From Congeria kusceri (taxonomy: Eukaryota > Mollusca > Bivalvia > Myida > Dreissenidae), in the NCBI GenBank assembly GCA_027627225.1, contig CM051024.1, positions 46,907,047 to 46,971,046 of the forward strand: a DNA stretch of 64,000 nt. The letters are read 5' to 3'. Positions 1 to 64,000 of this stretch are shown piece after piece; positions within the stretch are counted from its first letter, which is position 1, and the number at the start of each line of letters is the position of its first letter. The notes beneath the pieces were generated by a model. The model was not told the origin of the DNA. It saw nothing but the letters and a program-made list of their open reading frames with translations, and searched no databases. The position numbers and the translations under genes are program-made.

Positions 1-270
1 TTTGGGAAAATCGGGACTCTGTCGGCTCAAGAACGGCAGGAAAAATCGGGAATGTGTGACTGAGGCTTAAAGGACACAATATGTTATTCACTTAAATATA
101 TCGCATATTATCTTGATATGTCTTAGTCTTCCTTGCCGTGTCTTAAAGTTCCTTAAAAAATATAATATAAACTCATACAATTTCCGTAACGTAATACTTC
201 TCTGTTCATTTCTTTGCAATACATATGGTTGTTTTTAATGTGTGCATCACATAGCGTTACAATACACATT

Positions 271-340
271 ATAGCGGTCGAGTGGTAAGCTATTATAAAT
301 TACAAACTTTTGATCCACAGATCGTAGGTTCTAGACCTAG
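271..340 (+). repeat. tRNA-like SINE head (degenerate)
   Basis: A stretch resembling a tRNA A box (agcggtcgagtggtaagc, from about 273) is followed about 55 bases later by a B-box-like stretch (aggttctagacct, about 328). This is the layout of a tRNA-derived SINE promoter. No cloverleaf can be drawn with confidence, so it is not called a functional tRNA. Confidence 0.35.
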
Positions 341-636
341 AAGGGGCACAGCTTTTTCTGTCGTGTTTGCTTTTCATGATAAAATGTATTATTTTGTTGT
401 TTTTTTCCCAAATGATTCAGTTTGTGGAGCAAGCTTTTTAAAACATGTTCCAAAACTAAAATGTTCCAAAACTACATTTAGACTACAGTAATCCGTAGTA
501 GTAAGAAAATGACTAAAACACCTTTATAAATATATAAAAATCAAATTATTAAATATAACAAAAAATAGATGTTAGTATATAAGTCATATAAAAATGCTCC
601 TCCTAGTCCTTCAATTCTCGTTTGTTGTTATATTAA

Positions 637-936
637 ATAATAATAATAATAATAATAATAATTATAAAAAATATTATTATTATTATAAATATAATTATAG
701 TAGTAAAATAAATAGATTAATATGAACATCACATTAAAAAGGTTTGTTAGTTTAATTGTTGCGTTCGAAATAATAATAAAATTAATAATAACAAAAAAAT
801 GAAAATAATATTATTCATATTATTAATAATAATAATAATAATAATAACAACCGGAAATGCGGGGAGTTATATATAAATATATAAACAATTATAATAACAG
901 TTCAGGAAGCATGACACGGTGGATCGAGTACAAATA

Positions 937-973
<37 letters not shown>

Positions 974-1246
974 CAAAAATGTATATTATTATTATTATTA
1001 TTATTATTATTGTTGTTGTTGTTGTTGTTGTATAACATTAACAAATTTGCTTATAAAGAGTAGTATAAATTGCTATAATAATTATTTAATTTAATAAACG
1101 AATCGTGTAAATAATAATATAGCTAAAATTATTGAAATAAATGCTACTGCAGCAACAACAACATACTGATTTTATACTACTCTTTATAAGCAAATTTGTT
1201 AATGTTATACAACAACAACAACAACAACAATAGTAATAATAATACT

Positions 1247-1283
<37 letters not shown>

Positions 1284-1300
1284 TAATAATAAAATGCATT
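637..1300. repeat. ATT/AAT trinucleotide microsatellite cluster
   Basis: Several (AAT)n or (ATT)n arrays lie at about 637-665, 822-848, 937-974, 983-1012 and 1233-1282, with (GTT)n at 1012-1030 and (AAC)n at 1210-1230. Poly-Tyr, poly-Leu and poly-Asn open frames here are artefacts of the triplet repeats. No gene is seen in 1-6400. Confidence 0.9.
985..1282. repeat. Inverted repeat flanked by microsatellites
   Basis: The left arm (about 985-1069) and right arm (about 1171-1282) are reverse complements. A perfect non-repetitive core at 1031-1069 matches 1171-1209, and the GTT/AAC and ATT/AAT tracts extend the pairing. The loop is about 100 bases. It could be a foldback/MITE-type element with microsatellite-containing arms, or an inverted duplication. 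Confidence 0.75.
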
Positions 1301-3469
1301 AATAAAATACCATATTATAAAGTTTGTTTAATTGTTAGCATCATATTTCTCATTTTTATTATTAAAAAAATTATTATTATAATTATTATGTGTTTTATTT
1401 TTTAAAGTTATCATTCATTAATTACTTCTGAATAAACTGAAGCCACATAACTTGTGTGGGGATTGGTTATTAAATAATTTATACGGCCATCCTAGCCCTA
1501 CCTCTGATTCAAGTAGGGCAGTTGTCAGTTACTGGCATAAGTATGTGCACTTAGTACTGGTAAACCGCTTAGATCGGCTAAGCTTGCCCAGGAAAAGTGT
1601 GAGAAGGCTAACGGACCGCCTTTATATGACTGAAATATTGTTAAAAACGGCTACAAATCCAAACAAACACACACACACAAAGAATAAACTGAAAAGAACA
1701 AATACATGTACTTTTAAGAAACAACTTAAGATATCTGTCTCCTACGTATTTAATACTTTTTGGTGATGTTTGCGTTTCCGGTGAAACTCGTAAATGTATA
1801 CAAATGGGAGACATACATAAAATAGTCACACTGATGAACGGAGTCTGTTGGTAAAGTGCATACAAACACTCTTGGAATATAACTTTGATATTGCTAAGAA
1901 CCTTAGAATTCTGGATATCCACACGAATCGTTGCAATACTTTGGAAAGAGGAAATACCTCAGATTTAGAGAAGTAAGTTCGGAGCTCATACATGTACAAA
2001 GTTGTGAGCGCCTGACATATGTGTTTTAACTTTAAAACTGATTAATGAATGACGTTGATTAATTAAAATTTAAAACCAGAAACATCTTGACGCATTTTCC
2101 GATAAAAATCGCTTACCACTCACACACTCATACACTCACACACTCGCTAGTTTACCAACTCACCCGCTTACTCACTCATTCTTTCGATCGTTCCTTCACT
2201 CGCTTATTCCCTAACTTCACTCACACGCTCGGCTCTCGGTGTCGAGAAAATAAAACTAAAAAAAGACAAATTTGTAATGCGTTCGGCGTAGACTGAGGTT
2301 GTTCTGCCTCTCCTAGTAGGCCCGGCGAAAACCACCCTTAGTCTTGTTGAAACTCTGATCTTTACCAAGCCCTCTTGATTTGCCTTTGAATATTCAGCAA
2401 AGACTTAATTGTTAATTTGTGTTCGTTTATTTCGTTTAGTCGTTGAACATTAGCGCAAGATGTTCACAGAAAATAGACGTTCGTGCCTCCTGATGTTGAT
2501 AGAAATACTCGTACTAGGTAATAATAACTATAATTGTTTTCCACACGTGTAACATTTGTATAAAACGTTTTGTTTTTGCAAATATATCGTAATCGCGAAT
2601 CGACCCGCCATGGTCAGTTCCTCTAGCAGATAATACACCTGTCGAACCTTCAAAATTTTTAATTGTCAATCCCCTAATTTTGGTATGCATATTGTCTTGT
2701 AAGAAGGACGTATGATGTAGCCTGGGCTCGGCTATGTAATTAGCATATCTTTTTTTGGAAATCTTTAAGTATTTGTATTATTCCATTAGTAGTCATGCAC
2801 AATATTTACTGATAGACTAAAATGTATTAATAGTTTGGTTCTCTGTTTTATAACAAACAGTAAATCGTATGTATACATAAATAAAGACCAATAATTTACA
2901 GTAACAAATAATAATGCTACATTCAAATATACGTTTGTCACAATTAATATTGATTCTATAGCTAAAGGATTTACCTGATTTACTTCAGTCTTTGTTGGGA
3001 AGCCAGATCATGTGTTTGATCTGGCTGAAGGATACCTTGTAGTCTGGATTATATTGGGAGAAAAGATGTCGGGCCATTGCATCGGAGAGTAGTAGTGGAC
3101 ATCCATGCGATATGCTATCTTTGATGCAAGTTTATATAACGGTTAAAAGGGGACGGGGTAAATTCTAACATAAACTAAGAAATGTCTTCTGTCAAAATTG
3201 ATATTTCGCTACTATGCATAGGTGCCTATAAATTATCCTATCAATAAATGATTTGTACCAGTTAGATTAAACTAGATCAAAGGTCATTTATGTGCGAAAA
3301 TAAAGATGCAATTAATTAAGATGCACCAGTATTTGTGCAAGAACATATTTCACTTATTTCATAAATTACCAAACACTGATCATATTATGCTCTTGTATAA
3401 CAAAACTAGTCTTCAATGCTGAATAAAAACCTAAATATAGTGTTTTTTTTTTATTTCTTTAAAATACGT
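1301..3469. other. No gene recognised
   Basis: This AT-rich interval holds only short open frames without recognisable domains. There is a low-complexity 'cactca' rich stretch at about 2115-2225. I see no splice-bounded coding signal. Confidence 0.5.
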
Positions 3470-4450
3470 TCGATTTGTTTATAAACATGATCGCCAAGGG
3501 GCGGTAATTTGCACTTATAAAGCTTAATTGGCAACTTTGAAAATTGTTTCGTCAGAAACATCTATTTGGATTTTATAATAACATTTCATAGAAACGATCC
3601 TTGGGGGACTATCTATTCAATTCCTTCAAATAATTTTGATTCTTAAAAAAAAACACATGGCCGCAATAGCCGGATGGGAAAGTATATAGCTGTATAGGCA
3701 ACTTTGGCACTCTTCTCGTCAGAATCCACTGTCTGAATTTTAAATTAATGTCATATATATGTTCCTTGCGTTACCTTCTACCACATTCCTTCAAATAATT
3801 TTGATTCGTTAAAAACGTGACCGCCATGGTGTGGGGAAGTTTTACCGCATATGGCTCTATTACTAACTTTTACAATCTTCTCACCACAAACTGCTCACTG
3901 GGTTATGAAATAATTTCATAGAAATATTCCTTGGGTGACCTCAACCAAATTCCTTCACATAATGTTAATTTGTTATAAAACATGGCCGCCATGGATGGTG
4001 ATGTTTAACCAAATCTGGCTGTAAAGGCAACTTTGACAATGGTCTTGTCACACACCACTATCTGGATTTCCAAATAATTTCATAAAATTCTTTCAACAAT
4101 TTTGAAGAGTTTACCAACATGGTCGCCAGGAGGTGGGGAAATTTGCTCTTATAGCTCAATAGACATCTTTGAAAAACTTCTCCTCAGAAACCACTTGCTA
4201 GATTTGGATATAATTTCATACAAATGTTACAAGGGTGACCCTGTACCAAATTCCTTCAAATAAGTTTGATTTGTTAAAAACACATGACCGCCAGTGGCGG
4301 GGATGTTTGACCATATATGTTTGGCTATATAGGCAGAAACTACTTCCTGGATGGCGAAATAAACTCGTTGATATGTTCCTTGGATGACCCTCTACCACCC
4401 TCTACCAAATTCCTTCAAATAATTTGATTCGTTAACATTGCCACCAAGGA
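3470..4450. repeat. Degenerate ~165-bp tandem repeat
   Basis: About six imperfect units, recognisable by recurring 'ccttcaaataattttgat' followed by 'catggccgcca'-like text. Units begin near 3486, 3655, 3818, 3983, 4120, 4284 and 4436. Each carries a variant of 'ttccttgggtgaccctctac'. The family is the kind dispersed through bivalve genomes (recalled, not searched). No coding capacity. Confidence 0.75.
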
Positions 4451-4559
4451 TTGGGGAAGAACAGTTAAAAAGCATAATTGTAAAAGATTTAAACGGACTG
4501 TAATCTATTTTTCCCATGTAAATGTGTTTGCTGGTATTTAGTTTTAAAATTACCCACTT

Positions 4560-5400
4560 CAAAAGTATGTACAACTAGTAAATATCTTGCCATACTTTAT
4601 ACTCTGCTGATAGAAATCCCAGCAATAAGTCTTATTATATACCTATTTATATCATCCAATCTGCTGTCGTCATTCGTGCCACGTAACCGTACACTATTTC
4701 ACCATTTTGCGTGCGCGTACAATATATTCCGTATTGGACGGTCCGAGAATAAACATACAATAATGTCCGAGTATTCCGAAGGAGAACACATATGTAACTT
4801 GAAGTTTTACATCAATGTTGACTCCGACGAAAACGTCTTTTAAAATCCAGAAACAATGATTTCAAATCGTTTTCATATATCATGTTCACGAACATGTATT
4901 TATTTTTGTCAACCGTGCTAACCAAACGCGTTTTGTTTTCGAAATCGCCATGTGTGGTCAGAACGTATGCGTTGTGTAAAAGTAAACTTGTCTCAAACAT
5001 GTATCCGATTATGAATAGATCACATTCCAAAATAATTTCATGATTCAACAAAGCATGGCGTATAAGCATGTTTGTAACGTTATCTGCATATAAATAAAGC
5101 CTTCAATTTGCAACACGGTACACAATAATCCTGAAGTCCAAATATATCACCGTATTTTACAGAACGCTGTTAAATAACCTAGTATTATTATATATCATAA
5201 TGCAATTCTGTTTAGCGTAAGCCACAACCAGACGAGTATTCATAAACTTATTTTTTGTACTGTTTTAATTTTATTATGAGACATGTTTAAACCACGTTAA
5301 AGTGAATGTATCCCATTCTTGAGTTACAGTTTCAAGGGATAATTGAAACACTCAATATCACTGTTAACAAATTGTTGTAAAGACATTAAATTGCTTTTTT
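4560..5400. other. No gene recognised
   Basis: The interval separates two blocks of the same degenerate tandem repeat. The short minus-strand frame at 4812-5069 has no recognisable domain. Confidence 0.4.
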
Positions 5401-5429
5401 AAAAGACATTATGACATTAAACATGCATT

Positions 5430-6130
5430 TTCCAGTTACCTGGTATGGTTGTGTTAAAAAGCATATTTTTGAAACACTTTTTACAGAAATGTTCTTTCAA
5501 GACCCTCTGCGAAATTATTGCATTCGGAAATCATATATAGAAAAGATCTCAGGATAACCTCCAGACAAATTCTTTTAAATTAATTTTGATTCTCTAAAAA
5601 CATATCTGTCAGAAGGCATGACAGTTTGTATTTGGCTTTATGGAGATTCTTTGAAAATTTTTTAAAGAAACTACCAAATTCATTCATAGCATTTTTAATT
5701 GTTAAAAAACTCACCCCCTTGGGGAGTAACAGTTTTCCTGCTATGGCTATATTAAAATTCTTACAATCTTTTATTCTGAAACAGTTTTATTTATTTTTAA
5801 GAAATGTACAGAAATGTTCCTTGGTGATACTTTACCAAATTCCTTTAAATCATGTTGATTACAAACAGGACTGGCAAAGGACTGGACAATTTTCCTATGA
5901 TGGCTATATTGTAAACTCTGTTCTTGTCTGAAACCACTTGCTGGATTTGTAAATGATCTCCCAGAAATGTTTTTAGATGACGCTCAACAAAATACATTGA
6001 AATAATTTTGAGTCTAATATCGTAGCGGCATGATGGCGGGGCACTTTCCTTATGTGATTTTTTTTTAACTTATGTTTTTAAATTATTATCTGAAAACAGT
6101 TATTGAATTTCAAAATAACCAAAAACAAAT
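5430..6130. repeat. Diverged continuation of the ~165-bp tandem repeat
   Basis: Further units of the 3470-4450 family, more degraded. The recurring 'ttccttggtgatactttacc' and 'aattttgatt' text is recognisable near 5560, 5815 and 5990. No gene is supported. Confidence 0.55.
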
Positions 6131-6419
6131 ATTTCTTTGTTTATGCCTCACAATTCCTTCAAATTGTTTTTTTTGTCATTATGTCTTTTTTCAGTATTTT
6201 TTTCCTTGAAATGTCTCTGCATATGCTACTACATTTGTACAGGTAACTATGATTTAAAATGTCCCCTGCTCAACAAAGTTGTAATCGTACCGGTTTACTG
6301 GAATCTGCAGTGCTTGTCCGGTCTGTCCGTATGTATGAATTTATTTTGTTCAACCGGAGCATAACTTTCAATCCTTTTTATAAATCAACTTCAAACATTG
6401 TAACGCAACAAAAAATAGC

Positions 6420-9400
6420 ACGGGGACATCGGGTTTAGAGCAGATCGATGTACCGGTCAAGAAATAGGACAGTAATGGAGAGAGCACAGGAATTAAAATG
6501 TGTTTATTGAATGTGCAGGGACTTATTGGGAAACGTTATAACAAATTACTGTCATGTGAAATGAAAACACTCTTTGCTGAAAACGAAATACTATTATTTA
6601 CAGAAACATGGTCTAATTCTCTGTATAACTATGATGTCGATGGTTTTCATCATTATATGCTGAGTAGAAATATGCATCTTAAAGGGACTAAACGGGCTAG
6701 TGGTGGGATAATGATTTATATTGCCGATCGCTTGAAAAACAGCATTGATTTCTTGAAGAGTAATGATGATTGTATTATGTGGATTAAACTTAAAGGCCAT
6801 TTGTTTAAAAACGGTATTGATGTTTTACTTTGTTTGGCGTATAATGTGCCACATGGAAGCAGTAGGGAAATGTTTATTAATGAAAGTTTATTTGATCAAG
6901 TTTTAAACGATATGATACAGTTTGAAAATACTTATAATAATAACTGCAGATTTATTGTTTATGGAGATTTTAATTCAAGAATTGGCGTTAAAGCCGATTA
7001 TGTTGAAAATAATGATTTACAACGTTTTAATTTATTACCAGAAGATTATATCGCAGATAGTTTTTTACCGAGATTAAGTCAAGATAAAGTTGTAAATGAG
7101 CATGGTAATTGTCTACTGGAGTTTTGTAAAATGACTGGTTTAAAAGTGTTGAATGGTAGAGTAGGTGTAGATAGTAAAATAGGAAAATTCACTTGTGTAA
7201 CCGTTAAAGGGTCTAGTGTTATCGATCTTGTTGTGTGTTCACCTTCTTTATTTAAATGTGTTGATCAGTTTGAGGTTTTTGATCCTAATTTAATATCGGA
7301 TCACTGTGTAGTACAGTTTCGTATAACTACTTACAATAATGAAGATACATTTGATGATATTGCTATAACTGCTTCGTTAAAAAGAGAATGTGCTAATGTA
7401 ACATATGCTTATAAATGGGATAAGAATAAAACAGATTTTTATATACAGTCACTCCAAAATGAAAGTATTATGCAGTCTCTAAACAAGATATGCAACGATA
7501 TTGATACCACTAACAGTTTGTCGTCTTTAGACCAAAGTTTAGAACATTTTTGTTCCATTATCGATGAAGTTTGTTCACCATTATTTAAGAAAACTATAAA
7601 ATCTGGCAATAATGAAAAATATCAACATGTTCAAAATAACAAATGGTTCAATGACGAGTGTCAATCAGCAAAATCGGAGTTCTATAAACGATTGAACATA
7701 TACAGGAATGATAGGTCTGATGAAAATAGAATTCTTATGACCAATGCACGTAGTTTATACAAATGCCTTGCTCGAAAAAATAAATATCAATATGATACTG
7801 AACAGACACAAATTCTAGAACAAAATAGATATTCAGATGCAAAGAAATATTGGAATATGTTAAAAGGATCAGTCAAGCCAACTAAATCGAACACATTGCA
7901 TACAGATGACTTTATAAGGTATTTTAAATCAATAAATGATCCAGATTCACACTTTTACCAACCAGACGAAGACATTATTTATTTTAATGAGCGATATTTG
8001 AATGGCGAATTACAAGTAATGTTTGAAGAGCTAAATATTGAGATTACACAAGAAGAAATTTAAAAAGCATGCATTTGTTTAAAAAATGGTAAGTCGGCAG
8101 GTCCGGATTATGTATTAAATGAGTTTCTTAAACATGGCGTTTCCAATAATCACTTCTTGGGGGTTTTGTTTGTACTTTTTAATAAAATGTTCAACTTAGG
8201 TTATTTTCCAGAGCCATGGAGCGAAGGGTTAATTGTCCCTATACATAAGAAAGGGGATTTAGACGACACGGCCAATTACAGAGGAATTACATTGTTAAGC
8301 ACTATAGGAAAATTATTTAGTAAAATTATTAACAATCGATTACATATTTGGGGGGAAAAATATCATGTTTACATAGAGGCCCAAGCCGGATTTAGGAAAA
8401 GCATGGGAACAGTTGATAATATATTCGTCTTTCAAGGTATAATTACGCACATTATAAATCAAAATAAGAAATTGTATACAGCATTTATTGATTTCACAAA
8501 GGCATTTGATTATGTAGTTAGAGATATTATATGGTACAAACTAATAAAATTAGGTATAAGAGGTAAAATTTTGAATATAGTAAGATCAATGTATAATGTG
8601 GTTAAATCTAAAATAAAATATAATAATGAAATAAGTAATGAATCGTTTACATGTTTTTTAGGGGTAAGACAAGGGGAATCATTATCGCCATTTTTATTTT
8701 CGATGTATCTAAATGACATCGAGGAACACTTCATGCTAAACAAATTTGAAGTCGTTGATCTTGGTATGTTAAAATTATTTTTATTGCTGTATGCTGATGA
8801 CAGTTCTCTTTGCGGAATCGGAAGTAAGTTTACAAAATGGATTAGATTTGTTAGATGAGTATTGTGCGAAATGGAAGCTTTGTGTTAATATTAACAAAAC
8901 CAAGATAATGATCTTTAAAAAAGGGGGACAAAATAGAAGAAATTTGAAGTTTAGTTATCAAGGAAACGAGTTAGAAATTGTTAATAAATTTACATATCTT
9001 GGAATAGTATTCACAACGGGGGGTTCCTTTTCAGCAACATATGATGCGCTTTCAGGGCAATCCCTTAAAGCACTATACAAGTTAAAATCAAATTTGGTGA
9101 AATTTCCAAATATTTCAGTTAGCCATAGTATCGAATTATTCGAAAAGCTTATTGAACCAATTTTAAGTTATGGCTGTGAAGTTTGGGGATTAAACAATAG
9201 CATACAAATTGAAAGAATACACCTACGTTACTGTAAACAGGTGTTGGGTGTCCGACTTCAAACACAAAATAATTTCATTTATGGTGAACTTGGGCGTAAA
9301 CCCCTTATAAATAAACGGATTGTCTGTGTTTTAAAATATTGGTTAAAAATATTACAATCTGATGATGTTAAATATATTAAAATTGTTTATAATATGTTAT

Positions 9401-10366
9401 TTCATGATCTCGATCTTTATCCCGAAAACAATTCTTGGGTAAAATCTGTTAAACATATATTAGATACACTAGGTTTTGGTGAGGCATGGTTTTTTCAGGG
9501 AGTAGGAGACGTACATTGTTTTATATCTATTGTAAAACAACGCATATCTGATATATATGTTCAGAACTGGACAACCGATTTACAACAAACGACAAGGGGT
9601 AAAAACTACTGCATTTATGGAAATTTTAAATTTCAGCCTTATCTCAATATTGTAAATTTATCAAAATTTAGAACCGAGTTAACGCGTTTAAGAGTATCTG
9701 CTCACAGACTTGAAGTCGAAGCAGGGCGATGGCACAAGCCTGAAAAGACACCGTATCAAAACAGAAAATGTAAGCACTGTAACGTCCTCGAAGATGAGTT
9801 TCATTTTTTACTTGAATGTCCATTGTTTAATAGTCTTAGAAAACAATATATACATAGATATTATTGGAATCACACAAATATGATAAAATTTATCGAACTC
9901 TTACAAACTGACGACAAAAAGACAATTAAAAATCTTGCCACATTTATTATTAAAGCATTTAAATTAAGAACTGAATTATATTATCAATAGTTTCTCTCCA
10001 TATAGTACTGTCTGTTTCTTAGTCATAGCACAAATAGCTATATGTATACACATTTTTCGAACATTCATTTTTATTTGAATAAGATACTGATTTGTTATTC
10101 AATATGCAAATTATATATTTACCTTAAATTAGTATTGGTAAACAGTGTTAAAATGTTAAAAATGGCTGTTTTATTTGAATATGTCTGTTTGTAGGGTTAT
10201 CAATTCTTTCATTATACATTTTAAATTGGTATTGCTTAAGACAGTATATTTATATGCCTGCATGTCATTGACCACTGTTGACAATATAGTGTATTATATG
10301 TATGTGTACTCATGGGCTTAAAGCCTAATGTATTCTGAAATAAACCATTATAAACCATTAAACCAT
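6420..10366 (+). mobile_element. Non-LTR retrotransposon (LINE; APE-EN + RT)
   Basis: The body contains an apurinic-type endonuclease followed by reverse transcriptase and a C-terminal Cys/His knuckle, in the order seen in CR1/Jockey-like LINEs. The 3' end is rich in short repeats of 'ataaaccatt' (about 10338-10365), a typical simple-repeat LINE tail. No ORF1 (gag-like) is visible upstream, so the copy may be 5'-truncated or belong to a family with a short first ORF. Element borders are estimates; no target-site duplication was confirmed. Confidence 0.85.
6498..9990 (+). pseudogene. LINE endonuclease/reverse transcriptase ORF, broken by a stop and a frameshift
   Basis: The endonuclease part (6498-8060) starts MCLLNVQGL and shows the ETW, YGDFNSRIG and ISDHCVVQF motifs of the EEP/APE fold. 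An in-frame TAA at 8061-8063 interrupts it; the same frame continues with KNGKSAGPD, then RT blocks IVPIHKKGD, NYRGITLLS, GFRKSMGTVDNI, FIDFTKAFD, GVRQGESLSPFLF and the catalytic YADD (8790-8801). Immediately after YADD the frame changes (about 8801-8810). The rest reads to 9990, including SYGCEVWG and a C-x2-C-x7-H-x4-C knuckle (CKHCNVLEDEFHFLLEC). Two lesions make this copy unlikely to be active, but low divergence suggests recent activity. Confidence 0.88.
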
Positions 10367-12460
10367 AATACATGGATAGGTGGTTGATCGGCGGAATGCG
10401 ATACTCAAGATCTTTAAGTCTAGCTGCTTTATTTACGGAGTTTACGCCCCTTTTCCTTGTCCGGTCCTGAAACTCCTGAAGGGATTGACCGATACTTCAC
10501 GGATGGATAGCTGTTTGTTAAGTAGAGTGCAGTGTACAAGAACTAATCTTTCTGTATTATTTTCACAGTTACAGAATCATTTTTCTTGTCCGGCCATTTT
10601 CTCAAAAAATTATTATTTTTATAAACGGAAATGTTACATGCATATGGCTTCGACAGTACTGGTTTTTTTTACGTCTTGAGGTCAGTTTACCCCACCCACA
10701 ACTAAGCGGACATTCTACAAGATGTACATTCAAATTTTACAATCCCAGTTTATGTATCAAAAACTATCTCAGCATGTTTCTGTTCAGTTTTGATTTTCAA
10801 ATAACAACATAAAATAAAAATATGGCATTTTGAATTCGTAATAGAAAATATTTTTTACAGAAAAATCTGACATTTTGTTTACGCTCTCATTAATAATCAC
10901 GAGAATCGGTATGTTTTAGTATGTAAAAAGTACTAATTAATAAAAGTACTTTCTCTTAGCATCATTTTGAGACCAAATTTGTTAGAATATTCACAAAACT
11001 GACTAAGATATAACAAATTACAATGGTGATGTATCAACAGTGCACTTAATAGACATTTGACTTACTCTGTGGGCGTCACATTTTTTTTTGCCAGTGGCAT
11101 CCATCAGAACCACATGCAGGTGGTATTCAGCAACACGCATATTGTATTAAAAAATTCCTACTCTTCGATGCCATCGACCATGATAAATAAGCAACCTTTG
11201 TCCTGATGGACTCGATTAGAACTATTAGACTATTAGAAATTGTATGTACTATTTCAGTTATCTTACAGTCATTAAAAAACAATAACATGGCCAGTTGGTA
11301 AATCATTCAGTTTCATATCTTTCAACATATGTTACAGCAGTGTTCTCATGTACGAAGATTGTCGCAGAAGTTTGTGGACTTTTCTTATAAATATTCTTTG
11401 TGAATACATTTGACCTAAAGAAAATACAATGTACGTTGAGTTGTTATTCATTTATTTCTGGACGTAGGGTAAGCATTTCACGATGATATATTGAACAGTT
11501 ACTGTTTTACATATCAAATAAAACAGTCTACAAAGGCACTTCGGAGCACACAGTACGACGTTTGTGGCTTGAACGTCAAAAATCATCAACACGCTTCCAC
11601 GTTTTCCCCACTTATCGCAATACATTTGCTGTGTCACGCTACCCACTTGTCGAACGTTTCTTTGCACCATTCGCAATCAAAATTGGAAACAATATCCTGA
11701 GTTGCAGTACATAGATCCTGAGCAGATTCATCGGCCAACACTCGAACCGTGTACCGTCTTTCATTATTTATTAAATTGTTCACTTTCCCGATCATTTTCG
11801 ATTGTAAACTAAGAGAAAGCTCAGACCGCGCATCATCATCCTAACACCCATCTTGAAAGCCCGTGCCACTAAAAAACTAAGGATCTGCTACAATTTCTTC
11901 CAGATTATTTTATTAACTTTGATGTCTGAGTCCTGATTTTACCGAGATCTTCACAAAACTTAATAATTTACCGTATCTTCTCGTCACCCGCCGACCTCAT
12001 TTTTCTCTTCACATCTAATGGCAACCGTTGGTTTTCTTGTGCAACTCAGCACCGGATGATGATACAGAGTTTAAATTTGACGGAAATGACGTCGTAATGT
12101 AATTACAAATGCCAAAAAAAAATCCCGCGTCATTTGCAAGTCAGAACGTAGAATTAATTGTTGCGAAACGCAGGATATACATTTCAATTAACTCCAATTT
12201 TCGGCGTGCGCCGGATATTCGTTAATGTGTTTCCATAGATACGCATTTAAGACATTTCCGAAACAATTGCTATTTCATAATTATTTTGTTTCCAAATCCG
12301 AATTAATTAGGTATCAATAAGCCCAAAATCTATTGAAAAAGTGAGAAAATGACAAAGTTAAAAGAAAAGTTCTCAAACTTCTGCGACAACCCTTGTATCT
12401 ACTTTCAAATATATTGTGCCTTGGAGAATTGTAATGTAATGTATATCATTTCTTGTTTAG
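10367..12460. other. No gene recognised
   Basis: AT-rich interval between the LINE and the first SRCR exon. Short frames at 10380-10679 and on both strands at 11452-11700 have no recognisable domain. The promoter or 5' exons of the SRCR gene could lie here but cannot be identified. Confidence 0.4.
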
Positions 12461-12623
12461 ACAATTTTACGGATAAAGAAATCAGATTGGTAGGTGGCAA
12501 CAATGAACTAGAAGGAAGGGTTGAAATACGGATCGATGGCATTTGGGGAACAATATGCGCGGGTAACTGGTTCGATATTCATGCTGCAGATGTTCTGTGT
12601 CGAATGCTGAACAATAATCTAAG
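12461..12623 (+). CDS. SRCR domain 1, N-terminal half exon
   Basis: The exon follows a TTTAG acceptor and ends at aag|gttagc. It reads DNFTDKEIRLVGGNN, then GRVEIRIDGIWGTIC and ADVLCRMLNN, the classic SRCR opening (RLVGG..GRVE, WGTIC, VLCR). Start phase 1, end phase 2. Intact. Confidence 0.85.
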
Positions 12624-13828
12624 GTTAGCTATTTAAATTCGTACATTTCTAATCACGATTAAAAAAGGCGATCATATAGAAGAGTTTAGATAATTGCTGT
12701 GTACTTATATATTTGTTAAACAAGCAACGTCATATTTGTACCAAAATGATAATAATAATAACCAATCATTTCGTAGTACTTGATTTCTAATTATTTTGCA
12801 ACATCAGCTATTTGGCTATGAATACAATCAAATGGTGAGAAATAAAGGATAGCGTAGTAAATCAGTGGCTTAAATAATTGTCGGTGTCTTTTTTGCAACT
12901 TTCGTTCGCTATAGACGTTCACAAAAACATTTGAGTAACTGTGGCATATTATACGATGCGGATGTTTTCCGGAGATATACACTTAGTACACCGAGGTCTC
13001 AAGTGTCTCCTTTACTGAACAGCAATATGTCAATGAACACAATGGGATCTGACGCAGAAAAATAAGCAAAAACCTAAACCTGTGTTGAATGTCTCCCATA
13101 TGGATCATAATTGTTTCTAGGGTCTCACATCTCTTCGATATGAAGTGTTTATGCGTTGGTTAAAAGAGAATCATCGCATATGAATTGTGTGTGCTATGTG
13201 TTTGTTACTAAGTTATTATTACAAACCAACCGTGTTAAAATTTTCAATATATATGGCAATTAAAACCCATAAATTAGGCAATGTAAAAGTACTAATACTT
13301 TCATGCATACAATCATAAATCAATACAATGTTAATTCCCCTCGTTATATATACTCCTTTGATAGAACAAAACTATTGCAATATATAACTGTCCTTATTCG
13401 CATCAATATTCCTATACACAGTGCTCTTGAGTATGGGACGGGCACTGGTCCTGTATATTATAGCGTACATATGTGCCAACATGATAACACGATTAATTGG
13501 TTTATATTATTCTTTCGATCTATTAAGTACTTGAGACTGAAAACCATGCGTGATGCCATACTTGCAGTAGTGGATAATACTGATTTTAAGGTATTGCAAT
13601 ACATAAACGTGTAGTCTTTAATTTGTATGAAGATAAAAGTGAACTAATATGTTAGTAGTGATACACATTATTTAAGATGTTTTCCTTACTTACTGATTAT
13701 GCGTTTATATTAACAAATTTAGAAATACAAAACAATATTATGAACCACCGAGAGAATTATTTGTTTACATTTCAGTTCAAACAAATGCATGTGTATAGAA
13801 ACATAATTTCGATTAAACATGTTTACAG

Positions 13829-13977
13829 TATAAGATACGTTGATTATACGAGGGGATACAATGACAAGAACGGCTTCATAGGAAACCTGACGTGTCCTCC
13901 CAAAGCAGTGACTATGAATGAGTGCCATTACACAACGGTTTACACGTGTAGCTATCAACTGGCTGTTGTTTGCGAAG
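13829..13977 (+). CDS. SRCR domain 1, C-terminal half exon
   Basis: The acceptor is gtttacag and the donor gaag|gtatga. Residues GNLTCPPKAVTMNECHY and LAVVCEG match the SRCR C-terminal pattern (..C.....L..C...AV.C). Entry phase 2 and exit phase 1 match the neighbouring exons. Confidence 0.78.
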
Positions 13978-14827
13978 GTATGATTTATAAAATTAAAGGG
14001 GCACATCGACGGTAATTTCCGTAAATATAAACACGTACAAGAAGGCATATTCCCATTTTGCACGAATATATGCTCTAGTAGTAGTAATATAGTGATGGAA
14101 TCATTAAAAAAAAAAATATATATATATATAATGCCAAAAATGTGCTTTTTGATACACAGTTGCAGCACTCGAACACACGCCTATAAAATCGCGAAATTAA
14201 AATGAAAATGGAAACCTTCTCACGATACAATTCAGTTATCAACAGTGCGAATGCGCATAGCGGTACTTCATGTACAGTTCATTTAATCGATTTTAATACT
14301 ACTACTAATTTTCCCGCGCCCTCGAAAAGAGTCACAGTGATCACTTTTTATAATAATAAAAAACTGTATTCTACTGTGTGTTTATAAAAAGGAGACATAC
14401 GTATGTGTTAAGCAATAATTTGATAAATATTTCTTAAAATATAAATTTATTTTTGACAATCTATTCCGTATCAATCACCGATAGGCCTCTTTAACACATG
14501 GCCAGTGTGAAAGGTGTCAAATAAATACAATGTTTGAAGTTCGCAGGTTATAATAATGGTTCAGTACTTGGTATATTATAAGATTATTATAATCTTCTGT
14601 TATAATTATTATGCTTCCTAATATCATCACTCATACTTATACTCTAATTAATCACCCATACTTCTAATTAATAATTCAAATTAATACTGAGTGTTACTTA
14701 TATGCTGACAATAATGATAATGAGATTCACGTTCACTAGTGAAAAATGCGTGTATACTTGACTTGCCATCAACAAGGTAATGATTGTATTGTCTTATAGT
14801 GTGCTCAAAAGAATAGCGTTACTTCAG

Positions 14828-14983
14828 GGTTTCTGTTGAATATCAGTTCAATCAGGCTTGTCGGTGGATCAAGTGAGCGAGATGGTCGAGTAGAAATGAG
14901 TGTAGGAAAAGCCAATGGACTGTCTGTCACGAGGGATTTGACTTCAAAGATGCAGTAGTTCTTTGCAAAATGATGGGGTTAAG
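14828..14983 (+). pseudogene. SRCR domain 2, N-terminal half exon with frameshift
   Basis: After acceptor acttcag the frame reads GFLLNISSIRLVGGSSERDG, then RVEMSVGKAN. A 1-base deletion at about 14914-14916 shifts to WTVCHEGFDFKDAVVLCKMMGLR, the expected SRCR continuation. With one base restored, the exon length fits phases 1 to 2. The donor is aag|gtggca. Confidence 0.75.
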
Positions 14984-15405
14984 GTGGCATTAAATGAATT
15001 GTCCTTTTCAATATAGGTGTCAGCATGACTAAAGTACAAACAATACTGGTAGCATTAAATAAATAGTCCTTTTTAAAATAGTTGCCAACCTGACTAAAAT
15101 ACACATGATTCGGGTAGCATTAAATGAATTGTATTTTTTTAAATAGTTGGCAACCTGACTGAACTACACATAATTCTGGTAGGATTAAATGAATTAATCC
15201 TACCAAATATAGTTTTCAACTTGACTAAAGTACAAATAATTATTCCTATTAAAATAGTAAGATCTAGCGACGACCTTAATAATTTGAATTTGCTGAAATT
15301 GCAGTAACATTCTTTTTTTACGAATGTGTGTGTACACTTTCAGTAATATGGAAATAAGAACATATTTCACTTTATTTATTTCATTTATTTATTTACTTAT
15401 GACAG

Positions 15406-15572
15406 TGCGTTTGCCTTCTTTGTGGACTACTTGTACAACACGAGCATTCTGTATTCAATGGTACTCGACTTGAACTGCAAAGGTACAGAAAGCCATATCA
15501 AAAAATGTTGGTACAAAACACCTGCGCTTAATGCTAAATGTTCAGAGGGAGCTGTTGGTCTTGTTTATACAG
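15406..15572 (+). CDS. SRCR domain 2, C-terminal half exon
   Basis: Acceptor ttatgacag, donor acag|gtattg. The translation contains AFFVDYLYNTSILYS, VLDLNCKGTESHIKKCWY and KCSEGAVGLVY, matching the SRCR second half (L..L.C.G.E..L..C ... C....AVGLVC). The final cysteine position is Tyr. Length 167 fits phases 2 to 1. Confidence 0.82.
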
Positions 15573-15766
15573 GTATTGTTATAATTATCCGTGTTTAATA
15601 TAATGGCTACATAATGAGATAAGCAATAATACTCATTAAAATGTGAACTGTATAAACGCTTTACGACTATATATAATGGCAAAATGGGAAGCTAATAGCA
15701 TCGTTATCTTAAATGAAGTTACATACACTTGTTGTTTAAATACTGTTCTATTATATTGCATTTCAG

Positions 15767-15913
15767 ATTGCGGTCCAGTTAATGTACATGTTTATGGCCA
15801 AATACAGTCATACAACGATTCAACAAACACGCTTTCAGTCCGTTGCCACTCGGATAACCCAACACATATACACTATATTTGCCTCAATAGAACATAGAGT
15901 GGTTCTGGAGCAT
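15767..15913 (+). pseudogene. Sushi/CCP domain exon with nonsense codon
   Basis: Acceptor tttcag, donor gcat|gtgagt. It reads DCGPVNVHVYGQ, LSVRCHSDNP and YICLNRT, then TAG at 15895-15897, then SGSGA(C). The CCP consensus here is ..G-x-W-S-G-x-x-x-C, so the stop sits at the invariant tryptophan; TGG to TAG is a single G-to-A change. Length 147 fits phases 1 to 1, so the frame is otherwise intact. Confidence 0.75.
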
Positions 15914-16751
15914 GTGAGTTACATACAAAAGACGTGTTTATAGGACATAATACATTGTTCATTTTCATAAAATGTGAACCAAATATCTGTCTGTCTGGTT
16001 TAATGTAACATATTGCTGCGATATATAGAGAATATCTGGTGAGTGTTGGTCAAATATGAAGTTTATCATGCGAGGCTTAGACACAGATTTGCGCGAGGCT
16101 TGCACTCACCTAATATTATATGTATCCTATTATGCTGTGCGCATAAATCATATAAACGGAGTGAAAATATGTCAGAAAAAATAAAGTTCATTTCCCAGTT
16201 TTAACACTGGGTTTTTTGTTTACTACACACGTCATCAGTTGGTAAGACGTCACATTGAAATACCTAGCGTTATAAAAATAACTTTCGAATATACGTGTGT
16301 TAAAAAAAGCGATAGGATAAAGTTAAAGTTTATACTAAAGGCCGTTATTGGAACAATTCGGCTATAGTAATAGGATCAAAATGTGTATGATGTTTAGTTA
16401 AATAAATCATTCTTTCATTCTTCATTAACTCTCTCTAACCGAATGAACAAGAAATGTAAACCTTTATAGACATTACTAAACATAAATATTTCAATGCTAC
16501 TAAAAATGAATATATAAAATGTAAAATCTGCTTTGTGTCAAATTGTGTAGTATGAATTAACAACCCCAGCGCTAAAGGAAGTAAAATCGTTCTTTACAAC
16601 CTTACTTGATATATAAACTCAGTGCAGCTGTTGTTTTAGCATGATTGTAATGTGATTCTTTCTCTTTGTTAATGACTTTTAAGAGTTTTGATTGGAATAA
16701 GTATACTCATTTGTTAATATTTGCATTGCATTAACAAAAGGTTCATCCAAG

Positions 16752-16893
16752 ACATGCGTATAGTGGAAGGGTCAGTGTTACATCTCTTCCAAGGAACAGT
16801 GGAATTAAAAATCAATGATATGTGGGGGACAGTTTGTGACAATTTGGAGAAGAAGAGGCTAAGGTGTTATGCCAAATGTTGAACGCACGATAA
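16752..16893 (+). pseudogene. SRCR domain 3, N-terminal half, frameshifted
   Basis: After tccaag the frame reads DMRIVEGSVLHLFQGTVELK, then NDMWGTVCDN. A 1-base deletion near 16841-16843 shifts to FGEEEAKVLCQMLNAR. A stop (TAA) follows and no GT donor is present where the SRCR1 exon has one, so both reading frame and splicing look damaged. Confidence 0.7.
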
Positions 16894-17599
16894 ACATTTT
16901 TATTTGAAAAAATACATCTACAAAAAAAAATGCATGGAGAGAAAACATAACAATGTAAGCATTCTAAAGCGTCATCGGTATAAGCATATCTTCCAATCAA
17001 AGAGCTTTTAATTTAACGAGTAACCAACTATCTTGACATTTTAAAAAGTACAGCGTGCTGCATCCAGTGGTATAAGTGTCCATGATTGTAGGATTCTTCA
17101 CTGATTTCGACATTTTCTCCGTTGTACATATCACGAAGATGGAAAACACAGCTTATAATTTAACATGTCTATATCTACATTGTTCTACACTGTCGTGCAA
17201 CGTTGTATTATATATTCTACAAATTTTAACATTGCTCTTAAATATTTTACTCACAATTACATTTTAATTTCATTCAAGCAAGTGTTTAACATGCTTGACA
17301 ATCCAATGACAAATTAATGCATTCCGATATTTTTACATCTTGCAGTCCTAACAGCCAGTTAGAATGATGGATTCCAAGCGAAATGCTATTAAACGATTCG
17401 TACAATATTATTTTGTCTAGATCTAGATCTAGATAATACGTCAGCGCAATAGTGTATGTCTCTACAGTTACTATAGCTCGAACGAATGTTTCAATAATCT
17501 GAAAATACTTTCAAAGAACCCATCCATTTATGTTTTAAAATCGTATTTTTGACATTGTGAATTTGACAACCACAGTAAAATATTTGTGAACTATTGTAG

Positions 17600-17760
17600 T
17601 TATGTCTCGTACAAGGCCGACGCATTCTATGGTAGAGGCTTTCGTAAGGTACACATTTCTGCTCTGCAATGGGCGGTGTTTGTGAAAGATGTCAGCGCGT
17701 GTTCATTTCACAATGCACACAACTGTACACATGCACATGATGTTGGCACTGCATGCAGAG
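17600..17760 (+). CDS. SRCR domain 3, C-terminal half exon
   Basis: Acceptor attgtag, donor agag|gtaaaa. Residues ALQWAVFVKDVSACSFH and NCTHAHDVGTAC match the SRCR second half, with Trp where a cysteine is usual (ALQ-C). Length 161 fits phases 2 to 1. Open, but part of the damaged second module. Confidence 0.68.
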
Positions 17761-18268
17761 GTAAAACAAACATACATGATTATGATGTCTGAAACATGCC
17801 TTTACGCGTTTATTATTTGTAAACGTGTTAATACTATTTTAAGAAATATTATTTCTTTAATAACAATCTGACTGTATCTTCATATACACGCTGGTGTGAT
17901 ATTGGAATGTTGTCTGTTTGTGAATGTATAACAGTTTTTACTGCCGACACACTTACGTCAATGAAACACTTTAGCAACAACTTAACTGCCAATCTTAGTT
18001 CGTTAAATATTGAATAAATTGATTTCTGATATAGTTCCAAATTTTCTAAAACTCCGCGTGTCTGTAAACGTAGAAACTTACAAGAAATACTATCTAGTAA
18101 GCTGCGTTGCAGATATAACACACAAAACACAAACGAGGAAAACGTAAGGAAAAACACAATGCTGGGGATATACAACACAACTAATTTGAATAGCTCATAA
18201 ACAGCAATGGTTCACAAACAAAATAAATTGTAACGTTTTTTTCAGGATCATTCCAGTAAGTTTCACAG

Positions 18269-18348
18269 ATGTCCGTTTGGTTGACGGACCAAGGGTGTAT
18301 GTTGGAAGATTGGAGCTTTTCGCAAACGGAAATGCTGATGAACTCAAC
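18269..18348 (+). pseudogene. SRCR domain 4, truncated N-terminal half
   Basis: After acceptor tttcacag the frame (phase 1) reads DVRLVDGPRVYVGRLELFAN, then GNADELN up to donor aac|gtaagc. The W-G-T-V-C and V-L-C parts of an SRCR are missing and the exit phase (0) does not fit the next segment, so the domain cannot be complete. Confidence 0.6.
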
Positions 18349-18612
18349 GTAAGCGTTTAATTAACAAAGTCGTACTGCATACACTTTTATTTTATTTACT
18401 ATAATATTAATTGTGAGAACGTGAATAGGATACATAACATTTTCACATGATAAATTAACGGTTTTAAATATAATATGTTTAACATCAGTAATGTTTGAGA
18501 ATGTTTAATGCACCTTTAGAAATGTATTGAAAAATTCAATTTGTGCGGGTATTTTTCAGTTTTCTTGTGAAATCTTCAGCCTGATCTCGTTAGTGTATTT
18601 CATATACATTAG

Positions 18613-18758
18613 TCACGGTTCAAAATATAGAAGTGCCAGTAGACCTATAATAGGAATAGCTAGTAGTCCTAAAGGAGCTCTTCATATTAACGAATACACA
18701 TATCATAATAACGCTTATTGCATTCCGTCAGGAGCAACAAAGTCTTTAGTATGTTCAG
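18613..18758 (+). pseudogene. SRCR domain 4, C-terminal half, cysteines lost
   Basis: Acceptor acattag, donor tcag|gtaaca, length 146 (phases 2 to 1). GALHINEYTYHNNAYC and ATKSLVCSG align with the SRCR second half, but the usual Cys after E(C) is Tyr and the C-x-G position is gone. Interpreted as a relaxed relic. Confidence 0.55.
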
Positions 18759-19205
18759 GTAACATATACAAATTATCGTAATACGCTATATCAGAGTGAC
18801 CGCGTACCTGTCATACTTACAGTTATATTAACATGACATACATCTACATAATAGTAAAGTTTAGCAAAATAATTGTAGGTTTCTTCGGTCTTTCCTACTT
18901 CTTTCTGTATGGATTTAATTTGGGCAGATCCTGCGTCCTACAGGTGTCTTAATTTTTGCGTAGATGTCGTTACTTTTGGTCAATGTTTTGTTTTTTAATT
19001 AAATGTAGTTTTTTTTATGTAAGGCATAATGAAATATTGATTCTTTTTTCAGATCACACGCTGTAAATTAAGTGTATCAGTCATTATTTAATCTGTTGCG
19101 TTTCAGCATCGTGCGTCTACTTGGAAATAAAACACTTTGTATTGTTAATTAAAGGGCCTATTCATTCTTAAACGTGTAATTGATAATGTCCAAAAAAACA
19201 TTGAA

Positions 19206-19290
19206 CCGAGAAGATGCCTGGATGGTGAATCGGAGATCGTTTACTTTGAAAACGGAACGTGGAGTAGTACTTCTATGTGTTCACTTATAG
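19206..19290 (+). pseudogene. Second CCP domain, partial
   Basis: The segment encodes RRCLDGESEIVYFENGTWSS then TSMCS, up to donor atag|gtaacg in phase 1. It aligns with the first CCP's VRC...YICLNRT.SGSGAC, with the second cysteine of the pair replaced by Phe or Glu. The 5' part of the domain was not found. The start is uncertain. Confidence 0.5.
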
Positions 19291-20689
19291 GTAACGGGAA
19301 AAACACTCATTTGCGAAACAGAAAGAAAGATAGAATATACAGTCATGTATTTGAAGGGAATTTCTTAATAATACTCGTTGACAGTATATCACCAATAAAT
19401 GTAATCAGTTGTCTTACACCACAGTCATATCGTCATGTTTTCATTGTACTTACGTTGCGCAACTTGGCAGGAACGCAGTTCGACCTGGCCTTAACGCGCC
19501 TCAAGGTGGCCCAATTTTGAAGTACATAGTTCTGCGTAAACGACAAATCTTGTTTTTGAACATGTTCATAATATTGCTGAGTTATACCACAACGCAATTT
19601 AATGTAGTGGTATAGGGGCACAACGCAGAAAAACTTGACCTTTACGTTGCACAACGTAAACAGAACACGACTCCCGTCAATTGCTACTGTATGCTGCGTT
19701 ATTTGCTACGTTAAACTACGATACGTCAGGCATCACACGTTATTTTTACGCCTAGCTGTTCTATATTCTGCTTGCTTCCACGCATTGGTATGTAATGACA
19801 TCTTGTGGAACGTTGTCAAATGTAATGATAGCGCAGTGATAGCGCAGTAACTACGTTGTACATAATGGGACCATATGGGAATTGGATTTACTGGTTTCTA
19901 ACCTTTAAGAAAACCATGGACCGGCCCTTTAGGTCCACTGATACATAAAATCACCATGTAACTGTGTTATTGTATTGCGTTTATTACTTTTCACGGAAAT
20001 AAATGTGAATAATATCGTAACTGACACGTTATATACACTTTTTTAAGCGAAACCTGTTTTTTCGGGTTAAAAAAAAAATTTAAAAAAGTACGGAAACTCG
20101 CCTTATGCAGCTTACAGCACATCGAATCATGTTATATGCGATTATTACACGATTTATACCTTATTACTGTCCATTGCATTAAAATAAGTCTAAATGAACT
20201 GGTATTTTGAATAGTTTATGTGATTTAGGTGCACATTTTAGTTCACGCTCCCCATACAATTCAAGTACTGAAGCGCAAGCCATATGGCTTATCATGTATC
20301 ATTCTCAAATGCGTTTTGGGTGCATTTCTACTTCGCGGAACGACCTGAAATTTTGCATTTGTGGTACAAGTAGGTTAATAATGATGAAGAGGAGTTTTTG
20401 TCATGATAGCAAAATGTTGAGTTTTCTTTAAGGTTAGATACCAGTAAATCATTGTGTATCCCTCCGTGGTCCATTCCAGGTATTGCCTATTACTAAAGAG
20501 TACCTCTTCTCTTCTGGCATAAAAGCCATGTAGGTATCTCAGACGTGCCTTTTGTGGTTATTTCTATTATTCTATGCGTGTCTGCAACATGTTGGTGCAT
20601 TTCATTGGAGGCTAACTTGAAAGGTGAACGTTTGGGGTGTGTTTACTGTGGTATTGGGCTTTTGTCGAAATATGACTGCCGAAACCCTG

Positions 20690-20906
20690 TTTTCTACCGG
20701 TGCCTGCATTCAAGTGAGATGCATTTTCTTAGAAGACATATCTTTTTTATTGCACATTTTGGAAGAGGACAGATTGATCTTTAAATTGATACCAGGCTTG
20801 CACAATCTGAAATAAAGGAAATGCTAAATAAATGCTTGGAAAGTTTGCCGTTTTATAATGGGACCCTATGGGATTTGGATTTACTGGTTTCTAGCCTACA
20901 ATCACA
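20690..20906 (+). repeat. Dispersed ~210-bp repeat, copy 1
   Basis: Nearly the same sequence recurs at about 60208-60417: both begin 'gttttctaccggtgcctgca' and contain 'agaggacagattgatcttta' and 'tgcttggaaagtttgccgtt'. A fragment of its 3' end (ataatgggaccatatgggaa) is also at 19862-19905. Shared borders indicate an interspersed repeat. No coding function. Confidence 0.85.
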
Positions 20907-20934
20907 GTTGACATTAGAGTGAGTGTTCCAAATC

Positions 20935-21150
20935 ACATAGAACTACAGTCGAAACACAATACTGTGAATCGCGATACAACGAAATGACGGGATACTACGA
21001 ATAAGGCTGCCGGTCCCGTCCGTTTTCTTCATTTGTTTAACTACAAAAAGTTGCGATAATACGAAAGATAGATTACTAAAGATAGAACAATTGCCCGGTC
21101 CCGTAATGATGTTTATTATGATATGTTAACGCAATACTACGAATCATACT
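20935..21150. repeat. Possible DNA-transposon end or MITE fragment
   Basis: Contains repeated short words 'atactacgaa', 'gcgataatacgaaa' and 'ccggtcccgt' near 20965-21100, in the style of TIR-type element ends. No partner TIR was established. Confidence 0.3.
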
Positions 21151-22282
21151 GTCAGCGAAACTTTACCATTTGAATACAATGCAGACGGAGACTTGCGTTT
21201 GACTAAATGACTTTCGTTTTTGCCGATAATATGTCATTGCAAATTTGATTACTGTGTATGGATAATATTTTTGTTTATTGTTTTTTTATATTTATTTATT
21301 TAAAAATACATAAACAATAATTTCAAATGCCGAAGTAAAAATATACTGACATCATTAGAATCAATGGATGGTTTTACATTATAATTTTCGTACAAAATCG
21401 TACAGTGCCTCTTTAAATAAGGTATATTCTCTATTTGGTCCTATTTTGTTTTTCTGTCGTTTTCCTATTGAATTGCTTTTTAACAGTTTTAGAGTGATAA
21501 AACACAAATCCATTACTTATATAAGTGTTTGATCTACGATTTTAAATAGTTTTTTAATCAAAATAAAGTGTCACAATATATACATATATTTCAAAAAGAA
21601 AACAATCTACCCTTTACTTACAGCACTGTATGTTTTGTATCAGTAAATGAGATTGTCTGCGAACTGAAGTCACAGATGGATGGGCATGCCCCACTGTAAT
21701 ATCCAGAAACAAGCGTTGAAGAGTATGTGTACGATCATTTATATCAATTATTTTCAAAATAAGCAGATGAAAGTGACAATATATAATAACATGATATCTG
21801 CTCAACATAAACATGACGAAGGAAACACTTAAAATCGAATAAATCAACAACTACGAGCGTCGACTTTTGCATCATTTATTAGTGTCGTGTAACCTAAAAT
21901 AACTGTCGAGTCAACGTATATACATGTATTGGATTTTCTGGCTGTACACCAATAAACTACATGTAGTTTGTGATTAAAAAGTAGCCAAGTATGCGTTTTA
22001 CAACAATGGTTCTCATTAACTGTTCGTCAATTTTAAATCAAAGTATATCACAAACTTTATAGAGTTTTTTTTTCATGTTTGTCATTATTTTTGTTGAAAT
22101 ATGGTATTACACAGGTTTAAGTAACGTCTTTGAAGAGTCTTAATTTAAGGTAACCGACAGTTGTTACAAAATCTTGTTTACGGTATAAATATTTGTTTTT
22201 CATTAAATCAACGCGTAACACATTCTTAAAGAAAACGTTGTTGACAATAAAAATACTACGATATAAGCACACGACCTCAAAT

Positions 22283-22489
22283 ACAGGACCTCATTAACCA
22301 AGAAATACACTTACAGGACAGCATAAACCACGAAATACACTCACAGGACCTCATAACCTACGAAATACACTCACATGACCTCATTAACTACGAAATACAC
22401 GCACAGTAGCTCATAGTATAGGAAATGCACTACAAGGACCACATAATATACGAAATACACTCACAGGACCTCATAAACTTCGAAACACA
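22283..22489. repeat. 30-bp tandem repeat, ~7 units
   Basis: Unit 'aggacctcataaactacgaa' plus 'atacactcac', repeating every 30 bases with a few substitutions and no spacers. This is a minisatellite. Confidence 0.9.
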
Positions 22490-22567
22490 CTTTTTCATGT
22501 TTACATTTTGACGTCATAATTGTGAGTATTTTGTACAACCATGGTTTACACATAGTTCCTTAAAAAG

Positions 22568-22660
22568 CAGAATAGCGCCGTTGGTTACAGCGCTGTCTAC
22601 TGTCATTTCTGCATATTGCTCCTAAGACATGAGTTCGATGCCTGCTTGGGGTTTTAGTTT
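22568..22660 (+). repeat. tRNA-like SINE head
   Basis: An A-box-like region (tagcgccgttggttacagcg) is followed by a B-box-like region (gagttcgatgcc) about 60 bases on. The spacing is too long for a normal tRNA, consistent with a degenerate tRNA-derived SINE. Confidence 0.45.
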
Positions 22661-23521
22661 GTTCAAACATTTTTTGCAGATTTTTTGTTATTAAGAATCT
22701 CATTATGTATTATATTATTTATTCTTTATTAAATGTACATGTCTAAGTATAGCGCATTTATATCATCTAATGTCATTTAGTGCAATATGAAACCAATTTT
22801 TCGTTGGCATAGTCCCGTTAAGACAATGTATCAATTTCATATACAACATTATTATGTATTGGTCATTCTAAAAATATGTGTCAATTCATGTAAGTATCGA
22901 AATAATGTTCGCATTATCGTTGTTTAATTAGCGACCAATAAACGCTTCTTTGTCGTTCTGATGCGTGTCTATTAAACAACGATAAATAGAATTAAATTAT
23001 TTCTTTAAAAAAATCGAACCACCATAACATATTCGATAAAAAAAAATGTCAAGAAAACATATCCACGCTTCCCATGTTTTAACTGGGGTCCTTTATGTTG
23101 TCAGTCTAACGCGGCGATGTTCACTGTAGCTGTATTTTCACACCTAAACATGCTATGTATATTACCGGAAGCGTACGAAAACGTTTAAAAAGATTAAAAC
23201 CTGCACAAAGATGTACTGAATGTGTATATAAATGGCAAAATATTTTCTGAAATCAGCTAATTGTAGCTAGGTCTGCATTGCTCAATGCAGATATTTCCTA
23301 CTCTGTCCGATCGACAGGGTTTCCCGGACTTTAAGAGACCACCATCATCAGGTACATGTCGTGGTAGCCCGATTGCTTTATTAACTTCTACTTTTCTCTC
23401 GATACATTCATTCTAACACTGTCCTACATCTCTAACTATATCCTAACATAATCAGTCTAATCATTCTCTAATCAAACTAAAACTATCATACTCAAGTTTA
23501 TTTCTCTTAATTCTTTCTCGT

Positions 23522-23573
23522 TCTCCCTCTCTCTCCCTCCCTCTCTCTCTCTCTCTCTCTCCCTCTCCGGTTT
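23522..23573. repeat. CT/GA microsatellite
   Basis: Nearly pure (CT)n with a few CCCT interruptions. The minus-strand Arg/Glu-rich open frame across it is a repeat artefact. Confidence 0.9.
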
Positions 23574-23744
23574 TATGGCCCAGAACTACGGTTCCGCCTC
23601 TCAATAACGCAATGGGGACAAGTATAACCAAATACATATTTACAGAGAAAATCCCATTTTTATGATGAAACAAACGATTCAATGTCACTCTCACCATTTA
23701 TACTGCAGAACGAAGACAGATTACATACATAAATCAAGACAACC

Positions 23745-24012
23745 GTGTGGGGCCAATTCACATATTCCTTTCACATGTCCCTCGTATGCATGAGGACCAT
23801 CACACTCGCATACTCTCGATCTCTCAATGTCCTCACAACCTTGTGGGGGCAATTCGCTTTTTTCTCGCTTTTTTCTTTCACACGTCCCTTAACTGCACGA
23901 GGACATAATACTCTCTATGTCCTCACAATTTCTGAGCTTTCGTTGATATTTTTTTCTCTTTCACACGGCCCTTGACTGTGTGAGGACATAATACTCTCTT
24001 ATCCTCACAATA
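23745..24012. repeat. ~85-90-bp tandem repeat, 3 units
   Basis: 'cctcacaa' marks recur at 23831, 23921 and 24003. Each unit holds 'ctttcacacgtccctt', 'cgaggacataatactctct' and 'tgtcctcacaa'; the gaggac/gtcctc pair gives each unit a small hairpin. Confidence 0.7.
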
Positions 24013-24969
24013 GTACAACGCAGCTTTAAACACCATACACCTACATGCAAATAGATCCAGGACAAAGTGGTATCAGCATGAACGAATTGGTTATTACTTC
24101 AAAGAATGTTCAGAGTCTTTGGAGTTTAACGCCCGTTCAATAGTATTTCAGTCAAATACAGGCCGCATATTCCATATATTTGCATTTTGTCTGACAGGCC
24201 AATGACCAACCAGTCAGGACACCAGCGTTTTTGAGTTATGTTGCTTGTTTGTGTGCCTGGTCATAAGTAGCAACTATTCACAGCTAAAGCCATGGTCATG
24301 GACCAAAATAACGTGCATACAAGCTTTATGATATTGTTTTATTGTGCAATTATATTAACCTGTCAAAATTTTCATAACTTAACGACACTAGGTAAAGTAC
24401 TTTTGGAGATACACGCAACAAAACGAAATAAGCCAAAATTTCCAAATTTAAGGGTCATAATTCTTTAGTTACTAGCGAAACGCGATGCCATGATCGTTAA
24501 ACAGATGGAATTACGAACTCGACCGATTATGAGACTCTCATAAATTAAAATAGTGCGTGCGGCAATTGTAACATATGCACATTTTGGCAGGTTAATAAAA
24601 CACATAATACCATTACATGTCTTTCGGACTATCTTATCCATAACACAATCATATTGGTTTGAATTGAATTACAAGATACACAATCCAATATATATTTATT
24701 GTTTATTTGTGCAAATAAGTACAATGTCGACATTTGACATCAATTTCAATAAACCAAAGAAATCATACAAATCACACTACAAGAAAGCCATATATAATGT
24801 ACATGTCTCTGTTTAACTACAATGTTAACTTTTTTCTATGCCCTTTTCTCGGCCCATTTTTGTCCAACTGTCATTCTCACATTTCCTACAACTAGGGTAA
24901 TGCACTTTCTTAAAAACCCTCTGTCTGTTCCGCAAGCCAAACAAACGTAATTCTAACCCTAGCCTTGCA

Positions 24970-27177
24970 TTTTATAGTTGAAAAACATAACTTTCATTTT
25001 CGATTTTTTCAGAACTCAACAAGAGGGCCATAATGCAGGCCGTCAACTGACTTTTGGTGAAAATATAGGAATTTTTTGTCCAAAATATATGAGGTTTGAA
25101 TATTATTATTACCAAAATATAGGAATTTGACGATAAAAATCTGCTTGGTCAAGCGTTTTGTCAGTAACCATTTCCTTACTTGAGCGCATTATAAAAACTC
25201 TTTTACTTCTAACAACAGGAAAACACAATTCAATGCAGGCTTTACACTTTACCAAGAAACATATCATTATTAAAAAAATAAAATTCACTCAGTACGGCAT
25301 ATGACAAAGTTGACCACCACAAACTTGTTTTTAAGTTGAAAATCAGGATGTTTGAGGTTCGTATCACCTCCGATGTAGAAGGCTTTTCAAACCGAGTATA
25401 ACAGGAATGAGTCCTATGGTCAAGTTTCTTTCTCCATGTAGCTTAATATTCATGACCTAATGGTAACTGTGGATCTGTATGCATCTTTTTTCAGCTTACA
25501 CCATAGTGTCCTCAACATTCAAATAACACACAACATCACAATACCTACAAATAACTTGCAAAATAAAGAATCATGGAAAAATAAGAATTTTCAATACCAA
25601 GACAAATGTGAGGTACTAAGAATACACAGGAAAAAGAAACTGGTCATAGTCAATATAACTTACATAGCACCACACTCAAAACCACAGAAAATACAAAATA
25701 TCTTGGTGATCATTTATAACTACTATATTAAACCTCATATGGTCATCCTGCATAATAAACAATGTAAAAAACAAGGCAAAAACAGTCTGAGATGCATACT
25801 ATTCTGCTATGTGGCACCCTTGGCAAAACTGCATATTCATTCTTTAAAGATGCCAAAAAATTCTTGTTTTACTAAAATGCCCTAGTTCATAATGTAATGT
25901 AATAGAGATGTGTCTGCCTTTTTAAACAGTATAACTTTGACAGTATAAATTTACATTTGAATCCGTAAACAGTCAATATCGATCACCTGAGTTATGGACT
26001 AATCAAAACAAACATTTTGTTCATTTTTTGTGTGTGAAAGCAGCATGGCCCATATTCGAACTCGTCCGAGATTTCATCAATACAAAGCTACCAACCAAGT
26101 TTCATCAAGAAATGACCAAACATGTAGTGTTTTCTAATGCAGCCTCTAATGTTCACAAGCTTTTTAAAAAAATACCAATGGTAACCTTTTTCTTTTTGAC
26201 CTCACATTACCCATATTTGAACTCCTCCAAGATTTCACCAATAGATAGTTCTCATGTGATGTCATAACAGTGGAAATTGGTATGTGGTAGACTTATTATT
26301 TGTGTACCACTGGAAAGCTGAGACCTTTGTCTATATGTTTTATTCCATTCAAAATTAATATGAAAAAGATATAATCAAAATGGTTACATTATAAAAACCA
26401 GGTTTTTTTCTCAGGTTTAGGGGAAGGGGCCTGGCCTTATAATTTAGGGGAAATTTTCATGACAAAACGTCCAAAAGGGGAAAGAAATTGTAAGATTAAC
26501 TTTGAATTTCTGGAAAAGTGCAATTTTTCTGTGGGAAAGGGGCCTTTTTGCTAGCGGAAGCGGCCTTATAAGTCCCCTTTTATATAAGGAAAAAAAAACT
26601 GAAAACTGATATATCGGGTTTACAGTGAAAAAATCGACAGATTCAAATTTCTCATTTTTTATAATGCGTAAGGAAACAAGAACCATGTGCAAAATATGAA
26701 TTTCAAGAGCTTTCCAACGATGTTTAAATCATAAAAATCGGACCAAGAACAAGAAAAAAAAACGAAATTTTGCCCCTATACAGTCTATATCAAAGGGTCT
26801 TGTTTTTACACTCCAACATGGCCACCAATGAAAGGGATTTCCAGTGATTTTCACTTGTGTGGGAACTATCTACATTTGTATAACTAAAATAATGACCATG
26901 TTTTATGAAGATTGGACCAAAAATGCAGCCTCTAGTGTGTTCACAAACATTTTCTTTTAATAGCAATGGCGACTTAGTTTTTGACCCCACATGATCCATA
27001 TTGAAAATTGTCCAAGATTTCACCAATACAATGCAACTGACCAAGTTTTATGAAGATTAAACTAAAAATGTAGTCTCTAGAGTGTTCACAAGGCAAAAGT
27101 TGACGACGCACAACGACGGACGAAGACTGGTCACAATAGCTCACCTTGAGCACTTAGTGCTGAGGTGAGCTAAAAAT
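24970..27177. repeat. Bivalve-type dispersed repeat block
   Basis: Begins near 'aactcaacaagagggccata' (25016) and ends in the hairpin 'agctcaccttgagcac'/'tgctgaggtgagct' (27140-27172). Inside are 'tagagtgttcacaa' and 'accaagttttatgaagatt' phrases typical of these elements. A copy of the 'ggtttaggggaaggggcctg' family is nested at 26398-26600. The plus frame at 25460-25885 has no domain and is taken as chance. Confidence 0.55.
26398..26600 (+). repeat. Partial copy of the 51488-52624 TIR element
   Basis: Matches the left end of the element at 51488 over about 190 bases (ggtttaggggaaggggcctg, gggaaagaaattg, taactttgaattt, tatataaggaaaaaaa). No right terminal repeat is seen, so it is a fragment or a solo end. 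Confidence 0.7.
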
Positions 27178-27274
27178 CAATAACTGCCCAAAAATAGAAT
27201 AAAGCGGTGCCTCAGAAACTAAACATTAGTTTTTTTAGCCTTAGTGTGAGTGTATCATAATGGCCACACAAATT

Positions 27275-27510
27275 TTATGGCAACAATTCAGCAACAACCT
27301 TTTCTTTCTTCTTCATTTCTGTTTGGGCAATTGCCCACACCTGGTGTTTTAATTTCAACCAAGGTAATGATTTCAAGTTTGTATCCCCATTTGTTAGCTG
27401 GAACCTGACAACCTCTGCCTTACAAGGAGGCTTTTTCTTTCGCACGGCTTCTTGCACTAGAGGCTGCATCTGCACCTTCTCCAGGCTGGACCAGATTCTC
27501 TTTTTTGACA
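27275..27510 (-). CDS. SET-YR gene exon 20 (C-terminal domain and stop)
   Basis: Acceptor aattttcag, phase 1 entry. Encodes KKRIWSSLEKVQMQPLVQEA, then PPCKAEVV and SLPWLKLKHQVWAIAQ, ending in TAA at 27275-27277. The KR-x-W-S...C...W-x-x-x-K-x-x-V pattern resembles the short SANT/Myb-like C-terminus of the same fish/mollusc family (recalled). No clear polyadenylation signal seen. Confidence 0.78.
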
Positions 27511-30500
27511 CTGAAAATTTTGCCAAAAAGTAAATGATTAACAATCTAGAGGTTACTCTTTTAAACTTAAGACAATCTCAAATCCAGATTACACATCTGA
27601 CATGCTATTGAATCATACTATTCCCACCAACATGCTAGGTTCATTAGCAGAGCCCAGAATTATAACAAGAGCCCCGGAAAACGGACGTCAAGCTCGACAA
27701 TCCTCTGTTTTTTACTGCAATAAAGGCAGTGTTTATTCAAATACGGCTCTGACAGTGCACAGAAGACGACACATAGAAGGTCATATTCAGGCAACCTTCC
27801 CGTCAGCTAATCGAATGCTAGCTTTCAAGTTTTTGAGTTTTAATATATCAAAAAAGAAATTCTATGTTTTAACTGACCTACAAGTATGTGCAATTACAAA
27901 GAATCCTGTATTTTTATAACTCACTGAAACTCCATAGCAATGACTTTGTGACTTATTAATATAAAACAAATAAAAATATCATATTTTTTTACATGAAGTC
28001 TCAGTCTTCCATAGGTTGCATGATGCAGTTTAAATTTAGTGTCTGACAAATTAAGCTAAAATTTAAATTTAGGTAATAATGGCGAGTTTAGAAATTCCCT
28101 TTATTGAAGAATAAAAAACTGAATGGGTTGTCCTCAGATCTTCCAGTTTAAGAAGATTGTGCACTTTAGTCAGAGCGGTGAACCCCTTTAAATGCAGAAA
28201 AAGCACAATGAATTCCTCAACAATACCTTGAACCATTCTTTTCTTTGATGGTGGAGCCTTGCAGGGTACATCGTCCTCGGCAGTGTCCGACTGAAGATCT
28301 GAAAAGGAGAGCAGAATAGAACATAACAGATTCAATTGATGTTTGAAACCATGGTTTCATAAAAGAAAATAGAAATACTGTAGCATTTGTGCCAGCAAGA
28401 GAAAATGCTTTTTTTTGTATTACAATTTTATCAAGAATTCTGAAGAAGGAAGACCATTTTCAAATGCCAACACATTTTTGTCTGCCGCACAATGTCCATG
28501 TCAAATGAAGGTCAAGGTCAAAGTACATGTCAGAGTGGAGAACCCTCTTAAATGCAGAAAAAGCACAATGAATTCTTTAACAATACCTTGAACCATTCTT
28601 TTCTTTGATGGTGGAGCCTTGCAGGGTACATTGTCGTCGTCAGTGTCCGACTGAAGATCTGAAAAGGAGACCAGAATATAACATAAATGATTCAAATGAA
28701 GTTTCAAACCGGTAAGTTTTTATAAAAGAAAATGGAAATACTGTAGCATTTGTGCCAGCAAGAGAAAATGTTCTTTTATTCGTAATACAATTTTATCAAG
28801 AATTCTGAAGAAGGAAGACCATTTTCAAATGCCAACGCATTTCTGTCTGCCGCACAATGTCTATGTCATGTGAAGGTCAAGGTCAAAGTACATGTCAGAG
28901 TGGAGAACCCCTTAAATGCAGAAAAAGCACAATGAATTCTTTCACAATACCTTGAACCATTGTTTTCTTTGATGGTGGAGCCTTGCTGGGTACATCGTCC
29001 TCGTCCGGCTGAAGATCTGAAAAGGAGACCAGATTATATATAATATAAAGGATTCAATTGAAGTTTCAAACCGTGTTTTTATAAAAGAAAATGGAAATAC
29101 TGTGGCATTTGTGCCAGCAAGGGAAAATGCTTTTTTTTCTAAATACAATGTTATAAAGAATTCTAAAGAAGGAAAAGAACATTTTCAGACGCCAACGCTT
29201 GTCTGTCTGCCGCACAATGTCTATGTCATGTGAAGGTCAAGGTCAAAGTACACATACCAACTGACAAGCTCTGTGGCAAGAAAGTTTTTGAATATGAATA
29301 GACTCCATCCAAGAATAAATAAGTTTCAAGAATTTGGATACCGGTATATCACTGTCAGAATTTCTACATATAGGATACATGTCTTAATTCCATGTAACAG
29401 AACTGACACCCTGTGCCTTTTCATAAAGTTTTCAAATTATCATTCCTGGTTTACAGAGTAGGTGTGACATCTGTGAATATACTGTAAATATATATGTTTT
29501 TTCAAAGCAATAACTTTTATCTAGAAGTACACAAGGTGAATGTTCAAAAAAATGTTGATACTGCACTCTGGTGATGTCAATAAAATTCTTTTAGAAGTAT
29601 CCAATGCCTTTTATTATACTACGATGTTAATAAGATTTAGTATAATAAGTAATTACCAAAGTCCTCTTCAGCACCATCCTCATCATTTTCTCCATCTTCC
29701 TCTTCACTTTCTTCGAAATCTGCAGAATGAACAATATATTGTTTTATTCAACCACACCATCTCCAACAAGCTGGTGGTTGGTATAAGGACCACAACTCCA
29801 GCATTCTTTATTCAAATCAATACAACAACTAGTTTGTTTCTGAAAAAAAAATGGCATGTCTCCCACCACTGCCCAACGATCCCACCCCTTTGTAATGGGA
29901 CTGGAAATATGAAAAAAAATTACCTGGTATAAGTCAACAAAGCAAACAAATATTGACAAAATTGCATACTAAGCTTAATTAATACTATTTTATGATAAAT
30001 TTACAAAACAGTTCGAATTTTATATGCCTCTCGTAGATTTCATAACAGCTTTTGATCAAGGTGGTTCTTTTAAGAAATATGAAACATGGAGATATTTATT
30101 TACTATTTATGCCCCATAACACAGTCCCAGTGTGTATATAGTAATAATTTTGTTTCCAAATCATTTTCTTCTGATTTCTGATGTCTCAGATTTTCTCTAT
30201 AGATTAAAAGAAATCAACAAAATCCTTTTTTTAGATGAGTGAGTTTCTGATTAGGTTTCTATACATATTTATAGCAAACATTGTCCATTAAAACCTGGAG
30301 TCCCACATTAATTCATCAATGTCATAAGAAACAAGGAGATAGACATTTCATTATTAAGTTTACGAGCAGTCAGTTTTTCAGCCAAATCATTTTAACAACT
30401 GTACCATATTTCTGTACTGAGCAATACATGAGAAATACATATTCACTTCTGACTCAGAATTTCTTTATGTTTTAAATTTGTTTTCATTACATTGCAAAAT

Positions 30501-33500
30501 AGGCAATTCACAACTAGACAAAAACACCTTAAACTAAACTAGCCCGTGAAAAGACCACTGATGCCAAAGACTAAATAATTAAGCACTGCTCTTAATGGAC
30601 CATGGTCGGCGATCTGATTGGCTGAAAATGTAGGTTATATTCTTAAGTATCAATTCTCAATTTAGTATCTTCAGCCGGTACTGAGAAAATGTGTGGACCC
30701 TGAGAATTTCTTCTTTTTTTTTTACGACATAACACACACATAATGGACAAGTAACACCTAATGCCTCACACCCACTATCCTTGTAGCTAGAAATCAGAAA
30801 TTACCTTCAAGATTGATGTCATCCAAGCTACGTCCTGCAAACTGAGCTGCCTTGCCTTCCTCTATGGACATGAGAAGTCGCGACACCTTTGCCAACTCTA
30901 TCACATCGTCCTGAAGACGGTAAAAGCGTCTGTGCACACTCAGTTCGTGGCCCATGTGACGCGCCAACTCCCCCAATTCTGACTCGGACAGATTGAAAAC
31001 CTGGAACAAATGCAGCATTTACCAATAATGATATTGATAACATAATTAAGCTACACTGCATGTATATAGGTAAGTTGCAGTCAATTTTATTCACATCATA
31101 ATTCCTGAAAAGAAATAACTGCACATAAATCTCAAGTGCCATGTGATTAGGAAGTGGGTTTGTTTGTATGGTTTTAATGTGCACTGACAGAATGTACCGA
31201 AACATCATCATCTGCAACATATCACTGATAATTGACACTCTGGCTCACCTGTGACACAGTGGCTAGGTATTTTCTTAGCTTTGTGCTGGTGATTCTTTCT
31301 GGGAATTGCAGCTCACAGGCCTGTACTGTCCTTCTGATGCAGTCACTTCCCCTCTTAAAGTTGCTGTCTCCCTGAAAGGAAACAAGTAGTGACATCAAAG
31401 CATAAGAGAAATCACTTGCTGCTGAACTGGTTTTGGAAAGTTTTCAAGAGCTACAGACAAGCTTTTGAGATCATTGGATTTATAACTAGTGTTGGTAATT
31501 GGACCCTAAATTACAGGACTGATTTAAGGATACTGAAATGATAGACCATCTATTATTCATGTTCTGGTGAGTATTTACTCCAATGTTATTCATGATGTGC
31601 TTTCACAATAAAATTAAATAATTTTACAGCATATATTACATCTAGTACATGTAAAAGTAATAATATTTAACTTTTGATTCTTTGAACAATAATCATATTT
31701 TTCGGCCCTAGGCTGACTGATTTCTATTTGACGTCCGTTCTACTTACAGTGCTATGTCAAGGTCGTTGACATTGTTACAGAGCATTCTAACTGATCAGCA
31801 AAATTGTGTACGGAGATATTTCCTGAGATTAGAACTTTTCCCTATTTATTGAGAATAATCAATTTCTATGCAGGTATATCCAAATGGCAAGCATGAAGTC
31901 ATTCAATGGATTTACTTTTAAACAATCATTTCCTTGCTAGCCTGGTTTCAAAGACTACAAATTTCGGAACCAAACAGCCATTTGATCTGTTTGTACATTG
32001 GTACTGGCTCCTTTGGCGGCCTGTATGACTAAATACCAAACATGAGTCATATTGGGAAAAATGAATGAAGATTTCAAATGTGAATATTTTTTAATGGAAC
32101 ACAAAATGAAATGAAAACACAGTTGACCGCAATTCTTCACATTCAATATGCTAATGTAGTAGCGACCAAAATGTTGCAGTTTTCCTTTACACATTATAAA
32201 AACAACATTTAAAGGATTGGTGTCATTTATGTAAACATTTCATGTTATATGGCCAAGAACCTTTTCTAAAAATACTTCTTGAAGTTTTCCTTTGCTGTTA
32301 TATAATTTTGTAAAGACAGAGAAAATTAGGACTGAATTACCTAATTCATTTTCCAGACTTTTCACAGACTGTGGGAACCAAGTAACAAAGTTGAGAACAA
32401 ACTCGAGTTTATCAAATTTATAGTGCAAAGACTGTAACTCTGACATACCTGTGCAAATACATGCGGATTGCAACTTTTCACCCCTCCTTCTGCCCTTTTG
32501 TCCACCAAAGCTTGTATGGCTGCCACCATTGTTTTGGTAAGAAGAACAGGCACGCGCTTGTACTGCTTTCCAACAACTTCTACCAAACTCATTCTAGAAA
32601 AGAAAACATTCAGTTAAATAATGTATCCTTTCGAAAAAAAAAACAGTAAGTGTATATTCTGTAGACACTATAATCCTCCAACAATAATTTGATGGTTATA
32701 ACCATTACCTAGAGGAATCCAAAACAAAAAATAGTTAAAACCAGAAACTATGGTCAATGGTCTACGACTCTGATATCACTGATAAATAGAAGAAAACAAA
32801 GAACAAACATCTCCCCCCCCCACACAAAAAAACATAGGTCACTTGAAAGCCAAGGTCAAATTTACACAACTGCTGGAAAGGTCTTGTGGCAAGGATATTC
32901 ATGTACATGTATAAAAAGAATCCACAAAGGGATAAGAAAGTTATAGCCAACATGCTGCTGCCACCGACACCCTAACTATGTTAATACCCGATTTTTTACA
33001 TGCAAGGACATGTCTCAAGAAAATCTTAACAATCAAGGTGCATACTAATGAAGTATATTGTTTCCTGCTTAGAAGTGATAGTCCGCTGTAGATTATCCAG
33101 GACTGCTCTACAGGTATCCGTCTGAACTACCAAAATGCATTTAAAACTAAATCAACTTACGTCTTCATCAAATGCTTTTCTATTGGTTGCAATGTTGAAA
33201 CAAGTTCTTGGTTTTCTCTTCCCCAAGCAGGTCGACCTACAAACTGTGAAGTTAGCATCTTTGACCCCTCACTCGCCCGTCTTTTGTTGAAAAGTATGAC
33301 TCTAGCGACTGTTACTTCTGCAAGCGCATTCCAGTGACTTGCGCATGGGCAGTCCAGCAACAAACTTGTCCTTTCAACGGTGGTAGTCTCTAAGTAGTTC
33401 TGAAGCAAACAAGAATAAACTGTAAAGGAGCCATACTTATGGAGTATATATTTTATGGCAACTTTAACCCAACACTGATCTGCAGAAAAAATACAGCATC

Positions 33501-36500
33501 ATTTGCGTACACAAGTTTTTTTTTGAAGATTTGACCTACTGACCTAGTTTTTTGAACCAACATGACCCACTTTTGAAGAATTTATAAAGACAAGCATCCT
33601 GACCAAATTTCATGAAGATCTGATAAAAAATGTAGACTCTATTGCGTACACAATCTATAACTGTTGCTGACGCACGATGCCAGACAAATGATGATCAGAA
33701 GAGCTCACATTGAGCACTTCATGCTCAGGTAAGCTAACAAATTGTTAGAGGAACACTTGATTATGCTACACACCAAATATCATAGCTCTATGCCTGGTTT
33801 TGGACAAGAATATTTTTAAAGTTTTTCAAGTTGCCAAGGCAACCAGAATTCTACATGGAATTCTTTGAATCACTTTGGTACAGCTTCGTGCAAGGAACAT
33901 CCCTGCCAAGTTTCACGAACATTTGCCAAGCGGTTTAGGACGATATGTTATTTGAAGTTAAGGTAAAATGTTGAGGTGAGCTAATAGACAGATTACAACT
34001 TAAGGTACAAAAATTGCATCTACTGGTTCACATAATAGGGATAATTTTACTCACCACATATTTCAAAAGATCCTCTGTCAATGGTAGAAGTACTTTCTTG
34101 TTATATTTCCTTTCTGATAGTGTGTGATGTGCAAGAGAGGAGACTGCTTCAGAGAATTCCTCAGTATACAGGCTGATAAACTGATCTGTTTCATCTTTTT
34201 TTGAAATTTCCAGTTTTCTGATGGCTTGGCCTCTTTTCAACACAGCAATTTTCTTCAAAAGCTGGCCTGCTTTCAAAGCTAAAGAAGGTTTTTTAAATGT
34301 TCTGGTTCCAGTTGATGATCCTTCTGTGGATTCTCCAGACATATTACCCACAGCTTTCAAACATATGTCAAATTTACTGGGTGTAATAAAATCATCAATA
34401 TCAGCCGACTCTAGACCAGTTAGAGATCTCAGTTCAATTTTGACTCGTCCAAGAATTCTTAATTTCTCTCTGACTTGACAAGCACGTTGGAGGCCAAGCT
34501 TTCGTAGTTGCACCTTTCCAAACAGTAGTAGCAGTTTGTCATTCTTCACAGCACGGCTGACATCGTCCATATGAAAGCGCTTCACAACATGATCAATGAA
34601 TTCTTCACTGTCTGATCCAAACACATCTGTTCCTAAAGCCCCTTGAAGTATGTATTCTGCTGAACGGACGCAATCATCTGCCGATTTTTTTACCTCTACT
34701 GCATTACTGACATTGATTTTCTCTTCTTTGAAAGAACAAGTTTTTACATGTCTCCAAAGTTCACCTTTCACAAAGAATGTCAAACAATATGGGCATGGAA
34801 GATAATTGCTGGCAGAACTTCCCTTCTCTTGTGCTGGGCGCCTTCCAACATAAAAAACACCGTTCTTTTTTATCAACACACTAATGTTATGGTTGAAGTT
34901 TCCCAGGTTCCGGTATTTTGCAAACACCCTCTTTCTCTTGGCTGAATCATCTGCGGAATTTTCCTTGGATGTGGATGGCAGCTGCCCAATCTCTGGGACA
35001 TCTTGATGAGCCTTTTCCAAATGTCTTGCCATTTTACTAACGGATTTTTCGCAGAAGAAACAGCAATGCTTTTTCGAGTAGTCTCGTTTTTCTGAATCTG
35101 TTACTGTCTGTATAACAATTTCTGGAGAAAAAATAAATAAAAAATTACTAAGGCATTTGGTATATCTGTATATGGTGGCAATCCTGTGCATAAATTCAAA
35201 ATGTGTATGGTTTACATTCTTGGCATCAGACGATGACAATGCAGACATGTATGAGTTTTTGAACTATTTACTCAGTTGGGTGGTACATGTACATCCTGTC
35301 GTTTGTAACTGTGTTTTCCCACAGAAGAGGACCCAACCTTAGAATAAAACATTTTCTTCATTGTTATTCCATCGTTGACAAAAAGGCTTTGTAATATATT
35401 TAACAATAGAAATGAAAGTCCATATAAGTTATGCAAATACACTCAACAATGAAGTTAACCAGTTTACATAATTTATGCAGATTAAAAATAAAAATAAAAC
35501 AAAACATGCTGCGTTCAGATTTACACCATGCAGGCTTGCAACACTAGCATTTAAGCCTACCATTAAAGACTGAAAGACTCTCTGACTTGCAGGTTGTTAT
35601 GGAAGTAATTGTTGAATCTAGAAATAATTTGGTCACATGAAATAATATCGGACAAAAGCTGTGAACAGTATTTTCCATGATGCCAGATTTACTGGAGTAT
35701 ATTCTCTAATCAAGAGACAGTTTTAGAACATCTGTTGAGTCTGTGGATAATTCTTATTGATAGAAGTTATTAAAACACAACTGCACTAAGCGGAGACAGA
35801 AAAAGACAAGTGCATATTTTGTTTGATTGTGTAAAGTGATGAGGATAGCTACACATACTTAACACCGCATTACTTAACCTGAAGACCTACTACAGGTAAT
35901 ATACATGATCTTTACAGGTCTTTGCGCGACCACATTGCCAAAACCATGCATTTGTTTCCTACAAGAAGACTCCATTTCCAAATGGACGGAATGTGCTGAG
36001 TAGTTACGAATGAGGAAAATGGAAATCACTAGTGGGCCATGCCGGAGATGGCAGTGTTTTTATGAGTAAAAATGATCGCTGTTTCCTGAAGATCTTTGGA
36101 GTAACTGGGAAGAGACTGGATGGAGCTTAAAACATGACGTAGAATTGCCTATTCTTGTAATTGAACATTTTACAGTCTGGATGGTACTTTGCTGATTTTG
36201 ATTTCCCATTTCAGGTCTGCTTTACTAAACTTGTTTATCTCCGCATGGAATTCACATATATTTATTTCTGCAAATTTCCTTGTTTTTTTTTCACACTTCT
36301 TCCCTGTTTTGTAATCAGTGCCATATACTAAATAGGTGTTTACGTAAAAGACAAAACTGCAGTGTAAGGAATACATTTACACAAGACTGGAGGAGAGCAT
36401 GGAAAAGCACAGATACAAGATTGGGTTTACAACTTGATAAGGGTAAACTGTCTGAAAACACACGTGCATGTCCACATTTTCGATGTCAGATGTGAAGAAT

Positions 36501-39500
36501 GTACACCATACTCAGTTCTAATTTTGGCACAGGATGGCTTCAATACAGAATGACTTGTATGTATCTAATATATAGCACTGACACACTGGAAAAAAACACA
36601 ATTGTTTGCCGAATTTCACAACAAAAATGTAAAATTCATAAGGGACTTTTCTTCAGCCTTTTCACTATCTTCAGGAACCAATTTCTGTGGACATTAAATT
36701 TCGTGGGTAAAAATGTTTGTGGATTTTCCATTTCTGAATTTCATGGGTACATAAATTTGTTGGTTTTTCGTTTTCTTAACAAGTTGACAGAGCATGCTGT
36801 TATATTCCTTGAATTGAATTTGTGGATATGTCAACTCATGAAATCCCACAAAATGAACCCAGCAAAACTTATAAATCACAAGCAATTTGTACTAAAAAGC
36901 ACATTGTTGCTGCAATATGTAGGATTTACCTTCTTTTTCTGGAATAGATCCTGTTGTTGAATCCGCAGATACCTTTATTGGGCCCTTTGAGAGAAAAAGT
37001 ATATATAATTATTCATTTAATAACAACAGACAGGTATTTCGGTTTTATTTTGAATATTTATACCAATAATGAAAATTACTCATGACATAGATTTGCTAAA
37101 CTTTTAACTTGCAGTTTCAATTGTCTTTGTTCAAGTTACACAAAAGCTACATTGAGCATAATATGCCAGTTCTTGCAGAAAGCTGACTCATGAGTGACTA
37201 CTATCTGTATACACAAAGAACAAAGCACTTACAGATGAATAGACATTCCTTATAAACCATGAATGTATTCTAAACAATATAATCTCTCTAATACCAATAA
37301 ACAAATCTGGCATAGCTCACCTGTACTTCAATTATTTCTGAGGCTTCAGAATCTGATACTGTTTCAAGGTGAGGATCACCTGCTGATCCTACTACATTCA
37401 ATAGCAAGTCGTGAGGATCTGTATGGTCATCATGATCAATGAAGACTGTTACAACACCTGTTGGGCAAAATTAGTCTTGCATCTAATACTGACAAAAAAC
37501 TAAGTATTAGACATTACACTATTCTAAGCAGTATAGCCAAAGACCACAATCAACTCCATTCATTTATGGAAGTCGGTAAACTACACTTGTGCAAAGTGCC
37601 TTGCAGTTCAGTACCTTGCAGTAAAAAAACAACTTTTCTACATGCAACACTTTGTCTCAACAACGTATGTTTTAAACTGTCAACTCTGAACAAAAGTGCC
37701 AAACTGTCGCAATATTTGCCTGTCAGACATTCGATTAAAACACCACGAAGAAAATGTCTTATTTTAACTAACAAATACCAGTAAGACATTATCAATTTCA
37801 TTCAGAGTCACCAAGATTTGCATGAGAGCATCCCTACTACACTAAATGAATACAAAGATTATAACTAGCACTCACAAATTGTAGTTATTCACTCACTTCA
37901 TTCACAGTCACCAAGATTTGCATGAGAGCATCACTTATACACTGAATGAATACAAAGATTATAACTAGCACTCACAAACTGTAGTTATTCACTCACTTCA
38001 TTCAGAGTCACCAAGATTTGCATGAGAGCTTCACTTATACACTGAATGAATACAAAGATTATAACTAGCACTCACAAACTGTAGTTATTCACTCACTTCA
38101 TTCCGAGTCACCAAGATTTGCATGAGAGCATCACTTATACACTGAATGAATACAAAGATTATAACTACCCACTCACAAACTGTAGTTATTCACTCACTTC
38201 ATTCACAGTCACCAAGATTTGCATGAGAGCATCACTTATACACTGAATGAATACAAAGATTATAACTAGCACTCACAAACTGTAGTTATTCACTCACTTC
38301 ATTCAGAGTCACCAAGATTTGCATGAGAGCATCACTTATACACTGAATGAATACAAAGATTATAACTAGCACTCACAAACTGTAGTTATTCACTCACTTC
38401 ATTCAGAGTCACCAAGATTTGCATGACAGAATCACACCAAATTACAACCTAAATTATATACAACAGGGATCAATACTGTAGCAGTTTTAGCATGGGTGTT
38501 GAAAAGATGAATGCAGAATAATAAAACAGACGTGTCTTTTTGACATGAACCTCCCTGCCTGGGTATGGACACAAACTGATGTCATCTGTTAAACAACATT
38601 ACTGCATGAACTGCTGCCTCGCACAGCAAAATATGGAAGCAAATTTTGGGGTAGGTTTCAACAAATGCCTCAAGCCATGAAAGAGAAAGACTAAGCACCA
38701 CACCTTTAAAACAGTACCTGTATATGATTAAAGAGCTAAGACAAATTTCAGACAATGATGGGTACCTGCAGGTTCTGGTTCCCTATCAATTTCTGAACTG
38801 CTCTGGTGGCAGTACTCCTGCTTGCCCCTTGTTTGCTTCTGCTCCACATCCTAAAACACAATAATTGTAAACTTTATTGCCATCACTTAATTAAATCATT
38901 GAAAACGATTGTTTTCGATGCATTCCAGACCAGTAAAATACAGAATGTTGTATTTAATCGTATGATCACTCAGGTAAATTAGTGTACCGATTTCACAACA
39001 AATAAATCAATAGCATGTTTGCTTCAGGGTATTTGAGAATTAAATTGGGTTATGCCATTAATATCAGTCTTTTTTTATCAGTCACTGTTGAAACACCCTT
39101 ATTCTGAAACTGTGGAATGTTGAAAGCTAATGAATCTGAGCAAGTTGGATCCTAGTTTCACACAATCCCTGCCCTACCTTGCACTTTTCCTCTTTCTGAG
39201 CCTTGATCTCAGGAGTTGCGAGTTCTTCCCCTTGCCGAGTCTTGATGACCTGAGCGAGGTAGACTTTTCGTCTCTGAGCTTTGACCTCCTGAGCTTGATC
39301 ATGTCCCAATTTCTGAGCCCCAATCTCCTCAGCTGTGCCATATTCCCTTTTCTGAGCCTTAATCTCCTGAGCTGTGCAACTTTCCTCTTTCTGAGCCTTG
39401 ATCTCTAAAGCTGTGTCAACTTTCCCTGTCTGAGCTTCGATTTCCTGAACTGGGCCACCATCCTTTTTATGAGCCTTCATCTTATGAGCTGGATCATATC

Positions 39501-42500
39501 CCCTTTCTGAGCCTCAATATCCTGAGCTGCGTCACGTTCCCCATTCTGAGTCTCCATATAATGTACTTGGTCATCTTCCCCGATCTGAGCCTCGATTTCC
39601 TTAGCTGTGACACCTTCACCTATTCTTATCTCCATCTCCTGTGCTGGATTTTGTACTCCTTTCTGAACCTCCATCTTCTTAGCTGGATCTTGTCCCCCTT
39701 TCTGAGCCTCCATCTCCCGAGCTGAGTTATCTTCACCTTTCTGAGACTCCATCTCCTCAGCTGGATCTTGTCCCCCTTTCTCCGCCATTTCCTGAGACTG
39801 GTCATATCCCCCTTTCTGAGCCTCGATCTCCTTAGCTGAGACATCTTCACCTATCTGAACCTCCATCTCCTGCGCTGGATCTTGAACCCCTTTCTGAACC
39901 TCAATCTTCTGCACTGGATCTTGACCCCCTTTCTGAACCTCCATCTCCTGAGCTGGATCTTGACCCCCTTTCTGAACCTCAATCACCTCACCTGGATCTT
40001 GTCCCCCTTTCCGATCCTCCATCTGCTGAGCTGGATCTTGTCCGCCTTTCTGAGCCTCCATCACCTCACCTGGATCTTGTCCCCCATTCCGAACCTCCAT
40101 CTCCTGAGCTGGATCTTGTCTACCTTTCTGAACCTCCATCACCTCAGCTGGATCTTGTCCCCCTTTCGGAACCTCCATCTCCTGAGCTGGATCTTGTCTA
40201 CCTTCCTGAACCTCAATCACCTCACCTGGATCTTGTCCCCCTTTCTGATCCTCCATCTCCTGAGCTGGATCTTGTCTACCTTTCTGAGCCTCCATCTCCT
40301 CAGCTGGATCTTGTCCCCCATTCCGAACCTCCATCTCCTCAGCCGGATCTTGTCTACCTTTCTGAGCCTCAATCTCCTCAGCTGGATCTTGTCCCCCATT
40401 CCGAACCTCCATCTCCTCAGCTGGATCTTGTCCCCATTTCTGAGCCTCCATCTCCTCAGCTGGATCTTGTCCCCCTTTCTGAGCCTCTATCTCCTCAGCT
40501 AGATGTTGTCCCCCTTTCTGGGCCTCCATCTCCTCAGCTGTGACACCTTCACCTATCTGAACCTCCTCCTGAGCTTGATCTTGTCCAAATATCTGGGCCT
40601 CCAACTCTTCAGCTGTCACACCTTCATCTATCTGAACCTTTATCTCCTCAGCTAGATCCTGTCCCCCTTGCTGAACCTCCATCTCCTGAGATGGATCTTG
40701 TCCACCTTTCTGAGCATTTGAGCCCTCCATCTCCCCAGCTGTATCTTGTCCCCTTTTTTGGGCTGCCATCTCATCGGCTGAATCTTGTCCCCCTTTCTGG
40801 GCCACCATTTCCTGAGCTGTGTTATCTTCCTCTTTCTGAGCATCCATCTTCTGAGATAGGTCATCTTCCACTATCCGAGCCTCAACCTCCTTAGCTGTGT
40901 CACCTTCACCTTTCTGGACCGTCATCTCTTTAGCTGGATCTTGTCCCCATTTCTGAGCCTTCGTCTCCTGAGCAGAGTTATCTTCACCTTTCTGAACCTC
41001 CATCTCTCGAGCTGATGCCTCAATACACTGTGCTGGGTCATCTTTCTCTATCCGAGCCTCGATCTTCTGCGATGAGTCATAGCTCCCTTTCTGAGCTTTG
41101 ATCTCTCGAGCTGAAAAATAGTTATCAACAAGTCAATGAGGATTGCAGTGGCAATACAAAAGTTCCCTACCGGTCTATAGCATCATTATTTGCAACGCTT
41201 TGTCACTACATGCAATTAAGAATATTTATTGAAAACTTTAACATTTTTTTAAGTTGAACAAGTATCATTAACCTGGCTTAACTACTTTTTAAAGTTATAG
41301 CAAAATCCCATTTTTAGTCTTTCTTTTTTTTGCATTTCTGTTACCATAGCAAACACAATTTCCAAGGTATCAAAAAGAACAAACCTACAAATTATATTTC
41401 AAGAATTTGAACAAATTATTGCAACTGCTCATGAAGATGTCATATAATGGTTTCCTGACCTATTCCAAAGCCATTCTTACATTTTTGTTTGTGAATTACA
41501 GTATCTATAACACCACTAAGAACAAGTAGAACTATCAGGAGGCTAATAGTTATTGGAGCACACATTAGCATGGGCAGAAATTTGCATGAAAAATAAGGCC
41601 CGTCAATAAAATTGATTATTTATGATTTAACTGTGTGGAATTTCTATAGGAATTCAGACCAATAAGGAAGATGATGGTTATTTATTGTCTTTGATTTAAA
41701 TGATAATGTTTGTGCCCTAGTTTATACAAAACAAATTCTGATTTGACATGTAACTGCTGATAGAATTATTAAGAAACTAGAGATGTCACTAAACATTAGA
41801 AGCCCCCAACATTGCTTTAACACAGACACCCATCAATCATTAAAAGGCCTTTTAATCTGTCATTTTTCAATAAAAAAAAATCACTGTGAACTTGACATTC
41901 GACTAGGGACTTCAAAATCAATAGTGGTCATCTGCTAGTCATGACTTACGTCCCGACCAAGGTCCATGAACCTAGGCCCAATCATTTACTACTTATTTAT
42001 CACACAAGAATTTTAAGCCTATAGTAACTGTGACCTTGAAAGTTGAATTCAAGACCTCAAAATCAGTAAGGGTTTTCTACTGACATTGGATAATGTCCCC
42101 ACAAAGTTTTATTAACCTAGGCCCTTTTGTTCTCTTGTTATTGATTAGACAAGGATTTCTAGTTGATGGTAACTATGACATTGACCTTTAATCTAGTGAC
42201 CTCATCATCACAAACCACCCTACCAATCTTCATGGACACCTAAACCGAACCCTTCTCTGGTTATTAATCAGACAAGGTTTTCAGCTGACGGTCACTGTAA
42301 CCTTAACCTTTGGCCTCAAAATCAATAAGGGTCATCCACTGGTCATGAACAACATCCCTATAAAGGTTAATGAACCTAGGCCTATCGTCTATCTGGTTAC
42401 TGATCGTTCAAGGATTTTGGGACTTACATATGTATGGACAACAGCAACACTAAGAACAGTGGGAGGCATAAAAATATTCAAAAATGTCTGAGGACTACTC

Positions 42501-45500
42501 GCCTCCTGGAACTCATAACAAGTAATTTAGAACTTTTTTCAAAGTAACTGTGACAAATGATACCTTTAACTTCTGCCTGTAAAAAGGAAATTCAAACATT
42601 ACTGCATACAGAGCATTTGCACATGCAGAAACACACACACATAAGGATTTGTTATGATTCTACTTGTTAAGGCACTAGCATAACCACTTATTGATAGATA
42701 GCTATGTATCCTAGAGATATTTCTACCAGCACTTTTAATGCCAAGCAGGAAAAAATCCTCATATATACATGTAAGATTGGAACTAATTTATTAAATTGCT
42801 ACCATAACTTATTGAAACAGCAATACCTTTTCCCATGGAAGCTCAGCCAAACCATAATCATAGGTTATTTCCTCTCCAACTTCAATATTCCTGCATAAAG
42901 AAAATGATAAAACTTGTTTCATATTAGGGTTTGTTTTAACAAGAGCTGTCCACGGACGGCGCACTCGACTATTCAGTCACTCCACATATTCTATATCACC
43001 AATGGTTATTTAAGTATATGCATAAAAGCTACTTATACATGCAAAACTTTAATTCTTTCAGTCCAAAAAAGGGGCATTATTAGTAAATAAAATTTAACTC
43101 CACCAGTGGTAATTGAAGTATATGCATAAAAGTGGCTTGCACACAAAACTTTAACCAAATATTTTAAGTCCAAAAAGGGGCATAATCAGTAACAAATTTA
43201 GTCAAGAGTTATCTATCTTGACCGTATAATGCCCCTGAACATTGTGGTAAAGTTTTAACTCAATATCATCAGTGGTTATTGAAGTATATACATAAAAGTT
43301 GGCTTGACACAAAACTTTAACCAAATTTTCTGAGTCCAAAAAGGGGCATAATTTGCATAAAAATCCACCCAGAGTTAAGTAACTTAGTTATTCCAATAGT
43401 TTTAATGACTAGGAAGCCTCATGTAATGTTTCAATACAATATAAATGTAACGGTTTTTGAGAAATTCAGTACTTGCACGCAAAACTTTACCAAAAGTGTG
43501 GCGCCGACGCTTGGGTGAGTAGAATAGCTCTCCTTATTCTTCGAAAAGTCGAGCTAAAAACTGCAGACATGTCAATGCCTAAAACCTCATGATAAACGAC
43601 CATAACTCACTCATCCAAATGGAACAGAACTAGGTTAGGTGTCAAATGTTCCATGTTGGGGAGCGTTCTCTGGATCTGTCCAAAGACACCAAGTACTGGT
43701 TCTTCCCAGGAAACGGACTCGAGAACGTCTCTATAAGCCTAAGGCTTTCGATGCAATCGAGCTAAAATAAATAAGTTTAAACTAAATGTTCATGTTAGGC
43801 CTTTAGTATCAAAGAAATCCAAGCAAGGAATGAAGAGAAGTGGAGATGACAAGATTTACAAGACCATCAAGCTGTTGATAAATACATACCTTGTGGCAAA
43901 CAGTACAAGTTGTCCTTGAATCTCCTTCATCGATGCATTTCTTTCATTTTTGTTACCGTGGTTAACTAACCTTCCCAAGCGGCCTGATTCCCTGGAGGCA
44001 TCAGTGCTAAAATTAAGTTACAAAAACTGAATGAGAATCTAGTCACTGCAGATACACAAATAAAACTTACAAGACCTAATTGAGTAGTATATATACTACT
44101 CAAAGCTTGCTAAGCACCAGGATTTTGTATAGCGGTCATTTTTGCTGCTGGCTTTTCATGCTCCGGTTGTTGGCATTTTTTTAGAGCTTGCTGTATTGTC
44201 TTTATGGAGGTAGTTAATAATGCCCTTTGGTTACATCCACTCAACAATGACAACAGTTTGAAGTTGGTAAGGCGGGAAAAAGTCGAAACTTCAGTAGGAA
44301 TTGAAATTTCTCAAACTTTTATTGAAGGGTCAAGTTTGAGAAATTTCAACACCTACTGAATTTTCGACTTTTCCCACCCAACCAACTTTAAACTGCTGTC
44401 ATGGTTGATTGGACGAATCCAAATGGCATAATAACCTAATTCCAGAAAGGCAATATAGTATCCATCAAAAAAATGTGACAACCTGAATGACGAAAGGCCG
44501 ACAAGAAAAAAATACAGCTATACAAAAATCTGGTGCTTAGCAAACTTTGAGTATATATATATATGAAGTTTTGTTAAAAAGACCTGCATTTGGATTACTA
44601 GTCTCGAGGAATGGTTTGGATTGGATTTTGTATTTTACGCTGTTTTTTGACAACGAGGTCATATCACGACGTCCAGTTCACCTAACCAGCGCTCTTGGGT
44701 TCACCAGTACTAGCCGTCTATCTCCGCAAGCAACTGAGTGCTCCCTCACATGAGTCAGCTGTGAGGGACAACTAAACACTAGACTTTGACGCAATGCCTA
44801 GGTTCAATTATCAAGGAGAAAGTTTGCCGCTCCTGGTGGGGCTCGAACCCCTGATCCTTGCATTCGGAGTCCCACGCTCTAACTCGAAGAATGAATCCTG
44901 CAGTTTTAGACATGTAACAAATGCGTGAAAACATAGTCGGAGAACATTTACCACACTAGTTAATCAGCTTACCCACCTTTAAGAGTAACAGAGCTCGGTA
45001 AACATTTTTTTCACCGCTAACCACAAAGCAGTCAACCAACATCAATATAATTACTAGCCCAAGAGTACTCTAAACGTTTCCAGGGTGTAACCAGGGTATA
45101 ACTCTTCTGAATAAATAACTAGCGTTATTTTAAAGTATGCGTCTCATTACACATTAAATGCCTGTGTCAGTAATATTAGTAGTTATAAAAGTCATAAAAT
45201 TTAGCTCTCTGAAGCCACTTACCATAATTTCTTTCCTCCAGAGGTAAAGAAGAAACGAAACCCTGTTGGAATACATTCCCGCCTCTCCCCTTCGGCTGCA
45301 GAAATTGTTTCTCCTGCATAGTGCAGGAGAAATGCCCCAGCACTCCTCCACTGGGTTGTAACAATTCCCCTTCCTAAAGAGACAGATGTAAATTTCAAAG
45401 TACCTGTACTTCAAATCATGCAAAATATATGATTTAATTACACATTTCCAACATGCTCAAAAGGTGAAGTATCAGGGTGCCGTTTCACGGACACATTTAC

Positions 45501-48500
45501 GCTAGCGTAAGTAGAGACATGCAAGAACTGCCTGACTGGTCATCCACCATAATACAAAATAAAACCTTTGTTGAATTAGATGTAAATTGCTGTATATAAA
45601 AAATCAAACCTTAGAAACAAATCATTATTAACCCATACTGGTAAATGAAAGTCATTTTCTTGGTTTAGGCAATAGGTAACAGACCTGTCAAAGTGAGCAA
45701 AATGTAATGAGGACAGTAGTAATTCCAAGTGAGGTGCCCAAATAGTAAGAAAGTGATGACTAAGCTAGCAATTAACTTACCCATTAAACCATGTATCCAA
45801 ACTTTTGAAAAAAAATGTTTTTCTCTTCTAATAGAGATACACAGAGTTCCCAGACAGAAAAACTATGGAACACAAGGAGATATCCATTGCAGTACAGAAG
45901 CACATCACAGTTACACCTTTCAAATGATGTTAAAGATCCAAGTAAAGTGTTAACATCTTTTGTCAGTAAAAATATTGATGGCAGATTATCCATTTCTAAG
46001 CACATGTCTGACTACATCTAAATATAGGTACGGTGACATCACATCCTGTGCAAATGTCCTCATAACTTTTTACCAATCTGATTTTTGTTTACAAGTTCTA
46101 CTCAGGCTCTATTTGTTTAAATTATTTCTTTAGATAGATTTCAGATCTTTCAGGGATTTTTTTCAAGATTTTTGGACAATGACCCATACTCATGGATAAT
46201 CAGTTACACATGCTTATACAGCATCATAGCCACGCTGAGGCACACCGAGGCACCAGCTGCCTCAGTTAAAATTAGCAGACCAAAAACAGTTATAAAATAC
46301 TTGAAAGTTAGATATCATATAGTGTCAGAATAATGTCAGTTGTCCCATAGTCACAGAATTTAGGCAATTTGAGGCACTTATGACTATTTTCGCACCATAT
46401 AATTCCTGACATAATACCAAATTTATTACGGTTCCATAAATTGTTTATGTTTTTCGAGGTCACAATATTAAACAAAGCCGCTTTAAGCATAGTGTTTTAC
46501 ACTTCTTCTATGCATATGGTAAAATTATAACTTTATTGTTACTAAACTACTATGTATAACTTCAATACTTCGGGTTAATTTGTTTTAAAGCATGATTTAA
46601 GTGCCCTCCAAAACGCAACAGAGACGTACTAGGTAAAAAAAAATCCGAAAAAAATAATGATGTCTGTGGACAGCGCTAAACTATTCGGATCCTTGTCACA
46701 GACAAACTCTACATGTATGTATGACCAAGTTTCATTGAAAGTTAGAATCACAAAAATTAAAAGTAAGATATAAAGTAGCACACATATTTTTAAGTATATT
46801 TTAAACAAAATCTTCTTTTAAATTATAGCCAACTGCCAGAATTTGAACTAAAAATTTCCTAGTCATCCAGGACATAACTTGTATCTAGGCCATACAGAGT
46901 TTCCTAACCTCATAGTGCACTGGCCCTGAACACTAGTGTGAAACTTGTATAAAGTAAAAGGATTCAACAGCTTTCGAGATACTGCAACATGCATCAAAAT
47001 TTTAACTTAAAATTTGCTGAAGAACTTAAAACATCAAATTCTAACTCAGGGGACATTAATTTATGTCTAGGGCCATACAGAGTTAGGTAACCTAACTGTG
47101 ACAGTCACAACACTTGTGTGATGTGTCAAATCAATTGATTTATGTTTTTTTAGATACAGCAACTTGCCACAAAACTTTATCTTCCCATTTCTATGTCAGT
47201 CAGAGGACATACTAGTAACATATACCAAGGGCCATACAAAGTTACAGGACGTGTTACATCCATGTATTTGTTTATAAATTCTGGAAGTCTGTAACTTGAC
47301 CTTGAACAGTTTTAAAGTTATTTCCAATTTCCACAAACTTTTTTGTGTACGAAGGGCAATAATTCTGCAAGTATGTTTGCCAGTGTTGTAGGACATGTCA
47401 CAGGCAAGTATTTTTGAATCAGAAGCAGATTCTGAAAATTTGAGACTTGTATCTCAGAAAGTCTTTAAATTATATCCATTTTATGAAAACTTCATCCAAA
47501 CTTCTATGTTTAATAAAGAGCAACAATTCTGAAGTATGTTTACAAGAATTATGGGGACTTGTAACAGGCAACTATTTTGTAATCATAAGCAAGTCCTAAA
47601 AGTCAGAGGCAATTAAAGGGGCCATACCTTTTGTGCAACAGAAATATACATTAACAAGCATTATGGTAAAATTGTTATAAACTATTTGAAATGAGTACAC
47701 AAACATTCTTTTAAATTTTAAACTTGTTAAAATCCACATAATAGATGTAGAACGGCATGCCAAATTACTATACGTAAATTATAAAATCTTTTTTGACTGT
47801 CATCAGTCTGCGCGAAATGCTTTTGAAAGTACAGGCCATTCGGGCTTGTGGGTTAAGAAATTTCATAGGCCCGAATTAAAATCTACAGGCCCGAAGCAGT
47901 TTTGAAAAATTTATTCATAAAACAACGGATTAACATGTTTTATGTTCATTTAGACAACAATCATTTCAATTTGAATGTGTCCTGTATTTCAATAGACAGA
48001 ACACTTCGTCTTCAGTCATTTCCATATCTTCCGATTCATCCTCAGACTTTTAAGTAATAATTTCAAACAGTCTGCGGCCTTGCTCTGTGCCAATGGCTTG
48101 CTGCTCGCGGTAATATATTCTGTGGCCCGCTGGTGAATTTTACTGTTGTTGTGCTGGCTTAAAGCTTCATGTTTGAAATTATCGGTACCCTTTACAAATG
48201 AAATTTCTGAAATGGCGCCGGTCTGTTTTGTTTTGCTACAGAAACTTTGACAAGTGTCACAAGTCATTATTTTCTTGCTCACTGTACCTTAACCAAGCGA
48301 ATTCCGTTAACCATTTTGGCAGAAACTCTCTTTTACGTTTTTTTTCATAGTCAGCTGGTGTTTGCGTTTTACATTTATTTTTTACTCCAGGTTTGGCACC
48401 CGCAATGTACTTCAAGTTCAACATTTTGACATTGCTAATGTAAACAATGGACTGCTACTCCGTTTGTTTTTCCAAAAATACGATCGAAAAATGAAAACGG

Positions 48501-51500
48501 TAAACCAGTCAAATCATGAACTTGTAAGCGTAAAACCCGGTACACGGAGCATTTAACAGTTGAAGAAGATCCTAAATATTTACATGACATTTTTAATAGC
48601 TTTCAAACCGATATGACAAGTTCTTGTCGTTAATAAAACAATATATATATTATATTTTTATATACCTACTACAATTCTGTTTCAAATAAGGTGATGAATG
48701 CATACCGTTAGACAAGAGAACGCCGAAAAAAAACACCGGGAAATTGGCTCCGGACAATAGACGCATGGTTGATGTTAACATGTATATCGGTGAGGTAGAA
48801 AGGTCGCGCATGCGCTATATCGTAGTACACTTTTCTAAACAGAAACCAGAGTACTGTGAAGTGTTTACGTGAAGTGTTTACGTGAATTAAAACGTGTAAT
48901 TTTTGCAAACATACTTTTTTTTAAAATTACAAAACGTACACGCCCGTCGGGCGTTCAGCATCGAATATTTTACACGCCCGATACGATTTCTATACGCCAC
49001 GGGCATCGGGCGTGTGGCATTTCGCGCAGACTGTGTCATAGTCAAAAAAGATTTTATCAACTATTACATTTGGCAAACAAATGCCTCTGAACATAAATGC
49101 TATTTTGTTATTCTGCAATATTTTCTGAGTAGGTTGAATTGTGCTTTGTAATTAAAACGTTGAACAGTTTAAGTTATTTCTATTTTATAACAAGAGCTGT
49201 CGGAGAACAGCGTGCTTGACTTTTCTTGTGCTTGTCAGACTTGCTAGCTTTATTTCTAAACCAATCTGTCCCGATAATATTGTCGCCAATTAACCAGTAA
49301 AAAGTTAATTCAGTTCTCAAGTTACTAAATGGAAAGCATTTTTTTAAATTTTCAAAACAGTGACCTAGATCTTGACCCCACCAATCATATATGTAATGTA
49401 ATGAAATGTCTCACTATATCATATCAATTCACTGAGTTTCATTAAAATATTTCAATTTGTTCCAGAGTTATTAAGCAGAAACTGTTTTAGAACTAAACAG
49501 TGACCTTGACCCCACCCAACCCACTCCAAATGCAGTCCCAAGTAAAATATTGCTTTAGGGTATCTATATATGAAAAAATCATTCTTGAGTAAGAGAATGG
49601 AAATCTATTCTGTGGGAATGTAAAATGTCTAAGTGTAAAAAGGCCCCAAATTTTGACATATTTTAAACAAGAGTTATCAAAGTTGGCCTATGAATTAATT
49701 TTAATATCAGAAATAAGTGTTTAAGTTTGAATGAAAACTCTTTTGTCATTCCTGAGAAACAAGCAGACTGAAAAACTTCAACCTTCAAAAATAGCTGGCA
49801 TATAAAAGTCTAAGTAATAAAAAGGCCAATAACTTTACAAAATTAAAACACAAGTTACCTAACATGACAAATGAGTTTATTTTCATATGGGGGATAAATG
49901 TGTCAAGTTTAAATAAAATGCCTCAAGCCATTCCTGCCACACTAGCTTACGGAAATTTTAACCTAACCAAATAGCATTCAAGGTAATTTTCTAAGTGTAA
50001 ACTTTCCCTATGGGTTCATTTTAATTTAGGGAACTAATGTTTCATGTTTGAATAAAATCCCAAAAGCCATTCCTGAGATACTAGCTTACCAAAAAACTTT
50101 AACCTGCCAAAATAGCTTGCACTATTACTATTAGTTTCCAATTTAAAAAAGGCCCCTAATTTTGACAAATTTCAAATTAAAGTTACCAAACTTGGCCTAT
50201 GTGGTCATTTCAATATAAGCAACTAATGTTTCAAGTTTGAATAAAATCCCACAAGCCATTCCTGAGATACTAGCTTACTGAAAAACTTGAACCTGCCAAA
50301 ATAGCATGCAATGTAAATTTTATAAGTGTAAAAAGGCCTATAATTATGACAAATTTCAACCTAGAGTTACCAAATTTGGCCTATGGGTTCATTTTAATAT
50401 GGGAAACAAATGCTTGAAGTTTGAAAGGAATCCCTCAAGCCATTCCTGAGAAACGAGCTTACCGAAAAATTTAAACCAAGGCGGACACCGACGCGAGTAG
50501 AATAGCTTGCCTTTTCTTCGAAAAGTAGACCTAAAAACTATACCCAATGCAAATAGCGAAGTTAATTGTATGCTCCGATCATGGGTGTATTAAAATTTAC
50601 CTTTCCCTGGAAAACACTTGATTTCAAACCCTGGTGGGTCATCATCCTTATGCAGCCATTGTTCAGCTTCGCTTACTGGCTTTACTCTTTTAGCACGACC
50701 TGAAATGCAAATCTTGATCAAGCAGTCTGCTTAAACACACTTTGAAGCTTGCAGGCCTTTTTCTGAACATTTATAGGAGGGACCCTAGAAAAAGTTCAAA
50801 ATATGCATGCCATTATACAAAGTGGCAGGGATACTAACTGATAATTGTAGAAAAACGTATGAATCGCCAATGGACTCACGCGTTTTAAAACTATGCGTCC
50901 CAGAGAAAATTTGTATGAGTCCCGTGGAATAAAAAATGACTAGTTCTAGAACAATTTAATCAAGTAAAATGCCATAGAACCATACTTTATAGAAATAATA
51001 AGGGAATAAGGTACATAAATGACAAAACTATAAGCCTAAAATTAACACTATGGCATTAATTGTTCAGCATCTAGCACTTGTCATATTAAGAATTATAACA
51101 AACACTGTCGCTTTTGACATACATGTCGCTCACAAAAAACATGCAAATCTAGCACGTGCGCGTTTCCCATGGTAACGTTCCATGTCAATATATGGAACAT
51201 GTTAACTTTTATGTAGTCAGTCGAAATGTCAAAGATCTATATTTTCATCTTCTTTTGTCTGTACACTATTTAATTTATCTATTTCAACCTTCTATCTATA
51301 TAATTATCAAAGCAGACGTTAGGAACACCCTGTCAATAAGGGAATTTTCATTTAAATGTTGTCTTTTTCCTAAAGTAAAGCAGATCATATATGATTTTAA
51401 TCTAGTCTACAGTTTAAAACTATATAGTATAGCCAGCATATTTATTACCTTATATAGCAGTCGCCGCTTAATGTGTCTTCCCCTCCCATGGTTTTTTCTC

Positions 51501-53706
51501 GGGTTTAGGGGAAAAGGCCTGGCCTTTAATTTTGGGGAAAATTACACGATAAAAAGTCCAGAAAGGGAAAGAAATTGCAAGTGTAACTTTGAATTTCGGG
51601 GAAAGGTGCATTTCATAAGGCCCCTTTGATATAAGGAAAAAAATCCCTGCCTCAAGAATTTTTTCCCTTCCTTGAAAAAAATCCCCTCCTGTATTTACAA
51701 AATTTTTAACATTAGATCGGCTGTTTGTTTGATTTTTATAATTTTACGACATTAAACGTGTATAAACCCGGTTTATTATCCATACAAAAATGAAATCGGG
51801 CGTGCTGGGCAAAAGGAACGATTTACAGCATAACAAACAAATGTATCACAATTGGAAACACTACACCGGTAAAATTCAAAAACCTATATTGTACTATGGG
51901 TCTAAAATTTGAGATTTACATGATTCTTATGACTATTGAAAAAGCGGAAGTATAAGGTTTATAAGGTCTTAACAACTAATAGTAACTTTGTATATGGAGA
52001 AATTGGAAGAACAAATCTATGAACAGTAGAACTCTAAAATTTAGACTAAATGCAATCAGATACTGGTTCAAAGTGTATTCTTTCACATCATGTATTTTTG
52101 TACATTGTAAAAAAAATTCTCAATGTATGATTTAGGTATATATTCTGTATTTGAAATAGACCATACTTGTCCCACAGATGTCAAGGCAGAGGAAATTCGT
52201 GGAAGAATTTCATACATGGAGGGAGAGTATCTTCCACGAATTTCCTTCTGCCTTGACATCTGTGGGATGTCGTGCAGACCACAGTGGGTAATTTTACGTT
52301 GGGCGCCAATGTAACCCAGCTGAAAAAAACCCAAGCCACAATGGGAATTGAACCCGGGACCTCCCGGTTCATAGGCAAACGCTCTACCGCGTCGCTATAA
52401 AAGCTAGCTCTTATAGCAAGGCAGTATAAGTGTCCTTTATACATCACCCTACTACAAATGCTTTACATTTAATGTAAAGTTACAGTAATATTTGGCAAAA
52501 TACAATGTTTTTGATGACGTAAAACAAGTGTTTTATTATATTTTCCCCTAATAAGTGATTGTCGTGCGAAAATATCCCCTCCTCAAAGGCCCCAGGCCCC
52601 TTCCCCTAATGGTGAAAAAAAAACACTGATAGCTCCTAGTCACGTAATTGATGTGCAACTTGGTTTTTATTAGCATTCTTGGTCAAAATCGGGAGAGTCT
52701 GGCTGCTGCCTCAATCTGATTGGTTGAAGTGATAAACAAGTTGCCATAATTGTAAGAAATTTCTACATACATGAAGAAGATTAATACACAAGTTTAAATC
52801 GGAAATAAAAACTTATATTGGGTAATTTTCTGCACTTTTACAGCAGATTTAGTGTTGTTTATGTAAAGTATGTTGATTAATAACTCTATTCTAGCAAATT
52901 ATAAGAATTTATGAAATTTTTAATTTTCAAGTTTCCACCGCATAAATAGTCTTTCGCGGATTAGACGTTGCAGCGAATTTAGCCCCATATAAAAAGTAGC
53001 TCTAAATTCGTTGCACGTGTGATTTAGTAGACTAATAGTGTCTATAGACTTTTGTTTATTGTTTGTTTATTTGGGTTTAATGGCACTTAAACACAGGAAA
53101 GGTTATATCGTGTCGTATGCTAAATATGAAGTCTTAGATTTTAGAATACAAGTTAATCTCTTTTAAGAACCGGGTATTGAATTATGATGTTCAATGGAAC
53201 TGTTGTAAAGAGCTCTTTCAAGGTATTTAATGTATTTACTAGGAAACTATAGACTACTGACTCACCTAAAACTTTGACTTCTTTAACTTTTGGATTCTTT
53301 TTTGCAGTAATGTAAACTCTTTCCATCTTAATATTAGAGGATCTGTAGCTAATTTTTGCTCCCATGTTAAACTTAATGATTTGGCACTTCTATTGGCATT
53401 GCATGCCAATTTTTTTGAACTTTCAGTCGATGTCGTGCTAGATGCAAAAAATGGAGAACACTGGATGTCACTATTATGACACTTAGCACTGCAATTCGTG
53501 TCAGATCCTGTGTTATTTTCACTATATTGTGTAGCAGAATCAGACCTGGTACTACCACTACTAATACTAGATCTAGTGTTGGTAACTTGTATTTCGCCGT
53601 TATCAGTGACCTGGTTTGAATACAACGTATTTTTAGTTTTTAATTTCTGAATTCGTTTTCTTCTGATTTGATAATCTTTTCTGTTCGATTTGTTATGTTT
53701 TCCCAT
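27275..53706 (-). CDS. KMT5A-like SET domain / tyrosine-recombinase-like fusion protein (20 exons)
   Basis: Exons in transcript order: 53706-53266, 50699-50601, 45373-45223, 44006-43890, 42890-42827, 42576-42564, 41110-39178, 38850-38766, 37457-37321, 36984-36930, 35121-34055, 33399-33161, 32593-32449, 31371-31249, 31000-30805, 29719-29657, 29016-28951, 28658-28587, 28298-28227, 27510-27275. Every intron is GT-AG and phases match at all junctions. The sum is 5374 bases; restoring one base in each of two homopolymers gives 1792 codons (1791 aa). Domain order: basic Ser-rich N-terminus (1-147), PR-Set7/KMT5A-type SET (about 148-291), ~640 residues of 13-aa repeats, acidic linkers, C2H2-like and CCHC-like fingers, YR-like core (about 1380-1600), acidic stretch, triplicated Lys/Pro exon, C-terminal W-containing domain. 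I recall related SET proteins and YR-like C-termini in fishes and molluscs; whether this exact fusion has been named is unknown to me. Likely nuclear lysine methyltransferase; recombinase activity is unproven. Confidence 0.82.
28227..28298 (-). CDS. SET-YR gene exon 19 (third copy)
   Basis: 72 bases, phase 1-1. Encodes DLQSDTAEDDVPCKAPPSKK then RMVQ. Because all three copies are phase-symmetric, any number can be included without changing the frame. Confidence 0.75.
28587..28658 (-). CDS. SET-YR gene exon 18 (second copy)
   Basis: 72 bases, phase 1-1. Encodes DLQSDTDDDNVPCKAPPSKK then RMVQ. Same flanking splice signals as exon 17. Lies in the second ~360-base repeat unit. Confidence 0.75.
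28951..29016 (-). CDS. SET-YR gene exon 17 (first of triplicated exons)
   Basis: 66 bases, phase 1-1. Encodes DLQPDEDDVPSKAPPSKKTM then VQ. Basic, Pro/Lys-rich, NLS-like (inference). Acceptor ccttttcag, donor caag|gtattg, shared with the two other copies. Confidence 0.75.
29657..29719 (-). CDS. SET-YR gene exon 16 (acidic)
   Basis: 63 bases, phases 1 to 1, acceptor ttctgcag, donor tttg|gtaatt. Encodes DFEESEEEDGENDEDGAEED, an acidic tract after the YR core. Confidence 0.75.
30805..31000 (-). CDS. SET-YR gene exon 15 (YR LGH-His and Tyr)
   Basis: Phases 0 to 1. SESELGELARHMGHELSVHR then RFYRLQDDVIELAKVSRLLM. This matches L-x-x-x-L-G-H...Y of tyrosine recombinases: MGH and FYR retain the His and the nucleophile Tyr. 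IEEGKAAQFAGRSLDDINLE follows. Confidence 0.87.
31249..31371 (-). CDS. SET-YR gene exon 14 (YR box II arginine)
   Basis: 41 codons, phases 0 to 0. GDSNFKRGSDCIRRTVQACE, then ITSTKLRKYLATVSQ. STKLRKYLAT corresponds to box II (H-x-L-R-H-x-x-A-T) with Thr in place of the first His and Arg retained. Confidence 0.83.
32449..32593 (-). CDS. SET-YR gene exon 13 (YR beta-hairpin region)
   Basis: Phases 2 to 0. MSLVEVVGKQYKRVPVLLTK, then TMVAAIQALVDKR and NPHVFAQ. GKQYKRVPVLLT resembles the G-K-x-x-K-x-R-x-V-P-L hairpin carrying the catalytic lysine in tyrosine recombinases. Strong splice sites. Confidence 0.8.
33161..33399 (-). CDS. SET-YR gene exon 12 (YR box I)
   Basis: Phases 0 to 2. Contains NALAEVTVARVILFNKRRAS, then EGSKMLTSQF. 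FNKRRASE fits the R-x-x-E pattern of tyrosine recombinase box I (inference). Acceptor gcttcag, donor agac|gtaagt. Confidence 0.8.
33500..33735. repeat. Bivalve-type hairpin-ended repeat in intron
   Basis: Includes 'gaccaaatttcatgaagatc' and ends with 'agctcacattgagcac' ... 'atgctcaggtaagct' (33700-33735), the same terminal hairpin as at 27140, 57700 and 62638. A related fragment ends near 33983. Confidence 0.6.
34055..35121 (-). CDS. SET-YR gene exon 11 (zinc fingers + YR N-terminal region)
   Basis: Phases 1 to 0, 355 codons. Begins EIVIQTVTDSEKRDY, then CCFFCEKSVSKMARHLEKAH (C-x2-C...H-x4-H finger). A second metal-binding-like motif follows: LPCPYCLTFFVKGELWRHVK, then TC. The remainder (LIKKNGVF, RLKILGRVKIEL-like, FKKPSLALKAGQLLKKIAVL, LPLTEDLLKYV) matches the N-terminal core of a long protein family I recall from fishes and molluscs, immediately preceding the YR-like domain. 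Confidence 0.85.
36930..36984 (-). CDS. SET-YR gene exon 10 (linker)
   Basis: Acceptor tctcaaag, donor gaag|gtaaat, phases 0 to 1. Encodes GPIKVSADSTTGSIPEKE. Supported by splice sites and phase only. Confidence 0.6.
37321..37457 (-). CDS. SET-YR gene exon 9 (acidic linker)
   Basis: Acceptor cccaacag, donor acag|gtgagc, phases 1 to 0. Encodes VVTVFIDHDDHTDPHDLLLN, then DSEASEIIEVQ. No known domain. Strong consensus splice sites and fitting phase. Confidence 0.7.
37801..38430. repeat. 100-bp tandem array, ~6.3 units, intronic
   Basis: Units start 'ttcagagtcaccaagatttg' at 37801, 37901, 38001, 38101, 38202, 38302 and 38402; the period is 100 with one of 101. Copies differ by only a few bases. 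Located in the intron between exons 8 and 9 of the SET-YR gene. Confidence 0.95.
38766..38850 (-). CDS. SET-YR gene exon 8 (linker)
   Basis: Acceptor gttttag, donor gcag|gtaccc, phases 0 to 1. Encodes DVEQKQTRGKQEYCHQSSSE, then IDREPEPA. No domain; placed by phase and splice sites. Confidence 0.65.
39178..41110 (-). CDS. SET-YR gene exon 7: ~49 tandem 13-residue repeats
   Basis: A 1.93-kb exon (acceptor atttttcag, donor caag|gtaggg) made almost entirely of a 39-base unit encoding variants of EMEAQKGGQDPAE. Charged, Gln/Glu-rich and probably helical or disordered; no enzymatic domain. Units near the 5' and 3' ends are most diverged and the middle (about 39880-40500) most homogeneous, as in a growing minisatellite. 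One frame change at the C-run 39500-39503 (one base short) splits the exon into frames of 508 and 117 codons; restoring it makes the length fit phases 1 to 0. Plus-strand frames over this region are antisense artefacts. Confidence 0.8.
41880..42430. repeat. Degenerate ~165-bp tandem repeat in intron
   Basis: Three to four units recognisable by 'tcaaaatcaataagggtcat', 'aacctaggcccttttgt' and 'actgtgaccttgaaagttga' variants. This type is dispersed through mollusc introns (recalled). Non-coding. Confidence 0.65.
42564..42576 (-). CDS. SET-YR gene exon 6, 13-base microexon
   Basis: The sequence gcagaagttaaag is bounded by cctttttacag and gtatca. It encodes AEVK plus the first base of Ala, converting phase 0 to phase 1 exactly as needed between the SET exon and the repeat exon. 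AEVKA also resembles the repeat unit that follows (EIKAQK). Supported by frame logic only. Confidence 0.65.
42827..42890 (-). CDS. SET-YR gene exon 5 (SET C-terminus)
   Basis: Phases 2 to 0. NIEVGEEITYDYGLAELPWE plus K. GEE-x-T-YDYG carries the catalytic tyrosine motif of SET domains and is intact. The ELPWEK tail replaces KMT5A's DRSKASIEAHPWLKH-type end, as I recall for the KMT5A-like paralogues. Confidence 0.9.
42941..43562 (+). repeat. Bivalve 'aacaagagctgtc' dispersed element
   Basis: Begins 'aacaagagctgtccacggac' and ends 'cttcgaaaagtcgagctaaa'. The inside has repeats of 'tccaaaaaggggcataat' and 'ttgaagtatatgcataaaag'. A longer relative with the same ends is at 49189-50537. No coding capacity. 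Confidence 0.75.
43890..44006 (-). CDS. SET-YR gene exon 4 (SET catalytic core)
   Basis: Phases 2 to 2. TDASRESGRLGRLVNHGNKN is the counterpart of KMT5A's VDATRETNRLGRLINHS; the NH pair belongs to the AdoMet-binding NHxC region, here NHGN. Then MKEIQGQLVLFATR precedes the last SET strand. Confidence 0.9.
44095..44565. mobile_element. Foldback MITE-like palindromic element (~470 bp)
   Basis: Almost the whole element is one imperfect palindrome centred near 44330. The outer arms 'actcaaagcttgctaagcac' and (reverse) 'gtgcttagcaaactttgagt' match. So do 'tttttgctgctggcttttca' with 'gacgaaaggccgacaagaaa', and the inner arms 'gaaatttctcaaactt' with 'aagtttgagaaatttc'. Ends abut TATATA runs, compatible with insertion into TA-rich sites. 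It is non-coding and lies in the intron between exons 3 and 4 of the SET-YR gene. Confidence 0.85.
44819..44892 (-). repeat. tRNA-like SINE head
   Basis: On the minus strand, 'agttagagcgtgggactccg' (A-box-like) is followed by 'ggggttcgagcccc' (perfect B-box stem-loop) with normal tRNA spacing. The acceptor stem does not pair convincingly, so a tRNA-derived SINE or tRNA pseudogene is preferred. It continues leftward toward the foldback element. Confidence 0.6.
45223..45373 (-). CDS. SET-YR gene exon 3 (SET N-terminal part)
   Basis: Phases 1 to 2. Reads RGIVTTQWRSAGAFLLHYAG, then ETISAAEGERRE, then GFRFFFTSGGKKL(C). It corresponds to the KMT5A region GRGVFAT..GDFVVEYHGDL...KREALY. The GRG turn that contacts AdoMet is present across the exon 2/3 junction. 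Longer-looking open frames in the other two phases here are shadows. Confidence 0.87.
45815..46021 (+). other. Possible antisense exon, unidentified
   Basis: After a good acceptor (tttctcttctaatag, 45832) the frame reads RDTQSSQTEKLWNTRRYPLQ, then SKNIDGRLSISKHMSDYI, stop at 46021. Composition looks protein-like, but I recognise no family and no upstream exon. It could be a retro-fragment within the intron between exons 2 and 3 of the SET-YR gene. Confidence 0.25.
46022..47783. other. Intron; degenerate repeats, no gene
   Basis: Contains degenerate 'ggccatacagagtt' and 'acttgtgtgat' tandem phrases (46870-47400) of the bivalve repeat type. No exon seen. Confidence 0.4.
47784..49056. mobile_element. 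TIR element (DNA transposon remnant) with zinc-finger ORF
   Basis: Terminal inverted repeats of about 39 bases: left 'aaaatcttttttgactgtca' plus 'cagtctgcgcgaaatgc' (47784-47822), right the reverse complement at 49017-49056. Inside is a minus-strand frame with a Cys/His N-terminus. The interior has short GC-rich direct and inverted 'cacgcccg/cgggcgtg' words. No full transposase, so this is a non-autonomous or internally deleted copy. Confidence 0.75.
48016..48282 (-). pseudogene. BED/TTF-type zinc-finger fragment of a transposase
   Basis: 89 codons: MSKKIMTCDTCQSFCSKTKQ, then FVKGTDNFKHEALSQHNNSK, IHQRATEY. The C-x2-C...G-x-x-N-F-K-x-x-x-L-x-x-H-x-x-S-x-x-H pattern is the TTF/BED-like finger found at the start of hAT-type transposases and ZNF862/C17orf113-like proteins. 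The catalytic domain is absent. Located within the TIR pair at 47784-49056. Confidence 0.6.
49189..50537 (+). repeat. Bivalve 'aacaagagctgtc' element, long copy with internal tandem units
   Basis: Begins 'aacaagagctgtcggagaac' and ends 'cttcgaaaagtagacctaaa', matching the ends of 42941-43562. The interior holds about five ~170-base units with 'aagccattcctgagatacta', 'gcttaccgaaaaactttaac' and 'ttggcctatgggttcatttt'. Non-coding. Confidence 0.75.
50601..50699 (-). CDS. SET-YR gene exon 2 (pre-SET/SET start)
   Basis: Acceptor atttcag, donor aaag|gtaaat, phases 1 to 1. Encodes GRAKRVKPVSEAEQWLHKDD, then DPPGFEIKCFPGK, joining to GRGIV in exon 3. This matches the start of the KMT5A SET domain (..GKGRGVFAT). 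Confidence 0.85.
52171..52266. repeat. Near-perfect hairpin, 36-bp arms, 23-bp loop
   Basis: The left arm 'cccacagatgtcaaggcaga' plus 'ggaaattcgtggaaga' (52171-52206) pairs with 52230-52266; the only difference is one extra base. Such high arm identity implies recent origin or functional pairing. Confidence 0.9.
52333..52405 (-). repeat. tRNA-like segment (SINE head or tRNA pseudogene)
   Basis: On the minus strand 'gcgacgcggtagagcgtttg' is followed by 'cctatgaaccgggag' and 'cccgggttcaattcccat' (B box). Spacing is tRNA-like. Acceptor-stem pairing is poor, so not called a functional tRNA. Confidence 0.55.
53266..53706 (-). CDS. SET-YR gene exon 1 (start codon, one frameshift)
   Basis: Starts MGKHNKSNRKDYQIRRKRIQ and is rich in Ser, Thr and Asn. 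It ends ...SLTWEQKLATDPLILRWKEF, then TLLQK. Read literally the frame stops at a TAG that coincides with the splice donor (ttttag|gtgagt). The exit phase required by exon 2 is supplied by the frame KNPKVKEVKVL, reached if the six-A run (T run on the plus strand, 53298-53303) had one more base. An acceptor-like tttctttaacag lies 21 bases upstream of the ATG, suggesting an additional 5' UTR exon. Confidence 0.65.
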   Translation of the reverse strand: MGKHNKSNRKDYQIRRKRIQKLKTKNTLYSNQVTDNGEIQVTNTRSSISSGSTRSDSATQYSENNTGSDTNCSAKCHNSDIQCSPFFASSTTSTESSKKLACNANRSAKSLSLTWEQKLATDPLILRWKEFTLLQKRIQKLKKSKF

Positions 53707-53727
53707 AATCAGAATATCAGACTGTTA

Positions 53728-54089
53728 AAGAAATAAAAAGTCAAAGAAAAAAATGGCTACAAACCCATGCCGGAAGAATCTCTCGACGCATGTGCGGAAT
53801 TCGTCTCACGCGCGTAATTGGTTCCACGCGTAATGTTTAGGCCGAAGAAAAGCATAAAACTGCAAAATTAGACAAAAACGAGATAAAATGATGACTCTCA
53901 GATGAATGTGGGGACATGGCTGGAAACTAAAAATAAATATTCAAGTTGAATTCCCTTAAACCTGGGCCAACCGTAATTCCGAGGACATGGCAATGACCCC
54001 ACTACGCATCCTTGGTCCCCACAACAAAGGTTTTTCAACGAAAAAATGTCCCCCCTATTACGGTATTACCAGTACTCCCTCTCTCTCTC

Positions 54090-54125
<36 letters not shown>

Positions 54126-54137
54126 CCTCTCCCTCCC

Positions 54138-54173
<36 letters not shown>

Positions 54174-54515
54174 GCTTTCTCGTTTTAATACGTGCATTAA
54201 ATTATAATTCATTTATTAACAATTTTTAAGTCAATGTCAATATCAGCATATCGGTATATAATTTACATTTGCAACATGAATTAGCCCTGACTGAACCAAT
54301 TTTCGTAATTAAATAGTCAAGTGTAACCAACCTAAAAATTGAGTGGTATTTAACCAATATGTTTTAATGTGGTAATATTTGCAAAATCCAAAATGTGAAA
54401 GTCGACGAGATTCAGCTGAATTGTTTAATTTCGCAAAATTATTTAATAAAAATGTAATCATTTAATCAATGTATGCATTTTCTATTATAAAAGTGGGTAA
54501 TATGCGCATAAAATA
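53728..54515. promoter_or_regulatory. Shared divergent intergenic/promoter interval
   Basis: About 0.8 kb between the SET-YR start (minus strand) and the NDUFAF4 start (plus strand). A local GC-richer stretch (53765-53835) with several CpGs and the CT microsatellite lie here. Bidirectional promoter activity is inferred from orientation only; no TATA or initiator can be assigned. Confidence 0.4.
54073..54175. repeat. CT microsatellite
   Basis: About 100 bases of (CT)n with CCCT interruptions, between the divergent genes. The poly-Ser/Leu frame through it is an artefact. Confidence 0.95.
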
Positions 54516-57500
54516 ATGGGCGGTAAGGTGTCAAAATCACATGTTTCGAAGGCAGCAAGGTCAGTCAAAAACGGAAAGGTGGCTACACAACATTCAGAGA
54601 AGCCTACCAACATAAGACAAGAAAACGCCGATGCCAGTCACACAGAAGCAGGTAGAAAATGTCGTACCAGACCAGGATCTGTTTTATGTCTTTAGTTTCA
54701 ATGAATGTCATTTCTAAGAGCAATGAATATTGTAATTGGCTTTAAAGTTGATATGGGGAATATAATATAGCATAACTTGTTAGCGCTGGTCAAATATTGA
54801 GGTACTTTTAATGTGGAAAATATTCGCTGCAGCGCATAACTGGGAAAAGACCATTTCTGTGGTGGAAAGTTTTCCTTCTTTGTCTATATTATTCCAACAT
54901 GATTTTGATTGCAACTTTTAAGTCCCGTAATTAGATTGTAAACGGATTGCAATAACATTTACATACCTGGGCAGATAAACCATTCCTTATTAATGTTCTA
55001 TAAATATTTTTATAATTACACTTTCATTTTGGATGCACAAACAATTTTGACCTACACACCTTTTTATTTTTAAATAAATTTCAATAACAGCCGCTGTGTA
55101 TCAGTGTGTTCAATTTTATCATTAAAACTGCTAACTCAGGTCATTGCGTCATTTCTATTGGTCAGTTGATTCTATTAATAAAGTTGAAGGTGTAAACATA
55201 GCACATTAATGTAGTAGATAAATATTCAGGTTTAAATTGAAATCATTATGCACCTGTGGCAAATCATTATAAAACTGTGGCGAATGGTTATTGTGGCGAA
55301 TGGTTACTAATTCCTAAGTAAGACTACTCGTCCCTAAATTTTAATAAGCAGAGTCTGGAAATATTCTACATATCTAAGGACAAATTGGCAAAGTATGTGG
55401 TATATATCAAGAGCCACGCTGAAGGCTATCAGGACAATTTTGATCATTGTAGTCCAAGTAAAGTTTACAAATTTAACAGGTCAAGTCTTATTTACAAATA
55501 ATAACAATTGGAACTTTCCCAGATAGATTTTTTACTTATCCCAGGCTTTGGGCAAGTAGGTTATTTCAAAGACACTTAGTAATACTAGTTTTGATATTTA
55601 AGATAAAAAATAGTTACAGATACAGCAAATGTATAGTTTTATTTTCAGAATATGTATGAAATTTGTCAGTTTGGGGACATTGCGAAATTGGGAAAAAAAT
55701 GTGATAGAGAATTAATATATTAAATGCAGTTGAACCCGGCTAATTTACTCATTTGGGTGTCGTAATAAAAGCGGACTTTATAGCAGGGTGGTCGTATTAT
55801 CGAGGTACGGCAGATCACCGAGTCAGTACATGCATACTTCTGTGTAATTTTAAGTTTTAATAAGAAAAAGATAAATTAATAGATAACGAACATGCCAATT
55901 TGATTTCAATAAAATGTTTTATTGAATACAGATTATGTAACTTATGAATATGAACTTTACATTTTTAGTCAGAAAATAATTAAAACTTTATTAACTAAGC
56001 CCATTTAAGGTTCAGCATTCATCAGTGTTATCCACTAACTGTCAGCTTATTTGGTACTTTTGGTCTGGGATTAGTGGTCGGAATACGGAATAGCGGGGTG
56101 CCCGTAGAATCAGGGTTTGGGCCCATTGAAATATATAGGAAAACAATTGAGTCTTTTAAAAAGTGTACGCTTTAGCGGGTTGGTCGTAAATTCAAGGTGG
56201 TCGTGAAGCTGGGTTTTGGTGTAGTTAGCCAAGTGGCATGTTAGTTGAATTCAATATTGTAATCATTTGTAATTTTTTTAGCCATAAACAGGTCCAGTCA
56301 TGATTTAGAACATATATGATTGTGTCATTAGAGACCATAGTGTGTAGAAAATAATGGTGTTTGTGGGGCATAGCTCCTTCTACAGATTGAACCTATTCAG
56401 CAATGAAAAATCATCAAGAGAATTTAAAAAAAACAACATTCCAGTAATGTACAATATTGTCTTAAAAAAATAACTATATCTTGTTTGTCTTCTGAAAAAT
56501 GCTGCACAAAAATAAGTATGCTCAAATGAAGAAAACAAACAATTTCATTTTATTTTCAGAACAACCTGATATTCATGATGAACTTCAAAAGAAAGATGAC
56601 AGTCTGATTGGACGAGTCCAGGAGCTCAATGTGGTCATTATTATTATGTGGAGCCAGAATTTTCATATCCAAAGGTTCTAAAGAAACACTTGTATATCAT
56701 TTATGCCCCTGTATGTCTGGTCGTCCATGATTTCGTACATTCAAGGTTAACTAGATATTACTGCTTTGTCTATCACCAACATCACTTACTACAACACTTG
56801 GATACTTACACAGTTGTTGCTCATGACCATTCCTAATCCACCCATATCACCCAACCTCACTTTGACCTTGAATGTAACCTAATTTGGACTTAAATTAAAG
56901 TGGTCTGTCAACCATCAACCTGGGGCATGTGTGTTTATCAAACACAGCGACTTGTTTCTGACTATTAAAATGTCTGTAAGCATGAAAAGTGGCGTAATAT
57001 GCAGTTTTACACAATAAAACCTCTCTGTGCTTTGAAAATATACACAGGTTTGGATGCCTACAGGAATCAGTATGGAATCTGTTCACATTTTACAGAACCA
57101 TTGCCCTGAACTTTTGTAGTTTATGTTTTTCGCAAACATAACTGCCGATTTAAATATTTTTCACTGAAAATCTGATCATATACCTCATTTTAGAATAATT
57201 TTAGTAGCCAATCGCTGTTTTGGCAGGTACTGGTCAATTGAATGCTTACATAGAATACAAATAATACCTTTACTTGATTGATTTCATTCCAGATAGTGTC
57301 TAAGTCAGAGAGGCCCCTACCCCAGCTGAGGACCACAGCCATGGACCCAATGGAGGCCCTTGTAGACGTCAAGAAGGTCACGAGGGGGAAATTCTCCCTT
57401 CTACAGGCCAACACCATACTGGAGAAGCATGCATCGGCACCCATGGAGCACACGGCCGAAAGTCTGGCTAGTGAATATAACCTGGATATCCAGCAAACGT

Positions 57501-57652
57501 TCTTTTTCTTGAGACATTTTAGCAAGATGAACATTGAGGGAGGAATGCGGTTGCAAGAGAGTACGGCTATGAAGGAAATTGTAGCGAAGCGAGAGGATAA
57601 GAAGAGTAGTTACAGAAATTTTATGGAAAGTCTTTTTCAAGGGAAAAGATGA
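54516..57652 (+). CDS. NDUFAF4: NDUFAF4, mitochondrial complex I assembly factor 4 (3 exons)
   Basis: Exons 54516-54651, 56560-56633 and 57293-57652; 570 coding bases, 189 aa, close to the human protein (175 aa). Starts MGGKVSKSHVSKAARSVKNG, with a myristoylation-type MG..S N-terminus as in vertebrate NDUFAF4 (MGALVIRG). Exon 2 reads EQPDIHDELQKKDDSLIGRV (vertebrate YPEVKGEIARKDEKLLSFLKDV). Exon 3 has VDVKKVTRGKFSLLQANTIL and YNLDIQQTFFFLRHF, matching INIKSIPKGKISIVEALTLL and YQLEQKDVNSLLKYF. The protein acts with NDUFAF3 in assembling the Q module at the inner membrane (established). Exons join in phase 1, then 0. The exon 2 donor (gtg|gtcatt) is weak, so its exact end is uncertain. attaaa at 57674 is a possible polyadenylation signal. 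Confidence 0.88.
54652..56559 (+). other. NDUFAF4 intron 1, with a pogo/Tigger-like MITE
   Basis: The intron is AT-rich. A probable non-autonomous element occupies about 55728-56221: it starts 'cagttgaacccggctaattt' and ends near 'cgtgaagctgggttttggtg', which is roughly its reverse complement. It carries several 'ggtcgtaaattc/ggtggtcgt' words, as in pogo/Tigger-type elements. Confidence 0.45.
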
Positions 57653-57694
57653 CCATGGTGAATTTTATAGCAATATTAAACAAATACATGCAGT

Positions 57695-57830
57695 TTTTCG
57701 CTCACCTGAGCACATAGTGCTCGGTGTTCATGCCTGGTGAGCTATTGGTATAGGGGACCTCTCCTGCGCTGTCCATCGTCTGTATGCCATCAGCAATTTG
57801 CCCGTTATTGCGACTTCATTTTTAAGCCTG
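57695..57830 (+). repeat. Hairpin-ended bivalve repeat, end copy
   Basis: 'gctcacctgagcacatagtg' then 'ggtataggggacctctcctg' and 'cagcaattt' are shared with 62638-62730. The first 45 bases fold into a stem (gctcacc...ggtgagc). Confidence 0.8.
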
Positions 57831-59510
57831 ACTATTGGAAGAATATTTGAGTTTTCCTACTCGCCTTGGTGTGGGCATCCGCGTCTGATCTTGGTTAAAG
57901 TTTATATTCATGAGTCTTGCAACTAAGTTATTTACTTGGAACTTGGAATACACTTGTGTCATCAACTCCAGCATCAGGTGCATCATTCCCCATAACTCTA
58001 TCAGAGCAACAGATAAAGATTCTGTCAGAATTGGGTATTACCCCATCCTATTTTAAATAATTGAGTACTGAAAAAGTATTTGAGTACTTTAAATTATGTT
58101 AACCCATTAGAATAAAAATAATCAAGCATTAAACAAATTTGATCTTGAAATTTAGTACAACAACCACAACACGCAAATGGTGTGAGTTTTTCTTTAATTT
58201 AACACAAACATAACCATCTCTCTTTTCACAACACTAAATCTGCATTTTGTTCTCAACACATATGTTACTAAACTCTGGATAAATTCTGAAAATATTTTAA
58301 ACTTTGTCTGGTAAATAATGCTAACAGCTTTCAAGGCGAGGTCTGATTAGTAGGCCCAATTTTGACACAATATAAAACATTGCCACAAAACATTCACTCT
58401 GGTAAATAGTATTATCCCTTTGCCTCTTTTTTTTGTAGCCTTAAAGACATCGGAAACAATCCATTATGCGATTTGAAGTAAACTCAATTCGGCGTTGTTG
58501 GAAACAATCCATTATGCGATTTGAAGTAAACTCAATTCGGCGTTGTTTTGATATTATTTGGAAGATGTAATGCCAATGGGAAAAAATATATATTACTGAA
58601 TATTTCAATGGTTTCTCAACATTTTTTTAATTGTATATGCCACATAATTTTGTATAATACTATAAAAACATTATCTTAGGGTACATCAAATTCGGGTTGC
58701 ACTAGGATAATTCTGGATCAAGGCATAAATAACCTGGCTAATAATGTTATGGAAATAGGTTTGGCAATGGAAATCAACGATGCTGATTCCTGTCATTTCG
58801 TAACATAACAATTTTATAACCATTAATTTTCGGCTTTATGCACCGAGTTTGCTGTTATTGAGTTGTGTTACTCCTCAAATATAAAATTAATTGTGTAAAA
58901 GGGGTTTCAGAATTGCGTATTTACGCAAATATGCGCCTTGTCTGCTCTGACTATTTTGTATTTTGACAGAGCTATTCCCGTTTCCACTTAGATTTTTTGC
59001 TTAAAGTTTATATTCAAAAGTCTTATGACTTCAAAACTTTGTAAGTTATTCACTTGAAACCTGGACGTTACCTTTATCATCTACTCCAGCATCAGGTGCC
59101 ACAATCTACATAATCCTGTTTTGTATTTTGACACAGTTATGCCCCCTTTTCACATTGATTTCCAGTTTAAAGTTTGCATTCAAATGTTAGATTTTTTATT
59201 TCTAAACTACATAAGGTATTCATTTGATCTTTGACTCCAGCAACAATCTCCATAACTCTGCTTTGCATTTTGACAGAGTTATGCGCCCTTTTCACATAGA
59301 TTTTCAGGTTAAATGTTTAGTGTACAATTCTTATAAATTCTTAACTACTCAGTACATAAGGCATTCACTTGAAACTTGGAATACATGAATGAAATAATTG
59401 CATTGCTTTGTATTTCAACAGATTTATTCCCTCTTCCACCTTCAACAAAATGCACCAACTGAAATAATTTGAATAGTTGACTGCGCTGTCCTCTGACAGC
59501 TCTTGGTTGT
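57831..59510. repeat. Degenerate bivalve repeat block
   Basis: Phrases such as 'tggttaaagtttatattcat', 'cacttgaaacttggaata' and 'tttgacagagttatg' recur (57900, 59000, 59130, 59270), ending in 'ctgacagctcttggttgtt' (59495), the reverse of the 'aacaagagctgtc' start. A 48-base tandem duplication is included at 58450-58548. Confidence 0.6.
58450..58548. repeat. 48-bp exact tandem duplication
   Basis: 'ggaaacaatccattatgcga' through 'aattcggcgttgtt' occurs twice in a row (from 58450 and 58499). Exact identity indicates a very recent duplication or an assembly artefact. Confidence 0.9.
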
Positions 59511-60205
59511 TCAATCTTGACCTTACTTGCACTGTTTGTGTATGATTATTACATTTCGGTTGCTATCGATAGTGGGCCAAATTGGACCAGGAACCCTGGA
59601 GTTATTGCCCCTCTTTTAAGGAAAAATGCAAAGAATGCCTTTTTTCATTATGGAGACTTTAATTTTCTTCTAATCTTGCACATACACAGTTTGTGCTTTT
59701 TTCCTTCATAGACTCTTCATTTTTCTAAAATTTCTGTGAATGTTAACCAAACTTCTAGTTTGTGTTTGACCGTATGATCTCAGTGAATGCCAACAATGGG
59801 CCGGATCAAACCACAAACACCGGAGCTATAGCCCCTTGTTTGTGGGTGAAAAAAGCAAAAAGTTCATTGATAGAGACTTAAATTTTCAAATCAAATCTTG
59901 ATCAAACTTACTCAGTTTATATGTGACCATAAGAACTCAGCAAAAGTCAACAATAGGAGAAAGTGGGCGACAAACACCGGAGCTATCCTCATTGTTTGTG
60001 GAAAAAATGCAAAAATTGCCTTTTTCCTGCATGGAGATTTCATATTACATCCAATCTTTATCAAACTTTCACAGCTTTATATGACCATAAGGTCGCAGAA
60101 ATAAACAACGACTGGGACACGTCAGGTCACGCACACTGTGGTTTTTGCCCCATAATTATGAAAATTAATTTTAAAAAAAGGACATTATGAAAGACAGCGA
60201 CTTGT
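59511..60205. repeat. Degenerate ~150-165-bp tandem repeat
   Basis: Units carry 'caccggagctatagcccctt', 'tttgtggaaaaaatgcaaaa' and 'aacttgcacagtttatatga' variants near 59590, 59820 and 59980. Same family as 62730-63610. Confidence 0.7.
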
Positions 60206-60590
60206 TTTCTACCGGTGCCTGCATTTAAGTGAGATGCATTTTCTTAGAAGTAACATTACATATCTTTTTTATTGCAAATTTTGGAAGAGGACAGATTGAT
60301 CTTTAAATTGATACCAGGCTTGCACAATCTGAAATAAAGGAAATGCTAGAAAAATGCTTGGAAAGTTTGCCGTTTTATAATGGGACATTATGGAAATTGG
60401 AATTACGGGTATCTAACCATAAAAAAATTAACCCAATTATTTTCTTTTTGTTGCGAATGTCTTTAAGGACATTGCGGCATACATTTTCAACCGTTGTTTA
60501 AGTCTGTGTCAACAGTAAGGTCTTAATCTTTGCCAATACTCAGGTGAGCCATTGGGCCATCATGGCCCTCTTGTTATTTAAATAAAACGG
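60206..60590 (+). repeat. Dispersed ~210-bp repeat, copy 2, and repeat terminus
   Basis: 60208-60417 matches 20690-20906 with a small insertion near 60248. It is followed by 'caggtgagccattgggccat' and 'catggccctcttgtt' (60541-60577), the reverse of the 'aacaagagggccat' start of the bivalve elements. Confidence 0.8.
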
Positions 60591-61600
60591 TATCGTATTT
60601 GGCATATTTTTTTTTGACAATGACATTGTGTAGGTTTAATAAAAAAATACTTGAAAAATTGGCAAGTTTTATTTTATGCTTTTCAGCGATTAACAGAGAT
60701 ACACCAGTGAAATAAAATTGGTAATTCACTGTTTTAAAACTGAACATTACCACTCTGATAATGTTCACTGTTTCACACTCGTTCTCGATTTAATACACTA
60801 AATGAAACGGACCGTCATCGATGCCGGACTAAAAATTGTGAAATGACTTCATTATTTTGTCGTCACGAGTCCCGCTATATTTTCCAACAGATAAAAAGGT
60901 AAAGGATAGGTTTATAGTCTGATATTGATATACATCTTCAGCCGACTTTCACATTTACCCCCCGATCACTGGGTCATAAGTCTTCCGATAACACGGGATA
61001 AATCGGCGCAGTATGCATCCACGGCACATTGGCTTATTTCCCTCACAGGTACCCATTTTTGTACACCTGAGTGGAGAGAAGCAATCGTGGGATAACTGTT
61101 TTGCTCAGAAAAAGTCCAATGGTCTGGGCGAGATTCGAACAAGGGACCTCACGATCCCAAAGCCAGCGTCCTACAACTAGACCACTGCTCACCAACAGAT
61201 AGCAGTTAAAATAAATATAAAATAAAAAAAACGGTGGAAAAAGCATAAAAAAGATCAATTGCGACAGTCGTGAAAATATTTTCTTTGAACACTGTGAAAT
61301 AAAATACGATCTTACACCAAAATCACCAAATATCCTCAATTTATTTTTAATAATAAAATAATAAGTTCACAAAAACAAATTAATTTCATAAAAGATTTAC
61401 CTCGATACTTGAGTATACATAGACACATATAACAAATTTGCTATCGATGATCGTCAGAATAAAGGTTCGGGCAAATTTGTTCTTACTTGTTTTAACATAC
61501 ATTTATTTGTATGGTTCAATAGATATGTTTTTAATATTAATTCTTGCAATGCTAATGTAATTTTAATATAATCCCTAAGACACATTCTAGGTTTATTTTT
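60591..61600. other. No gene recognised; one tRNA-Pro-like relic
   Basis: Only short frames without domains. See the separate tRNA-like entry. Otherwise AT-rich. Confidence 0.4.
61113..61196 (-). repeat. tRNA-Pro-like pseudogene or SINE head
   Basis: On the minus strand 'cagtggtctagttgtaggac', 'ggctttgggatcg' (TGG anticodon in a TTTGGGA loop), 'aggtcccttgttcgaatctc'. This is close to metazoan tRNA-Pro in D-arm, anticodon arm and T-arm, but the T stem (cttg/ctcg) and acceptor ends are mismatched, so probably not functional. Confidence 0.6.
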
Positions 61601-62530
61601 CCAGAATGGATGGATTTTCAAATATCTAGGCTGAAGTTATGGTCATTGTTAGACGGCTTGTTGCGCGCTAGAACCAGGTCCCTAGGTCCAAAGTCAAGGT
61701 TACAGTTCAAGGTCAAATATAGGAAATCAGTCCGTAAGATTTTGTCTGGAGCATTTCTTTGTCCAGCATGGCTTGATTTTCAAATAATTTGGCAGCAGTG
61801 ATAACCATTGTTAGAAGGCATGTCGCGCTCAAGAACCAGGTCCGATGTCAAGCGCAGAATTTAAAGTCAAATATATGAAATAAATCCTAAAGACTTTGTC
61901 CGGAGCATATATTTGCCCAACATGGATGGATGTTTAAATAACTCGAAATAAGTGATAAGCATTGTAAGACGGCGTGTCGGACGCAAGAACTAGGTCCCCA
62001 AGTCCAAACAAGTCAAGGTCTCAATTCAAGGTCAAACAGAAGATCAATCCTTAAGACGTTGGAGCATTACTGTGTCTAGCATTGCAGGATTTGTATGTAA
62101 CATGGCATAAGTGATAACCATTGTCGCGCCCATTAACCAGGTCCAAGGTCAATGTCACAATTTGAGGTCAAATATAAGACGTTAACCCTTAAGAATTAGT
62201 CTGTAGCATATATTTGTCCAGCGATGCATTTTAAATAACTTTGCAGAAGTGATTATAATTGTGAGACAGTGTTACGCGAACAAAAAGCAGGTCCCTACGT
62301 CAAAGGTCAATGGTCAGGTATAAGCAATGAATCCTTTCGATTTTGTCTATATTATATATTTGTCCAGTTTGGAAAGAGTTTCAAAATACTTGTTATAAGT
62401 GATAGACATTATTAAACAATATGTCGCGCACAAGAACTAGGTCACTTTGCGAAGGTCAAATAGAAAATATAAATCCATAGACTTTGTCCTGAGCATAATT
62501 TGGTCTAGCATGAAAGAATTAAAAAAAAAA
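61600..62530. repeat. Degenerate ~155-bp tandem repeat, ~6 units
   Basis: Each unit has 'gataaccattgttagacggc', 'aagaaccaggtcc', 'ggtcaaatataggaaat' and 'gactttgtccggagcat' variants. Units begin near 61604, 61770, 61922, 62076, 62220 and 62365. Confidence 0.8.
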
Positions 62531-62633
62531 CTTCGCAAGAAGTGTAAAGCATCATGACAGGAATCCTGTTTCGGCCAGTTAAAATTTCGCTCTTTACAAG
62601 ACGGCGACGATGCGACAACACGACATTTTAATT

Positions 62634-62730
62634 TTTAGCTCACCTGAGCACGAAGTGCTCGGTGAGCTAGCGGTATAGGGGACCTCTCCTGCGTCGTCCG
62701 TCGTCCATGTGCCGTCAACAATTGGGTTCG
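62634..62730 (+). repeat. Hairpin-ended bivalve repeat, end copy
   Basis: 'agctcacctgagcacgaagt' continuing 'gctcggtgagct' is a near-perfect hairpin (62638-62669). It is followed by 'ggtataggggacctctcctg' as at 57695. Confidence 0.85.
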
Positions 62731-63612
62731 TATTCACGCTGGAGACTTCACTTTTTCTCCAATCGTTACCAAACTTGCAAAGTTCGTGTATGACCATAAA
62801 ATCTCGGATGGGATTGTTATTGGGTCAGATCACACCAGTAACACCAGAGTTATTGCCCCTTTTTAAAAAAAAAAGTGCAAAAATGCCCTTTTCCAACATA
62901 TACACTTTATTTTCCATCCAATCTTAACCAAACGTTCGTAGTTTGTTTATGACCATTAGATCTCAGCCGCTGCAAAAAATGGACCAGATCGTGTTTCAAA
63001 CACCAGAGTTATTGCCCTTTGTTTATTTAGAAAAATATTCAAAAATGGACATAATTCGGGATAGAGACTTCATTTTTCATCCAATCTTCACCAATCTTGC
63101 ACAGTTTGTCTGTTACTATTAGATTACAGTTGAACTCGAATATAGGCAAGATCAGACGAGAAACACCGGAGTTATTGCCCTTTGTGAAAAAAATATACAA
63201 TGGACATTATTTAGGATAGAGACTTCATTTTTTATCCAATCTTCACCAATCTTGCACAGTTTGTCTATGATTATAAAATTAAACTAAAGCCAAATAGAAG
63301 CAAAGTCGGACCAGAAACGCCACATTTATTGCCCTTTGTTTGTGAAAAAATATACAAAAATGGACATTATTCAGGATAGAGATTTTATTTTTCATCCAAT
63401 CTTCACCAATCGTGCACAGTTTGTCTATGAACGTAAGACTACAGGTGAAGTCGAATATAAGCAAGATCAGGCCAAAAACATCGGAGTTATTGCCCCTTGT
63501 ATTTGGAAAAAAAAACATCAGCAAGTTGTCAATGATTGGATTGCACACAAGAATTTTTATTCAATGTTGATCAAACTTGCACAGTTTGCGTATGACCATA
63601 AAACTTGATTGA
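62731..63612. repeat. ~155-bp tandem repeat, ~6 units
   Basis: 'gagacttcatttttcatcca' variants recur at about 62745, 62902, 63068, 63221, 63381 and 63556. Each is followed by 'cttgcacagtttgtctatga' and 'aacaccggagttattgccc'. Non-coding; open frames in either strand are chance. Confidence 0.85.
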
Positions 63613-64000
63613 TAAAATTTGATTTCCAACAATTGCAAACCATGCATGCAGTTATTTGTACACGCAACATTGATGTCTTCAGAGCCTGCATTAATATCAT
63701 TTATCATCATTGGACTGAAAATTATCAAAGAAAAAGCAAAACTTGACCTTATAGCACAGCCATAGCAATTATCGCATTGCAACTAATTTTCTAAAACTGT
63801 CTGGGAAAAAGACATCAAAATCTACTGTTTCAGCATTTTCCAGAATTGTCACTGACTTAATGAAAAAGGGTCAGGTAAGAATATAGAGAAACATGATTTG
63901 AGAACCATTAGCAAAACACCGCACATCCACTTCCCAACTCGTACTTTAGTTAGCCCATTGCACTAACCGATGTGTTAAATCAAATCGATCCTATCCCCCT
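63613..64000. other. Nothing recognised
   Basis: No domain-bearing frame, repeat or RNA gene recognised in the last ~390 bases. Confidence 0.4.

Follow-up and report, generated by a model that had tools for sequence, protein, structure and literature searches.

The 64,000-nucleotide stretch of Congeria kusceri DNA analysed here, which we call the window (C1:46907047-46971046 of a 1.55-Gb genome), carries a mobile element of about 30 kb whose gene seems to combine a KMT5A/SET8-like SET domain with a tyrosine recombinase (YR). We are highly confident of the existence of this element and of the domain order of its gene, which runs from the SET domain through a fast-evolving tandem-repeat linker and two zinc fingers to a recombinase of predicted Xer/Cre type and a small C-terminal domain. 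As to its class, the element is probably a DNA transposon of the tyrosine-recombinase type, giant in size, with introns and one recognisable gene. YR transposons and giant YR elements are already known; the present one is a giant from an animal, specific to microsatellites and with a methyltransferase-type domain built in.

Extent, copy number and age

The mobile unit, coded on the minus strand, occupies 23568-54075 (30,508 bp in the window copy; Table 1) and thus exceeds the feature originally delimited (27275..53706). Five full copies, namely that of the window and four that were fetched (C8, C9, C12 and C14), were aligned over the whole unit and measure 29,375-30,845 bp. All five retain their introns, and the mobile form is therefore DNA. 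Their long alignment blocks are mostly 98.5-99.98% identical, with values of 93.7-97.8% at the repeat exon, the intronic repeats near 50000 and the CT ends. The window and C14 copies differ at just 9 of 23,423 non-exon sites, which points to recent movement.

Table 1. Features of the element and its flanks, in window positions
Feature	Position	Strand	Remarks
CT-rich tract, low end	23519..23567	.	part of target microsatellite
Mobile element	23568..54075	-	first bases CGGTTTTATGGCCCAGAAC, last bases TATTACCAGTAC; ends identical in 5/5 fully read copies
E16, C-terminal exon	27275..27510	-	stop codon ends at 27275
E12-E15	28227..29719	-	acidic exon 29719-29657 and related short exons 29016-28951, 28658-28587, 28298-28227
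E11, GHELSVHRRFYR	30805..31000	-	His III 30949-30947, nucleophile Tyr 30922-30920
E10, TSTKLRK	31249..31371	-	Thr at His II place 31284-31282, Arg II 31275-31273
E9, beta-hairpin Lys (GKQYKRVPVLL)	32449..32593	-	Lys codon 32568-32566
E8, catalytic domain start, FNKRRASE	33161..33399	-	Arg I codon 33279-33277
E7, two zinc fingers (C2H2, C2HC) and recombinase core-binding helices	34055..35121	-	
Candidate small linker exon (VVTVFIDHDDHTDPHDLLLN...SEIIEVQ)	37321..37457	-	placed as expected from Ruditapes P0001; scores no higher than shuffles
100-bp minisatellite within element, between E6 and E7	37797..38435	.	
E6, linker exon, 13-residue (39-bp) tandem repeats	39177..41110 (about)	-	exact splice ends uncertain
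E5, SET end (GEEITYDYGLAELPWEK)	42827..42890	-	Tyr 42862-42860 and 42856-42854
E4, SET (GRLGRLVNHG)	43890..44006	-	Asn 43963-43961, His 43960-43958
E3, SET (GRGIV...FFFTSGGKKL)	45223..45373	-	active-site Tyr codon 45320-45318
Nested 1.2-kb insertion with zf-C17orf113 ORF (48288-48019, minus)	47808..49034	.	not part of element proper
E2, SET N-flank (GRAKRVKPVSEAEQWLHKDDDPPGFEIKCFPGK)	50601..50699	-	
Likely first coding piece (MERVYITAKKNPKVKEVKVL)	53266..53326	-	in-frame ATG at 53326; start codon inferred
CT-rich tract, high end	54076..54178	.	

E7, used as a query against the genome, yielded 118 matches from 561 candidates, of which 115 were scored; among the matches are 30 full-length ones at 97-100% identity, the window copy included, of which 29 are without a stop; at least 30 near-identical copies are thus present in the genome. 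With the SET part as query, 150 matches were obtained from 648 candidates, 150 of them scored. When pairing was counted between 38 of the 118 E7 matches and 42 of the 150 SET matches, namely the stronger of those to exon 3, SET exon 3 was found 10.3-17.0 kb upstream of E7 on the same strand in 36 of the 38, including all 30 near-identical copies, and six of the 42 SET matches stood without an E7 partner in that set of 38. The genome seems to hold additional SET-YR pairs, on C482 with a spacing of 45 kb and at C6:11.4M with one of 31.5 kb. On C6, SET-like exons of 58% identity recur about every 29.9 kb, at C6:14736245, 14766146, 14796051 and 14825962; these four probably belong to a tandemly arrayed related family. 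A further 207-residue open frame with a KMT5A-like SET, at C97:674500-675400, may be a host paralogue or another element.

The nested 1.2-kb insertion is present in the window and C14 copies and absent from C8, C9 and C12; its ends are inverted-repeat-like (cgcgcagactg), and it marks a subfamily. Outside the element, the window holds pieces of a non-LTR retrotransposon at 6468-9987 (+), with successive open stretches matching an endonuclease (PF14529, 5.4e-7) and a reverse transcriptase (PF00078, 3.1e-24), and, 3 kb past the element, an open stretch at 57278-57649 (+) that matches UPF0240 (PF06784, 1.3e-14) and is likely a host gene.

Insertion in CT microsatellites

CT-repeat DNA is the insertion target. 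The low end was found at 23 of the 25 loci read there (window included), and at 22 of these 23 it adjoins a CT-type 30-mer, defined by at least 90% pyrimidine and at least 65% CT/TC steps, against a background of 20 in 223,776 for such 30-mers in flanking DNA. The exception, C1:89.7M, also lacks the high end where this was sought. High ends were found at 21 of 22 loci read (again with the window), and 20 run directly into a CT tract. Both element ends lie in CT tracts, so that terminal direct repeats of 4-6 bp like those of Cryptons would, as short CT repeats, be indistinguishable from target. By blastn the low-end flanks at the 23 loci are mutually unrelated save for two tandem junctions: on C10 and C17, two copies follow each other head to tail at a distance of 29,981 and 29,868 bp, with a CT tract as the joint. 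In the C3:52.2M copy (L043, L061), 21 nt follow the right end before the CT begins, and the same 21 nt precede the left CT tract, a recurrence that may reflect a long target duplication or an unequal exchange.

These observations bear on the proposal, made in the first-pass annotation, of a domesticated fusion whose recombinase-derived part guides it to DNA. Constraint on the SET and YR exons (below) would suit a host gene in which the recombinase serves only as a DNA-binding guide for H4K20 methylation, yet at this locus copy number, termini and flanks refute it. The at least 30 near-identical copies, the identical ends at different loci and the CT targets all argue against it, as do the copy-specific nested insertion and frame breaks and the retention of catalytic residues in nearly all of 57 relatives, and we regard domestication here as extremely improbable. 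Elsewhere, a lone syntenic copy that is expressed and lacks ends could be a domesticate. Taken together, the copy number, kept introns, identical termini, CT microsatellite sites and conserved catalytic set identify a mobile element rather than a retired recombinase.

The SET domain

The SET motifs earlier seen in four exons are borne out: E2-E5 lie on the minus strand, are joined by phase-matched GT-AG introns and read GRAKRVKPVSEAEQWL...PGKGRGIV...GRLGRLVNHG...GEEITYDYGLAELPWEK. The E5 piece scores 7.6e-4 for Pfam PF00856, just under the cut-off for that piece. Among solved structures, KMT5A is closer to the SET part than other SET families are (4.5e-21, against 2.2e-7 for KMT2A), and the SET domain of the Acropora fusion yields the same family order, with KMT5A as its best solved relative (7e-22). 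KMT5A (SET8, PR-Set7) is thus the closest SET family by sequence and fold; the Congeria SET differs in being attached to a recombinase that is mobile. The window SET has about 40% identity with human KMT5A and keeps its active-site Tyr, Asn-His and YDY residues intact, the roles of the E3 Tyr and the E4 Asn and His being ones that we assume from KMT5A.

Comparison with diverged copies in the genome reveals fewer non-synonymous than synonymous changes in the SET exons. The dN/dS ratios are 0.34 and 0.31 for C7 (three exons, 10 E3 codons gapped; one-sided p 0.012 and 0.0022), 0.30 and 0.41 for two C6 copies (two exons; one-sided p 0.15 and 0.22), 0.11 for C13 (two exons; one-sided p 0.00062) and, with dS near-saturated, 0.14 for C9:27.5M (E3 only; one-sided p 1.8e-5); in the seventh comparison, C6:14.7M, dS is saturated. 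Since exon 3 contains a stop in C9:27.5M and in C6:14.7M, these two copies may be dead. Between the window and C8 copies, 3 of 2,715 sites are changed in the SET and YR exons and 118 of 23,267 in the other DNA of the element; the three exon differences from the window copy are common to C8, C9 and C12, and this counts as one comparison. The SET domain and the recombinase have been kept together and constrained.

Judged from its sequence, the SET domain is probably an active methyltransferase. It might instead dock on nucleosomes or serve on non-histone proteins, as a tether of the recombinase to chromatin or a modifier of silencing factors, and not write on histones at the target, a role to which the nucleosome complexes among SET8 structures (titles 5hq2, 7d1z) lend some plausibility. 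We consider such a role rather unlikely, because intact active-site residues and constrained exons are not obviously demanded by docking alone.

The recombinase

YR-like motifs had been assigned to four exons; the YR part comprises ten phase-matched ones (E7, 35121-34055, to E16, 27510-27275), in a single open frame of 758 codons plus stop that encodes zinc fingers, a recombinase core, acidic repeats and a C-terminal domain. The start of E8 is set at 33399 on the evidence of the Ruditapes relative. Arg I, Lys, Arg II, His/Trp III and Tyr, at places that we presume from spacing to Cre and lambda Int numbering, are conserved in 55, 56, 56, 57 and 56 of 57 rows, respectively, and are all present in the window copy; the His II of H-x-x-R is replaced, by Thr in 53 of the 57 rows and in the window. 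E16 seems to correspond, in diverged form, to the helical C-terminal domain found in the relatives, a likeness judged by eye with the helices taken from the P0064 model. At 28227-29016, three short exons with their introns make up units of about 366 bp that are 86-91% alike and look like internal gene duplications.

A structure comparison of the C-terminal core, set in advance as a check, found matches of the modelled recombinase to XerH, Cre and lambda Int, and the predicted fold is the Xer/Cre-type combination of core-binding and catalytic domains. Pfam recognised no YR in the exon pieces or in 11 family members, in which the scan gave no Phage-integrase-type, DUF3504 or DUF3435 match (HMMER filters drop weak matches), and a YR profile search of PDB sequences returned 8 matches up to E 1, the best at 0.0078, mostly zinc-finger proteins and no recombinase. 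The YR identification therefore rests on fold and residues.

Could the recombinase belong to a DIRS-like retroelement or an endogenous virus? YRs occur in DIRS elements and in large crustacean DNA viruses that insert in simple repeats, and a paper on crustacean endogenous nimaviruses with C2H2/SAM tyrosine recombinases describes YR types using (TAACC)n or 28S rDNA (PMC10871703). The likeness comprises a zinc finger plus YR and simple-repeat insertion, and the integrase is possibly related; the Congeria element also bears a weak, below-cut-off resemblance, at the zinc-finger level, to a viral glycoprotein finger. Nimaviruses, however, are large viral genomes, whereas the Congeria element targets (CT)n and showed no viral genes, and introns are kept in its five fully read copies, so that a retroelement or viral identity is scarcely credible. 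No reverse transcriptase, RNase H, polymerase or capsid family was found in the 16 of 16 stop-to-stop stretches of the element with at least 110 residues. A viral origin was also pursued by a two-pattern scan of viral contigs, in which none of 22 pattern matches proved a relative.

Linker and continuity of the reading frame

The first-pass annotation had linked all exons in an unbroken phase-matched chain of 1792 codons after two single-base corrections. Exon 1 needs no correction, because an in-frame ATG at 53326 reads into E2, while the other correction falls on a frame change near 39500, in E6 of the window copy. Among the other copies read, this exon stays open for 655-668 codons from stop to stop in C8, C9 and C14, and the C12 frame is broken at another place. 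A longer ORF further upstream (53706-53269) is not supported as a protein part; it lies in another frame, ends in TAG at the splice donor and is changed at 2 of 441 sites, like introns. The chain itself is not confirmed over E5-E6-E7, where the strongest E6 and E7 acceptors require a leftover base that E5 and E6 lack; weaker phase-0 acceptors at E6 and E7 are also readable. The repeat linker diverges as much as introns do (12 of 1,934 changed), and the small candidate exons at 37457-37321 and near 37000 each score, alone, no better than shuffles. We infer a single mRNA across SET and YR in Congeria kusceri.

Relatives in other animals

The nearest relative of the YR protein is Ruditapes philippinarum P0001, at 81% over the whole region searched. 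Fused SET-repeat-zinc finger-YR models are found in Acropora (P0006, P0061), Solemya (P0019), Hydractinia (P0022), Mya (P0057), Tegillarca (P0059), the sea urchin Strongylocentrotus (P0058, P0064) and the pipefish Corythoichthys (P0031, with a partial SET), and the fused model of Ruditapes P0056 ends in zinc fingers. The claimed union of SET and YR in one unit finds its confirmation here, in gene models from four phyla that encode both in one polypeptide and in the same order. In the structure model of sea-urchin P0064, a SET domain and a long helix come first, then a disordered linker at 220-409, and the recombinase helices precede a small helical domain at the C-terminus. SET8 occupies ranks 1-25 of its Foldseek hits, and with SET proteins in every one of the 50 rows shown the search is uninformative on its recombinase.

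These fused models weigh against two neighbouring genes in one transposon, with the SET as a separately expressed accessory protein and the YR as the transposase. Such an arrangement would account for phases that do not match over E5, E6 and E7 when the strongest acceptors are used, for an AATAAA shortly after E5 and for the annotation of most relatives as YR without SET, Mya P0067 being conversely SET plus repeats without YR. Most of the 55 YR relatives are SET-less as modelled, but many come from contigs of a few kb, so that the absence may be only apparent. The single SET-repeat-YR models of Acropora, Solemya, Hydractinia, Corythoichthys, Mya, Strongylocentrotus and Tegillarca nevertheless make two genes quite unlikely, as does the position of the linker repeats, which in the fused relatives come after the SET, as in the window.

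By eye, the linker repeats differ from family to family. Across eight families SET identity does not correlate with YR identity, and we therefore make no claim of a single fusion event. P0066 (Acanthaster) has a SET with protein-kinase and BRCT Pfam domains, and in P0028 (Melanotaenia) a kinase is joined to the YR; the family may swap its N-terminal partners.

Comparison with known systems

Cryptons are described by Kojima and Jurka (2011; PMC3212892) as DNA transposons moved by a eukaryotic tyrosine recombinase, without terminal inverted repeats and with a proposed circular intermediate. The Congeria element is likewise a DNA transposon with a YR and no terminal inverted repeats, its circular intermediate also only proposed, but it is distinguished by its length of about 30 kb, many introns, SET domain and CT-microsatellite targets. 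Cryptons differ from it in size and gene structure. With the fungal Starship/Enterprise elements, whose captain is a DUF3435 protein, it shares giant size and one YR, whereas its host is an animal and its SET, in relatives, sits within the recombinase polypeptide rather than in cargo. SETMAR, a single domesticated primate gene, also joins a SET to a transposase, there the DDE mariner enzyme; in Congeria the pairing is inside a mobile element and the enzyme is a YR.

A full-text search that left Repbase, bioRxiv and most subscription papers outside found, by title or abstract start, no paper describing a SET/KMT5A-plus-YR element; several papers that mention both, such as reviews on the silencing of transposons, did come up. 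In the main text of a 2023 survey of bivalve transposons (PMC10294476), a term search found neither 'crypton' nor 'tyrosine'.

Possible mechanism and implications

The recombinase may excise the unit as a circle, in which the last bases TATTACCAGTAC would be joined through CT to CGGTTTTATGG, and integration would follow by strand exchange inside CT repeats, with tandem growth where it occurs beside a resident copy. The linker could let the SET reach nucleosomes adjoining the bound DNA and monomethylate a lysine of a histone there, by analogy H4K20, on the donor or the target side, and this mark might give the recombinase access or let the new copy escape silencing. A cis-chromatin role of this kind is a tentative suggestion, slightly more doubtful than not. 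Still more speculative is an animal-wide class of transposons whose integrase writes its own histone mark, docking on CT repeats while the tethered SET methylates neighbouring nucleosomes (H4K20me1 or similar) and so opens, times or shelters integration and the new copy.

In the usual view, transposons receive chromatin marks from their host, whereas this mobile recombinase gene brings a histone-methyltransferase-type domain of its own. Whether mobile elements write chromatin to control where, when and how insertion occurs is now testable, and catalogues in which such proteins appear as host genes may have to be corrected. The fused relatives range from corals to fish, and if the fusion was inherited vertically, a chromatin-writing integrase would predate the cnidarian-bilaterian split.
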